A stretch of 64,000 bases of DNA from Nocardioides salarius. GTDB taxonomy: Bacteria; Actinomycetota; Actinomycetes; Propionibacteriales; Nocardioidaceae. Position 1 is the first letter of the stretch, and each line of letters opens with the position of its first letter. The notes beneath the pieces were generated by a model that was given only the letters and a program-made list of their open reading frames with translations, made no database searches and was not told where the DNA came from. Both the position numbers and the translations under genes were made by a program. The stretch spans positions 1,426,001 to 1,490,000 of the forward strand of contig NZ_JAFBBZ010000001.1 of the NCBI RefSeq assembly GCF_016907435.1, given 5' to 3'. Positions 1-64,000 of the stretch are shown in pieces.

Positions 1-199
1 TCAGCCCGATCATCCCCTCGGAGACGACGTCGGCGTGCTCGACGCTGCGCGGCAGCCCGGTGCGGACCCGGCCGGCGACGTACTTGACCAGGGGCGAGTA
101 GCGCAGCAGCAGCTCGTTGCGCGCCTCGAGGTCACGCTCGCCGCGCCAGGCCGCCCAGACGGGGTCGTCCTCGGGGGTGTCCTGCGGCCGCTCGGTCAC
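1..199 (-). CDS. whiG: WhiG/FliA-family RNA polymerase sigma factor (N-terminal part, cut by window edge)
   Basis: This is the N-terminal 66 codons of a sigma-28-type factor; the rest lies left of the window. The GTG at 199-197 is the first start after an in-frame TAG 12 bases upstream. The protein reads through an acidic leader and then YSPLVKYVAGRV, GLPRSVEHAD and SEGMIGL, the region 1.2/2.1 block characteristic of Streptomyces WhiG and FliA. Such factors recognise TAAA/TCAA-type -35 and GCCGATAA-type -10 boxes. It lies 71 bases downstream of the major pilin gene on the same strand, and an RsiG-like anti-sigma gene sits at 9829-10350, so it probably directs the pilus promoters. A different sigma-70 paralogue cannot be fully excluded from 66 residues, but the motif match is strong. 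Confidence 0.88.
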   Translation of the reverse strand, partial: MTERPQDTPEDDPVWAAWRGERDLEARNELLLRYSPLVKYVAGRVRTGLPRSVEHADVVSEGMIGL

Positions 200-228
200 G
201 GGACTTGTCTACCCGAGCAGGAACGACG

Positions 229-262
229 ACGGCGCGCCGCCCCCGAGGGGACGGCGCGCCGT
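229..262 (-). terminator. hairpin after the major pilin gene
   Basis: The sequence cggcgcgccg occurs twice (230-239 and 252-261) around a C-run/G-run loop, giving a very stable stem just past the pilin stop codon. No T-run follows, which is common for actinobacterial terminators. It separates pilA from the sigma gene, so sigma transcription from the pilin promoter would need read-through. Confidence 0.6.
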
Positions 263-270
263 GAAGAGAC

Positions 271-723
271 TCAGCCCTGATCTGCAGCCGCGACCGCCGT
301 GTATTCGGCAGTGCAGTCCACGCCAGTCAAGCCACCTTCGCCGGAGTCGTAGTAGAAGGTGTCGGTGCCCGCGGTTCCGCCCTCACGCGTTCCCGTGGCG
401 CAGAATCCATCAGCATTGGCAGACACAAGCTTGATGACGTTGTTGCCCGTCTTCTTGAAGTCGTAACCGTCTGCGATAAGCAGCGCCATCTTATTGGCAT
501 AGGCGTTGTTGTCGACGAGATAGGTGCCCTGGACAGTCCCGAGGTTCTTCAGATCCGACTGGACCGACGCGTCAGCCGCCTTCTCGCGCTGCGACAGGAA
601 CACCGGGATCGCGATGGCGGCGAGCACGCCGATGATCAGGACGACGACGAGGAGCTCGATCAGGGTGAAGCCCTGGTCCTTGCGCTCCTCGGAGTCCGCG
701 GGGCGGACAGGCAGCTTCAGCAT
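271..723 (-). CDS. pilA: major type IV pilin (prepilin)
   Basis: This 150-aa prepilin is the structural subunit of the pilus. It has an 18-residue positively charged leader ending in KDQG, followed by FTLIELLVVVLIIGVLAAIAIP, the class III prepilin signal with the conserved Phe+1 and Glu+5. PilD cleaves after the Gly and methylates the Phe. Two Cys near the C terminus (in FCATG and VDCTAE) may form the usual D-region disulfide. AAGGAGA lies 8 bases before the ATG. The gene is visibly less GC-rich than its neighbours, typical of pilins that vary fast or are highly expressed. It is divergent from the minor-pilin operon, and each side has its own TCAAGG-N14-nCCGAnnC promoter. Confidence 0.95.
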   Translation of the reverse strand: MLKLPVRPADSEERKDQGFTLIELLVVVLIIGVLAAIAIPVFLSQREKAADASVQSDLKNLGTVQGTYLVDNNAYANKMALLIADGYDFKKTGNNVIKLVSANADGFCATGTREGGTAGTDTFYYDSGEGGLTGVDCTAEYTAVAAADQG

Positions 724-792
724 GGGGGGATCTCCTTGGGAGGGATGGAGTGGCGCCGTGCCGAGAGGGGGATAGCGCCGTGTGCACCCGGG

Positions 793-820
793 GTGTCGGG
801 GTCGGGGAGGCCCGCCTTGA
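793..820 (-). promoter_or_regulatory. sigma-28/WhiG-type promoter of pilA
   Basis: On the minus strand TCAAGG (820-815) is followed after exactly 14 bases by CCCGACAC (800-793). Three other pilus promoters in this window have the same -35 hexamer, the same 14-base spacing and the same CCGA core. Transcription would start near 787, leaving a 5' leader of about 64 bases before the pilin ATG. WhiG/FliA consensus boxes are TAAA/TCAA and GCCGATAA with 15-16 bases between tetramer and octamer, which fits. Confidence 0.7.
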
Positions 821-847
821 GCCCGGTCTAGACCACCTGTCCAGCCC

Positions 848-875
848 TCAAGGTGCCGGGCCCGGGCGCCGAGAC
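848..875 (+). promoter_or_regulatory. sigma-28/WhiG-type promoter of the minor-pilin operon
   Basis: TCAAGG at 848-853, 14 bases, then GCCGAGAC at 868-875. Its -10 octamer is identical to that of the pilT2 promoter (11533-11526). The distance to the GTG of the first minor pilin (916) leaves a leader of about 35 bases containing the ribosome-binding site. Confidence 0.75.
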
Positions 876-915
876 CCACCGTGTCGACATCCCCCCGCGA
901 CCGAGGAGCCCAGTC

Positions 916-1392
916 GTGCCCGCACGCCCCGACGACGGCGTCACCATGGTCGAGCTCGTGGTGGTGATCGCGATGATGGGCGCCCTGATGGCCTTCGCGG
1001 TGGTCGGCTGGTCGGCCTGGGCGCGCGCCTCCGCGCAGGACGGCGCCGCCTCGACGCTCGAGGGCACGCTGCGCCAGGCCCAGCAGCAGGCGGTCAGCGA
1101 CGGGTGGGCGACCTGCGTGCAGTTCGACGCGGCGGCCGACACCTGGACGACGTACGAGGGCGCGTGCGGCAGCGGCGGTGCCGTGCTCACCGGGCCGGTC
1201 GGCCTGGGTGACGGGCGGCTCGACCTCGTCGACGTGGCGTTCTCGCCGACCACCGGCGGCAGCACCGCCGGCGTCACCTTCTCGGCGCGCGGCACCGCCA
1301 CCCCGGGGCGGGTGCGGATCGCCCGCGACGGCAGCGACCGCGTCGTCACCATCGCGGTGGAGGGGCTGACCGGCCGTGTCACGACCCGCTGA
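916..1392 (+). CDS. minor pseudopilin, GspH/FimT type
   Basis: This 158-aa pseudopilin probably belongs to the pilus tip or initiation complex. The leader ends in DDG, then VTMVELVVVIAMMGALMAFAVVG: prepilin cleavage site, Glu+5 and the hydrophobic helix. The remainder is a small beta-rich domain of GspH/FimT length, with two Cys (in ATCVQF and EGACGS). The GTG at 916 is chosen because GAGGAG (903-908) lies 7 bases upstream. A longer reading from 853 would put a proline-rich stretch before the leader and would overlap the promoter. The stop overlaps the next gene by 17 bases, so the two are translationally coupled. Confidence 0.85.
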   Translation: MPARPDDGVTMVELVVVIAMMGALMAFAVVGWSAWARASAQDGAASTLEGTLRQAQQQAVSDGWATCVQFDAAADTWTTYEGACGSGGAVLTGPVGLGDGRLDLVDVAFSPTTGGSTAGVTFSARGTATPGRVRIARDGSDRVVTIAVEGLTGRVTTR

Positions 1393-3328
1393 GGAGACGC
1401 GCGGGCAGACCCGCGACCAGGCCCACGACCAGGCCCCCGACGGAGGCTTCAGCCTCGTCGAGGTCGTGGTCTCGGTGGGCATCCTGGTGCTGCTGATCAC
1501 CTTCGTGCTGCCGGCGCTGCTGGTCGGCATCAAGGCCGACGCCGTCGCCCAGCGCACCACCCAGGCACGCAACCTCGCGCAGGCGCAGATGGAGCGCCTG
1601 CGCAACCTCCCCTTCCACGTCGCCTACGACGTCGGCAGCGAGTACGTCGACCTGCTCGACCGCTACTACGAGGACCTCGGCGCGCCCACCGCGACGGTCG
1701 TCTGCGGCCCCAGCGGCGACCGGACCGTGCCCACGACCGGCTGGACCGGCTACGTCACCGGTGCCGCCCGGTGCTCGTGGGAGCCGGCCACCGGCCCGTT
1801 CTTCCGGCAGGTGCAGGTCGGCAGCGGCGACGGCGCCGGGTTCGTCACCGTCACCACCACCCAGCTGCTCTCCGACGCCTCGCCGCCCCAGGTCGTGACC
1901 CCTCCGGCCGACTGGGACTCCCAGCGCAGCGGCCGGGACTCGCCGCCCGCCTCCCAGGTCGGGGTGACCGTGACCGTCTTCTCCTCGCTGGCCGGCGACC
2001 GCGAGCCGGTCAGCACCAGCAGCCAGCTGACCCGGCAGAGCCTGGCCACCCCCCGCGTGGAGGCCTCCGTGCAGGTCGCGGCCCTGCAGCTCGGCACCAA
2101 CGTGGCCGCCACCGACCCCGCCCTCGCCGACCCGGTCGCCGTGCCGGTGACCCTCTCGGCAGGGCTGGTCGACCTGGCCGGCTCGGTCACGGCCACCAGC
2201 CGCACCGACGCCGTGCTCGGCTCGACCCTGACCGGCCTCGGCACCGGCGCCCAGGCTCGCGGCGCCTCCGCCTCGGGGGCGGCGCCCGGCGACCAGTCGG
2301 TGGTCTCGACGGGCTCGCTGGCCGGGCAGCTCGACGCCAGCGGCTGCCAGCTGGTCTGCTGGGGCGGCACCCGCACCACCGCCTTCGCGGTGCGCGCCAG
2401 CAACGGCCTGCCCCTCGTGGCCGACCCGGCCGCGCCGGCCACCGCCACCGTCACCGACCTGTCGTCGGGCGGGGTGTCCCTGGCCGGGGGCGCCGACGCC
2501 GACTACCGCGAGCGGCTCTCCCTCGCCGGCCCGCTCGTGCGCCTGGCCGGTGGTGCCACACCGGTGAAGTCGGGCATCTCCAGCTCCTGCCAGGTCGCGG
2601 AGACGGGCGAGAGCGTGCGCGTGGTCGCCGGCGGCTGGCTGCGCACCGCCGACCGGGTGCCCAGCAGCGCCGCCCTGCAGGTCGACGCCTGCGGCGCCGC
2701 GCGCGCCTCGGCCCTGGCTGTGCTGCCGACCACCTTCGCGCCCGAGGGCGTGCTCCAGGTCCAGCTGGTGCGCGCCGCCGCCCGGTGCACGGTCAGCGGC
2801 GGCGCGCACACGGCCACGACCGCGGTCGACTACGAGGCCGTCGTACGCCGCTGGACCGGCGCGAGCCCCGACCCCTACACGACCGTCGCCACGGTGCGGC
2901 CCGACGCCACGACCGACCCGCTCGCCGGGCTCGACCTCGACACGCTGCCGGTGCCCGGGCACGGCGTGCTGGGCGACTACATCGCATCCTGGACGTCGCT
3001 GACCCGGGACCGGGTGGTCCGCACCACCGGCGCCGGCTCGGCCACCGTCGACGTCCCGGCGCTGGTCTCGGTGGTCACCCAGCCCGTGCGGACCGGCACC
3101 GAGCCGCTGACGACCAGCAGCCCCAGCCCGACACCGAGCCCGACCCCCAGCCCGTCGCCCAGCCCGTCGCCCACACCGACCGCCGAGCCCGACGCCGACC
3201 CGACGGCCTCGCCCAGCCCGACCGCGGAGCCCGCCCCGGCCCCGCCGGAGCCGGACCTCGTCGACCCCGCCTCGTCGGTGTCGGTCTCGGTCGGCGCCCT
3301 GTCGTGCTCGGCCCTGGACGCCCGATGA
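1376..3328 (+). CDS. large minor pseudopilin (PilV-like) with Pro/Ser/Thr-rich C-terminal region
   Basis: The 650-aa protein begins with a hydrophilic leader (DGG) and FSLVEVVVSVGILVLLITFV, a prepilin signal with Glu+5. Its body is several times longer than an ordinary PilV (about 150-200 aa). It consists of beta-rich sequence with scattered Cys and a Ser-Pro/Thr-Pro run near residues 580-630. The size suggests a pilus-tip adhesin presented by a pseudopilin stalk; that is inference, because I recognise no named adhesin domain. The GTG start at 1376 lies inside the previous gene, and the stop overlaps the next start as ATGA. The Pro/Ser/Thr stretch comes from a repetitive DNA tract around 3120-3240, which may be length-variable. 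Confidence 0.8.
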   Translation: MSRPAEETRGQTRDQAHDQAPDGGFSLVEVVVSVGILVLLITFVLPALLVGIKADAVAQRTTQARNLAQAQMERLRNLPFHVAYDVGSEYVDLLDRYYEDLGAPTATVVCGPSGDRTVPTTGWTGYVTGAARCSWEPATGPFFRQVQVGSGDGAGFVTVTTTQLLSDASPPQVVTPPADWDSQRSGRDSPPASQVGVTVTVFSSLAGDREPVSTSSQLTRQSLATPRVEASVQVAALQLGTNVAATDPALADPVAVPVTLSAGLVDLAGSVTATSRTDAVLGSTLTGLGTGAQARGASASGAAPGDQSVVSTGSLAGQLDASGCQLVCWGGTRTTAFAVRASNGLPLVADPAAPATATVTDLSSGGVSLAGGADADYRERLSLAGPLVRLAGGATPVKSGISSSCQVAETGESVRVVAGGWLRTADRVPSSAALQVDACGAARASALAVLPTTFAPEGVLQVQLVRAAARCTVSGGAHTATTAVDYEAVVRRWTGASPDPYTTVATVRPDATTDPLAGLDLDTLPVPGHGVLGDYIASWTSLTRDRVVRTTGAGSATVDVPALVSVVTQPVRTGTEPLTTSSPSPTPSPTPSPSPSPSPTPTAEPDADPTASPSPTAEPAPAPPEPDLVDPASSVSVSVGALSCSALDAR

Positions 3329-3999
3329 GCCGCGGCCCCGTGGCGACGCAGCCGCTCCCCCGCGACGCCGGCATGACGATGGCCGAGGTGCTGGTCTCGA
3401 TGATGCTCTTCGCCGTGCTCGGCTCGGTGCTGCTGTCCTTCGCGATGGCCACCGCCCGGGTCACCGACCGCATCCAGGTCTCCGGCGACCTGACCGGCGA
3501 GTCGCGGCTGGCCTTCCAGCGCTTCTCCCGCGAGCTGCGCCAGGCCAGCGACATCCGCGGCGTGCAGTTCTCGACCGGCACCGGCACCACCACCGCGATC
3601 ACGTTCTGGACCGACTTCAACGGCAACGGTGTCGTCGACCTCGACGCGAGCGACCCGGAGGTGCTCACCTACCGCTGGGACCCCGACAGCCAGCGCCTGA
3701 CCCTGACCGCCAACGACGCCTCCGGCACCGCCGTGACCCGCCCGGTGCTCGCCGGCCGGGTCACCACCTTCGACCTGCAGCTGCGCAGCAGCCTGTGGCA
3801 GCACGACACCTCCGGCGACGGGGTGCCCACGACCTGGCAGGAGCTCGACGCCTCGGTCGTGGGCAACCACAACGGCGTCCCCGACGACCCCGAGCTGGAG
3901 CACGTCGACCTGATCGGGGTCGAGCTGAGCGTCACCGAGGACGACGTCGAGCACGTCTTCTCCACCCAGACCGACCTGCGCAACCGCGCCCAGAGCTGA
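3325..3999 (+). CDS. minor pseudopilin, PilW-like, with EF-hand-like loops
   Basis: This 224-aa protein has leader RDAG followed by MTMAEVLVSMMLFAVLGSVL, a prepilin N terminus with Glu+5. The following RLAFQRFSRELRQASD is typical of PilW/GspJ-type minor pilins. Two acidic loops, DFNGNGVVDLDASD (about residue 95) and DTSGDGVPTTW (about residue 162), look like calcium-binding EF loops, as in calcium-dependent pilus tip proteins. It starts with ATG overlapping the previous stop (ATGA) and is followed after 10 bases by the PilX-like gene. Confidence 0.83.
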   Translation: MSRGPVATQPLPRDAGMTMAEVLVSMMLFAVLGSVLLSFAMATARVTDRIQVSGDLTGESRLAFQRFSRELRQASDIRGVQFSTGTGTTTAITFWTDFNGNGVVDLDASDPEVLTYRWDPDSQRLTLTANDASGTAVTRPVLAGRVTTFDLQLRSSLWQHDTSGDGVPTTWQELDASVVGNHNGVPDDPELEHVDLIGVELSVTEDDVEHVFSTQTDLRNRAQS

Positions 4000-4009
4000 G
4001 GACCGGCCC

Positions 4010-5377
4010 ATGCACGAGACGAGCCGCCACCGCGACGAGGGCAGCGCCCTGGTGATCACCGTGATGGTGATGGCCCTGATGGCCGTGCTGGGCACCACGG
4101 TGCTCGGGGTCACCGTCAACAACCTCGGCGCGACCCGCCGCGCCACCGACGCCACCCTGGCCCTCGACGCCGCCGACGCGGGGCTCAACCAGGCGGTGGC
4201 CTACCTGCGCTCCAGCGGCACCCGGGCCCTGGACGCCTGCTCGCCGGCCTGCGGCGCGGCGAACCCCTGGGGCGACGAGGGGGCCCCGATGAGCGCGCCG
4301 GTCGCCAACAGCGACGACCAGCGCTACGAGGCCTGGATCGTGCCGCAGCCCGGCGGCAGCGCCGACGCGCGCACCTACCGCGTCCACTCCCGCGGGCTCG
4401 CCGGCGCCGGCGAGGCCCGCGCCCAGCGCCTGGTCGAGGCCGACGTGACCGTCTCGCTCGTCGACGTCGGGCTGCCGCTGGGGGTCTACGCCCGCTCGGT
4501 GCAGGGGGCCGGCACCCCGGACCTGACCGGGGTCAGCATCTTCTCCACCGGCTGCGTGTGGAACCGCTCCAAGATCGACTTCGGCGGCACCACCGACGCG
4601 GCGTACGGCATCCCCGCCGCCGTGCACAGCTCGCAGGTGATCACCGACCGCAACGGCAACAACAAGACCTGCAGCGGCTCGGACTCGAAGGCGATCCACC
4701 GCTCCCAGGCGTGCCCGTCGGGGGCCTTCCGCTGGGACCAGGACTCCATCGGCGGCCCCTGCTCCGACCTGGCCGGCGCACACCCGCGCTACTACGGCCG
4801 CGACGACGGCGACGGCGACGGCGACATCGACGTCGACGGCACCTTCCTGGCCGACGACGCGGCGCTGCTGGACCTCTTCGGCATCGAGGACGACCCGCTG
4901 CCGGAGTGGAAGCTGGCCGAGCTGCGCACCGTGGCCACCTCGCAGGGCAGCTACTCCCGGTTCGCGTCGGGGTGGAGCGTGCCGGACCCCACGACGTACC
5001 CCAACTCGGTGCTCTACTTCGACCTGACCCGCACCGACCCCGGCGGAACCGTGGACCTGAAGGAGCTCGGCAGCACCTGGGCGCAGAGCAGCTGCGAGGA
5101 CGGCGCGTGGACCCGCTCGCTGCTCATCGTCATCGACGGCGGCAACGTCAAGATGAACGGCAACAGCGAGGTCGCGGCCAGCATCGTGCTGACCTCGCGG
5201 ACCTACGGCGAGGTCGACAAGGGCAACGGCAACCCCGACTACGTCGGCACGCTCTTCGCCAACACCCTCAACCTCGCCGGGGCCTTCGACTTCGAGCTCA
5301 ACCAGTGCTTCCTCGACAACCTCAGCCCCAGCCTCTTCTCGGTCTCCGTGGAGGACTACCGGGAGATCGACCGCTGA
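4010..5377 (+). CDS. PilX-like pilus assembly protein
   Basis: The 455-aa protein has a short leader with EGSALVITVMVMALMAVLG. The hydrophobic segment lacks the usual Glu+5, as in many PilX/GspK-type proteins. Next comes AADAGLNQAVAYLRSSGT, the conserved PilX helix. The middle carries an Asp-rich DDGDGDGDIDVDGTF run (about residue 265), a possible calcium loop. The C-terminal part reads like the polymer-forming beta structure seen in PilX-like proteins of Gram-positive pili. It is the last gene of the minor-pilin operon and converges on pilC across the palindromic block at 5396-5535. Confidence 0.78.
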   Translation: MHETSRHRDEGSALVITVMVMALMAVLGTTVLGVTVNNLGATRRATDATLALDAADAGLNQAVAYLRSSGTRALDACSPACGAANPWGDEGAPMSAPVANSDDQRYEAWIVPQPGGSADARTYRVHSRGLAGAGEARAQRLVEADVTVSLVDVGLPLGVYARSVQGAGTPDLTGVSIFSTGCVWNRSKIDFGGTTDAAYGIPAAVHSSQVITDRNGNNKTCSGSDSKAIHRSQACPSGAFRWDQDSIGGPCSDLAGAHPRYYGRDDGDGDGDIDVDGTFLADDAALLDLFGIEDDPLPEWKLAELRTVATSQGSYSRFASGWSVPDPTTYPNSVLYFDLTRTDPGGTVDLKELGSTWAQSSCEDGAWTRSLLIVIDGGNVKMNGNSEVAASIVLTSRTYGEVDKGNGNPDYVGTLFANTLNLAGAFDFELNQCFLDNLSPSLFSVSVEDYREIDR

Positions 5378-5395
5378 CCGCTGCCGCCTCGGGCG

Positions 5396-5535
5396 GTGGG
5401 TCGTGGCCCCGGTCGTGGTCCCGGTCGTGTGCCGGGTCGTGGTCCGGGTCGTGTGCCCAGGGACGCGCCATGGCGCGGCGAGGGGCCACGACCCGAGCCA
5501 CGACCCAGACCACGACCCGGACCACGACCCGCGGC
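5396..5535. repeat. nested inverted repeats between convergent pilus operons (bidirectional terminator)
   Basis: Two perfect arms pair: 13 bases at 5398-5410 with 5482-5494, and 20 bases at 5434-5453 with 5511-5530. Because the arms are built of gtcgtgg-type repeats, alternative pairings are possible. The centre holds a 14-base perfect palindrome (5464-5477). The block lies exactly between the stop of the PilX-like gene (+) and the stop of pilC (-), so its likely role is termination on both strands. Confidence 0.65.
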
Positions 5536-5563
5536 GGGGCCGGCCGGGGGCAGCGGCAGCAGG

Positions 5564-6781
5564 TCAGCCGATCAGCTCGAAGACCGAGAAGATCGGCATG
5601 TAGAGGGCCACGATCATCCCGCCGACGACCAGGCCGAGGCCGGCGATCATCAGCGGCTCGATGAGGGAGGTGAGGGCCTCGGTGGTGGCCTCGACCTCCT
5701 CGTCGTAGAACTTGGCGATGCGGTGCAGCATCTGGTCCATCGCACCGGTCTCCTCGCCGGAGGCGATCATCTGCACGACCATCGCGGGGAAGACCTCGTG
5801 GCGGGCCAGCGGGCCGGCGACCGACTCGCCGGCGGCGACGGAGCGGCGTACGTCGGCGACGGCGTGGGCCACCACGGTCGAGCCGCAGGTCTCGGCGACC
5901 ACGTCGAGGGCCTGCAGGATGGGTACGCCGGAGCCCAGGAGGGTGCCCAGGTTGCGGGTGAAGCGGGTCAGCGCGATCTTGGCGAAGAGCGGCCCGAAGA
6001 CGGGCAGTCGCAGCTTGAGCGGGTCGAGGACCTCGCGCACCCGCTGGGTGCGGCCGTAGCGGCGCCACCAGGCCACGAAGGCGACCGTGGCGACGACCCC
6101 GGCCGGCACCAGGACGCCCATCGCCCCGGAGATGGTGACCAGCACCTGGGTCGGCAGCGGCAGCTCGCCGCCCAGGTCGGCGAACATGTTCTCGAAGATC
6201 GGGACGATGAAGAGCAACATGCCGATGCACATCAGCGCGGCCATGATCAGCACGACCACCGGGTAGGTCATCGCCGACTTCACCTTGCCGCGCAGGCGCA
6301 CGTCGGCCTCGAAGGTGTCGGCCACCTGGCGCATCGCGGAGTCGAGGAAGCCGCCGGCCTCGCCGGCGCGGGTCATGTTGACCATCAGCGGCGGGAAGAC
6401 CGCCTCCTCGGCGGCGAACGCGGTCGAGAGCGCCTCGCCGCCCTCGACGGCCTGACGAACGCCGGTGAGCACCCGGCGCAGCTCGGGGTTCTCGGCCTGC
6501 TCGGCCAGGATGCCCAGCGAGCGCAGCAGCGGCAGGCCCGAGTCGATCATCGTGGCGAGCTGGCGGGAGAAGACCGCGAGCTCCTTGAGCTTGACCCGGC
6601 GCGCGACCGGCAGCCGGATCTCGGTGTTGAGGCCGGTGCCGGCGCGGGTGATCTGCAGCGGCTGGTAGCCCATCGCGACCAGCCGCTCGGCCACCGCCCC
6701 CTCGGAGGGGGCCTTGACCTTGCCCTCGCGGAAGCGGCCGGCGGCGTCGCGGACCTTGTAGTCGAACTGCAGGGTGCTCAC
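5564..6781 (-). CDS. pilC: type IV pilus inner-membrane platform protein
   Basis: The 405-aa PilC/GspF protein anchors the assembly and retraction ATPases in the membrane. It has the N-terminal ARM-like domain and two GspF repeats, each beginning FSRQLATMIDSGLPLL (about residue 70) or FTRNLGTLLGSGVPIL (about residue 275). Three hydrophobic segments lie near 170-195, 220-240 and 375-400. It starts with GTG at 6781, overlapping the pilT1 stop by four bases (GTGA), and is the last gene of the pilT2-rsiG-pilB-pilT1-pilC operon. Confidence 0.95.
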   Translation of the reverse strand: MSTLQFDYKVRDAAGRFREGKVKAPSEGAVAERLVAMGYQPLQITRAGTGLNTEIRLPVARRVKLKELAVFSRQLATMIDSGLPLLRSLGILAEQAENPELRRVLTGVRQAVEGGEALSTAFAAEEAVFPPLMVNMTRAGEAGGFLDSAMRQVADTFEADVRLRGKVKSAMTYPVVVLIMAALMCIGMLLFIVPIFENMFADLGGELPLPTQVLVTISGAMGVLVPAGVVATVAFVAWWRRYGRTQRVREVLDPLKLRLPVFGPLFAKIALTRFTRNLGTLLGSGVPILQALDVVAETCGSTVVAHAVADVRRSVAAGESVAGPLARHEVFPAMVVQMIASGEETGAMDQMLHRIAKFYDEEVEATTEALTSLIEPLMIAGLGLVVGGMIVALYMPIFSVFELIG

Positions 6782-8025
6782 AGGTGCGCCCCGCCCGAGG
6801 GCAGCGACTGGGCCTGCCAGGGGTTGAGGCTCTCGCCGTGGGCCCCGGGGCCGGCCGTGCCGGTGCCGGGGGTGCCGCGCAGCCCGCCCGAGCCGAGCAG
6901 GGCGATCAGCTCCTCACGGTTCACGCAGTGCTCGAGGGCCGCCTCGCGGGTGATCCGCCCCTGCTTGACCAGCTCGGCGAGGTGGTTGTCGAGGGTCTGC
7001 ATGCCGTCGCGGGCGCCGGCCTGCATCGCGCCGGGGATCTGGGGCAGCTTGTCGTCGCGGATCATCGCCCGGATGCCGGTGGTGCACACCATCACCTCGA
7101 CGGCCGCGGCGCGGCTGCGCCCGTCGGCGGTCGGCACCAGCGCCTGGCAGACCACGGCGTTGAGGGTCGCGGCCAGCTGGGTGCGCACCTGCTGCTGCTG
7201 CTCGGAGGGGAAGACGTCGACGACGCGCGAGATGGTGTCCTGCGCCGACTGGGTGTGCAGCGTGGCCAGCACCAGGTGGCCCGTCTCGGCCGCGGTCAGC
7301 GCCACCGAGATGGTCTCGAGGTCGCGCAGCTCGCCGACGAGGATCACGTCGGGGTCCTGGCGCAGGACCTGGCGCAGCGCGGCCCGGAAGCCGTGCGTGT
7401 CGGCGCCGACCTCGCGCTGGTTGACGATGCAGCCGCGGTGCTCGTGGAGGAACTCGATGGGGTCCTCGATGGTCATGATGTGCCCGCGCCGCGAGCGGTT
7501 GACCTGGTCGATGATGGCGGCCAGCGTCGTGGACTTGCCCGAGCCGGTCGGCCCGGTGACCAGCACCAGCCCGCGCTTCATGGCCGCGATGGTGCCCACC
7601 ACCGGCGGCAGCGACAGGTCGCCCAGCGTCTTGATCTCCCAGGGGATCAGCCGCATCACCGCACCGATCGACTCGCGCTGCCAGAAGACGTTGACGCGGA
7701 AGCGGGCCACGCCCGGCACCGTGTAGGCGACGTCGAGCTCGCGGGTCTCCTCCAGCACCTTGCGCTGGCGCTCGGTGAGCATCGCGTAGACCGCCTGCTG
7801 CAGCGGGCGCGCCTCGAGCGGCTCGAAGCCCTCGACGGCGCGCATCTCGCCGCGCACCCGGATCGTCGGCGGGACGCCGGTCGTCAGGTGCAGGTCGGAG
7901 CCCCCGAGGTCGAGCACCTGGCGCAGCAGGTCGTCGAGCTCCAGCGACTCCCCCACCTCGGCCTGCGCCTGGTCCCACAGGCCGCCACCCAGGCCACCAC
8001 CGGTACTGCTCTCAGCCCACGACAC
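6778..8025 (-). CDS. pilT: type IV pilus retraction-type ATPase PilT (copy 1)
   Basis: This 415-aa AAA+ secretion ATPase has GGSDLHLTTG near residue 40 and Walker A GPTGSGKSTT near 157. The Asp box TIEDPIEFLH, Walker B DPDVILVGELRD and His box ATLHTQSA follow, all canonical PilT motifs. The C-terminal 40 residues are a Gly/Pro-rich tail not seen in short PilT proteins. The start lies 14 bases inside the end of pilB. The window has two PilT-like ATPases (see 10347-11477). One may power retraction and the other may be a PilU-like accessory; the sequence does not say which. Confidence 0.93.
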   Translation of the reverse strand: MSWAESSTGGGLGGGLWDQAQAEVGESLELDDLLRQVLDLGGSDLHLTTGVPPTIRVRGEMRAVEGFEPLEARPLQQAVYAMLTERQRKVLEETRELDVAYTVPGVARFRVNVFWQRESIGAVMRLIPWEIKTLGDLSLPPVVGTIAAMKRGLVLVTGPTGSGKSTTLAAIIDQVNRSRRGHIMTIEDPIEFLHEHRGCIVNQREVGADTHGFRAALRQVLRQDPDVILVGELRDLETISVALTAAETGHLVLATLHTQSAQDTISRVVDVFPSEQQQQVRTQLAATLNAVVCQALVPTADGRSRAAAVEVMVCTTGIRAMIRDDKLPQIPGAMQAGARDGMQTLDNHLAELVKQGRITREAALEHCVNREELIALLGSGGLRGTPGTGTAGPGAHGESLNPWQAQSLPSGGAHL

Positions 8026-9832
8026 GGAGCACCTCCTCGATCGTCGTGCGCCCGGCCAGCACCTTGGTCCAGCCGTCGTCGCGCAGCGTGGTCATCCCCT
8101 GCTCGCGCCCGGCACGCCCGATGTCCTCGGTGGGCGCGCGGCGTACGGCGAGCCGCTCGATCTCCTCGGTGACCGGCAGCACCTCGTGCAGCGCCATCCG
8201 GCCGCGGTAGCCGGTGCGCGAGCAGGCGGCGCACCCGCGCGCGCGGTAGATCTCGCGGGGGCCGTCGTCGGGCCACGCGAAGCGCAGCCGGCGCAGCTCG
8301 TCGGGGTCGGGACGGTAGGGCTCGCGGCAGCGCGGGCACAGCGCCCGGCACAGCCGCTGGGCCACGATGCAGTCGAGCGCCGAGCCGACCAGGAACGGCT
8401 CGATGCCCATCTCGACCAGCCGGGTCACCGCCGAGGGCGCGTCGTTGGTGTGCAGCGTGGAGAGCACCAGGTGACCGGTCAGCGACGCCTCGACCGCGAT
8501 CGAGGCGGTCTCGTGGTCGCGGATCTCGCCGATCAGCACGATGTCGGGGTCGGAGCGCAGGATCGAGCGCAGCGCGGAGGCGAAGGTCAGCCCCGCCTTG
8601 GGGTTGGTCTGCACCTGGTTGATGCCCGGCAGCCGGTACTCCACGGGGTCCTCGACCGTGATCACGTTGACGTGCGGCTGGTTGAGGATGTTGAGGGTGG
8701 CGTAGAGGGTCGTGGACTTGCCCGACCCGGTCGGCCCGGTGGCCAGGATCATCCCGTAGGGCTTGGCGTAGGACTCCGCGAACTTGGCGCGGTTGGCGGC
8801 CTCGAAGCCCAGGTCGTCGAGGCCCAGGCGGGTGTTGGTGTTGTCGAGCACCCGGGCCACGATCTTCTCGCCCCACACGGTCGGCAGGGTGGCCACGCGC
8901 AGGTCCATGGTGGAACCCTCGTGGGTGACCGTGAGCCGGCCGTCCTGCGGCACCCGCCGCTCGGCGATGTTCATGCCGGCCATGATCTTGAAGCGCGAGA
9001 CCACGCCGTTGACGATGCTGCGCGGGGCCCGGTGGGCGTCGACGAGCACGCCGTCGATGCGGTAGCGCACCCGCAGGTCGTGCTGCGTCGGCTCGAGGTG
9101 CAGGTCGGAGGCCCGGTCGGAGATCGCCTGGCTGATCAGCAGGTTGACGAACCGCACGACCGGCGCGTCGTCGACGACCTCGGTCAACCCGGCGAGGTCC
9201 TCGACGGCGTCGGTGGCGAAGTCGGAGGTGAGCCCGGCGAGCTCCTCCTCGGCGCGGTAGACCTCGCCCTGGCGCTGCTCGATCTCGTGGCGCCCGGCGA
9301 GCGCGAAGCGCACCGGCAGCCCGCTGACGCGGGCCAGGTCGTCCTTGAGGTCGAGGTCGACGGCCGAGCGCACCGGTACCGCCACGAGCAGGGCGCCGTC
9401 GCGCCTCGCGAAGGGCACCACCCCGGCCCGGCGGGCGAACTCGCCGCTGACCAGGGCCGCGGCCGTGGCGTCGACACCGGTCTCGGTGAGGTCGACGTGC
9501 TCGACGCCGGCCACCCCGGCCGCCACCTGCAGCAGCCGGGCGCGGTCGTCGGCGTCCTCCAGGTCGTCGAGCAGCGCCTCGATCACCGAGCCGTGCCCCT
9601 CCCCCGCGGCCACGGCCGCGCGGGCGTCGTCGACCTGGTCGGGGGTGACCACCTCGGCGGCCAGCAGCGCCGTGACGGTGCTGTCGGCGGTGGTGGTCAG
9701 CCGGTCGTCCTCGCTGTGCCACAGGTCGGTGCGCCGCCGCGCACCACCGGGCAGCGGCACCAGCCGCCCGCCCTCGCCCGGCTCGGGCGACGCGCCCGCC
9801 CAGGCGGCCTCCCACGGGGTCGCGGCGCTCAC
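8012..9832 (-). CDS. pilB: type IV pilus assembly ATPase
   Basis: The 606-aa GspE/PilB ATPase powers pilin polymerisation. The N-terminal about 200 residues are a GspE-N (MshEN-like) domain, a fold that binds c-di-GMP in some homologues, though I cannot verify the nucleotide-binding residues here. The ATPase core has GPTGSGKSTTLYATL (Walker A), VEDPVEYR, DPDIVLIGEIRD and STLHTNDA. A tetracysteine zinc site is present: CRALCPRC and the later CAAC. It starts with GTG overlapping the rsiG stop (GTGA) and ends overlapping pilT1. Confidence 0.94.
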   Translation of the reverse strand: MSAATPWEAAWAGASPEPGEGGRLVPLPGGARRRTDLWHSEDDRLTTTADSTVTALLAAEVVTPDQVDDARAAVAAGEGHGSVIEALLDDLEDADDRARLLQVAAGVAGVEHVDLTETGVDATAAALVSGEFARRAGVVPFARRDGALLVAVPVRSAVDLDLKDDLARVSGLPVRFALAGRHEIEQRQGEVYRAEEELAGLTSDFATDAVEDLAGLTEVVDDAPVVRFVNLLISQAISDRASDLHLEPTQHDLRVRYRIDGVLVDAHRAPRSIVNGVVSRFKIMAGMNIAERRVPQDGRLTVTHEGSTMDLRVATLPTVWGEKIVARVLDNTNTRLGLDDLGFEAANRAKFAESYAKPYGMILATGPTGSGKSTTLYATLNILNQPHVNVITVEDPVEYRLPGINQVQTNPKAGLTFASALRSILRSDPDIVLIGEIRDHETASIAVEASLTGHLVLSTLHTNDAPSAVTRLVEMGIEPFLVGSALDCIVAQRLCRALCPRCREPYRPDPDELRRLRFAWPDDGPREIYRARGCAACSRTGYRGRMALHEVLPVTEEIERLAVRRAPTEDIGRAGREQGMTTLRDDGWTKVLAGRTTIEEVLRVVG

Positions 9833-10350
9833 GCCGCGCTCCCCGGCAGCAGGGCCAGCGCCAGCGCGGGCTCGCGGTGGTAGCGGGCCACCAGCTCCTC
9901 GGTGGCGGCGTCGATGCGCCGGTGCAGGGCCGTGCGGTAGGCCGACAGCTGCTCGGAGGCCTCGCCCAGGCGGGCCACCGTGGCCGCGGGGTCACCGTCG
10001 TGCTGCCAGATCTCGGCCAGCACCGGCAGCTCGGGCAGCGGGTCGAAGGCGCGCACCCGCAGCAGCGCCTCGCGCCGTGCGCCGCTGCCGGTCTCGCCCA
10101 GCGCCCGCTCGACCTGGTCGAGGCCCAGTCCGCCGGAGGTGTCGCGCCCGGCCTCGATCAGGTCGGTGCGCGCGTGCACGACGCGGCGCCAGTAGGAGAC
10201 GCGGTCCTCCTCCTCGCGCAGCCGGGCGCGGTAGCCGCGCAGCTCGGCGAGGCTCAGCGTGCCGGGGTCGACGTCGTACGCCGCGCCCGTCCGCTGCTGG
10301 GCCTGCTGGGTCTGCTGGGGGGCCTGCTGGGGGGTGGGTCGCTGGGTCAT
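9829..10350 (-). CDS. rsiG: RsiG-like c-di-GMP-responsive anti-sigma factor (AmfC/'aerial mycelium formation' family)
   Basis: The 173-aa, mostly helical protein has a Gln/Pro-rich N terminus. Streptomyces RsiG binds c-di-GMP through two helices, each with E-x3-S-x2-R-x3-Q-x3-D, and then sequesters the sigma factor WhiG. Here the first helix reads E48-x3-S52-x2-R55-x3-H59-x3-D63. The second reads S132-x3-S136-x2-R139-x3-H143-x3-D147. The spacing is exact in both copies, and both replace Gln with His. Gene context supports the call: a WhiG-type sigma gene lies at the window edge, pilus genes flank it, and GGDEF/EAL genes are nearby. It is coupled at both ends by four-base overlaps (ATGA with pilT2, GTGA with pilB), so it is produced with the motor ATPases, giving possible negative feedback. 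Function is inferred from motif and context. Confidence 0.82.
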   Translation of the reverse strand: MTQRPTPQQAPQQTQQAQQRTGAAYDVDPGTLSLAELRGYRARLREEEDRVSYWRRVVHARTDLIEAGRDTSGGLGLDQVERALGETGSGARREALLRVRAFDPLPELPVLAEIWQHDGDPAATVARLGEASEQLSAYRTALHRRIDAATEELVARYHREPALALALLPGSAA

Positions 10351-11477
10351 CGTGGTCCTCCCGAGGGGTCGCTGTCGGGCCGCCAGCCGGCCCGGCGCAG
10401 CATCACCGTGAAGTCGTGCGGGTTGCTGGCCGCGCCGCGGGCGACCGTGGGGTCCACGGTGCCCTCGACGACCAGGCGCAGCAGGTGCTGGTCGAAGGAC
10501 TGCATCCCCGAGTACTCGCCCTGGGCCAGGATGTCGGGGATCTCGGAGGTGCGCTCGGGGTCGGCGACCGCCTCGACGAGACGGGCGTCGGCGACCGCGA
10601 TCTCGAGCACGCAGGCCCGGCCGCCGCGCCGGCGCGGCACCAGGCGCTGGCAGACCACGCCCTGCAGGCTGCTGGCCAGCGCGGCCCGCACCCGCGGCTG
10701 CTCGTGGGGCGGGAAGAAGTCGATGATGCGCTGCACCGTCTCGAGCGCGTCGGTGGTGTGCAGCGTCGAGAGCACCAGGTGGCCGGTCTCGGCCGCCGAC
10801 AGCGCGGCGTGCACGGTGTCGGCGTCGCGCATCTCGCCGATCAGGATCACGTCGGGGTCCTGGCGCATCGCCGAGCGCAGCGCGCCCGACCAGCTGCGCG
10901 AGTCGCTGCCGAGCTCGCGCTGGGTGACGGTGGCGCGCCGGCTGGTGTGCACGACCTCGATCGGGTCCTCGAGCGTCAGCACGTGCACCGGGCGCTCCTC
11001 GTTGATCGCGTCGATCATCGAGGCCAGCGTGGTCGTCTTGCCCGAGCCGGTCGGTCCGGTGACCAGCACCAGCCCGCGCGGGCGCATCGCCAGGTGGTGC
11101 AGCACCTCGGGCATCCCCAGGTCGGCCAGGCGCTGCGGCTCGGCGCCGACCAGGCGCAGCACCATCGCGTCGGCGCCGCGGCTGCGGAAGGCGTTGATGC
11201 GGAAGCGCGCGAGCCCCGGCACCGTGAGCGCGTAGTCGGCCTCCAGGTCGGCGTCGTACGCCGCCCGCGCGTCGGGGCCCATCGAGGCCGCGACCATCGC
11301 GGCGACCCGCTCGGCGGGGACGACCTCGCCGACGTCGGTCAGGGCGCCCTGCACCCGCATCCGCGAGCGCTCGCCGGCGCGCAGGTGCAGGTCGGAGGCG
11401 CCGGCGTCGACCACGGCCTCCAGCAGCGGGCGCAGCCCCGCGAGGGTGGTGTGGTCCTGCTCGAGCGTGAGGCTCAC
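10347..11477 (-). CDS. pilT: type IV pilus retraction-type ATPase PilT (copy 2)
   Basis: The 376-aa PilT-family ATPase has AGASDLHLRAG (about residue 25), Walker A GPTGSGKTTTL (about 137), LEDPIEVVH, DPDVILIGEMRD and STLHTTDALETVQRIID. It is first in the leftward motor operon. The GTG start at 11477 has GAGGAG five bases upstream, and a sigma-28-type promoter ends 49 bases before it. It is clearly diverged from the other PilT, so this is an old duplication and not a recent copy. Confidence 0.92.
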   Translation of the reverse strand: MSLTLEQDHTTLAGLRPLLEAVVDAGASDLHLRAGERSRMRVQGALTDVGEVVPAERVAAMVAASMGPDARAAYDADLEADYALTVPGLARFRINAFRSRGADAMVLRLVGAEPQRLADLGMPEVLHHLAMRPRGLVLVTGPTGSGKTTTLASMIDAINEERPVHVLTLEDPIEVVHTSRRATVTQRELGSDSRSWSGALRSAMRQDPDVILIGEMRDADTVHAALSAAETGHLVLSTLHTTDALETVQRIIDFFPPHEQPRVRAALASSLQGVVCQRLVPRRRGGRACVLEIAVADARLVEAVADPERTSEIPDILAQGEYSGMQSFDQHLLRLVVEGTVDPTVARGAASNPHDFTVMLRRAGWRPDSDPSGGPR

Positions 11478-11525
11478 CGTGCTCCTCGGGTGTCTGGGCG
11501 GGTGTCTGGGCGGCTGTCAGGAGAG

Positions 11526-11553
11526 GTCTCGGCAGCCCCGGCCCCCACCTTGA
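11526..11553 (-). promoter_or_regulatory. sigma-28/WhiG-type promoter of the pilT2-rsiG-pilB-pilT1-pilC operon
   Basis: On the minus strand TCAAGG (11553-11548), 14 bases, then GCCGAGAC (11533-11526). The hexamer, spacing and octamer are the same as in the minor-pilin promoter at 848-875. The predicted leader to the GTG at 11477 is about 43 bases. Confidence 0.75.
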
Positions 11554-11582
11554 GGGCACCTCGGCACCGGTCCGCGGCCTCG

Positions 11583-11637
11583 GGTCCGTGCCAGGTCCGT
11601 GCCAGGTCCGTGCCAGGTCCGCATCAGGTCCGCGTCA
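11583..11637. repeat. five 11-bp direct repeats between two divergent pilus promoters
   Basis: Three exact copies of ggtccgtgcca (11583, 11594, 11605) are followed by ggtccgcatca (11616) and ggtccgcgtca (11627). The 11-bp period places every copy on the same face of the helix. The tract fills the space between the -35 boxes of the pilT2 (-) and pilM (+) promoters, which suggests cooperative binding of an unknown regulator. Simple slippage repeat is the alternative. Confidence 0.7.
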
Positions 11638-11641
11638 GGGC

Positions 11642-11669
11642 TCAAGGTGCACCTCGCGACGACCGATGC
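11642..11669 (+). promoter_or_regulatory. sigma-28/WhiG-type promoter of the pilM-pilD operon
   Basis: TCAAGG at 11642-11647, 14 bases, ACCGATGC at 11662-11669. Same hexamer and spacing as the other three pilus promoters, with CCGAT matching the WhiG -10 core. The pilM ATG is 44 bases downstream. Confidence 0.7.
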
Positions 11670-11713
11670 CCCAGTCAGCCCTGCACCCAGGGCGCGGGAG
11701 CGGGAGGACGACA

Positions 11714-12763
11714 ATGGCACGCAGCGTGGTGGGCCTCGACATCGGCAGCGCGGCCGTCAGCGGCACCGAGGTGCGCCTGGGCGGCAGCGCGGCCGGCCGG
11801 GGCTCGCGGGTACGCCGCTCGGGCAGCGTGGCGCTGCCGCCCGGCGCCGTGGAGGCCGGGCTGGTGCGCGACCGCGCCGCCGTCGTGTCGGCGCTGCGCC
11901 AGCTGTGGGCCGAGCAGCACTTCGGCACCCGCCAGGTGCACCTGGGCGTCGGGTCGGCCTCGGTGCTGGTGCGCCAGCTCGACCTCGACTGGATGCCCGA
12001 CGACGACCTGCGCCGCTCGCTGCGCTTCCAGGTCGCCGACCTGCTGCCGGTGCCCGTCGACGACGCCAACATCGACCACGTCCCGCTCGGCGAGGCGCAG
12101 GGCGTCGACGACCAGGGCGCCCCGCGCCGCCTGTCCCGGATCCTGCTGGTGGCCACCGCCCGCGAGGCCGTCGACGGGCTGGTGCGCGCCGTCGAGGCCG
12201 CCAAGCTGGTGCCGCTGACCGCCGACCTGTCCGCCTTCGCCGCCGTCCGCGCGGTGGCCGGCACGCCCGTGCCCCCCGAGACCCCCGGCGGGCCAGGTGT
12301 GCCCGAGGCCGTCGTCGACGTCGGCGCCCAGACCGTCTCGGTCGCGGTGCACGTCGACGGCCGGCCGTGGTTCGTGCGGGTCGCCTCAGGGCTCGGCGGC
12401 GAGATGCTCACCCGGGTGCTGATGGAGCAGACCGGGCGCAGCCGCGACGAGGCCGAGGCGCTCAAGCGCACCCCCGGGACGCTGCCCGAGGTGGGCCGCT
12501 CCGCGCGGTCGCTGGAGGAGTCGGTGCTGCTGGAGGGCGTCGGGCGCCTGCTCGCCGAGGTCCGCACCACCCTCGACTTCCACTCCGGACACGACCCCGC
12601 GACCGCGCCCCGCCGGGTGGTGCTCACCGGCGGCGGCAGCCTGCTGCCCGGCCTGGTCGAGCACGGTCGGGCCGCCTGGGGCCTGCCGGTGCGCCTGCAC
12701 GACGACGCGGCCTCCCCCGCCGGTGCCGTGGCGCTCGGGCTGGGCCTGGAGGGCGCGGCATGA
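11714..12763 (+). CDS. pilM: type IV pilus assembly protein PilM (actin-like)
   Basis: The 349-aa actin-fold ATPase of the cytoplasmic pilus ring binds the N-terminal tail of PilN. GLDIGSAAVSGTEV at the N terminus is the phosphate-1 loop. AVVDVGAQTVSVAVH (about residue 197) is the phosphate-2 loop, and VVLTGGGSLLPGL (about 303) is the adenosine loop. FQVADLLPVPVDDANIDH is typical of PilM. GGGAGG lies 6-7 bases before the ATG. The stop overlaps pilN (ATGA). Confidence 0.93.
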   Translation: MARSVVGLDIGSAAVSGTEVRLGGSAAGRGSRVRRSGSVALPPGAVEAGLVRDRAAVVSALRQLWAEQHFGTRQVHLGVGSASVLVRQLDLDWMPDDDLRRSLRFQVADLLPVPVDDANIDHVPLGEAQGVDDQGAPRRLSRILLVATAREAVDGLVRAVEAAKLVPLTADLSAFAAVRAVAGTPVPPETPGGPGVPEAVVDVGAQTVSVAVHVDGRPWFVRVASGLGGEMLTRVLMEQTGRSRDEAEALKRTPGTLPEVGRSARSLEESVLLEGVGRLLAEVRTTLDFHSGHDPATAPRRVVLTGGGSLLPGLVEHGRAAWGLPVRLHDDAASPAGAVALGLGLEGAA

Positions 12764-13635
12764 GCGGCCTGCTGACCCGGCCGCTCGGGCGGCGCGGCGA
12801 GGACCCTCCCCGCATCCCCGAGCAGACGGCGTACGCCGGGCGGACCGGCGTCAACCTGCTCTCGCCGTGGGTGCGCGAGGGGCTGCGGGTGCGTGCGCTG
12901 CGCAAGCGGTTCGCCTACGCGCTGCTCGCCCTGGTCGTGGCCGCTGGAGGTGCCTGGGCCTTCCACCAGCTGCTGCTGCGCGAGGCCTCCGCCGAGCTGC
13001 GCGGCGAGCAGGCGGTCGGCGCCGCGCTGGAGGCGCGCATCGACGACCTGGCCCCCGTCAGCGGCTACATCGCCGACGTGCGGACCCGCTCGCAGGAGGT
13101 CCACGACACGATGCGGACCGAGATCTCGCACGCGACCGTGCTCGACACGCTGGTCGACCTCGCGCCGGGCGGCACCAGCTTCGAGTCGACCACGCTGGTG
13201 CTGCCGCTGGCCGCCCCTCCGGGGGCCCCAGCGGCCCCCGCCGACGGCACCGCCGCCGCTCCGGGCACCGACGCGGGCACCGACCCGGCCGAGCCGGTCG
13301 CCCCCGAGGACGACCCCGCTCGCGGCCTGCTGGCCACCTGCCCCGGGCCGGACCCCTTCGCGACCACGACCGTGGTGGCCTGCCTCGAGCTCAGCGGCAC
13401 CGCACCGAGCCGGCGCGTGGTGGCGCAGCTGGTGCAGGCGCTGGCCGCCGAGAAGCTCTTCATCGAGCCCTTCATCACCACCACGACCACCGACGAGGCC
13501 GCCGAGGTCAGCTTCACCGGCTCGGTCGGGGTCGACCCCCGGGCCTTCACCGGGCGCTACGACGACCTGCTCGAGCGCCTCGACCCCACGACCGCCGACG
13601 AGACCGACCAGACCCTCGAGGAGGACGAGCGATGA
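12760..13635 (+). CDS. pilN: type IV pilus assembly protein PilN
   Basis: The 291-aa bitopic membrane protein links PilM to PilO. A cytoplasmic N terminus contains TGVNLLSPWV, the PilN motif (usually INLLP) that docks in PilM. One transmembrane helix lies at about residues 50-70, then a coiled coil and a ferredoxin-like periplasmic domain. Residues about 150-185 are an Ala/Pro/Asp-rich insertion, which makes the protein longer than Gram-negative PilN (about 200 aa). It overlaps its neighbours by four bases on both sides. Confidence 0.88.
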   Translation: MSGLLTRPLGRRGEDPPRIPEQTAYAGRTGVNLLSPWVREGLRVRALRKRFAYALLALVVAAGGAWAFHQLLLREASAELRGEQAVGAALEARIDDLAPVSGYIADVRTRSQEVHDTMRTEISHATVLDTLVDLAPGGTSFESTTLVLPLAAPPGAPAAPADGTAAAPGTDAGTDPAEPVAPEDDPARGLLATCPGPDPFATTTVVACLELSGTAPSRRVVAQLVQALAAEKLFIEPFITTTTTDEAAEVSFTGSVGVDPRAFTGRYDDLLERLDPTTADETDQTLEEDER

Positions 13636-14291
13636 GCCTGCACACCGTCACCGCGACCCGCGTGCTGGGCGCCCTCGCGCTGCTGCTGGTCGCCGCCGCC
13701 GCGTGGCTGCTGCTGCTCGGGCCGGCCCGGGCCGACCTCGCCGAGGCACGCCAGGAGGTCGTCGCGACCGCCGACGCCAACGCGCTGCGCACCGTGCAGC
13801 TGGCCGGCCTCGAGCAGCAGGCCGGCGACCTCGGCGCCGTCGACGACGTCGCCGACGACCTGGCCACGCTCTTCCCGCCGACCGCCGACCAGCCCGGCTT
13901 CTTCGAGATGGTCGACGCCGCCGCGACCGCCGCCGGCATCGCGCCCGGCAAGGTCACCGCCCTCTCCCCCGGCCTGCCCACCGCCCCCGTCGAGCAGGAC
14001 CCCGCGACGGTCCGGCTCGCCGAGCAGAGCGTCACCCTCGACGTCGAGGCCGACGAGCGGAGCCTGCGGCGCCTGCTCGCCGAGCTCGAGTCGATGGACC
14101 GCTCCTTCCTGGTGCGCTCGGTGACCCTGACCGCGAGCAGCGAGGCCGGCGCGGGGGCCGCCCGGGCCTCGATCCAGGGCTCGACCTTCGTCGCGGCCCC
14201 GGTCGAGCGCCCCCGCGGCGCCGGTGCGGACGCGGGCGCAGCCACGGACCAGCCCGGTGCCGGTGGTGGCGACTCCACGGGCGGTCGCTGA
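13632..14291 (+). CDS. pilO: type IV pilus assembly protein PilO
   Basis: The 219-aa protein has one transmembrane helix at about residues 12-32, a coiled coil, LFPPTADQPGFFEMVDAAATAAGI, and a ferredoxin-like fold with LRRLLAELESMDRSFLVRSVTL, matching PilO. The C-terminal 30 residues are Gly/Ala-rich. It follows pilN with an ATGA overlap, and one base separates its stop from the GGDEF gene. Confidence 0.9.
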   Translation: MSLHTVTATRVLGALALLLVAAAAWLLLLGPARADLAEARQEVVATADANALRTVQLAGLEQQAGDLGAVDDVADDLATLFPPTADQPGFFEMVDAAATAAGIAPGKVTALSPGLPTAPVEQDPATVRLAEQSVTLDVEADERSLRRLLAELESMDRSFLVRSVTLTASSEAGAGAARASIQGSTFVAAPVERPRGAGADAGAATDQPGAGGGDSTGGR

Positions 14292-14292
14292 G

Positions 14293-15678
14293 ATGGCCGC
14301 ACCCCGGCGTCCGGGCCGGCGACGGCCGCTGAGCCGCCGCGACCCGCTGACCGGCCTGCGCGACCGCGACAGCCTGCTGCAGCGCGGCCAGGCCCTCCTC
14401 GACACCGCCGCCAAGGAGCGCCGGCGCGCCGCCGTCGCGCTGGTCGACGTCGACCGGCTCAAGCAGGTCAACGACGCCCTGGGCCACGCCGCCGGCGACC
14501 GGCTGCTGGTCGAGACCGCCGTGCGCCTGCGCCGCACCGTGGGGCCCCACGCGGTGCTGGCCCGGGTCGGCGGCGACGAGTTCGCCCTGGTCGTGCGGCT
14601 CGAGGGCGACACCGAGCCGCAGGCCCTGGCCGGCTCGATCCTGGCGGCCCTCGGCGAGCCGGTGCACGTCGACGGTGTCGAGGTGCCCACCGGCGCCTCG
14701 GTCGGGGTCGCCCTCGCCGGGGTCGACGGCACCCGCGTCGAGACCCTGCTCGCGGCGGCTGACCAGCTCATGTACGCCCGCAAGGGCGGCGGCCCGCGCC
14801 CCGGCGTGGTGACGCTGTCGGGCCGCGCGGCCCCGGCCGACGACGACCTGGCCGCCGACCTGGCCCGGGCGCTGGGCGGCGACGGGCACGGCGAGCTGCG
14901 CCTGCATCACCAGCCGCAGGTCCGCCCCGACGGCACCATCGTCGGCTTCGAGGCGCTGCTGCGCTGGCAGCATCCCCGGCTGGGGCCGCTCGGCCCGGCT
15001 GGGTTCCTGCCCCTGGCGGCGCGCCACGGCCTGGCCACGGCGCTCGACGACCTGGCGGTGCGCCAGGCCCTCGAGGACCACGCGGTGCTCAGCGTCTGCG
15101 CCCCCGAGGCGGGCGTCTCGGTCAACCTGTCCGCGCACAGCCTGCTCGACCCCGCCCTGCCCGACCGGCTGGCCGGGCACCTGGTCGACGCCGGCGTCGA
15201 CGGCTCGCGGCTGACCCTCGAGGTCAGCGAGTCGGCGACCGGGCTCAGCGCCGGCGAGCCCACGGCGTACGCCGCCCTGGGTGCCTGCGGCGCCGGGCTG
15301 AGCGTGCAGGACTTCGGCACCCACCGGGCCTCGCTGACCTCGCTGTGGGCCAGCCCCGCCGTGCGCGAGGTCAAGCTGCACCCGCGCCTGGGCGCCGAGG
15401 TGGCCCGCGACGACGAGGTGGCCCGGCGGGTGCGGGCGCTGGTCTACGCCGCCCACGGCCTGGGCCTGCGCGTGGTCGCCGACGGGGTCGAGACCCGGGA
15501 GGCGGCCGCCGCGCTGGAGGGCCTCGGCTGCGACGCGGTGCAGGGCTTCGCGGTGGCCCCGCCCACCCCCCTCATCGACCTCGTCGAGTGGGTGGGGTTC
15601 TGGAACCGCTCGCACCGCCGCGGCCCCGAGGCGCCCGCCGCCCCTGCGCGCGGGGTCCCCGTCGGGGGGCAGCCGTGA
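14293..15678 (+). CDS. GGDEF-EAL protein, likely diguanylate cyclase with degenerate EAL domain
   Basis: The 461-aa soluble protein has no sensory domain. The GGDEF domain (about residues 18-165) has an intact RVGGDEF site and no RxxD inhibitory site five residues before it. The EAL domain (about 185-435) keeps EALLRW and the VNLS Asn. However, the metal-binding DDFGTG is QDFGTH, the catalytic KID is KLH, and AEGVE is ADGVE. Synthesis of c-di-GMP is therefore more likely than hydrolysis, and the EAL may act as a sensor of the nucleotide. It sits inside the pilM-N-O-pilD operon (one base after pilO, GTGA overlap with pilD), so the pilus operon carries its own c-di-GMP enzyme. Confidence 0.88.
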   Translation: MAAPRRPGRRRPLSRRDPLTGLRDRDSLLQRGQALLDTAAKERRRAAVALVDVDRLKQVNDALGHAAGDRLLVETAVRLRRTVGPHAVLARVGGDEFALVVRLEGDTEPQALAGSILAALGEPVHVDGVEVPTGASVGVALAGVDGTRVETLLAAADQLMYARKGGGPRPGVVTLSGRAAPADDDLAADLARALGGDGHGELRLHHQPQVRPDGTIVGFEALLRWQHPRLGPLGPAGFLPLAARHGLATALDDLAVRQALEDHAVLSVCAPEAGVSVNLSAHSLLDPALPDRLAGHLVDAGVDGSRLTLEVSESATGLSAGEPTAYAALGACGAGLSVQDFGTHRASLTSLWASPAVREVKLHPRLGAEVARDDEVARRVRALVYAAHGLGLRVVADGVETREAAAALEGLGCDAVQGFAVAPPTPLIDLVEWVGFWNRSHRRGPEAPAAPARGVPVGGQP

Positions 15679-16502
15679 GCGCGGCGGTGCTGCCCCTCCC
15701 GCTGGTGGCGGGCCTCGCGGGCCTGCTGGGCCTGCTGGTGGGCTCGTTCGTCAACGTGGTCGTGCACCGGGTGCCGGCCGGGTTGTCGGTGGTGCGGCCC
15801 CGCTCGGCCTGCCCCGCCTGCGGTCACGAGGTGCGCGAGCGCGACAACGTGCCGGTCGTCTCCTGGCTGCTGCTGCGCGGGCGCTGCCGCGACTGCCGGG
15901 TGCGGATCCCCCTGCGCTACCCGGCCGTGGAGGCCGGCACGGCGGTCCTCTTCGCGGTGGTCGCGCTCGCCGAGACCCGCCCCCCGGTGCTGCTCGCCTG
16001 CCTGGTCGTGGCCGGCGCGGGCGTGGCGCTGGCCCTGATCGACCTCGACCACGGCCGGCTGCCCTTCGCGGTGACCGGCACCGCGGCGCTGCTGGCCGGC
16101 GCCGCGCTGCTGGCCGGCTGGACCACCACGTGGGCCCTGCAGGGCCCCTCTGCCGCGGCCGGCCAGCTGGTCGGGCCGCTGGTCGGCGTGCTGGCCTGGG
16201 GCGGGGTGTACGCCGCCCTGTGGGCGGTCACGGCGGGGCGCGGCATGGGCCTGGGCGACGTCGCCCTGGCGCCGCTGCTGGGCCTGGTGCTGGGTGCGGT
16301 GGGCGTGAGCGCCGCCGTCGTGGGGCTGGCCCTCGGCTTCGCCCTGGGCGCCGTCGGGTCGCTGCTGCTGACGGGCCTGGGCACCGTGCGGCGCGGCCAG
16401 CGCATCCCCTTCGGCCCCTTCATGCTGGCGGGCGCCGGGCTGGGCCTCGTCGCCGGCGAGCCCCTCGCCACCGGCTACCTGCGCCTGGTCGGGATCGCCT
16501 GA
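15675..16502 (+). CDS. pilD: prepilin peptidase / N-methyltransferase
   Basis: The 275-aa polytopic membrane aspartic protease cleaves prepilins and methylates the new N terminus. The N-terminal part has GSFVNVVVHRVP and a tetracysteine zinc site, CPAC then CRDC. The protease half has the two catalytic Asp regions, ALIDLDHGRLP and GMGLGDVALAP, and about seven membrane segments. The GTG start overlaps the previous stop. It would process the pilin at 271-723 and the minor pilins at 916-5377. Confidence 0.93.
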   Translation: MSAAVLPLPLVAGLAGLLGLLVGSFVNVVVHRVPAGLSVVRPRSACPACGHEVRERDNVPVVSWLLLRGRCRDCRVRIPLRYPAVEAGTAVLFAVVALAETRPPVLLACLVVAGAGVALALIDLDHGRLPFAVTGTAALLAGAALLAGWTTTWALQGPSAAAGQLVGPLVGVLAWGGVYAALWAVTAGRGMGLGDVALAPLLGLVLGAVGVSAAVVGLALGFALGAVGSLLLTGLGTVRRGQRIPFGPFMLAGAGLGLVAGEPLATGYLRLVGIA

Positions 16503-16528
16503 CCGCCACCGGCGTCGGCGCCCCGCAC

Positions 16529-16534
16529 TAGGCT
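16529..16534 (+). promoter_or_regulatory. -10 box (TAGGCT) upstream of the second GGDEF-EAL gene
   Basis: TAGGCT fits the housekeeping actinobacterial -10. Transcription would begin near 16541, 40 bases before the ATG. The sigma-28-type hexamer is absent, so this gene may be under different control from the pilus operons. Confidence 0.4.
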
Positions 16535-16580
16535 CCGCACCGACGGGCCACGACGGCCCGCGACACCCCCGGGGGTTGCG

Positions 16581-18071
16581 ATGGACGCCGAGAGCGCGCG
16601 CGGGCTGGCCGCGCGCCTGCCGCGCGTCGGTCACCGGCTGCCGCGGCTGCACCCGGGCCGCGGGCTCGCCGGGCTGCTCGGCGGCCCGCACCAGCCGGGG
16701 GCCGGGCCCGACCACGCCGCCACCGACGTCCTGACCGGGCTCGGCGACCGCTCCGCGCTGGCGCGGCACGCCGATCGCCTCGAGACCGGGCCGGCGGCGC
16801 ACGCCCTGCTGGTGCTCGACCTCGACGGCTTCAAGGCCGTCAACGACATGGCCGGCCACGAGGCCGGCGACGCGGTGCTGCGGGAGGTGGCGCGCCGGGT
16901 CGCCGAGGTCGCCGGCGACGACGGGGTCGCGGTGCGGCTCGGCGGCGACGAGTTCGCGCTGCTGAGCGGGCCGCTCACCGGCCCGCCGGCCGAGGCCGCC
17001 GCCGCGGCCGAGGAGCTGGCGAGCCGGGTGGAGGCCAGCATCGCCCGCCCGGTGCGCACCCAGGGCGTGGACCTGTCGGTGCGCGCCTCGGTCGGGGTCG
17101 CCCTGCACCGGCGCGACGGGCACGGGCTCGAGCAGCTGCTGCGCGCCGCCGACCAGGCGATGTACGCCGCCAAGGCGGCCCGCGGACGGCCCCCGGGCGG
17201 CGTACGCCTGCCCGACCTGCCCGACGTGCCCGAGGAGGAGCTGGCCACCGACCTCGCCCGGGCCGTGGACGAGGGCGGGCTCGAGCTGCACTACCAGCCC
17301 CAGGTGACCTGGTCGGGCGCGGTCAGCGGGGTCGAGGCGCTGCTCCGCTGGCCGCACCCACGGCTGGGGGTGCTGGCGCCACGCCAGGTGCTGCCGCTGG
17401 CCCAGCGCCACGGCCTGACCACCCGGCTGGCGCTCTGGACGATCGAGCGGGCGCTGGCCGACCGGCGCCTCCTGGCCGCCGACCTGGGCGTGGAGGTCGT
17501 GGTCTCGGTCAACATCGCCGCGCGCGACCTGCTGGGGCACGCGTTCGTGCCCGACATCGCCCGGCTGCTGCACGCCGACGCGGCGGGCGCTCCCCCGGGC
17601 CCGCGGCTGACCCTCGAGATCGGCGAGCCGAGCCCGCACCCGGTGCCCCAGGTCGTCTCGCTCTTCGAGAGGCTCGCCGAGCTCGGCGTGGCGGTGAGCA
17701 TCCACGAGCTCGGGCTGGGCCAGGTCTCGCTGGCGGCGATCTCGCGCTACCCGGCGGTCCGCGAGCTCAAGATCGACCCCCTGCTGGTGCGCCAGGTCGC
17801 CGACGACGAGGCCACCGCCCGCCTAGTGCGCGCCATCGTCGGCGCCGCCCACGGCCTCGAGGTCGAGGTCGTCGCCGAGGGCGTCGAGGACCACCGCACC
17901 GTGCGCCGGCTGCGCGAGCTGGGCTGCGACCGGCTGCAGGGCTTCGCCGTGGCGGCGCCGGCCGACCTGGCCGAGCTGCGCGCCTGGGCCGGGCGCTGGC
18001 CGGACGTGCAGGCGCAGGTGCTGGGCCCCACGCTGCCCGTGCCGCCCGCTCCGCCGGCTCCGCCTGCCTAG
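16581..18071 (+). CDS. GGDEF-EAL protein, likely diguanylate cyclase
   Basis: The 496-aa protein has an intact GGDEF site (RLGGDEFALL, about residue 125) with no RxxD inhibitory site. Its EAL domain keeps EALLRW, VNIA and LKID, but ITE is changed to IGEP and DDFGTG to HELGLG, so hydrolysis is doubtful. The architecture matches the protein at 14293-15678 and the two are probably ancient paralogues. The C terminus is a short Pro/Ala tail. It is 78 bases downstream of pilD with its own candidate promoter, and 225 bases before the receiver-like gene. Confidence 0.87.
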   Translation: MDAESARGLAARLPRVGHRLPRLHPGRGLAGLLGGPHQPGAGPDHAATDVLTGLGDRSALARHADRLETGPAAHALLVLDLDGFKAVNDMAGHEAGDAVLREVARRVAEVAGDDGVAVRLGGDEFALLSGPLTGPPAEAAAAAEELASRVEASIARPVRTQGVDLSVRASVGVALHRRDGHGLEQLLRAADQAMYAAKAARGRPPGGVRLPDLPDVPEEELATDLARAVDEGGLELHYQPQVTWSGAVSGVEALLRWPHPRLGVLAPRQVLPLAQRHGLTTRLALWTIERALADRRLLAADLGVEVVVSVNIAARDLLGHAFVPDIARLLHADAAGAPPGPRLTLEIGEPSPHPVPQVVSLFERLAELGVAVSIHELGLGQVSLAAISRYPAVRELKIDPLLVRQVADDEATARLVRAIVGAAHGLEVEVVAEGVEDHRTVRRLRELGCDRLQGFAVAAPADLAELRAWAGRWPDVQAQVLGPTLPVPPAPPAPPA

Positions 18072-18296
18072 GAACCCCAGGCGAGGCACCCCCGCCGTAG
18101 GAGCACCGGGTGGTCACGGCATGGCCCGAAATGACTACGCACCCCAGTAGCCGATCGGTCGAACGTGGCCCGACCCCCTTCCCCTGGGCGCCCGGGGAGG
18201 CGAGGATTCGTGCGCACCCCAGCCCCGTGCGTCACACCCGTCACCCACCCCCCCACGGTGACGGGACGGGGCTTCTCGAGGACGGACCCCCCCCCC

Positions 18297-18830
18297 GTGC
18301 ACACTTCCCCCACCCTGATCCCCACCCCGGCACCGACCCTGGCCCCGGCCCCCCGCCGAGCACGACCGGCCACCACGTCGCCGGCCCCCGCCGCACCCCC
18401 CGTGCTGGCGCTCACCGCGACCCCCGCCGCCACCCAGCGGGTGCGCGCGACCCTCGCGAGCGGCGGGCTGACCAACCCGGTGCGAGGACTGCACGACAGC
18501 AGCGACGCGGCGCGCTACCTGCTGGCCCGCGGCCCGTGGCAGGACCGGGCCCGGCACCCGCTGCCGGCCGTGGTGGTGGCCGACCTGCACCTGCGCGCCG
18601 GCGCCCCGGACGGCTCGGTGCTCGACCTCCTCCGGCTGCGCCGCGAGCGGCCCGAGCTGCAGCACATCCCGGTGGTCGTGGTGGGCCGCGACGCCGACGA
18701 CGAGGAGATCGACGCGGTGCACGACCTGGGGGCGGCGGCGTACCTCGCCCACACCGTGGCCGGCTCGGTGCTCGTCGACGTCATCCGTGGCCTGGGGATG
18801 CGCTGGTCGCTGGCTCCCGCCGCGTCGTGA
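18297..18830 (+). CDS. receiver-like (degenerate response regulator) domain protein
   Basis: A Pro/Ala/Thr-rich N-terminal region precedes a domain with receiver topology. PAVVVADLHL places an Asp where the phosphoacceptor sits, and IPVVVVGRDADDEEIDAVHDLGAAAYL resembles beta4-alpha4-beta5. The conserved Lys of the K-P motif is missing (AHTV follows YL), so phosphorylation may not occur. The start is uncertain: the GTG at 18297 has GAGGAC upstream, and the frame stays open to about 18165. The stop overlaps the EAL gene (GTGA), suggesting that it acts with that phosphodiesterase. Confidence 0.65.
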   Translation: MHTSPTLIPTPAPTLAPAPRRARPATTSPAPAAPPVLALTATPAATQRVRATLASGGLTNPVRGLHDSSDAARYLLARGPWQDRARHPLPAVVVADLHLRAGAPDGSVLDLLRLRRERPELQHIPVVVVGRDADDEEIDAVHDLGAAAYLAHTVAGSVLVDVIRGLGMRWSLAPAAS

Positions 18831-20203
18831 GCCTCGCGCCACTGCCCGGCCCCCTCCAGCCCGGCCCCCTCCAGCCAGGGTCCCTGCGGCCCGGGCCCCT
18901 CGCACCGAGCAGCCTCGTGCCGGGCGCTCGGCCCGCCGACCCGCGTCCGGGCCTGCGGGTCGCCTCGCGCGACGGCGACGCCGAGCCCACCCTCGCGTGG
19001 CTGCTGGAGCAGCCCGAGCGGCCGGTGGCGGTGCTCAGCGCCGTCGTCTCCAACGCGGGCGACCTGCTCGAGCGCTTCGGCACCGACGGGCTCGAGCAGG
19101 TCCTCTCGACCCTGGGTGAGCGGCTCCGGCGCGGCTGCGCGGCGCGGGTGCTGCGGGTCTCGCCGCTGGGCGGGCTCGTCTTCACGGTGCCGTCCCCGGC
19201 CGAGCCGAGCCCGGCCGGCGACCCGGCCCTCGCGGCGATCACCGGCGCGGAGGAGTCGCTGCGCGACTTCGTCGAGGTCGGGGGCGAGCAGGCCTGGCCC
19301 GTGGTGAGCCTGGGCGTACGCCGCGTGGGCGCCCGCGACGAGGCCGCCCAGCTGCTGCGCGACGCCAGGTCGGCGCTGGTGCGCGCCCAGCAGGAGAGCC
19401 CCGGCACGACCACCTGCTGGCCGGCCGGGCGGACCGGCTCCGACCTGGGGCGGCTGCGGCTGGTCGACGACCTGGTCGGGGCGCTGCGCCAGCACCCCGA
19501 GCAGCTGGCCCTGGCCTACCAGCCGGTCGTCGACCTGACCACCGGCGAGGTCGGTGGCGTCGAGGCGCTGCTGCGCTGGACCCACCCCGAGCGCGGCGCC
19601 GTCTCGCCGCTGGTGGCGGTGGCCGCCGCCGAGCGCAGCGGGCTGGTGCGCGAGCTCGGCCTGCTGGTCGTCGACCGGGCGCTGGCCCAGCTGCGCGCCT
19701 GGCAGCGGCCCACCCCGCTGACCATGCACGTCAACGTCTCGCCCCTGCAGCTGCGCGCGCCCGGGTTCGTGCCCGCCGTGGCCCGCCTGCTCGAGCAGCA
19801 CGACGTGCGGGCCTCCGCGCTGCTGCTGGAGATCACCGAGAGCGCCGCGATGTCGGGCGACCCCGAGGTGCTCGCGGCCCTCGACGCGCTGGGCGAGCTC
19901 GGGGTGCGCCTGGGCATCGACGACTTCGGCACCGGCTACTCCTCGATCTCGCGGCTGCAGCAGCTGCCGGTCGACACCGTCAAGATCGACCGCTCGCTGG
20001 TCTGCGAGATCGGCGGCTCGGCGCCCGCCTTCGAGATGCTGCGCGCCGTGCTGGGCCTGCTGCGGACCTCCCCGGGCCTGACGATCGTCGCCGAGGGCGT
20101 CGAGACCGCCCTGCAGTCGGCCCACCTGCGCGCCCTGGGCTGCCGCTGGGCGCAGGGCTACCACCTCGGCCGACCCGTCCCCCCGGGCGACGTGCGCCTC
20201 TGA
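18827..20203 (+). CDS. EAL-domain c-di-GMP phosphodiesterase with degenerate GGDEF domain
   Basis: The 458-aa protein starts with a short Pro/Leu/Gln repeat (LQPGP units), then a vestigial GGDEF domain (SPLGGLVF at the active-site position). A complete EAL domain follows from about residue 215. All catalytic signatures are present: EALLRW, HVNVSP, LEITES, DDFGTGYSS, VKIDRSLV, AEGVET and QGYHLGRP. It should hydrolyse c-di-GMP to pGpG, opposing the two GGDEF proteins upstream. It is coupled to the receiver-like protein. The gene ends the pilus/c-di-GMP block. Confidence 0.9.
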   Translation: MSLAPLPGPLQPGPLQPGSLRPGPLAPSSLVPGARPADPRPGLRVASRDGDAEPTLAWLLEQPERPVAVLSAVVSNAGDLLERFGTDGLEQVLSTLGERLRRGCAARVLRVSPLGGLVFTVPSPAEPSPAGDPALAAITGAEESLRDFVEVGGEQAWPVVSLGVRRVGARDEAAQLLRDARSALVRAQQESPGTTTCWPAGRTGSDLGRLRLVDDLVGALRQHPEQLALAYQPVVDLTTGEVGGVEALLRWTHPERGAVSPLVAVAAAERSGLVRELGLLVVDRALAQLRAWQRPTPLTMHVNVSPLQLRAPGFVPAVARLLEQHDVRASALLLEITESAAMSGDPEVLAALDALGELGVRLGIDDFGTGYSSISRLQQLPVDTVKIDRSLVCEIGGSAPAFEMLRAVLGLLRTSPGLTIVAEGVETALQSAHLRALGCRWAQGYHLGRPVPPGDVRL

Positions 20204-20237
20204 CGCGTGCCGCCGGCGCCTTCTGGAGCCGGGGTGG

Positions 20238-20304
20238 GGGAAAGTCCCTGACGTTCCACACCACCCACCCGCGTGTCGCGGCGCGAGAGGTCAGGGACTA
20301 TCCC
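20238..20304. terminator. 15-bp inverted repeat between convergent genes
   Basis: gggaaagtccctgac (20238-20252) pairs with 20290-20304 with one mismatch, around a 37-base loop. It overlaps the stop codon of the minus-strand gene at 20298 and lies after the EAL gene stop. Bidirectional termination is the simplest explanation. Confidence 0.5.
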
Positions 20305-21497
20305 GGCGGGGCGAGCTCGACGACCCAGTCGCCGCCCTGGTCGCGGGTGACCTCGCCGGCGACGATCCCGGCACGGCCTGGCACCGGCGCGACCGGGCGC
20401 TGCTGCACCCGCCGCGACCACTCGACGTACAGCTCGTCGACGACCAGGGCCCGGCGGCCGTCGATGCGCAGGCTCACGCGGGCGCGGCGCGGCGAGAGCC
20501 GCTCGACGTCGTGCAGCACCCGGCCGGGCCGCTCGTCGGCCGACGGCTTCTCGTTGCGCGAGCGGGCGTCGCGCAGGCGGGCGTCGCGGGGCACGCGCAC
20601 GACCGCCGACAGCTCGGCCCACGACGTGCGGGTGCCGCGGCACACCAGCACCACGCGCGCCTCGCCGGCCCCGGTGGCGCAGGCGCCGTGGGCGCTGCGC
20701 TCGGCCCGCACCGCGGGCACGCTGCGCACGGTGCGCTGGGTGATGGTGCGGCGGGCGATCTCGGTGGCCCCGATGACGGCCACCGAGTCCCCGCTGACGG
20801 GGTCGATGGCGACGGCTGCCAGCAGGTAGCGCCCGGTGGGCAGGCTGGCGCGGCGCCGGTTGCCCTTGCCGCCGTCCCAGGCCCAGGTCGCGGGCCCGGC
20901 GGCCAGCACGGCCCGCCGCTCGGTGACCACGCGGCCCCGGGCGACGTCGAAGGCCAGCAGCACCACGTCGGTGGGCGCCGAGACGTCGAAGACCAGCTCG
21001 GCGGTGTCGGCGAACCCGTCGCGCACGGTGGGGTAGAAGACCGGGCTGACGCGCGCGTCGGTGAACGCGACGGGGCGCCAGACCGAGAAGGCGACGCCGG
21101 CGCTCGGGCCCGCCGCTGCGGGGCCCTCGCCCGGGTCGTCGCCGGGAGCAGCGCCCGCCACCGGGTCGAGCTGGGCGGTGGCGGTGCAGTCGGAGGCCGG
21201 CGCCTCGACGGGCGCGACCTCGACCCCGACCCGGCCGCTGGGGGCGCTGAAGGTGGTGTGGTGCTCGTAGCCGCTCGAGGGGCACACGACGCTGAGGCGC
21301 CCGTCGTGGCCGGCCGCGCCGCGCGAGACCTCCACGACGACCGGTCCGCTCCAGCCGGTGGCGACCCGCTGCCCGTCACCGGGGGCGCTGATGGCCACCT
21401 CGGGGGCGGAAGGCGTCTCTCCCGCGGCCCCCACCACGGGAGAGACGCTCAGGAGGAGAGCGGTCACGACGAGCCGGGACATCGAGCTCGCGTTCAC
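20298..21497 (-). CDS. secreted protein of unknown function
   Basis: A roughly 399-aa protein with a signal peptide (LVVTALLLSVSPVVGAAG). It then has Ig/fibronectin-like beta sequence: VSAPTDVVLLAFDVARGRVV, then WAWDGGKGNRRRASLPTGRY, which resembles FlgD/Ig-like ligand domains. I recognise no catalytic motif. The GTG at 21497 is preferred because GGGGAGG lies six bases upstream; an ATG at 21503 and another at 21482 are in frame. It probably faces the cell surface. It has no clear operon partner. Confidence 0.65.
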   Translation of the reverse strand: MNASSMSRLVVTALLLSVSPVVGAAGETPSAPEVAISAPGDGQRVATGWSGPVVVEVSRGAAGHDGRLSVVCPSSGYEHHTTFSAPSGRVGVEVAPVEAPASDCTATAQLDPVAGAAPGDDPGEGPAAAGPSAGVAFSVWRPVAFTDARVSPVFYPTVRDGFADTAELVFDVSAPTDVVLLAFDVARGRVVTERRAVLAAGPATWAWDGGKGNRRRASLPTGRYLLAAVAIDPVSGDSVAVIGATEIARRTITQRTVRSVPAVRAERSAHGACATGAGEARVVLVCRGTRTSWAELSAVVRVPRDARLRDARSRNEKPSADERPGRVLHDVERLSPRRARVSLRIDGRRALVVDELYVEWSRRVQQRPVAPVPGRAGIVAGEVTRDQGGDWVVELAPPG

Positions 21498-21600
21498 CTG
21501 CATCCTCCCCGCCGACGCGACTGGAAGCGTCGTCCCGACGATGCTGCGGGTCGGCGGGGGGCCGCGTCATACCCCACGTCGGGTATGTCGGTGCCGGGGG

Positions 21601-22161
21601 TCAGTCGGCGGTCGACTCCTGCTCGGCGTCGGTGCCGTCCTCGGCCTCCAACCAGCCGCGGAACGCGTCGAGGTTGCGGGTCGACTCCCCGCGCAGCGTG
21701 CGCCATTCCCACTCCTTGCGGATCGAGGAGGCGAAGCCGAGCTCGAGGATGGCGTTGAACGACTCGTCGGCGTAGGTCAGCACCGAGCCCAGCAGCCGGT
21801 CGAGCTCGGCCTCGTCGACCACCGACAGCGGCAGCCGCGCGTCGAGGTAGATGTCGCCGGTGCGGTCGACGGCGAACGCGACGGCGTACAGGCGCAGGTT
21901 CTTCTCCAGCAGCCAGCGCCACACGCGCTCGTGGTTCTCGTCGGGGTTGCGGCACACGAAGGCGTGCACGCCCAGCGCGTGGGCGCCGACGTCGAGGCGC
22001 ACGGGGGTCTGCAGCTTCTTCTCGCCGGGCAGCGCGAAGGAGAACAGCCCGGGGCTGGGCTCCTGCGCCTCGATCTCGTTGGTGGCCAGCCAGGCCCGCA
22101 CCACCTCGGCGGCGCGCTCCTGCTCCTGGCTGGTCGGGGTGCGCATCTGCTCGTCGCTCAT
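21601..22161 (-). CDS. YbjN-domain protein
   Basis: The 186-aa acidic cytosolic protein shows the YbjN (type III secretion chaperone-like) fold signatures: [35 protein letters not shown] and [19 protein letters not shown]. In mycobacteria and Streptomyces a YbjN-family gene is often found beside mshA, as here. Its ATG overlaps the mshA stop (ATGA). Biochemical role is unknown. Confidence 0.8.
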
Positions 22162-23441
22162 GCGAGGGCCTCCTGCCGCATCATCCACCGGGCACGTTCG
22201 TAGCCGCCGAGCATCGCCTCGGCGGTGGCCTCCCACGAGAACCCCTTGGCCTGCAGCACCGCGCCGGAGCGCAGCCGCTGGGCCAGCAGCGGCTCGGTGA
22301 GCACCCGCGCGATCGCGTCGGCCCAGTCGCCGGCCTCGTGGCCCTCGACGAGCAGCCCGCTGTGGCCGTCGCGCACCACGGTGGTCAGCCCGCCGACGGC
22401 CGCGGCGACGACGGGGGTGCCGGTCGCCTGCGCCTCGGCGGCGACCAGCCCGAAGGACTCGTTGTAGGACGGCACGGCCACCAGCGTGGCGGCGGCGTAC
22501 CAGCGCGCGAGGTCGGCCTGGGCGACCGGCGGCACGAACCGCACCACGTCGCCCAGGCCCAGCTCGCGGGCCAGCGTGGCGAGCGCGTCGGGGTGCTCCA
22601 GGCCGCTGCCCGAGGGGCCGCCGACGACCGGCACGACCAGGCGCTCGCGCAGGCCGGGGTCGCGGCGCAGCAGCTCGGCGACCGCGCGCAGCAGCACGTC
22701 GGGGCCCTTGAGCGGCTGGATGCGCCCGGCGAAGAGCAGCACGTCGGCGTCGACGGGCAGCCCGAGCTCGCGGCGTACGTCGGCGCGCTCGCGGGGGCGG
22801 AAGACGTCGAGGTCGACGCCGGGGTGGACCACCTCGACGCGCCCGGCGTGGGCGTCGTAGAGGTTGATCAGCTGCTTGGCCTCGAGGTCGGTGTTGGCGA
22901 CCAGCAGGTCGGCGGCCTCGACGACCTGCTCCTCGCCGATGACGCGGGCCTGCGGCTCGGGGGTGTCGCCCTCGGCGAGCGCCTCGTTCTTGACCTTGGC
23001 CATCGTGTGCATCGAGTGCACCAGCGGCACGCCCCAGCGGTCGCGGGCCAGCGCGCCGACCTGCCCGGAGAGCCAGTAGTGGCTGTGCACGGCGTCGTAG
23101 TGGCCCACCGGGTGGGCGGCCTCGGTGCGCAGCACCTCGCGGGCGAAGACGCACAGCTGGCCGGGCAGCTCGGTCTTGGTCAGCCCCTCGAACGGGCCGG
23201 CGTGGATGTGGCGCACCCGCACCCCGTCGTGGGCCTCGACCACCGGCTCGAGTGCCGAGGAGGTGGCGCGGGTGAAGATGTCGACCTCGGTGCCCTGGGC
23301 GGCGAGGCGGCGGGCCAGCTCGATGACGTAGACGTTCATCCCGCCGGCGTCGCCGGTGCCGGGCTGGTCGAGAGGACTGGTGTGCAGGCTGATCATCGCG
23401 AGGCGCCGCACGGGGCGCTCGCTTCGGTGCTGGCTGCTCAC
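22158..23441 (-). CDS. mshA: D-inositol-3-phosphate glycosyltransferase (mycothiol biosynthesis)
   Basis: The 427-aa GT4-family enzyme transfers GlcNAc from UDP-GlcNAc to 1-L-inositol-1-phosphate, the first step of mycothiol synthesis. [24 protein letters not shown] is the hallmark N terminus of Msh[18 protein letters not shown] and [20 protein letters not shown] are the nucleotide-sugar binding and E-x7-E motifs. The GTG at 23441 is chosen because GGAGGA lies about five bases upstream. The presence of mycothiol supports an actinobacterial host. Confidence 0.95.
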
Positions 23442-23578
23442 GCAGTCCTCCGTCCGTGTGTCTGCCGGTCCCGTCACCGGGCCCTCGTCGCTCAACCCCT
23501 CGGGCCGCCCGAAGATTCCCCCAGGTCGGGTAGGTGGGGTGCGGGGGGCGGCGGGCGCCGTGGTGGTCGGGCGGGCGG

Positions 23579-23668
23579 GAGTTTCATCGGGTCCCCGACG
23601 GAACTGGCGCCGCCCGCACGAACCTTCGTGCTGGTGACGCGAGTTCCAGCGGGTGCCCGATGAAACTC
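23579..23668. repeat. 90-bp compound inverted repeat upstream of mshA
   Basis: Outer arms gagtttcatcggg (23579-23591) and 23656-23668 are perfectly complementary over 13 bases. Inner arms ggaact/agttcc (23600-23605, 23642-23647) and a central gcacgaa-cc-ttcgtgc hairpin (23616-23631) complete a three-part structure. The block reads similarly on both strands. It lies in the 236-base gap between mshA and the membrane-protein gene; nothing else was recognised there. Confidence 0.65.
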
Positions 23669-23677
23669 TGACAGGCC

Positions 23678-24142
23678 TCAGCCCGCGTGCGCCCCACCCG
23701 TACGGCGCCGCCCCGGTGCCGGTCGTGCGGCCCGGGTCGGCCGGCCTCGGCCGGGGGCGGGCGGCTCGGGATCGCCGCCGGGGGTGTCGTCGCGGCGGCG
23801 GCGCCGTACCTCGCGGGCCAGCACGAGTGCGCCGAGCGCCGTCGTGAGCGCGCCCACGACGGCGTCGACCGACGCGGAGCCGCGCGCGCCCGCCAGCCCA
23901 CCGACGACGGCGAGCAGCGCTACGCACAGCACGGCGAGGCAGACGCCCACTACGAGGCGCAGCGGGGCGGCGCCCCGGTCGACGAGGCCGGCGCCGAGGG
24001 TCACGGCCGCCAGGGCCAGGAGCGCCGCACCGGGCCACCACGCGAGCGGGCCGGGCCCGGCCCAAGCCAGCAGCCACAGCGCTCCGCCCACCAGCGCGGC
24101 GAGCGCACCGCCGACGGCGGCGGGCGTCGTACCCCTGTCCAC
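23678..24142 (-). CDS. small polytopic membrane protein
   Basis: The 154-aa protein has four predicted membrane helices between residues about 8 and 108, and a cytosolic Arg/Pro-rich tail. No conserved catalytic motif is visible. The GTG start at 24142 has a weak GAGGGG upstream. It is divergent from the SDR gene at 24223. I do not recognise a family. Confidence 0.6.
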
Positions 24143-24222
24143 AGCAGACCCCTCTCACCTGGTCGGCACCCAGTCGGCGCCCATCGTCCCAGGCCCACGG
24201 GGGCTGCGCCACAATGTGGCCC

Positions 24223-24990
24223 ATGAGCAGCCGCCTCGCCGTCGTGACCGGAGCCAGCAGCGGGATCGGGGCCGCGACCGCGCGGCGCCTGGGCGCGGAG
24301 GGGTTCCACGTGGTGTGCGCGGCCCGGCGCGCCGAGCGGGTCGAGGCGCTGGCCGCCGAGATCGGCGGCACCGCCGTGGTCTGCGACGTCACCGACGCCG
24401 AGTCGGTTTCCGCGCTGGCCACCCGGGTCGGCGAGCTGGCCGCCGAGCTCGGGCGCCCGGGTCTCGACGTGCTGGTCAACAACGCCGGCGGCGCGTTCGG
24501 CTCGGCGCCGGTCGCCGAGGGCGACGCCGCGCAGTGGCGCGCGATGTACGACGTCAACGTGATCGGCCTGATGCAGGTCACCAAGGCGCTGCTGCCCTCC
24601 CTGATCGCCTCGGGCGCCGGCGTGATCTGCAACGTCGGCTCGACCGCGGGCCGCATCGCCTACGAGGGCGGCGCCGGCTACACCGCTGCCAAGCACGGCA
24701 CCCAGGTGGTCACCGAGACGCTGCGCCTGGAGCTCTTCGACCAGCCGGTGCGGGTCTGCGAGGTCGCGCCGGGCATGGTGCGCACCGACGAGTTCGCGCT
24801 GGTGCGCTTCGAGGGCGACCAGGAGAAAGCCGACGCGGTCTACGAGGGCGTGGCCGAGCCGCTGGTGGCCGAGGACGTCGCCGACGCCATCGCCTGGGTC
24901 GTCACCCGGCCCCCGCACGTCAACGTCGACGAGCTGGTCATCCGCCCCCGCGCCCAGGCCGCCCAGCACAAGGTCCACCGCCAAGCGTGA
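24223..24990 (+). CDS. short-chain dehydrogenase/reductase (SDR)
   Basis: A classical SDR of about 255 aa. It has [15 protein letters not shown] (NAD(P) binding), NNAGG, catalytic Ser in NVGSTAG, and YTAAK as the YxxxK catalytic pair. The C-terminal region ([12 protein letters not shown]) matches the YdfG/3-hydroxy acid dehydrogenase group, so an NADP-dependent oxidoreductase acting on hydroxy acids is possible. The ATG at 24223 follows CACAAT by seven bases, suggesting a leaderless mRNA; an ATG at 24214 is in frame. The stop codon is inside the first hairpin of the repeat at 24983. Confidence 0.85.
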
Positions 24991-25170
24991 GTTCGCGAAC
25001 GCTTGAAGCGGTGGAGATCGAGCGAGCCCACGGCCGAGGAACGAGGCCGTGACAGGCGTGTCGAGATCTACCGCCAGACGTGAACTCGTGAACGTCTGGT
25101 GCGGTGGAGATCGAGCGAGCCCACGGCCGAGGAACGAGGCCGTGACAGGCGTGTCGAGATCTACCGCCAG
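24983..25170. repeat. two tandem 93-bp units, each a short hairpin plus a perfect 70-bp repeat
   Basis: Positions 25008-25077 and 25101-25170 are identical over 70 bases. The 70-mer is itself a nested inverted repeat: ggtggagatcga pairs with the tcgagatctacc end, and cacggcc pairs with ggccgtg. Each is preceded by a hairpin whose stem differs between units but remains paired (aagcgt/acgctt in the first, cagacgt/acgtctg in the second). This resembles a REP/BIME-type element located after an SDR gene. Confidence 0.75.
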
Positions 25171-25235
25171 GGCGCAGGAGTGACCGGTGGGTGGTGCAGA
25201 ACCGACTGCTCGTCCGGACGTGAGAGACTGCGCCG

Positions 25236-25925
25236 GTGCAGACCATCGGACTCATCGGCGGGATGAGCTGGGAGAGCAGCGCCGCCTACTACGAAGCCCT
25301 CAACACCGGTGTGGAGAAGCGCCTCGGCGACCTCCACTCGGCCCGCACCGTGATGACCTCGGTCGACTTCGCGGAGGTCACGGCCCTGCAGGAGGCCGAG
25401 GACTGGGACGCCGTCGCCGCGCTCCTCGTCGCGGCCGCCCAGGGCGTCGAGCGCGCCGGCGCCGACTTCCTGATGCTGTGCACCACGACGTTCCACCGGG
25501 TCGCCGACCAGGTCGCCGCGGCGGTCGACATCCCGCTTCTGCACCTGGCCGACGTGCTCGCCGACGCCTGCGTGGCCAACGACGTCAAGGAGGTCGGCTT
25601 CCTCGGCACGACCTTCGCGATGGAGCGCTCGTTCTTCACCGACCGGCTGCGTGAGCGGGGGCTGACGGTGCACGTGCCGCAGCCCGACCACCACGAGACG
25701 GTCAACCGGATCATCTACGACGAGCTCGTCCACGGCCGCGTGGTCACCAAGTCGCGCCGCACCGTGGTCGGCCTGATCGACGAGCTGTGGGACGCCGGCG
25801 CCGGCGCGGTCATCCTCGGCTGCACCGAGCTCGAGCTCCTCGTGCACCAGTCGGACGCCAACATCCCGGTGCTCGGCTCGACCAGCCTGCACGTCGAGGC
25901 CGCCCTGGCCCGCGCCCTGGCCTGA
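25236..25925 (+). CDS. aspartate/glutamate racemase family protein
   Basis: A 229-aa PLP-independent racemase fold. It has IGLIGGMSWESSAAYY at the N terminus, the first catalytic Cys region LMLCTTTFH (about residue 81) and the second GCTELELL (about residue 190). This is the layout of aspartate racemase (YgeA/RacX group). Exact substrate is uncertain. The GTG start follows GAGACT by six bases, consistent with a leaderless mRNA. Confidence 0.85.
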   Translation: MQTIGLIGGMSWESSAAYYEALNTGVEKRLGDLHSARTVMTSVDFAEVTALQEAEDWDAVAALLVAAAQGVERAGADFLMLCTTTFHRVADQVAAAVDIPLLHLADVLADACVANDVKEVGFLGTTFAMERSFFTDRLRERGLTVHVPQPDHHETVNRIIYDELVHGRVVTKSRRTVVGLIDELWDAGAGAVILGCTELELLVHQSDANIPVLGSTSLHVEAALARALA

Positions 25926-25942
25926 CCTGACCTGGGGTCACC

Positions 25943-26473
25943 GTGGAGCTGGTCGCGGTCGGCAGCACCGACCTCGACCGGGCGACGCGGGGTCGCCTGC
26001 GCGCCCTGTGGGACCTCGCCTTCGACGGCCGTTTCGGTGACGACGACGAGTCCCACGCCTACGGCGGCGTCCACGTCGTGGCGTGGTCGGGTCCCGACCT
26101 GGTCGCGCACGCGAGTGCTGTCCCTCGACGGATCCGCTTCGACCGGACCTGGCACGGCGTCGGCTACGTCGAGGCCGTCGCCACCCACCCCGACCACCAG
26201 GGCCGCGGCGTCGGCCGCGCGACCATGCAGCGGCTGCAGGTCGAGATCGCTGAGCACTGGCCGGTCGCGATGCTCTCGACCGGCGCGACCACCGGGTTCT
26301 ACGAACGGCTCGGCTGGGAGCGGTGGCGGGGCACGTCGTACACCCGCTCCCCCGCCGGCACCGTCGCCGACGGCGAGCACGACGGCCTGATGATCCTGCG
26401 CCTCGACCCCGCCCTGGTGCCCGACCTGGGGGTGGACGTGACCTGCGAGGACCGGCCCGGAGACGCCTGGTGA
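25943..26473 (+). CDS. GNAT acetyltransferase resembling AAC(2')-I aminoglycoside acetyltransferases
   Basis: The 176-aa protein has the acetyl-CoA loop HPDHQGRGVGRATM and YVEAVATHP. It also shows features shared with AAC(2')-Ic: HVVAWSGPDLVAHASAVPRR near the N terminus, LSTGATTGFYERLGWERWRG, and a C terminus ending CEDRPGDAW, comparable to the CDWRAGDVW end of the mycobacterial enzyme. Chromosomal AAC(2') homologues in actinobacteria can be intrinsic and may have other substrates. It is 17 bases after the racemase gene and probably co-transcribed. Confidence 0.8.
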   Translation: MELVAVGSTDLDRATRGRLRALWDLAFDGRFGDDDESHAYGGVHVVAWSGPDLVAHASAVPRRIRFDRTWHGVGYVEAVATHPDHQGRGVGRATMQRLQVEIAEHWPVAMLSTGATTGFYERLGWERWRGTSYTRSPAGTVADGEHDGLMILRLDPALVPDLGVDVTCEDRPGDAW

Positions 26474-26580
26474 CGGTCGGTGGGAGGTTTGCGCCGGGTC
26501 GGCGGGTGATTTGCGCCGGGTCGACGGGAGGTTTGAGCCGGGTCGGCGGGTGATTTGCGCCGGGTCGGCGGGAGGTTTGG

Positions 26581-28044
26581 GGCTCTCCTGTCTCTTCCGT
26601 GGGTCATGTGCGCCCGGGGAGGGTGGGCCGGTGGCCGCCGAGGTTGAGCATGGCCAGCGCGATGAGGGCTTCGGGTGATCTGAATCCGAAGGCGACGCGG
26701 GTGATGAGTCGGATCTTGGTGTTGATCGATTCGATGCGTCCGTTGGACAGGTCGTGCTCGATGGCGGCCAGGATCGATGTGCGGTGCTTGGTGATTCGTC
26801 GTTGCAGCTCGACGAAGGAGGGAAGCCGGCATCTTCGGGCCCAGGCGATCCAGGCATCGAGGGCCTCGCAGGCTTGGTTGTAGGGCAGCTGGAAGACCAC
26901 GCGCAGACCTTCTTTGAGCAGGTAGGCGCGGTGGAGGCGTGGATCGGTCTTGGCGATCCACTCAAGCTTGGCGCGTTGACGGGTGGTGAGGTTCTCGGGG
27001 TTCTTCCACAGCGCGTAGCGGGCACGTTTGAGGCCGCGTGCGCGACCGGTCGCGTCGTGTCGTCGCCCTTGGGGGCCGTGGCCGGGGCCGTTGCCGTACG
27101 TGCCGCCGGGGGCACGACGCGCGTTGTTCCACGCTGCGCGGCGTTCGACGTCGAGGGCCTCGGTGGCCCAGCCCACCACGTGGAAGGGATCAGCGCAGCG
27201 CACCGCCTGGGGACATCGTTGCGCCACCACGTCGCTGATCCACTGCGCGCCGTCGGCGCTGACATGGGTGATCTGAGCGCACCGACCGGGCGAGGACTCC
27301 TCGAGAGCATCGAAGAACCGGCCCAGGGTCTCGCGGTCGCGTCCGGGCTGGGCCCAGATGAGTCGTCCGGTGTCGTGGTCGACGACCACGGTCAGGTACT
27401 TGTGGCCGCGCTTGTAGGAGATCTCATCGATGCCGATTCGTCGCAGGCCGGCGAACTGGTCGATCCCGGCCGCGGTGTCGGCCCACACCCTGGTGATGAT
27501 CGAGCCCACCGTGCGCCACGCGATGCGCATCAGCTGGGTCACCGCGCTCTTGGAGCACTGCGTGGCCAACCAGGCGACCTGTTGATCAAAGGCACGGGTG
27601 TGCCCGGCCCCGTGGCGTGCCCAGGGCACCTGCCGGACCGTGGGGCCATGCACTGCGCACCGGACCCGCGGCGAATCGGCTTCCAAGTACACCTGGATGA
27701 CACCGAGGTCCAGGGCCCGCCAGCGTCGGCGGTCCTCGCCAGGGTCGTACCAGCTGCTGGGTGCCCCGCACACCCCGCAGCGGCCGCGTTTGGCGCGACG
27801 TGGGCGCACGTGAGCGACCAGGACACCCCCGAGTGACCCGTCGGAATCGGCGTCCTGGTTGAACTCGACACCCTCGATCACCGCTGTCGCATCGACGCCC
27901 AACAAGGCGCGCCATAGGCTGGCGTCCCGCACGCCGTTCTCCTGCCCTTGGTTTCGGACTCTAGACAAGCCAGAAACCTAGACAGAGAACGGCGTGCGCC
28001 ACATCAGGCCACGCTCAGCGACCCACGGAAGGGTCACAAGAGCC
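26581..28044 (-). mobile_element. ISL3-family insertion sequence, complete, 1464 bp
   Basis: Terminal inverted repeats begin GGCTCT at both ends (26581-26605 and 28044-28020) and match at 21 of 25 positions. The flanking aggtttgg (26573-26580 and 28045-28052) is an exact 8-bp target duplication, the size expected for ISL3. The element carries one intact transposase gene. Removing the element and one copy of the duplication restores a perfect fifth unit of the 22-bp array, showing that the insertion is younger than the array. Confidence 0.95.
26604..27932 (-). CDS. ISL3-family transposase
   Basis: The 442-aa transposase has an N-terminal zinc finger (CGVCGAP and later Cys/His), an HTH region, and a DDE nuclease core: RRIGIDEISYKRGHKYLTVVVDHDTGR, VSADGAQWISDV, and NGRIESINTKIRLITRVAFGFRS near the C terminus. 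The GTG at 27932 is preferred because AGGAG lies six bases upstream. A TTG at 27968 is also in frame. The gene is intact, so the element may still be mobile. Confidence 0.93.
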   Translation of the reverse strand: MRDASLWRALLGVDATAVIEGVEFNQDADSDGSLGGVLVAHVRPRRAKRGRCGVCGAPSSWYDPGEDRRRWRALDLGVIQVYLEADSPRVRCAVHGPTVRQVPWARHGAGHTRAFDQQVAWLATQCSKSAVTQLMRIAWRTVGSIITRVWADTAAGIDQFAGLRRIGIDEISYKRGHKYLTVVVDHDTGRLIWAQPGRDRETLGRFFDALEESSPGRCAQITHVSADGAQWISDVVAQRCPQAVRCADPFHVVGWATEALDVERRAAWNNARRAPGGTYGNGPGHGPQGRRHDATGRARGLKRARYALWKNPENLTTRQRAKLEWIAKTDPRLHRAYLLKEGLRVVFQLPYNQACEALDAWIAWARRCRLPSFVELQRRITKHRTSILAAIEHDLSNGRIESINTKIRLITRVAFGFRSPEALIALAMLNLGGHRPTLPGRT

Positions 28045-28058
28045 AGGTTTGGGCCGGG

Positions 28059-29471
28059 TCAGCGGTGGCCCAGGTCCAGGACGAGCTCGACGAGGCGCGC
28101 CAGGTCGGGGGTGAGGGCCTGCTCCCCGACCTGGGCGCAGTCGCCGCAGACGTCGAGGTCGTAGACGAACCGGTCGGGCTGGGGGGCCGGCTGGTGGGCC
28201 GCGACCGCGGTGACGTCGACGCGCGCTGCGAGGCCGCGCAGCTCGGGCACCCGGGGGTCGTCGGAGGCGAGGTCGACGTCGGCCTCGGCGGGCACGCCCA
28301 CGAACCCCCCGGTACGCCGCACCCGCACCACCCCCGTGGCCGGCACCGTGGCCGGCACCGTGGCCGGCGCGGTGGCCGGCGCGGTCGCCGGCCCACCCCC
28401 GCCGTCCCCTGAGGTCCGCGGCGCCCCGGCGCCGGTCGGCGCGACCGCCCGGGGCTCGACCCCGACGGCGTCCCAGGCCGCGGCGACGGCCTCGGCGTGC
28501 CGGCCCGCGGTGGCCAGGGTCGCGGCCGCGAAGCCGGCGAAGTCGGTGCGCGGGCCGACGAGCCCACCGCTCAGCGCGTCGTACCAGACCTGGCCGGCGC
28601 CGGCCCAGGTCGTGCCGCGGGGCCCGGGGTCGGCGGCGCCGATGGCGAGTGCGGCGAGGTGGAAGGCGCGGTTGGGGATGCCGGAGTTGAGGTGCACCCC
28701 GCCGTGGTCGTCGGTGGTGACGACGAAGTCGTCCAGGTGCCCGGGCTGCGGGTCGCGGCCCAGCCGCGGGTCGTCGTAGGCCGAGCCGGGCTGGGCCATG
28801 TCGCGCAGCCCGCGGGCCTGCACGCCGGGCAGGAAGAGGCCCTCGCCGATGAGCCAGTCGCCCTGGTCGGGGCGCTGGTCGAGCAGCCGCTGCTTGAGGC
28901 AGGCCGCGACCACGTCGGAGACGTGCTCGTTGAGCGCGCCCGGCTGGTCTGCGTACACCAGGCCGGCGGTGTGCTCGGTCAGCGCGTGCGCCAGCTCGTG
29001 GCCCAGCACGTCGACGGGCTTGGTGAACCGGTCGAAGACGACGCCGTCGCCGTCGCCGAAGACCAGCTGGGTGCCGTCCCAGAAGGCGTTGGCGTAGTCG
29101 CGGCCGTAGTGCACCGTGAGCGAGACCGGCGCCCCGGCGCCGTCGTAGGAGTCGCGGCCCCACGCCTCGGCGAGCAGCGCCAGCGAGGCCGCGATGCCGG
29201 TGGCAGCCTCGTCGACCGCGGCGTCGCCGACGGCGGGCGCCCCGGCCGCGCGGGCCGGGCGGCCGGGCAGCGTGCTGGTCGACCCGGCGTCGTGCACGGT
29301 CCAGGCCCGCAGGCCGGGGGTGGTGATCAGCGCCGCCGCCGGCGCGGGCCCGGCGAGCCGCGCCGCGCGCAGCGCCTCGTCGACCGCGAGGGTGGCGTCG
29401 TACCCCAGCGCGCGCTGCAGGTAGGGCGGGACGAAGCAGTGCCGGGGCTCGCGCGCGGGTCCGAGGGTCAT
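28059..29471 (-). CDS. M4 (thermolysin-type, protealysin-like) metallopeptidase fused to an emfourin-like inhibitor domain
   Basis: The 470-aa protein has no signal peptide. The N terminus HCFVPPYLQRAL resembles the short PPxL propeptide of protealysin-type enzymes. The zinc site is HELAH (158-162) with NEHVSD as the third ligand region, and GGVHLNSGIPNRAFH carries the catalytic His. After a Thr/Ala/Pro linker (about residues 350-375), the last 95 residues (VRRTGGFVGV ... DRFVYDLDV ... LARLVELVLD) look like emfourin, the protein inhibitor normally encoded next to protealysin genes. The ATG at 29471 is preferred; a GTG at 29486 is in frame. The 3' end is 15 bases from the IS-interrupted array. 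Confidence 0.85.
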   Translation of the reverse strand: MTLGPAREPRHCFVPPYLQRALGYDATLAVDEALRAARLAGPAPAAALITTPGLRAWTVHDAGSTSTLPGRPARAAGAPAVGDAAVDEAATGIAASLALLAEAWGRDSYDGAGAPVSLTVHYGRDYANAFWDGTQLVFGDGDGVVFDRFTKPVDVLGHELAHALTEHTAGLVYADQPGALNEHVSDVVAACLKQRLLDQRPDQGDWLIGEGLFLPGVQARGLRDMAQPGSAYDDPRLGRDPQPGHLDDFVVTTDDHGGVHLNSGIPNRAFHLAALAIGAADPGPRGTTWAGAGQVWYDALSGGLVGPRTDFAGFAAATLATAGRHAEAVAAAWDAVGVEPRAVAPTGAGAPRTSGDGGGGPATAPATAPATVPATVPATGVVRVRRTGGFVGVPAEADVDLASDDPRVPELRGLAARVDVTAVAAHQPAPQPDRFVYDLDVCGDCAQVGEQALTPDLARLVELVLDLGHR

Positions 29472-29535
29472 CTGCCCAGCCAACACCCGGGCGCCGACGC
29501 TGGGAAGACCCTCACGACGAGGCCCGGGAGGACCC

Positions 29536-30006
29536 TCAGGCGGGCGTCCGCTCCGGCGGGAAGCCGCCGGTGGCCACCGGGCCCCAGGAGACCGGCGTGA
29601 TCCGCAGCAGCGACTTGCCCTGACGGCGCATCGCGGCTCGGTACTCCTCCCAGTCGGGGTGCTCGCCGGAGATGCAACGGAAGTACTCGACCAGCGCGTC
29701 CTCGGCCTCCGGCGAGGGCATGTCGAGCACCTCGGCGGTGCCGTCGACCTGCACGTAGGGCCCGTCCCAGTCGTCGGAGTGCACCAGCACCGTGGCCTCG
29801 GCGCGGCGGCGCAGGTTGGCGGCCTTCGCGCGCTGCGGGTACGTCGAGATCACCAGCCGGCCGTCGGCGTCGACTCCGCCGGTCACGGGCGAGACCTGGG
29901 GGCGGCCGTCGGCGCGCAGCGTCATCAGCGTCATCTTGTGGCGGGGCCGCACGAACTCCAGCAGCCCGTCGAGGTCGACACGGTCGGTGGTCGCGATGGA
30001 GGCCAT
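29536..30006 (-). CDS. PPOX-class F420/FMN-dependent oxidoreductase
   Basis: The 156-aa protein has the split-barrel fold of pyridoxamine-phosphate-oxidase-like proteins. Signatures are MTLMTLRADGRPQVSPVTGGVDADGRLVISTY, AANLRRRAEATVLVHSDDW and YVQVDGTAEVLD. Actinobacterial members of this class (TIGR03618-like) usually use F420. Substrate is not evident. It is divergent from the duplicated SDR gene with 75 bases between the starts. Confidence 0.82.
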   Translation of the reverse strand: MASIATTDRVDLDGLLEFVRPRHKMTLMTLRADGRPQVSPVTGGVDADGRLVISTYPQRAKAANLRRRAEATVLVHSDDWDGPYVQVDGTAEVLDMPSPEAEDALVEYFRCISGEHPDWEEYRAAMRRQGKSLLRITPVSWGPVATGGFPPERTPA

Positions 30007-30069
30007 GTCGACGACGATAGCCACGCCCCACCCACCCCCAGGGGTCCTGGCCGGGCCCCCGGCGCGACC

Positions 30070-30075
30070 TAGGTT
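30070..30075 (+). promoter_or_regulatory. -10 box giving a leaderless SDR-heliorhodopsin mRNA
   Basis: TAGGTT ends exactly six bases before the ATG at 30082, so transcription would start at or next to the A of the start codon. The same arrangement (TAGGTT, six bases, start) precedes the MFS gene at 35939. Confidence 0.55.
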
Positions 30076-30081
30076 CGACGG

Positions 30082-31140
30082 ATGCGGATCGACGGAGCAC
30101 GGGTGCTGGTGGCGGGGGCGACGGGCGTGCTCGGCCGCGCCCTGGCCGTGGGGCTGCACGAGCAGGGCGCCCGCGTGGTGGCCGCCGGGCGCGACCCAGA
30201 CCGCCTCGCCGAGGTGGCCGCGGCCCTGGGCACCGGCGCCCAGCACCTCGACGTGGTCGACGCCGGCTCCTGCGCCGCGGCCGTGCGGGGCGCGGCCGAC
30301 GAGCTGGGCGGGCTCGACCTGCTGGTCGTCGCCACCGGTGCCGCCGGCTTCGGCCGCGCGGTCGAGCTGGAGGAGGCCGTCGCGGAGGAGCTCTTCGCGC
30401 TCAACGCCCTCGGGCCGATGGCGCTGGTGCGGGCGGCGGCGCCGTACGTCGCCGAGGCCCGCGACGGGCAGGGCACCGTCGCGGTGCTCAGCGCCGTGCT
30501 GGCCGAGGGGCTGCACGAGCAGGGTGCGCGGGTGGTGGCCGCCGGGCGCGACCCCGACCGCCTCGCCGAGGTGGCCGAGGCCCTGGGCACCGGCGGCCAG
30601 CACCTCGACGTGGTCGACGCCGGCTCCTGCGCCGCGGCCGTGCGGGGCGCGGCCGACGAGCTGGGCGGGCTCGACCTGCTGGTCGTCGCCACCGGCGCCG
30701 CCGGATTCGGACGCGCGGTCGAGCTGGAGGAGGCCGTCGCGGAGGAGCTCTTCGCGGTCAACACCCTCGGGCCGATGGCGCTGGTGCGCGCGGCGGCGCC
30801 GTACGTCGCCGAGGCCCGCGACGGGCAGGGCACCGTCGCGGTGCTCAGCGCCGTGCTGGCCGACCTGCCGACCGCGGGGATGGCCGACTACTCGGCGGCC
30901 AAGGCGGCGCTGGCGACCTGGCTGCAGGTGCTGCGCCGCGAGGAGCGCCGCTCCTTCCGGGTGCTCGACGCGCGCCCGCCGCACCTCGACACCGGCCTCG
31001 ACACCCGCGCCCTGGCCGGCACCGCGCCACGACTTCCCGCGCCCCTGCCTCACGAGCGCGTCGTGGCGGCCATGATGGAGGCGATCGGTGGCGAGGCCAC
31101 CGAGGTCGTGATGGACGGCAAGGAGCTGGTGGTCCGATGA
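30082..31140 (+). CDS. SDR-like protein with an internal tandem duplication
   Basis: A normal SDR of about 233 aa has been extended to 352 aa by an in-frame 357-bp duplication: 30151-30507 and 30508-30864 differ at only about 13 positions. The NAD(P) motif GATGVLGRAL occurs once, before copy 1. DLLVVATGAAGFGRAV (the NNAG equivalent, with the Asn missing) and AVLSAVLA occur twice. The catalytic-type YSAAK follows copy 2. The second half-Rossmann unit therefore lacks its own glycine loop. The reading frame is intact. The stop overlaps the heliorhodopsin start (ATGA), so the two are translationally coupled. Confidence 0.82.
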   Translation: MRIDGARVLVAGATGVLGRALAVGLHEQGARVVAAGRDPDRLAEVAAALGTGAQHLDVVDAGSCAAAVRGAADELGGLDLLVVATGAAGFGRAVELEEAVAEELFALNALGPMALVRAAAPYVAEARDGQGTVAVLSAVLAEGLHEQGARVVAAGRDPDRLAEVAEALGTGGQHLDVVDAGSCAAAVRGAADELGGLDLLVVATGAAGFGRAVELEEAVAEELFAVNTLGPMALVRAAAPYVAEARDGQGTVAVLSAVLADLPTAGMADYSAAKAALATWLQVLRREERRSFRVLDARPPHLDTGLDTRALAGTAPRLPAPLPHERVVAAMMEAIGGEATEVVMDGKELVVR

Positions 31141-31937
31141 CGCACGCGAAGCACGTCTCACCCGAGCGGGAGCGGCCGGTGGCCAGCGGCGTCACCGACG
31201 AGGCCCTGACCTCCCTGAAGCGCTGGAACATCGGCCTGGCCGTGCTGCACGCCGCCCAGGCGGTGGCGGTGCTGGTGCTGGCCAGCGGCTTCGCGATCAG
31301 CGTCACCTCGTCGTTCCCCCAGGGCCCGCCGGGCACCCCGCCCCCGGCACCCGAGGCGCTCTTCGACGTGCGCATCGGCTGGGCGATCGCGGCGTTCCTG
31401 CTGCTCGCCGCGCTCGACCACGGGCTGACCGGCACGCTGCTGCGCCGGCGCTACGAGCAGGGGCTGCGCGACGGCATCAACCGGTTCCGCTGGGTGGAGT
31501 ACTCCGTCAGCGCGACGCTGATGATCGTCCTGATCGCCTTCTACAACGGCATCACCGGCATCGAGGCGCTGGTCGCGATCATCGGCGCCAACGTCTCGAT
31601 GATCCTCTTCGGCTGGGTCCAGGAGGTGATGAACCCGCCGGGGCGCGAGCGCACCACGATGCTGCCCTTCTGGTTCGGCACCCTGGCCGGCATCGCCCCG
31701 TGGGTCGCGATCGTGGTCAACACCGTCGGCGCCGACACCGTGCCCGGGTTCGTCTACGGCATCGTCGGCTCGCTGTTCGTCTTCTTCATGAGCTTCGGCG
31801 TCAACCAGTGGCTGCAGTACAAGCAGGTCGGCCCGTGGCGCTCCTACGCCTTCGGCGAGAAGGCCTACCTGGTGCTCAGCCTGGTCGCCAAGAGCGCCCT
31901 GGCCTGGCAGATCTTCGGTGGCTCGCTGGCCGGCTGA
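31137..31937 (+). CDS. heliorhodopsin
   Basis: The 266-aa seven-helix protein belongs to the heliorhodopsin family, whose N terminus faces the cytoplasm, the reverse of type 1 rhodopsins. RWVEYSVSATLMIVLIAFYNGI carries the counterion Glu (E121). LVAKSALAWQIF carries the retinal Schiff-base Lys (K252). LDHGLTG and FVFFMSFGVNQWLQYKQVGPWRSYAFGEKAYL are also family-typical. Heliorhodopsins do not pump ions strongly and are thought to be light sensors or signalling partners. No retinal or carotenoid gene is in the window, so chromophore must be made elsewhere or acquired. Coupling with an SDR gene suggests a partner enzyme. Confidence 0.92.
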   Translation: MTHAKHVSPERERPVASGVTDEALTSLKRWNIGLAVLHAAQAVAVLVLASGFAISVTSSFPQGPPGTPPPAPEALFDVRIGWAIAAFLLLAALDHGLTGTLLRRRYEQGLRDGINRFRWVEYSVSATLMIVLIAFYNGITGIEALVAIIGANVSMILFGWVQEVMNPPGRERTTMLPFWFGTLAGIAPWVAIVVNTVGADTVPGFVYGIVGSLFVFFMSFGVNQWLQYKQVGPWRSYAFGEKAYLVLSLVAKSALAWQIFGGSLAG

Positions 31938-31958
31938 GCCGACCTGGCACGTGCGACG

Positions 31959-32044
31959 GAGTCCCCGGCTGACCGGGTACTCATGCGCTTGTCAGGGGTT
32001 GCAACACCCGACAAGTGACGGAGTCCCCGGCCGGCCGGGGACTC
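31959..32044. repeat. three consecutive hairpins between heliorhodopsin and typA
   Basis: Hairpin 1 is gagtccccggctgaccgggtactc (31959-31982, imperfect). Hairpin 2 is cttgtc ... gacaag (31988-32015). Hairpin 3 is a perfect 24-base palindrome at 32021-32044. Hairpins 1 and 3 sit in a direct repeat of period 62 that begins gacggagtccccggc and ends actcatgc. They lie upstream of the predicted typA start site, so they more likely end the heliorhodopsin transcript or bind a protein than attenuate typA. Confidence 0.65.
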
Positions 32045-32083
32045 ATGCAGGCCGCACGAATCGGCGTACGACGCCGCCCGCCG

Positions 32084-32089
32084 TAGAAT
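32084..32089 (+). promoter_or_regulatory. -10 box (TAGAAT) of typA
   Basis: TAGAAT fits the housekeeping -10; transcription would start near 32096, about 45 bases before the ATG. No convincing -35 was found. Confidence 0.5.
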
Positions 32090-32140
32090 CGTCGAGGCCG
32101 GAACCGGCCGTTTCGTCAATCGAAAGCGACGCCGCGCCGC

Positions 32141-34039
<1,899 letters not shown>

Positions 34040-34075
34040 CCCCAGGACCGGCCCGGCCCTGACGCCGTACGCCGC

Positions 34076-34108
34076 AGCGCCCCGCTCCCCTCGTGGGAGC
34101 GGGGCGCT
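34076..34108 (+). terminator. typA terminator
   Basis: A perfect 14-bp stem (34076-34089 with 34095-34108) with a 5-base loop lies 37 bases after the typA stop. No long T-run follows. Confidence 0.8.
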
Positions 34109-34174
34109 CGCCGTTGCGGCCCGTGGCCGACCCGGGGACCGGTCGGCTACCACCGACCAGGGACGATCGGGGGC

Positions 34175-34933
34175 GTGAGCACCGCACCCTCCCCCGCTTC
34201 CGGGACCACCCAAGGCACCGCGCCCGACCTGCTGAACCTGCGCGACGTCGGCGGCCTGAGCACCACCGACGGCCGCACGGTGCGACCCGGGGTGCTGCTG
34301 CGCTGCGCGACGCCGGCCTTCGTCGACGACGAGCAGGTGGCGCGGCTGGTCGACGAGCTCGGGGTCGCGACCCGGGTCGACCTGCGCAGCGAGAAGGAGG
34401 CGGCCGAGGCGACCAGCGCGGCCTTCGACGCCGTCGCGGTCGAGCACCTCGAGGTGCACGCGGGCGAGACCCGCTGGGACTTCGACTCAGCGCACCTCAG
34501 CGACTGGGTGGCCGGGCACTACCTGCGCTTCACCGAGCACTCCCCCGACTCGCTGGTCGCCTTCGCGCGCCTGGTGGGCGACCCGGGCCGCACCGCGGTG
34601 CTGGCGCACTGCACCGCCGGCAAGGACCGCACCGGCACCGCGGTCGCGCTGACCCTGGCCGCCGTGGGCGTGCACGAGGACGACGTGGTCGCCGACTACG
34701 CCCGCACCGAGCAGGCGATGCCGCTGCTGCGCGAGCAGTTCACCCGGCTGCCGTCCTACCAGGAGCGGCTGGCGGCGCTGCCGGCCGAGGCGTTCGGCTC
34801 CACGCCCGAGACGATGCGGCGCTTCCTGCGCCTGGTCGAGCAGACGTACGGCGGGGCGCGGGCCTACCTGCGCACCCACGGGCTCACCGACGCCGAGCTG
34901 GCCGGCCTCGAGCGGCACCTGCTGGGCGACTGA
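34175..34933 (+). CDS. tyrosine-protein phosphatase (PtpB-like)
   Basis: The 252-aa protein starts LLNLRDVGGLSTTDGRTVRPGVLLR, the usual N terminus of the tyrosine/serine phosphatase family that includes mycobacterial PtpB. It has the P-loop HCTAGKDRTG (C-x5-R with the Lys-Asp typical of this group). A signal peptide is absent. It ends one base before the convergent coiled-coil gene. Confidence 0.88.
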   Translation: MSTAPSPASGTTQGTAPDLLNLRDVGGLSTTDGRTVRPGVLLRCATPAFVDDEQVARLVDELGVATRVDLRSEKEAAEATSAAFDAVAVEHLEVHAGETRWDFDSAHLSDWVAGHYLRFTEHSPDSLVAFARLVGDPGRTAVLAHCTAGKDRTGTAVALTLAAVGVHEDDVVADYARTEQAMPLLREQFTRLPSYQERLAALPAEAFGSTPETMRRFLRLVEQTYGGARAYLRTHGLTDAELAGLERHLLGD

Positions 34934-34934
34934 C

Positions 34935-35897
34935 TCAGGAGTCGGCGCCCAGCAGCTCCTGGCGCCGGCCCACGAGCACCGCCTCGCGCGACTCGGCCTG
35001 CAGCAGCCGGTCGACCAGGCGGCGGCGCACCTCGCCGACGGCCCCGCGGGCCTCGGCGACCCGGGCGGCGGCCTCGCCGATCCGCTCGCGCACGGCCCAG
35101 TCGCTGAAGATGTTGTCGAACCACACGTCGAAGGCCCGCACCAGCTCGGTGACCTCGACGCCACCGACCGGCTCCATGCCGACGTCGGCGAGCTCGACGC
35201 CGAGGTCGGAGAGGGCGTCGTCGGCGCGGCGCATCAGTGCCTGCGCCTGGTCCATCCGGTCGTACTTGACCATGTCGGTGAGCAGGCCGCCGTCGAAGAA
35301 GGTGTCGGCGGTCGACCAGCCGCGCGCCGAGCTGAGCAGGTTGTCGGCCTGCGCGAGCGTGTCGAGGGCGATGTCGCAGGCCTCCAGCGCCTCGACCAGC
35401 TCGGTCGTCGTCGACCGGATCGCACCGAGGTCGGCGGCCACCTGGGCCAGCTCCTCGGCCTGGGGCCCGCCGGTCTCGAGCAGCCAGGCCTGCTTGGCGT
35501 CGAGCGCCGCGCTGCGGCGGGCGACCACGTCGCCGAGCGCGTCGTACGCCGCTCGCAGCGACGCGCAGGCCTCGCGGGCCCGGTCGCGGCGCAGCTCGAC
35601 CACCGCGACGGTGTACTCGGCCTGGCGCTGCTCGGCCTGCTCGCGGTCGAGGTCGGACTCCCGGCTGCCGCGCAGCCCGGCCCAGATGCGCGTGGGGCTG
35701 AAGGACTCCAGGCGCTCCACGTCGGCGCGCTCGTCGGCCAGCCGCGAGCGGGCCTCGGCGACCTGCGCCTCGGCGTCGGCGAGCTCGGCGTCGGCCGCGG
35801 CCAGCCGGTGGGTCAGCCGGGCGTGCTCGGCCGCGGCCTCCAGCGCCGCCTCGAGGTCGGCCTGGATGCGGTGCGGATCGGGCGTGGGCTGGCTCAC
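34935..35897 (-). CDS. coiled-coil protein of unknown function
   Basis: The 320-aa Ala/Glu/Arg-rich protein is predicted to be almost entirely helical, with heptad patterns over about residues 10-70, 80-175 and 270-315. The SPTRIWAGLRGSRESDLDREQAE segment and FDVWFDNIFSDWAVRERI are its most distinctive stretches. No membrane segment or catalytic motif is visible. I do not recognise the family. The GTG start is at 35897. Confidence 0.6.
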   Translation of the reverse strand: MSQPTPDPHRIQADLEAALEAAAEHARLTHRLAAADAELADAEAQVAEARSRLADERADVERLESFSPTRIWAGLRGSRESDLDREQAEQRQAEYTVAVVELRRDRAREACASLRAAYDALGDVVARRSAALDAKQAWLLETGGPQAEELAQVAADLGAIRSTTTELVEALEACDIALDTLAQADNLLSSARGWSTADTFFDGGLLTDMVKYDRMDQAQALMRRADDALSDLGVELADVGMEPVGGVEVTELVRAFDVWFDNIFSDWAVRERIGEAAARVAEARGAVGEVRRRLVDRLLQAESREAVLVGRRQELLGADS

Positions 35898-35938
35898 CCC
35901 TTCACCCTAGTGAGCGACGCAGGCCCTAGGTTCGGGTG

Positions 35939-37342
35939 GTGACCCGCCGCGCCGTCCCGCAGGTCGGCGCCGCCCCGTCGCGGGCGCTGATGCCGACGCT
36001 GGCGCTGCTGACGACGATCACCGCGGTGGTCAGCAGCCTGGGCGCGCCGCTGGTGCCCAGCGTCGCGACGGCGTACGACGTCCGGCTGGGCACCGCGCAG
36101 TGGTCGCTGACCGCGGCGCTGCTGGCCGGGGCGGTGGCGACGCCGGTGGTGGGCCGGTTCGCGAGCGGGCGGCTGCGCCGGCCCACGATCCTGGTCGGGC
36201 TGGGCGTGGTCACGCTGGGCACCGTGGTCTCAGCGGTCTCGGCCGCGCTGGGCGAGGGGTTCGGAGTCCTCGTCGCGGGGCGGGCGCTGCAGGGCGTCGG
36301 GATGGCGCTGCTGCCGCTGGCGATCGCGGTGGCCCGCGACGCGCTGCGCGCCGAGGGGCAGGACCGCGCGATCGCGCTGCTGTCGGTGACGACGGTCGCG
36401 GGCGCGGGGCTGGGCTACCCGGTGACCGCGCTGGTGGCCCAGCTCGGCGGGCTGGGGGCGGCGTACGCGCTGGGCACGCTGATGACCGGCCTGACCTGGC
36501 TGCTGGCGTGGCGGCACCTGCCCGGCAGCGCCGACGAGACCCCGGCGCGGGTCGACTGGTGGGGCGCGCTGCTGCTGAGCGCGGCGATGCTCGCGGTGCT
36601 GCTCGCGGTCACCGAGGGCGAGGTGTGGGGCTGGACCTCCGCGCGGGTGCTGGGCCTGGCGGTGGTGGGGGTGCTCGGCCTCGGGGTGTGGGTGCGCGCG
36701 ACGCTGCGCAGCCCGACCCCGCTGGTCGACCTGCGCCTGGCGACCCGACCGGGCATCGCCGCGCCCAACCTGGTGGCGGCGGTCGCGGGGCTGGGCATGT
36801 ACGCCCTGCTCACGCTGGTGGTGGTGCTGGTGCGCGCCGACGAGCCCGGCTTCGGGCTCGACCGCTCGGTGCTGGTCGCCGGGCTGATCCTGGTGCCCTA
36901 CTCGCTGATGAGCGTGCTCGGCAACCAGCTCGCCACCCAGGTCCGCCGGCGGCTGGGGCCGCGCTGGCTGCTGCCGACCGGCTGCTCGATGTTCCTGGCC
37001 GCGACGCTGGGCCTGGGCCTCTTCCACGACCACCTGTGGCAGGCGCTGGTGGTGATGGCGCTCGGCGGTGCCGGCTCGGGCTTCACCTTCTCGAGCCTGG
37101 CGGTGCTGATGGTGCCGCACGTGCCCCGCGCCGAGACCGGCTCGGCGGTCGCATTCAACCAGGTGCTGCGCTACCTGGGCTTCACCGTCGGCAGCGCGCT
37201 GAGCGTCGCGCTGGTCGCGGCGTACGGCGGCGGCGACGGCGGGTTCACCGCCGCGCTGCTGACCCTGGCCTCGGTGTGGGTGGTGGCCGGCGTCGGCGCC
37301 GTCGTGCTCGACCGGGCCACGGTCCCCCGGCGGGCCGCCTGA
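35939..37342 (+). CDS. MFS transporter, DHA2-like (14-helix) drug/proton antiporter type
   Basis: The 467-aa polytopic protein has about 14 hydrophobic segments. GRFASGRLRRPTILVGLG is the loop 2-3 motif A, and LVAGRALQGVGMALLPLAIAVARD is motif B/C of the DHA2 group. Substrate is not predictable. The GTG at 35939 is preferred to the one at 35936 because TAGGTT ends six bases before it, as in a leaderless mRNA. The stop codon lies in the degenerate first unit of the 22-bp array that follows. Confidence 0.85.
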   Translation: MTRRAVPQVGAAPSRALMPTLALLTTITAVVSSLGAPLVPSVATAYDVRLGTAQWSLTAALLAGAVATPVVGRFASGRLRRPTILVGLGVVTLGTVVSAVSAALGEGFGVLVAGRALQGVGMALLPLAIAVARDALRAEGQDRAIALLSVTTVAGAGLGYPVTALVAQLGGLGAAYALGTLMTGLTWLLAWRHLPGSADETPARVDWWGALLLSAAMLAVLLAVTEGEVWGWTSARVLGLAVVGVLGLGVWVRATLRSPTPLVDLRLATRPGIAAPNLVAAVAGLGMYALLTLVVVLVRADEPGFGLDRSVLVAGLILVPYSLMSVLGNQLATQVRRRLGPRWLLPTGCSMFLAATLGLGLFHDHLWQALVVMALGGAGSGFTFSSLAVLMVPHVPRAETGSAVAFNQVLRYLGFTVGSALSVALVAAYGGGDGGFTAALLTLASVWVVAGVGAVVLDRATVPRRAA

Positions 37343-37461
37343 ACCACCCGCGACCCGGCCCAGACATCACGCTGACCCGGCCCATATCGCCGCTCGACCC
37401 GGCCTGAATGTTCCTTCGAGTCGGCCTGAATGTTCCTTCGAGTCGGCCCGAACCGCCCGCC
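37330..37461. repeat. 22-bp tandem repeat array 2
   Basis: Consecutive 22-base units start at 37330 (degenerate, containing the MFS stop), 37352, 37374, 37396, 37418 and 37440. Most begin GACCCGGCC or GAGTCGGCC and continue with a variable A/T-containing stretch. Units 37396 and 37418 differ at two bases. The units match the reverse complement of those at 26479-28060 (GACCCGGC, then nnAAnn, then CCCGCC), so the two arrays are one repeat family. Confidence 0.8.
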
Positions 37462-37599
37462 ACCACCCGCCTCAGGAGATGGTGACGCAACCGGGGACGA
37501 GGGCGGTACGGCGTTCGCCCGGGCTCTCGAGCAACCCAGCGGCCAACCCCGGGCCGCGCCGTGGCGCGGGAAGATCGGGGTCGGTGACGGTTCCCGCGT

Positions 37600-37818
37600 G
37601 GCGTTGTCGGGGTGATGCTTGGAGGGTGTCGGTCGTGACGGACCCCGAGCGTCTCTGGCGCCTTGAGCCTGCTTTCGAGCATGGGGCGGGGAGCTCCCAC
37701 GAGAACCGTGGATTGTTGCCGTTGAGCACGCGTATTCAGACTTCCGAATCACTCGCTCCCCTCACGGCCGGCACCTGCGACGCCGGGTCGGCGTCGCCAC
37801 CGGATCAAGGAGGACGCA
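37600..37818 (+). ncRNA. candidate bridge RNA region of the IS110 element
   Basis: In the IS110 group the non-coding stretch upstream of the transposase encodes a structured bridge RNA that pairs with target and donor DNA. This segment lies in that position, has no coding potential and contains several short inverted repeats, for example around 37620-37645 and 37690-37720. Exact ends, loops and guide bases cannot be assigned from sequence reading. Confidence 0.35.
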
Positions 37819-37821
37819 GTG

Positions 37822-39078
37822 ATGGAGGAAGTACATCCGCGGTGCGCGGGCATAGATATCGGCAAGAAGTTCGCGAAGGTCTGCGTGCGAACTCCCGGCG
37901 TGAATCCCCACAGCCGCAGGGCCAAAGAACGCATCAGCGAGGTTGTCACCACGTGGGGGTCGATGACCAACACCATCCTGGCGTTGCGTGAGCACCTGAT
38001 CGAGCAGCAGGTCACGTTGGTGCTCATGGAAGCCACCAGCGACTACTGGAAGCCCTACTACTACTTGCTGGAGGACCTGCCGGGCTGCGAGGTGATGCTG
38101 GTCAACGCCCGACACGTCAAGAACGTGCCCGGCCGCAAGACCGACGTCAACGACGCGACCTGGCTGGCCCAGCTCGGAGCTCATGGTCTGGTCCGAGCCT
38201 CGTTCGTCCCTCCACCGGCGATCCGTGAGCTGCGCGACCTGACCCGCACCCGCAGCGCAGTGACTCGCGAACGCTCTCGCAAGGTGCTGCGCATGGAGAA
38301 GCTCCTCGAAGGAGCCGGCATCAAGTTGTCCTCGGTGGCATCCGATCTCACCGGGGTCTCTGCACGAGCAATGCTGAACGCTCTGTGCGCTGGCGAACGC
38401 AACCCTGAGGTCCTGGCCGACCTCGCGCACTGGTCAATGCGGGGCAAGAGCGGCGAGCTGATCGAGGCACTGACCGGACGCTTCAGCGACCATCACAGCT
38501 TCCTGGTGCGCGCGCACTTCGATCTCATCGACAAACACGACCAAGTGATCAGCGAGATCACCGACCGGATCGAGGCGATGATCGAACCCTTTCGCGACGC
38601 CCGAACCCTGATCTCATCGATTCCCGGCATCAGCAACCGAGTCGCCGAAGTCATCATCGCCGAGACCGGCGCCGACATGTCCCGCTTCCCCAGCCCCGCA
38701 CACCTGGCCTCCTGGGCAGGAGTCTGCCCGGGCAACAACGAGTCGGCTGGAGTGGTGAAGTCCAGCAAGACAACCCACGGCAACGCCCACCTCAAAGGCG
38801 CCCTGGGCATCGCAGCTTTCGCCGCATCCCAAACCAAGAACACCTATCTAGCCGCCAAGTACCGACGCATCGCAGCACGTCGCGGCAAGAAACGAGCAGG
38901 CGTTGCGCTGCAGCACGACATGCTCAACGCAATCTGGCACATGCTCCAGACCGGAGAGCTCTACAACGACCCCGGCGCCGACTTCTTCACCACCCTGCGC
39001 CCCGAGCGCACCAAAGGCCGCGCCCTGCACCAGCTCGAACAACTCGGCTACACCGTCACCCTGGAGAAAGCCTGCTAA
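37822..39078 (+). CDS. IS110-family transposase (bridge-RNA-type recombinase)
   Basis: The 418-aa recombinase has an N-terminal RuvC-like DEDD domain: AGIDIGKKFAKV (Asp), LVLMEATSDYWKPYYYLL (Glu) and GRKTDVNDATWLAQL (Asp-x2-Asp). The C-terminal Tnp_20 domain has ISSIPGISNRVAEVIIAETGADMSRF and SSKTTHGNAHLKGAL, with the candidate catalytic Ser. AAGGAGG lies eight bases before the ATG at 37822; a GTG at 37819 is in frame. The gene is intact and its codon usage is less GC-rich than the surroundings, consistent with recent arrival. Confidence 0.93.
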   Translation: MEEVHPRCAGIDIGKKFAKVCVRTPGVNPHSRRAKERISEVVTTWGSMTNTILALREHLIEQQVTLVLMEATSDYWKPYYYLLEDLPGCEVMLVNARHVKNVPGRKTDVNDATWLAQLGAHGLVRASFVPPPAIRELRDLTRTRSAVTRERSRKVLRMEKLLEGAGIKLSSVASDLTGVSARAMLNALCAGERNPEVLADLAHWSMRGKSGELIEALTGRFSDHHSFLVRAHFDLIDKHDQVISEITDRIEAMIEPFRDARTLISSIPGISNRVAEVIIAETGADMSRFPSPAHLASWAGVCPGNNESAGVVKSSKTTHGNAHLKGALGIAAFAASQTKNTYLAAKYRRIAARRGKKRAGVALQHDMLNAIWHMLQTGELYNDPGADFFTTLRPERTKGRALHQLEQLGYTVTLEKAC

Positions 39079-39203
39079 CCCCGGCCAACTGTTTATCTTC
39101 GTATCAGCCACTTGTCGTCCACAGGGCCCTCGCGCGGAGCGCTGCTCCACAGGCCGAGCGAGACGGCCCCCGCGAAGCGCACGGCGCGCACAGGGTCGGT
39201 CCC

Positions 39204-40373
39204 ATGAGCCGACGCCGCAAGCCCACCCGCCCCTACCGGTCCATCGCGAGCCAGATGTCGTCCGAGCACCACGAGGCGTTCGCCGCCTCCCAGGCCGCCG
39301 AGCTGCGCGGCGACTGGGCCGCGGCACTGCGCCACTACCGGCGGGTGCCGATGTTCCGCGACTCCACCTACGGCGAGCAGCTGGAGGTGCTGGCCGCCCT
39401 CGGCGACGACGCGCCGGGCTGGCTGGTGGCGCGGTGGCTGACCGTGACGGCCCGCCGCCACGGCGTCGACCAGCGGCGCTCCAAGGTCGCCTTCGAGGCC
39501 GGCATGGCCCTGGCCCACCCGCACGGGGTCGACCTCGAGGCGCTCGACCTCACCTACCCGGAGCAGGCGACCTCGCAGCTGTGGGGCCGCGACTGGATGA
39601 TGCGCCAGCTCGAGGTCTACGAGCTCGGCGGCCTCCGCGACCTGCTCCTGCCCGTCCCGCCACCCGTCGGCCTCGCGCCCGAGCTCGTCGAGCGCGGCGG
39701 CCCGGTGACCCGGTGGGGCCGCGCCGCCATGGGCGGCTACCGGATCGGTGGTCTCGACGACGAGGTCCGCACCCTCCACGACGCCCGCAGCGGAGCACCG
39801 CGGGAGATCCTCGACCTGGGGCTCGGCGAGCAGGTCGACGAAGGCACCCACGTGCTGGGCCGGCTGGTGCCGGTCGACGACGAACCCGGTCTGGTGCTCG
39901 AGGGCCCACCGCTCGTGGTCGACGAGCCGACCGCCGCCGCGGTCGCGGGCCGGCCCCCGGGCTGGGCGGAGATCGTGGGCACCCGCATCGCCAGCCGCCG
40001 CCTGCCCCTGGGGTGCACGCTGCAGCCCGACGCGTCGCTGACCTCCGACCTGCCGCACCGCTCGTGGGTCTCGCTGCTCGGCCTGCCGATGGGCGAGCGG
40101 CCCGACCAGCGGCCCGACACGCTGGTCGGCCAGGCCGTCGCCGCCGCCCTGCGGATGGCCCGAGACCGCCCCGAGCGGGTGTCCGCCCACCGGCACCGCA
40201 TCGGCGAGCTGATGATCGACCCGCTCCTCGACCACGAGCGGCTGGCACGGTTCGCGACGCCCCAGCACCTGCTCGCCTGGGACCACCTGGCCGATGCCGT
40301 CCCCGCGCTGGCCCGCGCCCGCTGCCAGGAGATGGTGGTCTGGTGCGACGCCGCGGGAGAGGCGACGGGCTGA
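39204..40373 (+). CDS. protein of unknown function
   Basis: The 389-aa soluble protein has no signal peptide or membrane segment. Its first 60 residues are basic, with AELRGDWAAALRHYRRVPMF, which resembles a single TPR-like helix pair. The rest is alpha/beta sequence with Trp-rich stretches (PPGWAEIVGTRI, HRSWVSLLGLPMGER). I recognise no family. It lies just right of the IS110 element, so its natural upstream region may have been displaced. Confidence 0.6.
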   Translation: MSRRRKPTRPYRSIASQMSSEHHEAFAASQAAELRGDWAAALRHYRRVPMFRDSTYGEQLEVLAALGDDAPGWLVARWLTVTARRHGVDQRRSKVAFEAGMALAHPHGVDLEALDLTYPEQATSQLWGRDWMMRQLEVYELGGLRDLLLPVPPPVGLAPELVERGGPVTRWGRAAMGGYRIGGLDDEVRTLHDARSGAPREILDLGLGEQVDEGTHVLGRLVPVDDEPGLVLEGPPLVVDEPTAAAVAGRPPGWAEIVGTRIASRRLPLGCTLQPDASLTSDLPHRSWVSLLGLPMGERPDQRPDTLVGQAVAAALRMARDRPERVSAHRHRIGELMIDPLLDHERLARFATPQHLLAWDHLADAVPALARARCQEMVVWCDAAGEATG

Positions 40374-40398
40374 GCGCGTCCCGAGCACCGGGCATCGC

Positions 40399-41034
40399 TC
40401 AGGACGGTGGCATGACGTCGACACGGAGCGGGGCGCAGAGGTCCACCAACCAGTCGAAGTCCGTGCCGGCTGCGAGCACCCGGCCGTACGTCGGGTCCTG
40501 GGCGAGGGCGTCGCCCGCCCGGTCCCCGAAGATGACCTGGGCCTGCGTGTTGTTGCACCGGCTCGACATCCACTCGAGCCCGTCGTAACCGGCCGCGTGC
40601 GCCGCGCGCGCCCAGTGGACGGTCTGGGCGTAGACCCCCGGACCGTGCACGTCGACCACATCGGTGTCGGTGACACCGAGCCGTCGCAGCCCCAGTCCGT
40701 GGAGGGCCGCCAGGCGCAGGTCGCGCTGCACCGTCAGGCGACCCATGACCCGGCGTGCGTAGTCGTCGTGGCTCAGCACGCCGCCGGTGGCCGGCACGTC
40801 GCGCAGCAGGGTCTCCGCGACCGCCGCCTCCTCGCTCATCGCGGTGTAGAGGACCGGCACCACCGGGTCACCGAAGAAGGCGAACCGGGACGGCCCTCCG
40901 ACACCGGGGTTGAACTGCGCCACGGTGAACGCATTGTCGTGGACCCGGTAGAGACGTGTCCCGGCGCGCAGCACGGACACCGCGGGCGTGAACGGGTCGG
41001 GCGGTCGGGGCAGGGATCGGCGAGCAGCCCTCAC
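40399..41034 (-). CDS. RES-domain toxin (NAD-degrading type)
   Basis: The 211-aa protein contains a RES domain. The conserved Arg is in TRLYRVHDN, Tyr in VPVLYTAMS, Glu in AAVAETLL and Ser in LEWMSSRCNN. Characterised RES toxins (for example MbcT) cleave NAD+ by phosphorolysis or hydrolysis. The GTG start overlaps the antitoxin stop by four bases (GTGA), the usual antitoxin-first order, so both are made from one mRNA. Confidence 0.87.
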   Translation of the reverse strand: MRAARRSLPRPPDPFTPAVSVLRAGTRLYRVHDNAFTVAQFNPGVGGPSRFAFFGDPVVPVLYTAMSEEAAVAETLLRDVPATGGVLSHDDYARRVMGRLTVQRDLRLAALHGLGLRRLGVTDTDVVDVHGPGVYAQTVHWARAAHAAGYDGLEWMSSRCNNTQAQVIFGDRAGDALAQDPTYGRVLAAGTDFDWLVDLCAPLRVDVMPPS

Positions 41035-41582
41035 CAGGCGGTTCCGAACGCGGAACTGGCCGCCTCCGCCACCGCGGTCGGGTCGTCAGCGAGGTAGACA
41101 GCAGGCGGGACCCCGTCGAAGAAGCTGCTCGGGCTGCTGAGCCACTCGACCAGGCCACGCTCGGAGCGGCCCGCCGCCGCGGCCGTCCGGACGAGGTCGC
41201 CGATCACCGCGAGCGGGCGACCGTCCGCGTCGAACTGGAAACCGGGGAAGTAGAGGCGGGCACCACGCTTGAGAGCCACCAGCCTCCCCTCGGCACGCGC
41301 CTGGAGGGCGGCGTTGCCGGGGCGCCCGGCGCTCGAGCCGAGTCGCCGCCCCGCGGCTGCCGAGTCGAGGAGCCCGAACTGCGCATCGATGCGGTCGTAC
41401 AGGTTCTCCTGTGCCTGGGTGGCACGCGCCAGCTGGGGCGACGCCCCGCGGGCGACGGCGTGCATCGCAGGACCCAGGGCAGCCACGGACGCCAGCATCT
41501 CCTCGTGGACCCGCGCCAGTCGGTCGGCCTCGCCCCTGAACTCGACGAGATCGTCGTCGGCCGTGCGTGCGTGCGTCGCCAT
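41031..41582 (-). CDS. antitoxin of the RES/Xre (MbcA-like) pair
   Basis: The 183-aa protein has a helical N-terminal extension (about residues 10-75). A helix-turn-helix-like segment follows (LLDSAAAGRRLGSSAGR ... RLVALKRGARLYFPGFQFDADGR). The C-terminal toxin-binding domain (LVEWLSSPSSFFDGVPPAVYLADDP) matches the MbcA/ParS/Xre signature. It should neutralise the RES toxin and repress its own operon. The ATG at 41582 has GGAGG about six bases upstream. A near-perfect 15-bp inverted repeat just before the gene is a likely operator. Confidence 0.83.
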   Translation of the reverse strand: MATHARTADDDLVEFRGEADRLARVHEEMLASVAALGPAMHAVARGASPQLARATQAQENLYDRIDAQFGLLDSAAAGRRLGSSAGRPGNAALQARAEGRLVALKRGARLYFPGFQFDADGRPLAVIGDLVRTAAAAGRSERGLVEWLSSPSSFFDGVPPAVYLADDPTAVAEAASSAFGTAW

Positions 41583-41610
41583 CGCCCACCTCCAGAGCAT
41601 CTAGTGTAGT

Positions 41611-41651
41611 CATGCGTTTCGTGCAGCACCACAGCATGCACGGAACGCATG
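41611..41651 (-). promoter_or_regulatory. palindromic operator of the RES/Xre operon
   Basis: catgcgtttcgtgca (41611-41625) and tgcacggaacgcatg (41637-41651) form an inverted repeat matching at 14 of 15 positions with an 11-base spacer. It lies immediately upstream of a possible minus-strand -10 box (TACACT, 41608-41603), a position suited to autorepression. Confidence 0.7.
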
Positions 41652-41685
41652 CGCGATGACGCCGCGGCGGCCCGGTCCGCCGCTC

Positions 41686-42846
41686 TCAGCCGGCTGTGCC
41701 GTCCGGCCAGCGCTCGAGCGCCCACGCCCAGTCAATGCGCTCCTGCTCCAGTCGCACCCGGTCGGCGTACCGGTCGCTGACCAGGTCCTCGTACGTCGCC
41801 TGCTCGGCGTCGGTGAGACGGGTCAGCGCCGCGGTGGTCGGGCTCGGCTCGCTCCCCCACCGCTCGCGGTGGGCCAGCAGGGTGTCGCGGTCCATCAGGA
41901 ACGAGGTGGTCTGCGGCAACCAGGCCCGCAGCCGGTCGAGGATCGCGAACCCGTGGGTGTCGAGGTCGCCCCAGTAGTGCACCGGCACGTCGCGCAACCA
42001 GGGCAGCGACCCCAGGCGCGAGACCCGGAAGCCCTCACCGAAGACCGCGACGCCGCGCGGCGGCAGGGGGGCGGCGAGGAACGTCGTCTCGTTCTCCAGC
42101 ACCACCGCGGCGGCGGGCGCGACCGGGAGCGCAGCCAGCTGCTCGACCGGCGCGGTGACGTCGCGCAGCGCAGCCCACGACGACCCGGGGAGCAGCGCCT
42201 CGCCGAGCCGCAGCCGCACGCGCGCGGGGCGCACCCGCAGGCCCAGCACCTCGACGAAGTCGTCGGCCGCGCCCGGCACCCCCAGCACCGCAGCCAGGAG
42301 ACCCCGATGGCGCTCGACGAGCTTGGTGTCGACCCCTGGGGCGCTGATCTCGCGCAGGAAGCGCCCCGATCCGCGCGCCGCGCGCAGCCACTCGAGCGCT
42401 GCCAGGAGCCCCGGCCAGTGCGCCTCCTCGACGCCGAGCGCCGCGTGCGGCTGCGCGAGCGCCCAGGAACGCAGGTCCGGATCTCCGGCGAGCAGGCCGA
42501 CCAGCCGCGCGTGGCGTCCGGCCTCGTCGCCCACGTCCAGCAGTCGCCACGCCTGCTCGTAGCCGGTGACGACCGCCCGCGCCGGGAGATCGTTGCGACC
42601 CACCGTGCGCACCCCGACGGGCTCGCGGACGAGTTCGTAGCGACCGGGAGCCGCCCGCTCCAGGCGCTCGGCCCAGCGGCGTACCCGCTCGAGGTCGGCG
42701 CCCAGCTCGCGAGCGCGAGGACCGCGCAGCCGCACCTCGACCGGCTCGAATGGCCGACCCTCGGCACAGGCGCGCAGCAGCTCGCCCGAGCGCCACCGCG
42801 GCCGCAGCCGCGCGGCCACGTCGTCGGGCGTCGACCACTCAGCCAC
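41686..42846 (-). CDS. jetD: Wadjet system nuclease subunit JetD
   Basis: The 386-aa protein combines DUF3322 (N-terminal) and DUF2220 (C-terminal, TOPRIM-like). [10 protein letters not shown] (about residue 245) and [23 protein letters not shown] (about residue 288) are the acidic TOPRIM motifs (E; DxD). In type I Wadjet, JetD cuts DNA after the JetABC motor has reeled in a closed plasmid. The GTG start lies eight bases before the jetC stop, so it is the last, coupled gene of the operon. Confidence 0.93.
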
Positions 42847-45800
42847 GCGCGGCCCACCCGCCGCCGGCCTCCCGGCGGGCGCGGTACTCCTCGATGCTCA
42901 GCGTCTGCACCCGCGACTCGCGGCCGTCGCGGTTGTCGACGAAGCCGATCGAGCGCACGTACGGCTCGATGACGTGCACCTTCTGCAGCGGGGTGACGAT
43001 CAGCAGCTGGAGCCCGAGGCGGCCGAAGAGCGACAGTGCGTAGCGGGTGGAGAGGTCGGAGCCGCGCCCGAACGCCTCGTCGATGACCGCGAAGCGGAAG
43101 GCGCGCGAGCTCGTGGTGCCCCACTCGAGACGGAACTGGTAGGCCAGCGAGGCGGCGAGGATCGTGTAGGCCAGCTTCTCCTTCTGCCCGCCGGACTTGC
43201 CGTCGGAGTCGCGGTAGTGCTCCCACTCCTGCCCGCTCTCGCGGTCGAGCTCGGCCGCCGAGAACGTGTGCCAGCTGCGCACGTCGGTGACCCGCCGGGT
43301 CCAGGCCCGGTCGGCCTCGGCGTGGCCCTCGCGACCGCGGAAGCGGTCGATTATCCGTTTGACGTCGACGAAGCGCTGCTCGGAGTACTGGTCGCTGTCG
43401 CCCTCAAGGACCCCGCGGGTCACCGCGCGCAGGTCGTCGCGGAACTGGCGCACGTCGGTGTTGACGGTCGGCTCGACCACCAGGCGGATGAAGCGGCCCG
43501 GGGAGTAGTCGATGGCGCCGAGCGAGTCGTTGATCTGCTCGACGCGGTCGCGGATGTCGTCGGCCTGGCGGCGCAGCCAGGTGGCGAAGCCGGCCAGCTC
43601 GCGGATCGTGTTGGTGTTGAGCTGGTGCTTGAACTCCTGCTCGAAGCGCGGCAGGTCGTCGCGCCGGACCCGGTCGCGGAAGGCCCGGAACTCCGACGCG
43701 GCCTCGATCGAGGCGTCCATCTCGGTCGTCACCGCCGGCCACTGGTGCTTGATCGCCGTCATCTGCTGCTGCGCGGTCGTCGCGATGCCGTTCATCTGCT
43801 GCTGGAGCCGGTCCATCGAGCGGGTCAGCCCCTCGGCCGCGTCGCGGGCGGCCCGGTCGCAGTCGTCGGGGTCGACGACCGTCGCGCCCAGGCGCGTGGC
43901 GAGGTCGGCGTACTGCTCGCGCGCGGCGATCAGCACCGCGCCGGCGTCCTCGACCTGGGCCCGCGCCGCCTCCAGCCGGCGCACGGTGCGCGCGAGCTGC
44001 GACTCCAGGCCGCCGAGCTGGTTCTCGAGCCTGGAGCGTTCCTTCTCCGCCTGCGCGATCTGCGCGTCGACCGCCACGAGCGCCCGGTCGATCTCGGCGA
44101 GCCGCGACGAGCCGGCCAGCAGCCGCTCGCGCTGGCGGTCGGCCTCCCCGGCCTGCCCCGCGGGGGTGGCGGCGTCGAGCTCGGCCCAGGAGTCGAACTG
44201 GGTCAGGCTGCTGAGCGCCTCGGCCGCGCGGCGTACGTCGTCGCGGCGGGCCTCGACCGTCTCGACGTCGCGGTCGAGACCGACGAGGCGGGCCCGCACC
44301 TCGCCGAGCGCGACCTCCAGCGCCTCGACCTTGCGGGCGTTGGAGCGGCCGAGGATCCACGAGCGCGGGTCGTCGACGCGCGAACGGTCGTCCTTCTCGT
44401 GCCGGCTGCCCTGGCGAACCTGTCCCTCGACGGTGACGGCCTTGTCGGCCTCGAGCAACTCGGCCAGCGAGTCGACGCAGCGGTGGTCGGCGCGACGGGT
44501 GAGCTCGCGCTCCAGGAACGTCTCGAAGCGGCCGGGCTCGACCTCGAGGGTGTCGACGAGCCGCAAGTGGGCCACGGGCGGCTCCGGCTGCAGGCGCACC
44601 TGCCGCTCGGGCACCCGGTGGTAGACGACCCGGGTGCGCAGGTGGTGGGCGTTGACCCAGGCCGCGACCTCGCGGTAGTGCCGCTGGGGCACGAGCAGCG
44701 AGAGCCCGAAGCCGCGCAGCACCCGCTCGGCCGCGCCGCGCCACGCCGCGTGCTCGTCGCGGACCTCGACCAGCTCACCGACGAAGGGCAGCTGCTCGGT
44801 CTCGATCCCGAGCTCGGCGCACATCCGCTGCCGCAGCTCGAGGCTGGCGCGCGGCAAATTAGTGTGCCGCCCGGCCAAGCTGGCCAGGTCGGCCTCGACA
44901 TCGCCCGCCTCCTCGCGCGCCCGCGAGCGGTGGCTCATCACGTCGGCCAGCTCGGCGTCGAGGGCGCGCTGGCGCGGTCTCGTAGCGTCGTACGCCGCAC
45001 CCACCTCGTCGCGCCGCTCGGCGAAGGCGGCCGGTCCGTCGACGCCCGCGAGCCCGACGGCCTCCAGCAGCCGGTGGTGGCGCTCGGCACGCTGGCGGCG
45101 TGCCTCGGCGAGGGTGCGCAGCTCCTCGGCCTCCCGCTCGAGCTCGCTGACGCGGTCGCCGCCGGCGGAGGCGCGCTCCCCGATCAGGCGACCCTGCTGG
45201 CGCCGGGCCTCCTCGAGCCGGGCCCGCACCTCCTCGCCGTCGCGACGGCACCCGACCAGGGTGCTCTCGAGCTCGGCGCCCATCGCCTCGAGAAGCTCGG
45301 CCTTGCGCTCGGTGAAGTAGAGGCCGACGGCGTCGCGCTGGCGACCGGCGGCCCGCCGCTCGGCCTCGAGCGCGGCGTGCTTGTCGCAGTTGACCAGCAG
45401 CGGGTCGAGGGCGGCGAGCTGGTCCTCGGCGCGGCGCACGGCGTCGTGGGCGCGGGTGAGGTCCTCGAAGTGTGCGACCACCGTGGCGATCCGGTCGCTG
45501 GCGTCGGAGGGCTCGAGCATGTGGGTGCGCACGAAGTCGTTGAGGTTGCCGACCGACTTCATCGACACCGTCTGGTGGAACAGCTCCAGCGCCTGCTCGG
45601 AGGCGATCCCCAGCAGCCGGCGGACCTGACGCCCGTAGGCCGGGAAGTCCTTGTCGACCTGGGCGCCGCCGTCGCGCAGCCGCTTGCGCAGCGCGTTGAG
45701 GTCGCTGCCGAAGCCGGCGAAGTCGGCCTCGATGCCCAGCCCGGCCTCGGCGGTGACGAAGAAGCGCTCGGGCTGGCCGGTGCGCTCGCGCTGGGTGAAG

Positions 45801-46219
45801 ACCTGGGCCAGGGTCACTGGGTGCTCGACGTCGTCGTTGGCGAAGACACCCAGCACCACCGAGTAGGAGCGGTGGTCGCGCAGCCCCACCGGACGCGAGG
45901 TGCCGCTGCTCTCCACCCGCTCGGACTTGTAGTGGCCCTCGACGTAGCTGCGCAGCGAGCGCTCCCGCGCCTCCGCACCGGCGGCCTTGTTGTAGGCGAT
46001 GCGATGCGCCGGCATCAGCAGCGTCGTCACCGCGTCGACCAGGGTGGACTTGCCGCTGCCGATGTCGCCGGTGAGCAGCGTGTTCTCGCCGTCGAGGCGC
46101 AGCCTCCAGACCCGCCCGTCGAAGGTGCCCCAGTTGAGCACCTCGAGCCGGTGCAGCCGCCAGCCGGCCCGCTGCTCGCCCCCGCCGAGCTCGACGGCGG
46201 AGAACAATGCCTCGCTCAT
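42839..46219 (-). CDS. jetC: Wadjet SMC-like motor subunit JetC
   Basis: The 1126-aa condensin/MukB-like ATPase extrudes DNA loops. Walker A is [18 protein letters not shown] (residues 51-68). Long coiled coils run from about 290 to 480 and 650 to 870, around a hinge-like region. The ABC signature [10 protein letters not shown] and Walker [16 protein letters not shown] are near the C terminus. The ATG at 46219 has GAGGAGG upstream and is 13 bases after the jetB stop. An AAATTA patch near 44855 is the only AT-rich spot in the gene. Confidence 0.95.
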
Positions 46220-46232
46220 CGACCGCCCCTCC

Positions 46233-46799
46233 TCACGACACGCCCCCGCGGTACTCCTCGAGCCGGCCCGAGAAGTCGGCGAGGGTCTGCGCGTCGACGT
46301 ACGCCTTGAGGATCCGTCGGACCTCCAGCACGTCGCGTTGCCCGCGCAGCCGACGCAGGAAGCCAAGGTCGACGACCTTGGTGATGGTGGCGTCGACCTG
46401 GTCGAGCTGGCGGGCCTGGTTGGGGCTGTCGGCCAGGAACAGCGAGACCATCTCGGCGATCTGCTCGCGGCTCATGATCAGCCGCGCCTCCTGGCTGGTC
46501 GACTCCCACTCGACCATCCGCTTGCGCAGCAGCACCAGCATCAGGCTGACCGGGTAGGACAGGCTCCGCCGCTGCACGAGGCGGGGAAGCGCGCCCTCCT
46601 CGTCGCGCGAGCGCAGGTAGGCGTAGCCCTCGGTCTCGTCGAGCACGACGTCGACGCCGATCGTCGCGAAGTGGTCACGCACGGGTGCGCCGTGGCGCAG
46701 CAGGCCCTGCCACACCGCCTCGTGGCTCTCGCGGTAGACCACGCCGCGCATCAGCGTGATCACGGCGGTGGAGACCGCCAGCTCCGACTCGCTCCTCAT
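46233..46799 (-). CDS. jetB: Wadjet kite-like subunit JetB (DUF4194)
   Basis: The 188-aa protein contains a winged-helix DUF4194. [30 protein letters not shown] and [13 protein letters not shown] are the family signatures. It corresponds to MukE and bridges the kleisin JetA to JetC. It lies four bases after the jetA stop. Confidence 0.93.
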
Positions 46800-46803
46800 G
46801 GCC

Positions 46804-48234
46804 TCATCCTCGTCGCACCGTCGCCTCCGGCATCCGTACGCCGCGCTCGCCGAGATCCTCGTCGTGCCAGGTCACGGTGACCTCGCGCCGCTCGTCGAGC
46901 TCGACGGCCAGGTCCTCCTCGGACAGGGCGAGGTAACCCACGAGCTCGGCGAGCCCGTCGCGCAGCGGGTAGAGCTCGATGATCTCGTGCAGCAGCGCCG
47001 AGCTGCGCGGCGGGACCACGGTGCGCACCTGCTCGGCGAGGCGCGCGGTGTCGACGAAGGTCTGGTCGTAGAGCGCGGTGGTGTCGAGGTCCTCGACCTC
47101 GGCGGCCGGCAGCTCGGAGTCGACCTGGCTGGGCGGGCGCACGTCGTAGAGCGGGCGCTCGAAGGGCAGCGCGATCGCGAGCTGGGGCTCGTCGACCTCG
47201 AGACCGATGGTCGGGGGCGCGGCGCGCACGTCGAGGGCGGCGGCCTCGATGGCGCGGACCAGGTCGAGGACCCGGCGGTTCTCCACCCACACCTGGTCGT
47301 CGAGGAAGCGGCGCAGCTGCTCGGAGAGGCTGCGCACGGTGGCCTGGGTGCGCTCGGCGGCGTCGTACCAGTCGTGGTGCACCCGCCGCACCCGCGGCTC
47401 GACGTCGACGGCGTCGAGGCTCTGGACCCGCGCGAGCAGATCGCTGAGCTCGTCCTGGCGGTCCTGGGAGAGCAGGAAGTCGTAGAACGCCTGGAAGCTG
47501 CGGCCCTGGTCGGAGGAGGCGATGTCGGCGCGGTCGCCGACGAGCGAGGCGAGCAGCTCGCCCTTGGCGCCCTCCCAGGTGGCGATCCGCTCACGGGCGG
47601 CCCGGTCGAGCGCCCGGAAGTTCTCCTCGACCTCGCGGAAGTCGGCCAGCAGCTCGCGGGCGGTGCTGGAGAAGAACTGGTAGCGCTCGCGGAGCCCGGC
47701 ACCGTCGAGCACCCGCACTTGGCCGGTCTCGACCTCGGCGATCTCGCGGTCGGTCTCCTCGCGACGGCGGTGCAGCTCGGCGAGCCGGGTCGCGGGGTCG
47801 ACCTCGGCGCCGTGCACCATCTGGCGCAGCAGGTCGACCAGGGTGTGCAGCCGTGACTCGGTGCCGATGCTGCTGCGGGCCCGCAGGCCGGTGACCCAGC
47901 CGTAGGCCTTCTCGAGCGCCGGTGTCGCGTCGTAGTGGACCTCGTCGACGCCGGCCGGGTAGAAGCGCCGCAGCCAGCCGGCCTCCGGCGCCGACCAGTC
48001 GTCGAGATAGGCCCTCGCGTCACCGGTGTGCTGCTGCTCGGCCCCCCGCCCGGCATTCGCGACGTGCAGGAAGTCCTCGAGGGACCCGGTCAGCTCGGAC
48101 TGCGCCAGTGCACCGGAGTTCTCCTCCACGAAGACGCGACCCAGGAATCCCAGGACCAGGGGTGCGTTGCGGGCCCGCAGCAGGCGCCAGGCCGGGTGGG
48201 TGTCGGCGAGCAGCCGGATCTCTTCGATGTCCAC
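46804..48234 (-). CDS. jetA: Wadjet kleisin-like subunit JetA (DUF3375)
   Basis: The 476-aa DUF3375 protein is the MukF-like kleisin of the complex. It begins with THPAWRLLRARNAPLVLGFLGRVFVEEN, has helical bundles in the middle, and the C-terminal WHDEDLGERGVRMPEATVRR winged helix. The GTG at 48234 is preferred because GAGGAGG lies six bases upstream; a GTG at 48240 is in frame but too close to that site. It is first in the operon; TACCCT (48279-48274, minus strand) is a possible -10 box. Confidence 0.92.
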   Translation of the reverse strand: MDIEEIRLLADTHPAWRLLRARNAPLVLGFLGRVFVEENSGALAQSELTGSLEDFLHVANAGRGAEQQHTGDARAYLDDWSAPEAGWLRRFYPAGVDEVHYDATPALEKAYGWVTGLRARSSIGTESRLHTLVDLLRQMVHGAEVDPATRLAELHRRREETDREIAEVETGQVRVLDGAGLRERYQFFSSTARELLADFREVEENFRALDRAARERIATWEGAKGELLASLVGDRADIASSDQGRSFQAFYDFLLSQDRQDELSDLLARVQSLDAVDVEPRVRRVHHDWYDAAERTQATVRSLSEQLRRFLDDQVWVENRRVLDLVRAIEAAALDVRAAPPTIGLEVDEPQLAIALPFERPLYDVRPPSQVDSELPAAEVEDLDTTALYDQTFVDTARLAEQVRTVVPPRSSALLHEIIELYPLRDGLAELVGYLALSEEDLAVELDERREVTVTWHDEDLGERGVRMPEATVRRG

Positions 48235-48354
48235 GCTCACCCTCCTCCACGACGACCCCTCAATGCCGGCCCGAGGGTAGCCGCAGGAACGGACGGTCGG
48301 TGGCCCGACGTACCGTGAACGGGGTCAGGTCAACGCACCGCTCGGGAGGGTCAG

Positions 48355-49155
48355 ATGAACGCACAACGAGCCGGCTGGTACGCCGACCCTCACGACCAAG
48401 CTCAGCTGCGCTACTGGAACGGCAGCGCATGGACCGAGCACCGGTCCCCGAAGCACGGAGGACTGACGCCGGCTCAGGACGGACCCACCGGGCGGTGGTA
48501 CTTCGTGATCACGCTGGCCAGTCTGGGACTGCTCGCTGCCGTCCCGTTCTTCCACGCCGCATCGCGTCTGGACCGGCCGCAGACCCGCAAGGCGGGCACG
48601 GCGATCGCGGCAGTCAGCATCGTGGGGTTCGTGCTCATCGGCCTCTCTCCGACCGACGAGGCAGGCGACCCGACCGGTTGGCTGTCGAGCCTCGGCGCGG
48701 TCCTCATGATGTCGGTGATGCTCGTGGCCTCGCTGCTGCTCTTCGGGCTGCGCCGCGAGGTCTACCGGCCCTCCTCGACCGCTGCTCCGCTCCCGGTCAC
48801 GCCACCCAGCGGCAACCAGGGGGCGATGGCCACCGTCGAGCAGGCACGGCGTCGCCGCGACGAGGCACGCAAGCTGGCCGCCACCGATCCGATGATGGCC
48901 CGCGAGCTCGGCATCGGCCGTCCCGACGTGGAGCTGGGCTACGACGACGGCGGGCTGCTCGACCTCAACACGGCCACCCCGGCGCAGCTGAGCACCGTGT
49001 GCGGGTTGCCGCCTGCAGTCGCCCACGAGGTCGTGACGGCCCGCTCCGGCCTGGGCCGGTTCCTGGTGGTGGAGGACGCGATCGTCTTCGGCCAGGTCGG
49101 CGAGGAGCACGCGCCGACACTGCGCGACCGCGGGCTCGTCATCACCGACCTCTGA
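48355..49155 (+). CDS. DUF2510 membrane protein with C-terminal helix-hairpin-helix domain
   Basis: The 266-aa protein has an N-terminal DUF2510 module (AGWYADPHDQAQLRYWNGSAWTEH). Three membrane helices lie between about residues 48 and 138, then a charged helix. The C terminus, LDLNTATPAQLSTVCGLPPAVAHEVV, resembles the ComEA-type helix-hairpin-helix motif that binds DNA. GGAGGG lies about five bases before the ATG. It is divergent from jetA. A role in defence is possible only by location. Confidence 0.75.
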   Translation: MNAQRAGWYADPHDQAQLRYWNGSAWTEHRSPKHGGLTPAQDGPTGRWYFVITLASLGLLAAVPFFHAASRLDRPQTRKAGTAIAAVSIVGFVLIGLSPTDEAGDPTGWLSSLGAVLMMSVMLVASLLLFGLRREVYRPSSTAAPLPVTPPSGNQGAMATVEQARRRRDEARKLAATDPMMARELGIGRPDVELGYDDGGLLDLNTATPAQLSTVCGLPPAVAHEVVTARSGLGRFLVVEDAIVFGQVGEEHAPTLRDRGLVITDL

Positions 49156-49177
49156 CTCAGAGCGGGGGGACTGCGGC

Positions 49178-49519
49178 TCAGCGGCGCAGCACCTTCTCCA
49201 TCGTCTTGCCGCGCGCGAGCTCGTCGACGAGCTTGTCGAGGTAGCGGATCTTCTGCATCAGCGGGTCCTCGACGTCCTCGACGCGCACTCCGCAGACGAC
49301 GCCGGTGATCAGCGTGACCTGCGGCGGCAGCGACGCGGCGGCGAAGAACCCCTCGAAGGTCGTGCCGGCCCCGAGGTGCGCCTCGACCTGGGCCGGGTCC
49401 AGACCGGTCAGCCAGTGCACGACCTCGTCGAGCTCGGCACGGGAGCGGCCCTTGCGCTCGAGCTTGGCGACGTAGTGCGGCCACACGTCGGCGATCGGGG
49501 TGGTGAAGATCCGGTGCAC
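49178..49519 (-). CDS. DUF2200 family protein
   Basis: The 113-aa protein matches DUF2200: [38 protein letters not shown] and [35 protein letters not shown]. Function is unknown. TAGCCT six bases before the GTG suggests a leaderless mRNA. Confidence 0.82.
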
Positions 49520-49681
49520 GCCTCCAGGCTACGTCGCGGGAGGGCCGGGTCGTCCGGGTTGTTCACGTTGGGCGGGTGTCCGGGCCGGCGGGAGTCTCAA
49601 GACCGCGGGCCCGGGCAGCCGCAGGACCACTATGCATCGGCCGACGACGACCCGCACCGGCCCGCGCGTCGAATACCCGAA

Positions 49682-49734
49682 GTTGGGGAGGCAGCGTCGA
49701 CGCGACCTCTCCCCAACCGACCTGACACGTGTCA
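49682..49734. promoter_or_regulatory. hairpin and perfect 12-bp palindrome upstream of the LLM oxidoreductase
   Basis: tgacacgtgtca (49723-49734) is a perfect palindrome of the kind bound by dimeric regulators such as TetR proteins, 11 bases before the GTG. Just upstream, gttggggag (49682-49690) pairs with ctccccaac (49709-49717). No regulator gene lies next to it. Confidence 0.5.
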
Positions 49735-49745
49735 AGATCGGCTCC

Positions 49746-50762
49746 GTGCTCCTCGACGTGCAGCTCGACGCCCGCCCCGACCAGGCCGCCGCACGTGCCG
49801 CCGAGCTGGCCGCGACAGGGGTGGCCGGACTGTTCACCTTCGAGGGCCCGCACGACGTCTTCCTCCCGCTCGCGGCCACAGCGAGCCACGGCGTCGACGT
49901 CGACCTGATGACCAACGTCGCCATCGCGACGCCGCGCTCGCCGATGCACCTGGCCCACGCGGCGTACGACCTGCAGCTGATGAGTGGCGGCCGGTTCCGG
50001 CTCGGGCTGGGCAGCCAGATCCGCCCGCACGTCGAGAACCGGTACGGCGCCACGTGGTCGCGCCCGGCGGCGCGGATGCGCGAGGCGGTGCTGGCGACGC
50101 GGGCGATCCTGACGGCGTGGCAGGACGGCACCCGCCTCGACTTCCGTGGCGAGTTCACCAAGCACACGCTGATGCCGCCGACGTTCGTGCCGGGCCCCAA
50201 CCCGCACGGCATCGCGCCGGTGCTGCTCGGCGCTCTGGGCCCCCTGATGACGCGGGCGGCCGGCCAGGTCGCCGACGGGCTGCTGGTGATGCCGTTCCAC
50301 AGCCACCGCCACGTGCGCGAGCGGACCCTGCCGGCGCTCGAGGAGGGACTGGCTGCCCGCGAGCCCGGGCGCCCACGCGCGGACTTCCGGCTCTACCCGC
50401 AGGCGATCGTGGCGATGGGCTCGACACCGGAGGAGCAGGCCGCGGCCGACCGGGGCGTGGGCGGGCTGCTGGCCTTCTACGGCTCCACGCCGGCGTACCG
50501 CTCGGTGCTCGATGTGGAGGGCTGGGGCGACCTGCAGCCCGAGCTCAACGCGCTCTCCAAGACCGGCGCGGTGGCGGAGATGATGGCGCTGGTGACCACC
50601 CGCCACATCGAGACCCTGGCCGTGCGTGGCACGCCGAGCGAGTGCGCCGCCGAGCTCAGGCGCCGCTTCGGCGACCTGGCCGAGCGGGTCTGCTGCTACT
50701 TCCCGGGGTACGACGTCGCGCCGGCGCGGCTGGGCGAGCTCGTCGCCGCGCTGCGCGACTGA
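49746..50762 (+). CDS. LLM-class F420-dependent oxidoreductase
   Basis: The 338-aa luciferase-like monooxygenase-fold protein belongs to the actinobacterial group that uses F420. It has VAGLFTFEGPHDVFLPLA, LMTNVAIATPRSPMHLAHAAYDLQLMSGGRFRLGLGSQ and MTRAAGQVADGLLVMPFHS. Substrate is unknown. The GTG at 49746 is chosen as the beginning of the conserved beta strand (VLLDVQLDA). An upstream extension of the frame would run through the palindromes and is unlikely. Confidence 0.85.
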   Translation: MLLDVQLDARPDQAAARAAELAATGVAGLFTFEGPHDVFLPLAATASHGVDVDLMTNVAIATPRSPMHLAHAAYDLQLMSGGRFRLGLGSQIRPHVENRYGATWSRPAARMREAVLATRAILTAWQDGTRLDFRGEFTKHTLMPPTFVPGPNPHGIAPVLLGALGPLMTRAAGQVADGLLVMPFHSHRHVRERTLPALEEGLAAREPGRPRADFRLYPQAIVAMGSTPEEQAAADRGVGGLLAFYGSTPAYRSVLDVEGWGDLQPELNALSKTGAVAEMMALVTTRHIETLAVRGTPSECAAELRRRFGDLAERVCCYFPGYDVAPARLGELVAALRD

Positions 50763-50771
50763 GCGCCAGCC

Positions 50772-50788
50772 GAGCCGGGCCCGGGCTC
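50772..50788. terminator. palindrome between convergent genes
   Basis: gagccgggcccgggctc is an 8-bp stem around one base. It lies between the LLM gene stop and, by overlap, the stop of the fibronectin-III gene. Confidence 0.45.
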
Positions 50789-52046
50789 AGCGGGCCCGCA
50801 CCCTGCGGCTGGGATCGCTGATCGGGCTGAACCCGGCGCCGGTCTTGGCCTCGACCTGGAATCGCCACTTCCCGGCCCGCCCGACGGGGAAGTCGAAACG
50901 GGTGGCCGGGGCGTCGCTCCAGCGCTCGACCAGCGCCGGCACGCCCGCACGGTCGGCCGGGCCGTGCCCGGTGATGCGGTAGCAGCACTCCTCTCCCCCG
51001 CCCCAGTCGAGCGGCGGTGTCCACGAGACGCGCACGCTCAGCCCGCCACCCTTCACCCCGGGCTTCACGCGCGGGGCGGCGACCTGGTCGGGCAGGGCGT
51101 AGGTGCGCGCCACGACCGACGAGACGATCCCGGGTCCGTGCTCGTTGACCGCCCGCACCCCGACCTCGTACTCCTGGCCGGTCGCCAGCCCCTCGATGTC
51201 GGCGAGCATGTTGCGTCCCACCCCGCCGTGGCGGGCCTCGCTCGGCACGACCTGCCCGTCGACCAGCACCTCCCACCGGTCCGCGTGGTCCGCCCACCTC
51301 ACCATCTGCCACTTCAGCGCGAAGCCGCCCGCGCGCGGTCGAGCGTTGACCTCCGAGGGCGCCGCGGGCACGTCCTCGTAGAACGTGCTCAGGCTCGACC
51401 CGTAGGACCAGCCGTACGCGTTGCCGGCGCGCACCCGCAGCTCGACGGGGGTGCGGCCCTGCGTCATCGGCACCCGCACCCGCGCGCTGCTCGTGTTGAA
51501 GGTGCGGGCGGAACCGTGAGCACCGTCGTCGAGCGTCACCCAGTAGTCGGCGACCTGCTCGGCGGGCGCCGTCCAGCTCACCTCGAGCGCGTCGGCCTCC
51601 GGATCGGACTCGACCTGCAGGTCGAGCACGTCGCCCGGCGCGTGACCTCCGGTGCGGGTCGTGAAGCTGGCCCACTCACCGTCGACACCGCCACCGCTGG
51701 CTCGCACCGACCAGGTGATCGAGGTCCCGCTGGGCACGTCGCCGAAGCGGCCGGACCAGTACGGGACTCTGAGGGTCTCGACGGGTCGCGCCGTGCCACC
51801 GACGATCACGGCGACGTCGTAGGAGTCCGCCCAGTCGCCGGCCGGGCTCTCCTGGGCCGACCACCGCGTCCGCAGGTCGGTGTCGTGCATGTCCCAGGTG
51901 AGCTCGGTGATCGCCCAGGGGATGCTCGGGTCGACGCGGCCGTCGAGCACCGTGCGAGCCGCACCGGGGCCGGCGGCCGCCAGCAGGCCCAGCAGCAGGG
52001 CGGACAGGGCGGCGAGCAGGCGGCGTACGCCGGGGGCGGTGGTCAC
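50787..52046 (-). CDS. secreted protein with fibronectin type III domains
   Basis: The 419-aa protein has a signal peptide (VRRLLAALSALLLGLLAAAGPGAA). Three to four FnIII-like repeats follow, shown by LQVESDPEADALEVSWTAPAEQV ... YWVTLDDG, PVELRVRAGNAYGWS, YEVGVRAVNEHGPGI and LSVRVSWTPPL. No enzymatic domain or cell-wall anchor is visible, so it is probably released or non-covalently attached. The GTG at 52046 follows CTTTACC-rich sequence. Confidence 0.72.
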   Translation of the reverse strand: MTTAPGVRRLLAALSALLLGLLAAAGPGAARTVLDGRVDPSIPWAITELTWDMHDTDLRTRWSAQESPAGDWADSYDVAVIVGGTARPVETLRVPYWSGRFGDVPSGTSITWSVRASGGGVDGEWASFTTRTGGHAPGDVLDLQVESDPEADALEVSWTAPAEQVADYWVTLDDGAHGSARTFNTSSARVRVPMTQGRTPVELRVRAGNAYGWSYGSSLSTFYEDVPAAPSEVNARPRAGGFALKWQMVRWADHADRWEVLVDGQVVPSEARHGGVGRNMLADIEGLATGQEYEVGVRAVNEHGPGIVSSVVARTYALPDQVAAPRVKPGVKGGGLSVRVSWTPPLDWGGGEECCYRITGHGPADRAGVPALVERWSDAPATRFDFPVGRAGKWRFQVEAKTGAGFSPISDPSRRVRAR

Positions 52047-52385
52047 CAGGGCAAGGTAAAGAGCCGGGCCGGCTCGTGGGGGCTGTTCGGACCAAGACCC
52101 CCCGGACGGGCCATCCACCCCCAGGGGTGTCGTCGGGCGGGTGAGCCGGGTCGGCCGGGGGGCGGGGTGCACTGGGTAAAGCCCCGAGGGATTCACCACG
52201 CCCGGGTGGTCGCTCTCCACCCGACTCGGGGTGGACGGGGTGCCGGGGCCCCGGCCCGGGCAAGTGCCGGGGCCCCGGTCCGACATGCGCAGGACCCCCG
52301 CACCCTGGTGGGTGCGGGGGTCCTGGTGCCTCTGCGCCGCGCTGCGTGACGCGTGACCGAAGTCAGCGCGGGGAGCCGGAGACGA
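52047..52385. other. intergenic region between the FnIII gene and hbhA
   Basis: This 339-base stretch has no gene I can support. It contains the hbhA terminator (52291-52324) and two copies of gtgccggggccccgg about 25 bases apart, each holding a 12-bp GC palindrome. A GTAAAG motif occurs twice (near 52057 and 52177). A structured leader of the FnIII gene is possible but I match it to no known riboswitch. Confidence 0.5.
52291..52324 (-). terminator. terminator of hbhA
   Basis: A perfect 15-bp stem (52291-52305 with 52310-52324) with loop tggt lies 61 bases after the hbhA stop codon. Confidence 0.85.
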
Positions 52386-53132
52386 TCAGTCGCCGACCTT
52401 CTTGGCGGCCTCGGTGGTGGCCTTGGCGGCGTTCTCGGCGGTCTTGGCGGCGGCGGTGCCGGTGGCCTTGGCCGAGGACTGCGCCGGGGCGGAAGCCTTC
52501 TTGGCGGTCGCGGTGGTCGACTTGGTGCCGGTCTTGGCCGCCGTGGTGGTCTTCTTCGCGGCGGTCTTGGTCGCGGTGGTCGACTTCTTGGCAGCCGTCT
52601 TGGTCTGCGTCGAGGCCTTCTTGGCGGTGGTGTTCGCCGCCTTGGTGCCCTGGGTCTTGGTGGTCTTCGCCTTGGCCGAGGTGGTCTTGGCCGAGGTCGT
52701 GGCCGCCTTGGTCGACTCCTGGCGACGGATGCGGGTCACCAGGGTCTCGCCGCGCTTGGCGAGGTCGGTGTAGGTCGCGGTCGCGGTGCCCTGGACCTTG
52801 CCCGGCAGAGCCAGGGCCTCGTTCTGCAGCTCGGCGACGCGGGCCTCGATGGCGCTGCGGCGGGCCTTGGCGTCCTCGGTGAGGGCGTCGACGCGGGCGT
52901 TGACCGTGGTCACGGCCTGCTTGCGCAGGGCCTCGGGCTTGAGGTCGATGTCGGTGACGGACTTCTGCACGTCGGCGACGCGGGTCTGCACGTCCTTCTG
53001 CACGCCGGTGATCCGGGTCTGCACGTCGGTGACGTACTCCCGCACGGTCTCGACGACGAGGTCGGCGACGCCGGCACCGGCGTACAGGCCCTTGGTCGCC
53101 TCGGACTTGATGTCGAACTTGGTCTTGGCCAT
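52386..53132 (-). CDS. hbhA: HbhA-like Lys/Ala/Thr-rich adhesin or DNA-binding protein
   Basis: The 248-aa protein has the layout of mycobacterial heparin-binding haemagglutinin. The N-terminal segment YAGAGVADLVVETVREYV is followed by a coiled coil (about residues 35-110) and TYTDLAKRGETLVTRIRRQ. The long basic tail is built of KKA/KTT/TAAK repeats (about residues 140-248). In mycobacteria the tail binds sulfated glycans and the protein also associates with intracytoplasmic lipid; such tails can also bind DNA. The neighbouring HTH gene matches the Rv0474-hbhA arrangement. The Lys codons give the tail a distinct composition. Confidence 0.8.
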   Translation of the reverse strand: MAKTKFDIKSEATKGLYAGAGVADLVVETVREYVTDVQTRITGVQKDVQTRVADVQKSVTDIDLKPEALRKQAVTTVNARVDALTEDAKARRSAIEARVAELQNEALALPGKVQGTATATYTDLAKRGETLVTRIRRQESTKAATTSAKTTSAKAKTTKTQGTKAANTTAKKASTQTKTAAKKSTTATKTAAKKTTTAAKTGTKSTTATAKKASAPAQSSAKATGTAAAKTAENAAKATTEAAKKVGD

Positions 53133-53216
53133 GTCGGCTCCTTCGGTTGGTTCCCGGTGGATGCCGGGCGTTCTGGTACGCGCCGCTCAGACGAGCGGCG
53201 TACGTCGGGTGGGCGT

Positions 53217-53621
53217 TCAGTCCTCGTCGATGCCGGGCTCGTCCGGGGCGGCGACCCCGGCCTGCGCCTCGTTCATCGCGAGGAAGGACTGGTAGACGTC
53301 GAGCAGCGACTGCTTCTGCCGCTCGGTCAGGTGCGTGTCACCGAGCACGGCGAGCTCCACCGACCCGCCGACGCCGTCGTCGGGGCTGACGATGCCGGCG
53401 CGGATGTAGAGCTGCTCGGCGGAGATCCGCAGCGCTCGGGCGAGCTGCTGCAGCACCTCGGCGGACGGCTTGCGCAGCCCGCGCTCGATCTGGCTCAGGT
53501 AGGGGTTCGACACGCCGGCCTGCTCGGCGAGCTGCCGCAAGGAGAGCTGCGCACTGGTGCGCTGCTCCTTGAGGTAGTCACCCAGCGTCCCGACTGCGTT
53601 CGAGACCTTTCCCTTTGCCAT
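53217..53621 (-). CDS. HTH (XRE-type) regulator upstream of hbhA
   Basis: The 134-aa protein has an N-terminal XRE helix-turn-helix (LRQLAEQAGVSNPYLSQIERGLRKPSAEVLQQLARAL, about residues 30-66). An acidic C-terminal part follows. It corresponds to Rv0474, the regulator next to hbhA in mycobacteria. Two starts are possible: ATG at 53621 (chosen, giving MAKGKVSNAVGTLGDYLKEQR) and ATG at 53630. Four GCTAGC hexamers upstream are candidate binding sites for autoregulation. hbhA begins 84 bases downstream. Confidence 0.82.
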   Translation of the reverse strand: MAKGKVSNAVGTLGDYLKEQRTSAQLSLRQLAEQAGVSNPYLSQIERGLRKPSAEVLQQLARALRISAEQLYIRAGIVSPDDGVGGSVELAVLGDTHLTERQKQSLLDVYQSFLAMNEAQAGVAAPDEPGIDED

Positions 53622-53643
53622 GTCCCCCATAGTGCTTGCTCCT

Positions 53644-53738
53644 GCTAGCGCTTGCAAGTGCTAGCGGCTGTGTGACGAGTCACTACCGGGTGGTAACCCC
53701 AATGAAACAAAGCGATTCGCCGCGCTAGCACCGCTAGC
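53644..53738 (-). promoter_or_regulatory. four GCTAGC palindromes upstream of the HTH-hbhA operon
   Basis: GCTAGC occurs at 53644, 53660, 53724 and 53733 (starts). The first two are 16 bases apart, framing a near-palindrome (cgcttgcaag). The last two are nine bases apart. GCTAGC is rare in such GC-rich DNA, so four copies in 95 bases suggest operators for the adjacent XRE regulator. Confidence 0.6.
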
Positions 53739-53810
53739 AGGCACCCTCGGCATCGCCCAGAACGGGTAGATCGGTCGGGCGAGCACGCACGCCGCGTCTA
53801 CTCTCTCCCG

Positions 53811-54023
53811 GTGCAGCGCCGACGCCTGATCGCCATCGCGATCTACCTCATCGTGTCGGTCCTCGCGCTGCTGCTGGTCGCGGGCCACGGGCCGTGGACC
53901 GGACGCGTGCTCTTCACCGTCAGCGAGAGCCACGGGATGCACAGCGGCGACGTGCCCGTGGTGCTGCTGTGGGTGGCGGGCATGGCGTGCAGCGTCGCAC
54001 TCTGGCGCGACGACTCCCCCTGA
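53811..54023 (+). CDS. small membrane protein
   Basis: The 70-aa protein has two membrane helices (about residues 5-25 and 48-64). TACTCT ends six bases before the GTG, indicating a leaderless mRNA, which supports the gene despite its size. Function is unknown. It is 15 bases upstream of the Ddn-family gene and may be co-transcribed with it. Confidence 0.55.
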   Translation: MQRRRLIAIAIYLIVSVLALLLVAGHGPWTGRVLFTVSESHGMHSGDVPVVLLWVAGMACSVALWRDDSP

Positions 54024-54038
54024 GCGCACCATGGGGAG

Positions 54039-54458
54039 ATGACGTCAGCGATCGACCTGCACGGCGCCCCGCACGTGGCGCGCTACCTGGAGACCAACGG
54101 CGAGGACGGCTACCACTGGCGCAACGGCACCACGGTCCTGATCCTCTTCACGACCGGACGCCGCTCCGGTGAGCCGCGCACCAACGCGCTGATCTTCCGC
54201 CCCTGGGGCGACGCCTACCTCGTGATCGCCTCGAAGGGCGGCGCCGACTCGCCCCCGGCGTGGTTCCTCAACCTCTCCGACGACCCCGAGGTCGAGGTGC
54301 AGGTCAAGGACCGCCGCATCCCCGTCCGCGCCCGCGTCGCGACCCCCGACGAGAAGCCGGAGATGTGGCGCACCATGGTCGAGGCCTGGCCCGACTACGA
54401 CGACTACCAGGCCAGCACCGACCGCGAGATCCCCGTGGTCGTGCTCGAGCCCCGCTGA
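54039..54458 (+). CDS. deazaflavin-dependent nitroreductase family protein (Ddn-like)
   Basis: The 139-aa split-barrel protein is of the F420-dependent Ddn family. It has TVLILFTTGRRSGEPRTNALIFRPWGDAYLVIASKGGADSPPAWFLNL and VEVQVKDRRIPVRARVA. These enzymes reduce quinones, nitroimidazoles and other substrates with reduced F420. The gene ends just before the hairpin of the first DUF222 cassette. Confidence 0.9.
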   Translation: MTSAIDLHGAPHVARYLETNGEDGYHWRNGTTVLILFTTGRRSGEPRTNALIFRPWGDAYLVIASKGGADSPPAWFLNLSDDPEVEVQVKDRRIPVRARVATPDEKPEMWRTMVEAWPDYDDYQASTDREIPVVVLEPR

Positions 54459-54487
54459 CCCCCGCCGACAAGGGCGCCAGCGACCCG

Positions 54488-54621
54488 CCGTTGGTCGAGC
54501 AGTGAGGAGCGCCAGCGACGAGCGACGCCGAGACCCCGTAAGGGCCGCGCTCGCCGTACGCCATGGACTCACCGGGTTTCGGCGTCGCTCGAGCCTTCGG
54601 CCCTCGCTGCTCAACCAACGG
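54488..54621. repeat. 3' hairpin element of DUF222 cassette 1
   Basis: Arm ccgttggtcgagcag (54488-54502) pairs with ctgctcaaccaacgg (54607-54621) with one mismatch. Inner arm gcgacgccgagaccc pairs with gggtttcggcgtcgc near 54574-54588. The result is a hairpin of about 134 bases. A closely matching element lies downstream of the second DUF222 gene (60631-60765). Confidence 0.8.
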
Positions 54622-54640
54622 TGCCGGGAGCGGAGTGCTC

Positions 54641-55912
54641 CTAGGTTCGTCGGTGGAAGCTGACCTGGTTGTCAGCACCGACATCGGTCTCGTACGCCGG
54701 ATCATGGATGCGGCGGTGGTGGTAGGGGCAGAGGAGTCGTCCGCGGTCGAGGTCGGTGTGGCCGTGGCACGACCAGGGGTCGTCGTGGTGGGCATGGCAC
54801 ATCGCCGGCGGTGCGTCGCAGCCGCGGGCGGTGCAGCCACCGTCACGGATACCCATCGCGATCCGCTGGCCCGGGGTGAAGTACCTCTTCGCGCGGCCCA
54901 CATCGAGCGGCTGGCTCTTCCCACCCAGCACCACCGGCACGACACCGGCCTCGCACGCCAGTCGGCGTGCGGTGGCGGCGCTGATCCGGTCACCGGTGTC
55001 GAGGGTGGCGGCCACCAGGCCGTCCTTGAGGGAGTCGAGGGTCATCGTCACCACAACCGTGGCGTTCACCCCACCGGCCTTCGGCAAGTCGTGGGGGTCG
55101 AGGCGCTCGACGAGCTCCACGAACGCCGCGCCCAACCGCTGCGCCGTGGGGCGGCGTACCGGCACCGGTGCCTGCTCATCGTGCTCGCCTTCATCTGCAG
55201 CGGCGCGGTTCGCGATCTGGTGCTTGGGTGCGGCGAACGCGAGCAGCGCCCGCTCCAACATCTGGCCGGCCAGCAGCGGCACCGTGAACGATCCCTTGAT
55301 CCGGCCGTGGCCGTCCTCGCGCATCCGGAACACCGCGGACTTCTCCGCCTCGTGCTCTTCCTTCGCCAGCTGCTCGGCCTCCCACGCCTCCGCGACCTCG
55401 GGTGCGACCACCTCGAGGATGCGTCGCCCCAGGACACGCAGTGCCTTGGCGTCGTGGACCTCCGCGTACGCGACCAGTGCCTTGGTGGCCTGTTCCAGCA
55501 CGCCGGCGTCGAGGTCGTCGGGCAGCTCGTCGAGGGCTGTGCAGATCACCGACGCCTGCTCCGCGATGACGTCGCCACGGCCGAGCGCTTCCCGCACCAG
55601 GTCGTAGCGATCCAACCCCTCGGCCAGGCGGACCTGGCGGAACGACTCCCGCTTCGTTGACCGGGTGGCGTTGGAGTGCCACACCGCCACCGACGGTGAG
55701 GCGTTCGTCTCCGCGACCGCCACCGTTTCGGCGTGGGCGAGGGTCCGCGACTTCAGCTCGGTCACCCTCGCCTCGAGCTGTGAGAAGTCGACCAGCGCCT
55801 CGGCCGTCGCGCTCTGGCTCATCGACCACAGCGACGTCTCGGCGAGCTGGTCGAGCAGCGAGTGCATGCGCGCGAGCGCCCCGTTGATGGGGTGCGCCGC
55901 GGTGGTGGCCAT
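54641..55912 (-). CDS. DUF222/HNH endonuclease-domain protein (13E12-type), copy 1
   Basis: The 423-aa protein has an N-terminal helical DUF222 (13E12 repeat) domain and a C-terminal HNH nuclease domain with CTARGCDAPPAMCHAHHDDPWSCHGHTDLDRGRLLCPYHHRRIHD (Cys-Cys zinc knuckle and HNH). The relatives in M. tuberculosis are the multicopy REP13E12 proteins. It is nearly identical over long stretches to the gene at 60785-62047. The ATG at 55912 follows GATACTTT closely, suggesting a leaderless mRNA. Confidence 0.9.
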   Translation of the reverse strand: MATTAAHPINGALARMHSLLDQLAETSLWSMSQSATAEALVDFSQLEARVTELKSRTLAHAETVAVAETNASPSVAVWHSNATRSTKRESFRQVRLAEGLDRYDLVREALGRGDVIAEQASVICTALDELPDDLDAGVLEQATKALVAYAEVHDAKALRVLGRRILEVVAPEVAEAWEAEQLAKEEHEAEKSAVFRMREDGHGRIKGSFTVPLLAGQMLERALLAFAAPKHQIANRAAADEGEHDEQAPVPVRRPTAQRLGAAFVELVERLDPHDLPKAGGVNATVVVTMTLDSLKDGLVAATLDTGDRISAATARRLACEAGVVPVVLGGKSQPLDVGRAKRYFTPGQRIAMGIRDGGCTARGCDAPPAMCHAHHDDPWSCHGHTDLDRGRLLCPYHHRRIHDPAYETDVGADNQVSFHRRT

Positions 55913-55991
55913 GAGCAAAGTATCTCAGGACCCACCGACAAAGCACCAGGTCAGAAGCCGTTTTCCACAGGCAGATCGAAACTTTTTTCGA

Positions 55992-56070
55992 GACGATCTC
56001 TTCGGTGCACAGGCGACTGGTCGATGGTGCAAGAGCGACTGGTCGATGGTGCGAAACTGACTGCTCGGCC
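55992..56070. repeat. 22-bp tandem array upstream of DUF222 cassette 1
   Basis: Units beginning gact start at 56015, 56037 and 56059 (exact 22-base period), with a degenerate 23-base unit from 55992. The unit is gactggtcgatggtgcraag/aac. The array ends at gactgctcggccg, one base before the TAXI gene stop codon. Confidence 0.8.
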
Positions 56071-56071
56071 G

Positions 56072-57037
56072 TCAACCGTGCAGCCGCCGGTACGCCGCGA
56101 CCGCACCGGGGTGCAGCGGCACGGAGCCGGTCTGGATCATGGAGGGCGGGGCGAGGTACTGGACCCCTCGCGCCGAGTCGGGCACCAGCGCGGCGGCGTC
56201 GCGCGCCAGCGTCTCGACCACGGCGCCGGCGAGGTCGTCGGCGAGGTTGGCGCGGGCCAGCAGGAGGTTGGGGACGCCGATGGTGCTGGTGACGGTGCCG
56301 GCGTACGCGACGTCGGGGGCGCGGCGGGCGCGGTAGGGGTAGCCGGAGACCTCGGCCATCGGCTCGGCCCAGGCGCCGAGGTCGAGCATCCGCAGCGGGC
56401 GGGTGGCGTCGAGGCCGGCGATGGCGGGGGTGGGGATGCCGCCCGACCAGAGCACGGCGTCGACGCTGCCGTCGTCGAGGGAGGCCAGCGACGCGGCGAG
56501 CCCGGCGTTGCGCACGTCGACCACGCCCGCCCCGCGACCACCCCCTCCACGACCCCCCGTCTGCAGCCCCGCGGCCTCGAGCAGCACCCCGCCCGACACG
56601 GCCGCGCCCGACCCGGCGGCGCCGAGCACCACCGACCGCCCGCGCAGCCCGGCGACGTCGCGCACCGGCGAGTCGGCCGGCACCAGCAGCTGCAGGTAGT
56701 TCTCGTAGGTGCGCGCCAGCGCCACCACGCCCTCGGCCGGGTCGCCCGAGCCGGCCCCGACGCTGTCGGCGAGCGCCAGCCCGATCTCGGCGTCGCCGTC
56801 GGCGAGCCGGCGCAGGTTGTCCACCGACCCGGCGGTCACCGCGACCTCGACGGCCAGCCCGTCGACCCGCGCCTCGAGCCGGGGCGCGAGCAGCGCGCCG
56901 AAGGCGGCGTAGATCCCGCCGTCGTCACCGGCCGCCAGCCGCAGCCGTCGTACGTCGGCAGCGCAGCCGGGCAGCGCCAGCCCGACGGCCCCGGCGCCGA
57001 GACCGGCCAGCAGCGCGCGGCGCCCCACCGGGTTCAC
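56072..57037 (-). CDS. TAXI-family solute-binding lipoprotein
   Basis: The 321-aa protein has a lipoprotein signal (LPGCAAD). A TAXI-type TRAP binding protein follows: RLAAGDDGGIYAAFGALLAPRLEA, VTAGSVDNLRRLADGDAEIGLALAD, LRGRSVVLGAAGSGAAVSGGVLLEAAGL and GTVTSTIGVPNLLLARANL. TAXI proteins bind carboxylates such as glutamate, for a DctQM-type transporter. No such transporter gene is in the window. The GTG start overlaps the histidine kinase stop (GTGA). It may therefore serve as the ligand sensor of the kinase; this is inference. Confidence 0.87.
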   Translation of the reverse strand: MNPVGRRALLAGLGAGAVGLALPGCAADVRRLRLAAGDDGGIYAAFGALLAPRLEARVDGLAVEVAVTAGSVDNLRRLADGDAEIGLALADSVGAGSGDPAEGVVALARTYENYLQLLVPADSPVRDVAGLRGRSVVLGAAGSGAAVSGGVLLEAAGLQTGGRGGGGRGAGVVDVRNAGLAASLASLDDGSVDAVLWSGGIPTPAIAGLDATRPLRMLDLGAWAEPMAEVSGYPYRARRAPDVAYAGTVTSTIGVPNLLLARANLADDLAGAVVETLARDAAALVPDSARGVQYLAPPSMIQTGSVPLHPGAVAAYRRLHG

Positions 57038-58443
57038 GGGCCGTCCCCGGCCACGGGCAGGCTGACCCGCACCAGCACCCCGCCGCGCGGGCCGGGCCCC
57101 ACCGACAGGTCGCCCCCGGCGCCGCGCAGCAGCTCGCGGGCGATGGAGAGCCCCAGCCCCGAGCCGTGCGGGTCGTCGGAGCCGCGCCAGAACCGTTCGG
57201 CGGCGCGCGACCACTCCCCCTCGCCCAGCCCGGGCCCGTCGTCGTCGACCTCGACCACCACCTGCCGCCCAGCGACACCACCAGCGGCACCACCAGCGAC
57301 AGCAGCAGGGGCGTCGGCACGCAGGCACACCCCCGCCCCCGCTCCGGCGTGCCGCACCGCGTTGTCGAGCACCACGTCGAGCACCTGCTCGAGGTCGTCG
57401 CGGGCCACCTCGAGGTCGGGCACCGGCTCGACCACGACCACCGACTGCTCGGCGGCGGCCGCGGCCGGCGCCCACGCCTCGACCCGCTCGGCCAGCACCT
57501 GCGCCAGCGGCGCGAGGGTCTGCGGCGCCCGCGCACCGGCGACCCCGGAGGTGCCGCTCTCCTGCGCCCGGGCCAGGCGCAGCAGCTGGTCGAGCAGCCG
57601 CTCGAGGCGCTCGAGCTCGCTGGTCAGCCCGGCGTGCGTGCGGGCACCGGAGTCGTGCAGGTGCGCGCCCAACGAGTCGGCGCGCAGCCGTACGGCCGCG
57701 AGCGGGTTGCGCAGCTGGTGGGAGGCGTCGGCGACCAGGCGCCGCTGGTCGTCGAGCGAGCGCTGCACCACCTCGACCATCCGGTTGAACTCGTCGACCA
57801 GCCCGCGCAGCTCGGGCGGCCCGCTGGCCAGCACCGCGCCACCGCCGCGACCGCCCTGGGCGAGGTCGTGGGCGGCGCTCTCGAGGGAGTGCACCGGGCG
57901 CACCGCCCACCGCGAGAGCCAGCGGGCCAGCGCGAGGGCGGCGAGCAGCAGCGCCACTCCGACGAGCAGCACCCACCCCCAGCCGCGCGCCACGTCGCCG
58001 GCGGCCGCCCTGGTGTCGACGCGCAGCAGCGCCAGGGCGGCGACGTCGCCGTCCTCGAAGGCGACCGCGCTGCGCAGCGGCTGGTCGCGGGTCCAGGGCA
58101 GCACCCGCTCGAGCGCCGGCGTGGGTTGGCCGACCAGGCCGACCCGCACCGCCTCGGCGACCTCCGCCTCCCCGGTGTCGAGCGCGCCCGCCCCGGCCAG
58201 CACGCGTCCGGTGGCGTCGGTGACGAGCACGTCCTCGTCGTAGACCTCGTGGTAGCGCGCGACCGCCGCGGCCACGTCGCCCTCGCGGGCGGCCAGCTCG
58301 GCGAGCACGCTCAGCTGGCGGTCGCGCTCGACCGCGAGCGCCGCCGTACGCCGGTCGCCCAGGGCCAGTGCGAGCGGTACCGACAACGCCAGGAGCGCGC
58401 CGACCAGCAGCAGCCCCACCACGAGCCGGACCCGTCTCTCCAC
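57034..58443 (-). CDS. two-component sensor histidine kinase
   Basis: The 469-aa protein has two membrane helices (about 8-30 and 150-178) enclosing an extracytoplasmic sensor of about 120 residues. HAMP follows (about 180-230). HisKA has VADASHQLRNPLAAVRLRADS with the phospho-His. The HATPase domain has DNAVRHAG, DDDGPGLG and GSGLGLSIARELLR. Partners are the response regulator 37 bases upstream and the TAXI lipoprotein coupled downstream. Confidence 0.93.
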   Translation of the reverse strand: MERRVRLVVGLLLVGALLALSVPLALALGDRRTAALAVERDRQLSVLAELAAREGDVAAAVARYHEVYDEDVLVTDATGRVLAGAGALDTGEAEVAEAVRVGLVGQPTPALERVLPWTRDQPLRSAVAFEDGDVAALALLRVDTRAAAGDVARGWGWVLLVGVALLLAALALARWLSRWAVRPVHSLESAAHDLAQGGRGGGAVLASGPPELRGLVDEFNRMVEVVQRSLDDQRRLVADASHQLRNPLAAVRLRADSLGAHLHDSGARTHAGLTSELERLERLLDQLLRLARAQESGTSGVAGARAPQTLAPLAQVLAERVEAWAPAAAAAEQSVVVVEPVPDLEVARDDLEQVLDVVLDNAVRHAGAGAGVCLRADAPAAVAGGAAGGVAGRQVVVEVDDDGPGLGEGEWSRAAERFWRGSDDPHGSGLGLSIARELLRGAGGDLSVGPGPRGGVLVRVSLPVAGDGP

Positions 58444-58480
58444 TTGCTCCCCCGCCCTGTCCCGCCCTGTTCCGGCCGGC

Positions 58481-59146
58481 TCAGCCGCCGAGCCGGTAGC
58501 CGAAGCCCCGGACCGTGTGCAGCGGCAGGTCGGGGCCCAGCTTGCTGCGCAGCGAGGCCACGAAGAAGTCGAGCGAGCGCGAGCGGCCCAGCGCGGGGGT
58601 GCCCCACACGTGCAGCTGCACGGCCTCGCGGCTCACCGCCTCGCCGGGCTGGGCGGCCAGCGCCTCGAGCACGTCGAGCTCGGTGGCGGTCAGCGCGACC
58701 TCGGCGCCGTCGCGGGTGGCGCGGCGCGCGCCGAGGTCGAGGGCCAGCCCGCCCCAGGCCAGCGTGGCGGCGCCCTCGCGGGCGGTGTCCTCGACGCGGC
58801 TGCGGCGCAGCAGGGCGTGCACCCGGGCCACCAGCACGGCCTGCCCGACGGGCTTGACCAGGTAGTCGTCGGCGCCCGCGCGCAGCCCGAGGACGGTGGC
58901 GCCGTCACCGTCGCGGGCGGTGAGCACCAGCACCGGCACGGTCGAGGCGCGGCGCAGGGTGCGCAGGAAGTCGAGGCCGTCCATGTCGGGCAGCCCCAGG
59001 TCGAGCACCACGAGGTCGGCGCCGGCCACCTGGTGCAGCCCGTCGTCGCCGCGCCGGCAGTGGGTCACGCCCCACCCGGCGCCCTCGAGCGTCTCCACGA
59101 GGGCCGCGGCGACCCCGGCGTCGTCCTCGACGAGCAGCAGCTGCAC
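58481..59146 (-). CDS. OmpR/PhoB-family response regulator
   Basis: The 221-aa protein has a receiver domain (LLVEDDAG; phospho-Asp in VVLDLGLPDMDG; VLTAR; DDYLVKPV) and a winged-helix DNA-binding domain (LTATELDVLEALAAQPGEAVSREAVQLHVWG ... HTVRGFGYRLGG). It is first in the RR-HK-TAXI operon. GTG at 59146 begins the first beta strand (VQLLLVEDD). Confidence 0.94.
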   Translation of the reverse strand: MQLLLVEDDAGVAAALVETLEGAGWGVTHCRRGDDGLHQVAGADLVVLDLGLPDMDGLDFLRTLRRASTVPVLVLTARDGDGATVLGLRAGADDYLVKPVGQAVLVARVHALLRRSRVEDTAREGAATLAWGGLALDLGARRATRDGAEVALTATELDVLEALAAQPGEAVSREAVQLHVWGTPALGRSRSLDFFVASLRSKLGPDLPLHTVRGFGYRLGG

Positions 59147-59205
59147 CCCGGGATCGTACGCCGCCGCCGGCACCGCGGCGGCGTACGTCACGCTCGGCGT
59201 CAGGC

Positions 59206-60486
59206 TCAGAGGACGCCGGCGACCGCGGAGCGGACCTGGTCGACGGCCAGGGCCAGGAAGGTCAGCGCGCACAGCACCATCACCACGTTGGCGAAGGGCT
59301 TGTTGCGCCACTCCTTAGGTGTGCGGTCGGTGTTGAGCAGCCAGATCAGGGTGATCGCGAGGAACGGCATGAACAGCGCGCCGAGCACGCCGTAGGCGAG
59401 GATCAGGTAGACGGGCTTGCCGAGGAAGAGCATCAGCATCGGCGGCAGGGTCAGCCACAGCACGTAGGCGCGGTACCAGCGCCCGCCGCCCTGGCGGTCG
59501 GCGTGGTCGGTGGGCAGGCCGCGCACGTGGCCGGCGAAGTCGGCGAACATCAGGCTGACGCCGTTCCACACGCCGACCAGCGAGCTCATCGCCGCGGCCC
59601 AGAAGCCGACGAGGAAGATGGTGCCGGTGGCGGCGCCGTACCGGTCGCGCAGCACCTCGGAGAGGTCGAGCAGGCCCTTGTCGCCGGTGTCGACGGCGAT
59701 GCCGGCGGAGTAGAGCAGCTCGGCGCCCACCACGAGGGTGGCGATCACGAAGATGCCGGTGACCAGGTAGGCGACGCCGTTGTCGAGGCGCATCACGCGC
59801 ATGAAGGCGGGGGTCGACCAGCCCTTCTCGCGCAGCCAGTAGCCGTAGGCGGCCAGGGTGATGGTACCGCCGACGCCGCCGGCGACGCTGAGCACGTTGA
59901 TCAGGGCGCCGTCGGGGATGCGCGGGGCGAGCCCGGCGGCCATGTCGGGCAGGTTGGGCAGGGTGACGACGGCGGCAGCGACCATGCAGACGAACATCAG
60001 CAGCACCAGCAGGCTCAGCGTCTTCTCGAAGATCGCGTAGCGCCCCGACCACACCAGCGCCAGGCCGATCAGCCCGGAGACGATGCCCCAGGCGGTGACG
60101 CCGAGCACCGGGAAGAGCGCGTGCAGGGCAAGGCCGGTGCCGGCCATCGCGGCGGCGCCGTAGACGAAGCCCCAGACCACGATGTAGGGCCCGAAGTAGA
60201 TGTGGGTCCAGCGCCCCAGGCTGCTCCACCCCTCGAAGATGGTGCGCCCGGTCGACAGCGAGAAGCGCCCGGCGCCCTCGACGAGCACCACCTTCATCAC
60301 GCAGCCGACGACCACGGCCCACAGCAGCGCGTAGCCGTACTTGCTGCCCGCGATCATCGTGGCGACCAGGTCGGCGGCGCCCACCCCGGTGGCCGCGACC
60401 ACCAGGCCGGGGCCGATCAGCCGCCAGCGCGGCGGGGTGCCGGTGGCGGTGCCGGCGTCGGCGCCGGCGTGGGGGGTGGTGCTCAT
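59206..60486 (-). CDS. Nramp-family divalent metal transporter
   Basis: The 426-aa protein has 10-11 membrane helices. The first helix contains IGPGLVVAATGVGAADLVATMIAGSKYGYALLWAV, where Nramp proteins have the metal-binding D-P-G-N; here the motif reads ATGVGAAD, so the Asn is not obvious. The canonical MPH of helix 6 is also not present as such. It therefore belongs to a divergent Nramp-related group whose substrate may not be Mn/Fe. AGGAGG lies six bases before the ATG at 60486. Confidence 0.8.
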   Translation of the reverse strand: MSTTPHAGADAGTATGTPPRWRLIGPGLVVAATGVGAADLVATMIAGSKYGYALLWAVVVGCVMKVVLVEGAGRFSLSTGRTIFEGWSSLGRWTHIYFGPYIVVWGFVYGAAAMAGTGLALHALFPVLGVTAWGIVSGLIGLALVWSGRYAIFEKTLSLLVLLMFVCMVAAAVVTLPNLPDMAAGLAPRIPDGALINVLSVAGGVGGTITLAAYGYWLREKGWSTPAFMRVMRLDNGVAYLVTGIFVIATLVVGAELLYSAGIAVDTGDKGLLDLSEVLRDRYGAATGTIFLVGFWAAAMSSLVGVWNGVSLMFADFAGHVRGLPTDHADRQGGGRWYRAYVLWLTLPPMLMLFLGKPVYLILAYGVLGALFMPFLAITLIWLLNTDRTPKEWRNKPFANVVMVLCALTFLALAVDQVRSAVAGVL

Positions 60487-60592
60487 GGGTGCCTCCTGGG
60501 GTCTGGAGACCCGAGCATGTGACCGCCGACACCGTGACGCCAACCACACCAGCCCCATCCCGCGCGATCCTCACACGATCCAAAGACAGCGC

Positions 60593-60765
60593 CCCACCGC
60601 TGGTCGAGCAGGGAGGAGCGCCAGCACCCACCGCTGGTCGAGCAGGGAGGAGCGCCAGCGACGAGCGACGCCGAGACCCCGCGAGTGGCCCACTCGCCGT
60701 ACGCCGTGGGCTCACCGGGTTTCGGCGTCGCTCGAGCCTTCGGCCCTCGCTGCTCAACCAACGGC
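60593..60765. repeat. 3' hairpin element of DUF222 cassette 2, with a duplicated arm
   Basis: Positions 60631-60680 pair with about 60717-60764 in the same way as the element at 54488-54621. The first 33 bases (cccaccgctggtcgagcagg onward) occur twice, at 60593-60625 and 60627-60659, a partial tandem duplication of one arm not present at the other cassette. Confidence 0.8.
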
Positions 60766-60784
60766 GCCGGGGAGCGGAGTGCTC

Positions 60785-62047
60785 CTAGGTTCGTCGGTTG
60801 AAGGTGACCTGGTTGTCAGCCCCCACGTCGCTCTCGTACTCGGGGTCATGGATCCGGCGGTGGTGGAAGGGGCAGAGGAGTCGTCCGCAGTCGAGGTCGG
60901 TGTGGCCGTGGCACGACCAGGGATCGTCGTGGTGGGCGTGGCACATCGCCGGAGGGGCGTCGCAGCCGCGGGCAGTGCAGCCGCCGTCACGGATGCCCAT
61001 CGCGACCCGCTGGGCCGGGGTGAAGTACCTCTTCGCGCGGCCCACGTCGAGCGGCTGGCTCTTGCCACCCAGCACCACCGGCACGACACCTGCCTCACAG
61101 GCCAGCCGCCTCGCGGTGGCGGCGCTGATCCGGTCACCGGTGTCGAGGGTGGCGGCCGCCAGGCCGTCCTTGAGGGAGTCGAGGGTCATGGTCACGACGA
61201 CGGTGGCGTTGACACCGCCGGCCTTGGGCAGGTCGTGGGGGTCGAGGCGCTCGACGAGCTCCACGAACGCCGCACCCAACCGTTCCGCTGTGGGGCGGCG
61301 TACCGGCACCGGCGCCTCGCTCTGCTCCTCCTCAGCGTCCCGGGTGGCGATCTGGTGCTTCGGGGCGGCAAACGCCAGCAGCGCCCGCTCCAACATCTGA
61401 CCCACCAGCAGCGGCACCGTGAACGACCCCTTGATCCGCCCGTGCCCGTCCTCACGCATCCGGAACACCGCCGACTTCTCGGCCTCCCGCTCCTCGCGCT
61501 CGAGCTGTTCGGCCTCCCAGGCCTCGGCCACCTCCGGTGCGACGACTTCGAGGATCCGACGGCCCAGCACCCGCAGCGCCTTCGCGTCGTGGACCTCCGC
61601 GAACGCAACCAGCGCCTTCGCCGCCTGCTCCAACACGAACGGGTCGAGATCGTCGGGCAGCTCGTCCAGCGCTGTGCAGATCACCGACGCCTGCTCCGCC
61701 ACCATGTCGCCACGACCGAGCGCCTCCCGCACCAGGTCGTAGCGATCCAGCCCCTCAGCCAGACGCACCTGGCGAAACGACTCGCGCTTCGTCGACCGTG
61801 TCGCGTTGGAGTGCCACACCGCCACCGACGGCGACGCGTTCGTCTCCGCCACCGCCACTGTCTCGGCGTGCGACAACAGCTGCGAGCGCACCTCCACCAA
61901 CCGGGCCTCGGCCCGCGAGACCTCGACCAACGTCTGCGCGGTGGCCTCCTGGCTCATCGACCACAACGGCGTACCAGCCACCTCGTCAAGGGTGGCGTGC
62001 ACCCGCGCGACAGCACCTCCGATGGGGTGCGCCGCGGTGGTGGCCAT
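60785..62047 (-). CDS. DUF222/HNH endonuclease-domain protein (13E12-type), copy 2
   Basis: The 420-aa protein is closely similar to that at 54641-55912. The middle (SVAVWHSNATRSTKRESFRQ through the HNH domain) is almost identical, while the first 70 residues and the acidic linker near residue 250 differ. HNH motif CHAHHDDPWSCHGHTDLDCGRLLCPFHHRRIHD is intact. The gene has the same immediate upstream 75 bases and the same 3' hairpin as copy 1, so the whole cassette was copied or homogenised. Confidence 0.9.
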   Translation of the reverse strand: MATTAAHPIGGAVARVHATLDEVAGTPLWSMSQEATAQTLVEVSRAEARLVEVRSQLLSHAETVAVAETNASPSVAVWHSNATRSTKRESFRQVRLAEGLDRYDLVREALGRGDMVAEQASVICTALDELPDDLDPFVLEQAAKALVAFAEVHDAKALRVLGRRILEVVAPEVAEAWEAEQLEREEREAEKSAVFRMREDGHGRIKGSFTVPLLVGQMLERALLAFAAPKHQIATRDAEEEQSEAPVPVRRPTAERLGAAFVELVERLDPHDLPKAGGVNATVVVTMTLDSLKDGLAAATLDTGDRISAATARRLACEAGVVPVVLGGKSQPLDVGRAKRYFTPAQRVAMGIRDGGCTARGCDAPPAMCHAHHDDPWSCHGHTDLDCGRLLCPFHHRRIHDPEYESDVGADNQVTFNRRT

Positions 62048-62127
62048 GAGTTAAGTATCTCAGGACCCACCGACAAAGCACCAGGTCAGAAGCCGTTTTC
62101 CACAGGCAGATCGAAACTATTTTCGAG

Positions 62128-62207
62128 GAGTTCGAGTCGGTGCGAAACTGACTGGTCGATGGTGCGAAAGCGACCGGTCGATGGTGCGAAACTGACTGCT
62201 CGGCCGG
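62128..62207. repeat. 22-bp tandem array upstream of DUF222 cassette 2
   Basis: Units start at 62128, 62150, 62172 and 62194, all exactly 22 bases apart. The unit is (c/g)nGACyGGTCGATGGTGCGAAA. The array ends in gactgctcggccg, as at cassette 1. Confidence 0.85.
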
Positions 62208-62230
62208 CCTCAGTAGCTGACGGAGCCGGA

Positions 62231-62833
62231 TCAGGTCAGCTGCAGAGTCGTGACGCAGGTGGGGTCGTCGGGGTCCCGGGTGGTGATCGGCGCCGTCCCG
62301 GTGCGCCCGTCGTGGGTGATCGTCAGGGTCGCGTCGAGGTCGCGCGGCACCCACAGGCCCACGAACCCGTTGTCGTAGGTCCGGCGGGTCTCGTCGACGA
62401 GCACCTCGCCGTCGGCGGTGGTCAGCGTGACGTCGACTCTCTCGTCGCCCAGCTCACCGACGCAGGTGGTGAGGCTGTGGAAGTGGCACTCGTGGGTCTG
62501 GTCCACGTAGGGCGCGACCGAGACGTAGACCTGGTCCTCCGGCATCGGCAGTCGCGCCTCGCGGCCCTGGTCGTCGGTGACCACGACGGCGTCCGGCTGC
62601 ACGGAGGCCATCAGGTCGCCCGGCCGGTCGGCCAGGGCCATGGTGTCGAGCCGCTCGATGACCTCCGGGGCCTCGAGCCCCGCGAGGTCGTGGTCGGCCA
62701 GCACCGCGGCCGCAGACGACGCAGAAGAGGAGGAGGGCTGCGCCTCCGGGCCGGATGCGCAGCCGGCGAGCAGCAGCCCGCAGGCCACCACCGCTGCAGC
62801 GACGGACAGACGCGCTCTGGCAGGAGTCGACAT
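62231..62833 (-). CDS. cueP: CueP-family copper-binding lipoprotein
   Basis: The 200-aa protein has a lipoprotein signal (LLLAGCASG) and the CueP signature CHFHSLTTCVGEL (about residue 118), in which Cys and His bind copper. In Salmonella, CueP is a periplasmic copper store; in actinobacteria it is a surface lipoprotein that likely protects against copper. GGAGAGG lies before the ATG at 62833. No copper efflux gene is adjacent in this window. Confidence 0.88.
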   Translation of the reverse strand: MSTPARARLSVAAAVVACGLLLAGCASGPEAQPSSSSASSAAAVLADHDLAGLEAPEVIERLDTMALADRPGDLMASVQPDAVVVTDDQGREARLPMPEDQVYVSVAPYVDQTHECHFHSLTTCVGELGDERVDVTLTTADGEVLVDETRRTYDNGFVGLWVPRDLDATLTITHDGRTGTAPITTRDPDDPTCVTTLQLT

Positions 62834-62944
62834 GGGACCTCTCCGGACGATGGGTGGGGACGGCCCGCCCATCATCCCGCCCGCCCCCAAGGGCATCGAC
62901 CAGAGCATCGACCAGGGCATCGACCAGGGCATCGACGGGGCCCG

Positions 62945-63847
62945 CTACCCCATCCGTCGTACGACGTCGGCGGCGGCCGCGAGCTGGTCGCGGTCGCAGG
63001 AGGTCGGGATCAGCTGCACCTCGTCGCAGCCGAGGGCGGCGAACCCGCGCAGCGTCTCCTCGAGCTCAGCAGCGGTGCCGGCGAACCCGGTGGTGGGCGC
63101 CATGGCGTCGACGAGGGAGGCGGGCAGCCAGTTCATGTAGTGCCGCAGGTGGCGGTGCACCTGGGTGCGGGCGGCGCCGTCGCCGTCGTCGAGGGCGAAC
63201 CAGAACGACGTGGTCAGCCTCGGCGCCGGCCGCCCCGCCTCGGCCCACGACGACCGGGCCAGGTCGAAGAGCGACGCGACGGCGTCCACGTCGAGGTCGA
63301 GGGTGACGCCGGCGAGCCCGTCGGCCCAGGTGGCGGCGTGCTGCACGGTGCGTGGGCCCATGGTGCCGACGAGCACCGGCGGCCCACCCGCCTGCCCGGG
63401 CGGCGGCCCCACGGGCAGGGTCGCCTCGACGACCCGCTCCCCCGCCCACACCCGCCGCATCACGCCGACCCGCTCGGCCATCTCGCGCATCGTGCGGGTC
63501 GACAGGTCGGCGCCCGCGGCGCGGTAGTCCTCGTCGCGGCCGCCGACCCCGACCCCCACGGTGAGCCGCCCGCCGCAGAGCCGGTCGGCGGTGGCGAGCG
63601 CCTTGGCCAGCGGCACCGGCTCGTGCAGCTGCGGCACCAGCACGGTGAGCGCGATCGGCACGTCGGTGGTCCAGGCCGCCACCGCCCCGAGCAGGGTGAG
63701 CGTCTCGGGGTTGTCGAAGGCCAGCCGCTCGCCGAAGCACAGCGACGACCAGGGCCCGGTGTCGATGGCGCGCGCCCAGGCCTCGAGCGTGCCGGGCTCG
63801 GCCCACAGGTCGGGCTCCATCACGGGCAGCGTCATGCCGATCTCCAC
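62945..63847 (-). CDS. LLM-class F420-dependent oxidoreductase
   Basis: The 300-aa luciferase-like protein has SSLCFGERLAFDNPETLTLLGAVAAWTTDVPIALTVLVPQLHEPVPLAKALATADRLCGGRLTVGVGVGGRDEDY, the classical N-terminal half of the family, and VGTMGPRTVQHAATWADGL. The GTG at 63847 is the chosen start; an ATG at 63835 (MTLPVMEP) is equally plausible. Substrate is unknown. Confidence 0.85.
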   Translation of the reverse strand: MEIGMTLPVMEPDLWAEPGTLEAWARAIDTGPWSSLCFGERLAFDNPETLTLLGAVAAWTTDVPIALTVLVPQLHEPVPLAKALATADRLCGGRLTVGVGVGGRDEDYRAAGADLSTRTMREMAERVGVMRRVWAGERVVEATLPVGPPPGQAGGPPVLVGTMGPRTVQHAATWADGLAGVTLDLDVDAVASLFDLARSSWAEAGRPAPRLTTSFWFALDDGDGAARTQVHRHLRHYMNWLPASLVDAMAPTTGFAGTAAELEETLRGFAALGCDEVQLIPTSCDRDQLAAAADVVRRMG

Positions 63848-63912
63848 GCCCGCACTCTCGCAGAGCAACCGGGCCGCCACAGCAGGTCGAGCGATCCCCT
63901 ACCCTGCCGAGG

Positions 63913-64000
63913 GTGGGTCGACGACGAGAGGCACCGGTCGCGGCGATCCTGGTCGCGCTGCTGGCGGTCGGGGTCGTGGGCGGCACCGGCTACGCCTGGT
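63913..64000 (+). CDS. N terminus of a membrane-anchored protein (cut by window edge)
   Basis: A GTG at 63913 opens a frame to the window end: VGRRREAPVAAILVALLAVGVVGGTGYAW. A basic start followed by one hydrophobic helix indicates a membrane anchor or signal peptide. TACCCT (63900-63905) ends seven bases before the start, so a leaderless mRNA is likely. The rest is outside the window and the family cannot be named. Confidence 0.55.
   Translation, partial: MGRRREAPVAAILVALLAVGVVGGTGYAW

What the first reader, a model, noticed from the sequence alone, without database searches (positions are those of the whole stretch)
1..20203. A sigma(WhiG)-RsiG-c-di-GMP switch built into a type IV pilus locus
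Seen: a WhiG/FliA-type sigma gene beside the pilin, an RsiG-like gene coupled inside the pilT2-pilB operon, a GGDEF protein inside the pilM-pilD operon, a second GGDEF protein, and an intact EAL enzyme. Known: in Streptomyces, RsiG bound to c-di-GMP sequesters WhiG to delay sporulation, and the same pair has been tied to pilus genes in Rubrobacter. Inferred: here the switch controls pilus synthesis, with the pilus operons carrying both the anti-sigma and the enzymes that set its ligand. That makes a self-contained feedback circuit in a non-sporulating actinobacterium.
Basis: partly seen in the sequence, partly recalled or inferred. Interest (0 to 1): 0.93.

Follow-up and report, generated by a model that had tools for sequence, protein, structure and literature searches.

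The report
Pilus cluster with built-in c-di-GMP switch
In this actinobacterium the gene clusters for a type IV pilus also hold a sigma factor gene, a gene for its likely c-di-GMP-dependent inhibitor, and genes for enzymes predicted to make and destroy c-di-GMP, so the pilus would be able to switch its own production on and off; the switch is known from Streptomyces sporulation and, in a simpler form, has been linked to pili in Rubrobacter.

Summary
The cut sigma gene, completed from the genome, is a WhiG/FliA-family sigma, the only one over the family cut-off there. RsiG is a member of the RsiG family with two motif helices, translationally coupled inside pilT2-rsiG-pilB-pilT-pilC. New evidence: a two-box promoter of flagellar/WhiG type, TCAAG-N15-[ACG]CCGA, stands before all four pilus operons and recurs in 21 of 29 loci (53 sites at spacing 15; 0-2 at each other spacing from 8 to 23). 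Sigmas found with RsiG keep three residues that contact c-di-GMP in WhiG (13 of 13); flagellar-type FliA of the genus do not (0 of 16). In 59 same-genus genomes a clear RsiG occurs in 7, all with this pilus locus and this sigma. A close relative of the locus (G054) lacks rsiG, the sigma and the GGDEF/EAL genes. Prior art limits novelty: the switch was already proposed to control type IV pili, with c-di-GMP feedback, in Rubrobacter (PMC8325347), where RsiG is single-motif. New here: twin-motif RsiG embedded in the pilus motor operon, and its promoter family. Binding, response to c-di-GMP and its sign are untested.

The parts
1..199 (-). 5' part of the WhiG-family sigma gene (continues to about -532; 243 aa)
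   Evidence: TIGR02479 218.4 bits, cut-off 189.6; best PDB match S. venezuelae WhiG 6pfv E 2.9e-62; K/G/R contact residues present
229..262 (-). 15-pair G+C-rich hairpin between pilA and sigma; possible attenuator without a T run
   Evidence: fold of 195-275: -42.7 kcal/mol, z -3.15; not listed by the terminator scan
271..723 (-). pilA, major prepilin
   Evidence: Pfam N_methyl PF07963 37.6 bits
792..820 (-). predicted sigma-WhiG promoter of pilA(-sigma): TCAAGG-N14-CCCGACACC
848..876 (+). predicted sigma-WhiG promoter of the minor pilin operon: TCAAGG-N14-GCCGAGACC
   Evidence: not counted because of the gene start used there
853..5377 (+). minor pilin operon: GspH-like, PilV-like, PilW-like, PilX-like (true first start probably later than 853)
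   Evidence: GspH 34.8 bits over cut-off for the first; N_methyl below its cut-off for the first three; no Pfam match for the fourth; order conserved in relatives
5564..6781 (-). pilC
   Evidence: T2SSF PF00482 222 bits
6778..8025 (-). pilT
   Evidence: TIGR01420 481.7 bits
8012..9832 (-). pilB
   Evidence: T2SSE 453.4 bits and MshEN 47.8 bits
9829..10350 (-). rsiG, anti-sigma with two motif helices; motif 1 residues 48-63, motif 2 residues 132-147
   Evidence: PF22802; motif columns; overlaps ATGA and GTGA
10347..11477 (-). pilT2, first gene of the motor operon
   Evidence: TIGR01420 408.7 bits
11525..11553 (-). predicted sigma-WhiG promoter of pilT2-rsiG-pilB-pilT-pilC: TCAAGG-N14-GCCGAGACC
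11642..11670 (+). predicted sigma-WhiG promoter of the pilM operon: TCAAGG-N14-ACCGATGCC
11714..14291 (+). pilM, pilN, pilO (ATGA overlaps)
   Evidence: PilM_2 109.9 bits; PilN below its cut-off; PilO without Pfam match, named by position and relatives
14293..15678 (+). GGDEF-EAL protein in the pilM operon; GGDEF kept, EAL motifs damaged: predicted diguanylate cyclase
15675..16502 (+). pilD prepilin peptidase (GTGA overlap with the cyclase)
   Evidence: A24_N_bact 115 bits
16581..18071 (+). second GGDEF-EAL protein; GGDEF kept, EAL motifs damaged
18824..20203 (+). EAL protein with EAL signature motifs kept, no GGDEF match: predicted phosphodiesterase (frame open from 18110)
   Evidence: EAL PF00563 210 bits

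Best explanation
A WhiG-family sigma gene and an RsiG-family gene with two motif helices sit inside this type IV pilus cluster, flagellar/WhiG-type promoter sequences stand before all four pilus operons, and RsiG is predicted to hold the sigma inactive when c-di-GMP is high, so that the pilus would be made when c-di-GMP is low. Steps: (1) shown by sequence: both partners belong to the families whose Streptomyces and Rubrobacter members form RsiG-(c-di-GMP)2-WhiG complexes, and the known c-di-GMP-contact residues are kept in region 2 of the sigma and, but for one residue (Ser132 for Glu), in RsiG. (2) Inferred: free sigma transcribes pilA (and itself by read-through past a strong hairpin), the minor pilins, pilT2-rsiG-pilB-pilT-pilC and pilM-N-O-cyclase-pilD. 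(3) Inferred: each burst also makes RsiG, coupled to the motor ATPases by overlapping frames, and one or two diguanylate cyclases, so c-di-GMP rises and armed RsiG shuts the sigma off: delayed negative feedback, giving pulses or a set level of pilus synthesis. (4) Inferred: the EAL enzyme at the end of the cluster resets the loop.
For: Sigma family. RsiG family and motifs; profile of 28 RsiG matches S. venezuelae RsiG 6pfj over nearly its whole length, E 5.6e-11; model with two long helices, 34-66 and 121-159, the four best Foldseek hits being chains of that RsiG, at E 2.5e-3 or weaker. Promoters: 53 sites at spacing 15, 0-2 at each of spacings 8-14 and 16-23, mean 0.12 (max 2) for 200 permuted patterns, 4 sites on the antisense strand only; pilM 15 of 17 loci, GspH 6 of 7, pilA 7 of 12, pilT 7 of 15. 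K/G/R residues 13 of 13 with RsiG, 0 of 16 flagellar type, two clades at 100/100. Of 59 same-genus genomes, the 7 with a clear RsiG are the 7 with a sigma of 212 bits or more, in the same locus; 0 of 52 others have one. Of 29 named loci rsiG directly follows pilT2 in 18, directly precedes the sigma in 7, neither in 4. No FlhA match here or in G035. In G031 and G010 the promoter precedes a PAS-GGDEF protein.
Against: No binding, expression or c-di-GMP measurement. The window's RsiG has Ser for Glu at the first place of motif 2 (Glu in 27 of 28). Its promoters are off the genus consensus: a strict consensus finds 0 sites in this genome, and 0 in G008 and G019, which also have RsiG. The loose pattern is not specific genome-wide: 24 hits in this genome, 4 at the pilus locus, reversed-pattern control 4. 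8 of 29 loci show no site, and the loci tested overlap with the genomes in which I first saw the pattern. G054 has the same pilus type without rsiG or this sigma and keeps one good site, before pilM. The boxes may also be read by the flagellar sigma in flagellated relatives: a site lies by its gene in G010. Of 12 distant RsiG loci, none lies beside pilus genes.
Confidence: 0.83

Rival explanations
1. The sigma and RsiG control the pilus genes, but the local GGDEF/EAL proteins act on other targets, so there is no closed feedback loop through RsiG.
For: Nothing measured ties these enzymes to RsiG; other GGDEF/EAL genes of the genome were not counted and may set the c-di-GMP level.
Against: The cyclase lies in the pilM operon, one base after pilO and overlapping pilD; many relatives carry such enzymes in the same cluster, in some behind the same promoter; G054, without rsiG and this sigma, has no GGDEF/EAL match in the 45 kb taken.
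Confidence: 0.3
2. The neighbourhood is a relic: RsiG here is a weak or dead c-di-GMP sensor (Ser132 for Glu) and the sigma is always on or controlled otherwise.
For: The window's RsiG is the only one of 28 without Glu there; its promoters deviate from the consensus.
Against: The frame is intact and overlaps both neighbours; the other nine motif residues fit the motif or its known Q/H variation (variation from PMC8325347 section 5); the sigma keeps the contact residues.
Confidence: 0.1
3. Another sigma factor reads the TCAAG/CCGA boxes and the WhiG-type sigma serves a different regulon.
For: A box pair also lies next to a flagellar-type sigma gene in G010, and 9 strict sites lie in 89 genomes without clear RsiG.
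Against: This genome has no FlhA match and no other WhiG/FliA over the cut-off, yet all four operons have the boxes; strict sites: 11 in 7 RsiG genomes (7 of the 11 at the pilus locus) against 9 in 89 others.
Confidence: 0.06

Closest known systems
Rubrobacter (RsiG)2-(c-di-GMP)2-WhiG switch over type IV pili (PMC8325347)
   Same: WhiG and RsiG homologues; flagellar-type promoters before pilus operons and before cyclase/phosphodiesterase genes; one such enzyme gene (dgcX) inside the pilus cluster of R. xylanophilus; feedback loops proposed there.
   Different: There RsiG has one motif and works as a homodimer. Here RsiG has two motif helices and sits in the motor operon; the -35 box reads TCAA instead of TAAA.
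Streptomyces RsiG-(c-di-GMP)2-WhiG sporulation switch (PMC8325347; structures 6pfj, 6pfv)
   Same: RsiG with two motif helices; sigma with K/G/R contacts; profile match over nearly the whole protein.
   Different: It controls sporulation; motif 2 there is E-S-R-Q-D, here mostly E-[ST]-R-H-D; the 11 genomes with Streptomyces-type RsiG (so judged) have no PilT over the cut-off.
Flagellar-type FliA of the same genus
   Same: Same sigma family and promoter class.
   Different: Separate clade (100/100), no K/G/R contacts (0 of 16), found also in genomes without RsiG.

Membership tests
WhiG sigma factor | FliA_WhiG family score over the curated cut-off | tested here: met
   218.4 bits against 189.6
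WhiG sigma factor | c-di-GMP contact residues Lys, Gly, Arg of sigma region 2 (K57, G61, R62 in S. venezuelae, PMC8325347 section 10) | tested here: met
   Present in 13 of 13 RsiG-associated sigmas incl. this one, 0 of 16 flagellar-type paralogues
WhiG sigma factor | Physically bound by RsiG | not testable with these tools
   needs protein work
RsiG anti-sigma | RsiG family score over cut-off | tested here: met
   PF22802 61.6 bits against 27; profile E 5.6e-11 to 6pfj
RsiG anti-sigma | First motif E-X3-S-X2-R-X3-[QH]-X3-D | tested here: met
   EDRVSYWRRVVHARTD, residues 48-63
RsiG anti-sigma (twin-motif) | Second motif of the same form | tested here: inconclusive
   SEQLSAYRTALHRRID: S, R, H, D kept, Glu replaced by Ser in the window; Glu in the other 27 of 28
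RsiG anti-sigma | Antiparallel coiled coil | tested here: inconclusive
RsiG anti-sigma | c-di-GMP binding | not testable with these tools
   needs ligand binding
Rubrobacter-type pilus switch | Flagellar/WhiG-type promoters before pilus operons | tested here: met
   4 of 4 operons here; 53 sites in 21 of 29 loci; the published consensus itself, up to 2 mismatches, finds none in the window
Rubrobacter-type pilus switch | Single-motif, homodimeric RsiG | tested here: not met
   173 aa with two motif helices

The most novel reading that the evidence does not exclude
The pilus cluster carries its own sigma, its own c-di-GMP-armed twin-motif anti-sigma (made in step with the motor ATPases) and its own cyclases, a self-limiting module that is gained and lost as a unit; and RsiG is mainly a pilus regulator across the Actinobacteria, so sporulation control in Streptomyces would be a later take-over of a switch that had already become twin-motif.
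Probability: 0.55. Interest if true: 0.78.

Novelty: new variant of a known kind. Interest (0 to 1): 0.66.

Why it matters
The published story has two ends: single-motif RsiG linked to pili in Rubrobacter and twin-motif RsiG controlling sporulation in Streptomyces. A twin-motif RsiG embedded in a pilus operon separates the two events, duplication and change of function, and makes their order testable in cultured Nocardioides. It also offers a compact feedback circuit in which anti-sigma and motor are made from one operon, and a promoter signature with which target genes can be sought in other genomes. In a sample of 396 genomes of the phylum, RsiG and PilT occur together more often than apart (203 with both of 248 with RsiG and 258 with PilT), which suggests that pilus control may be the commonest job of RsiG; the genomes are related, so this is a lead.

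Tried and rejected
Published flagellar consensus TAAA/GCCGATAA as such, gaps 14-17: no site with up to 2 mismatches in the window; two of the 15 sites with 3 mismatches led to the boxes TCAAG/CCGA. Direct c-di-GMP control of the pilus motor through the MshEN part of PilB: Pfam finds MshEN, but a pattern for the c-di-GMP motif (recalled, not from a call) was found in 0 of 18 PilB frames of named relatives and 0 of 3 from loci without RsiG, and I did not see it in the window's PilB; by eye the PilB of G034 keeps an RLG...G stretch that the pattern missed, so this test is weak. Site at window 38321 (+): inside an IS110-type transposase gene, rejected. RsiG match in G028 (E 9.2e-4, counted by the tool among 8 of 96): no motif, taken as chance. 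Rfam was not searched.

Literature: Nocardioides + type IV pil + WhiG, 0 papers; RsiG + pilus, 7 papers, of which by the listing only PMC8325347 presents this switch and pili as its own result; WhiG + type IV pil, 11; Nocardioides + type IV pil, 16, of which 15 were listed, none on this by title. PMC8325347: abstract, introduction, sections 5, 10, 13, 14, 15 and found passages; its supplement was not read. PMC13232838, PMC13293333, PMC11064477: passages only. The library holds open papers only.

Counts to qualify: the phylum table rests on a list of 139 PilT-negative genomes that I made by hand by E-value; the tool's tally implies 138, one genome being borderline. The 29 loci are 28 named loci (L108, a second copy in the strain of L107, dropped) plus the window; the window's GspH site was masked there. 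Of the 18 loci with pilT2-rsiG, pilB follows on the same strand in 16; in L112 it is reversed and in L126 the contig ends. The 16 'flagellar-type' sigmas are so called from their clade; FlhA was sought in 8 genomes only.
Full report
What is there. The window is bases 1426001-1490000 of a one-contig 4.47 Mb genome. Genomes that the tool places in its genus have contigs whose lengths equal those of named Nocardioides records (for example G019 and L105, 372365 bases), so the genus is Nocardioides by inference. The pilus cluster has four transcription units: pilA followed by the sigma gene (minus), minor pilins (plus), pilT2-rsiG-pilB-pilT-pilC (minus) and pilM-N-O-cyclase-pilD followed by a second GGDEF-EAL protein and an EAL protein (plus). 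Neighbouring frames of the motor operon and of pilM-N-O overlap by 4 bases or more, the cyclase starts one base after pilO, and pilD overlaps the cyclase by 4.

The sigma. The gene cut by the window edge is complete in the genome: 243 aa, 218.4 bits to FliA_WhiG, cut-off 189.6. Its best match among solved structures is S. venezuelae WhiG from the RsiG complex (E 2.9e-62). Three residues of WhiG region 2 that touch c-di-GMP (PMC8325347, section 10) are kept. I compared 13 sigmas that lie in a locus with RsiG and 16 flagellar-type FliA of the genus: K/G/R in 13 of 13 and 0 of 16, and a tree parts the two groups with 100/100 support (two flagellar rows are identical, and G042 and L125 are close).

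The anti-sigma. RsiG of 173 aa matches Pfam RsiG; a profile of 28 relatives matches the S. venezuelae protein across both helices (E 5.6e-11), whereas the window's sequence alone matches the Rubrobacter single-motif proteins better (E 7e-7 against 0.0074). Motif 1 is complete in all 28. Motif 2 reads E-X3-[ST]-X2-R-X3-H-X3-D in most (Glu 27 of 28, Ser/Thr 28, Arg 28, His 25, Asp 24), the window's copy being the one with Ser for Glu. The model has two long helices; structure comparison ranks S. venezuelae RsiG first by Foldseek but weakly, and VIA-align scores unrelated UvsY chains at least as high.

The promoters. In the window, TCAAGG-N14-N-CCGA lies before each of the four operons, on the right strand. 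In the seven same-genus genomes with RsiG such boxes recur before pilus operons. On 29 loci (28 named plus the window) I counted non-coding sites within 300 bases upstream of recognised genes: 53 in 21 loci at a spacing of exactly 15, 0-2 at each other spacing from 8 to 23, mean 0.12 and maximum 2 for 200 permuted box pairs. The majority sequence is TCAAGT-N14-GCCGATG[AC]C. Its -10 part agrees with the flagellar/WhiG consensus GCCGATAA over GCCGAT; the -35 part differs by one base, TCAA against TAAA (PMC8325347, section 14). In single relatives a site precedes a GGDEF-EAL gene, pilD, or lies between rsiG and sigma (L106, L125, L132), and in G031 and G010 it stands 62 and 92 bases before a 740- or 671-aa protein with PAS domains and GGDEF. 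The window's own sites are poorer matches: a strict consensus finds none in this genome. A loose pattern over the whole genome gives 24 hits, of which these are four, so boxes alone do not define the regulon.

Distribution. Of 59 same-genus genomes (of 96 relatives searched), 7 have a clear RsiG, and an eighth, G028, only a marginal match without the motif; the same 7 have a sigma of 212 bits or more in the same locus, 0 of 52 others do. PilT over the cut-off occurs in 16 of 59, two PilT of this kind side by side in 8. The eighth of these, G054, has pilus proteins 74-77% identical to the window's for pilC, pilT, pilB and pilT2, but in the 45 kb taken no rsiG, no sigma and no GGDEF/EAL match, and its three best sigma matches are of the flagellar type. 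The simplest reading is loss of the whole switch, so it would be a separable module; gain elsewhere is not excluded. Among 29 named loci, 18 have rsiG right after pilT2, 7 have rsiG right before the sigma, 4 (MAGs labelled Mycobacterium, Acidothermus and twice Frankiaceae) neither. One MAG labelled Sporichthya has the order pilT2-rsiG-pilB (L119) but no site was counted there. In 12 distant RsiG loci of 9 to 19.5 kb no pilus gene was found, and a sigma match only weakly, about 7 kb away, in L146. In G148, a Rubrobacter-like genome by its RsiG, rsiG and the listed pilT are about 590 kb apart. In 396 genomes of the phylum 248 have an RsiG match (246 over the cut-off), 258 PilT over the cut-off, and 203 both.

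Mechanism. By analogy to the two studied systems, c-di-GMP arms RsiG to bind the sigma. Both GGDEF proteins keep GGDEF and have damaged EAL motifs; the last EAL protein keeps the signature motifs (what the motifs mean is general knowledge). So the pilus operons would make both the anti-sigma and the cyclase that arms it: negative feedback. The 15-pair hairpin between pilA and sigma may let only part of the pilA transcripts reach the sigma gene. All of this is inference from sequence.

Novelty. That this switch controls type IV pili and may feed back on c-di-GMP enzymes was proposed for Rubrobacter in 2021, where a cyclase gene also lies in one pilus cluster. What is added here is the twin-motif form in a pilus setting, its placement inside the motor operon, the promoter family, the residue signature that parts RsiG-partner sigmas from flagellar-type ones, and a relative without the module. 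I found no paper on it in the library searched.

Noticed in passing
window 18165-18830 (+): A 221-aa frame with strong codon-position GC bias overlaps the open frame before the EAL gene; it has no Pfam match and by eye resembles a response-regulator receiver.
   Followed up: partly
window 37819-39078 (+): IS110-family transposase gene (Pfam DEDD_Tnp_IS110 and Transposase_20).
   Followed up: partly
window 55916 and 62051 (+): The same 24-base stretch (AAGTATCTCAGGACCCACCGACAA) at two places about 6 kb apart, perhaps part of a repeated mobile element.
   Followed up: no
L165 and L155: Strict consensus sites outside the pilus locus in G031 and G042 precede proteins that look like NERD-domain proteins (by eye), a possible second target of the sigma.
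   Followed up: no
G054:C1:2135000-2139000 (L167): Two flagellar-type sigma genes in tandem, identical over the stretch compared.
   Followed up: partly
L107 and L108: Two copies of the pilus-switch locus on two contigs of Nocardioides mangrovi GBK3QG-3 with the same gene coordinates over the 20 kb held; perhaps an assembly effect.
   Followed up: no
phylum sample: RsiG matches in 248 of 396 genomes drawn evenly from the phylum, against homologues in 134 genomes among 673 actinobacterial ones in the 2021 survey (differently drawn); single- and twin-motif forms both occur.
   Followed up: partly
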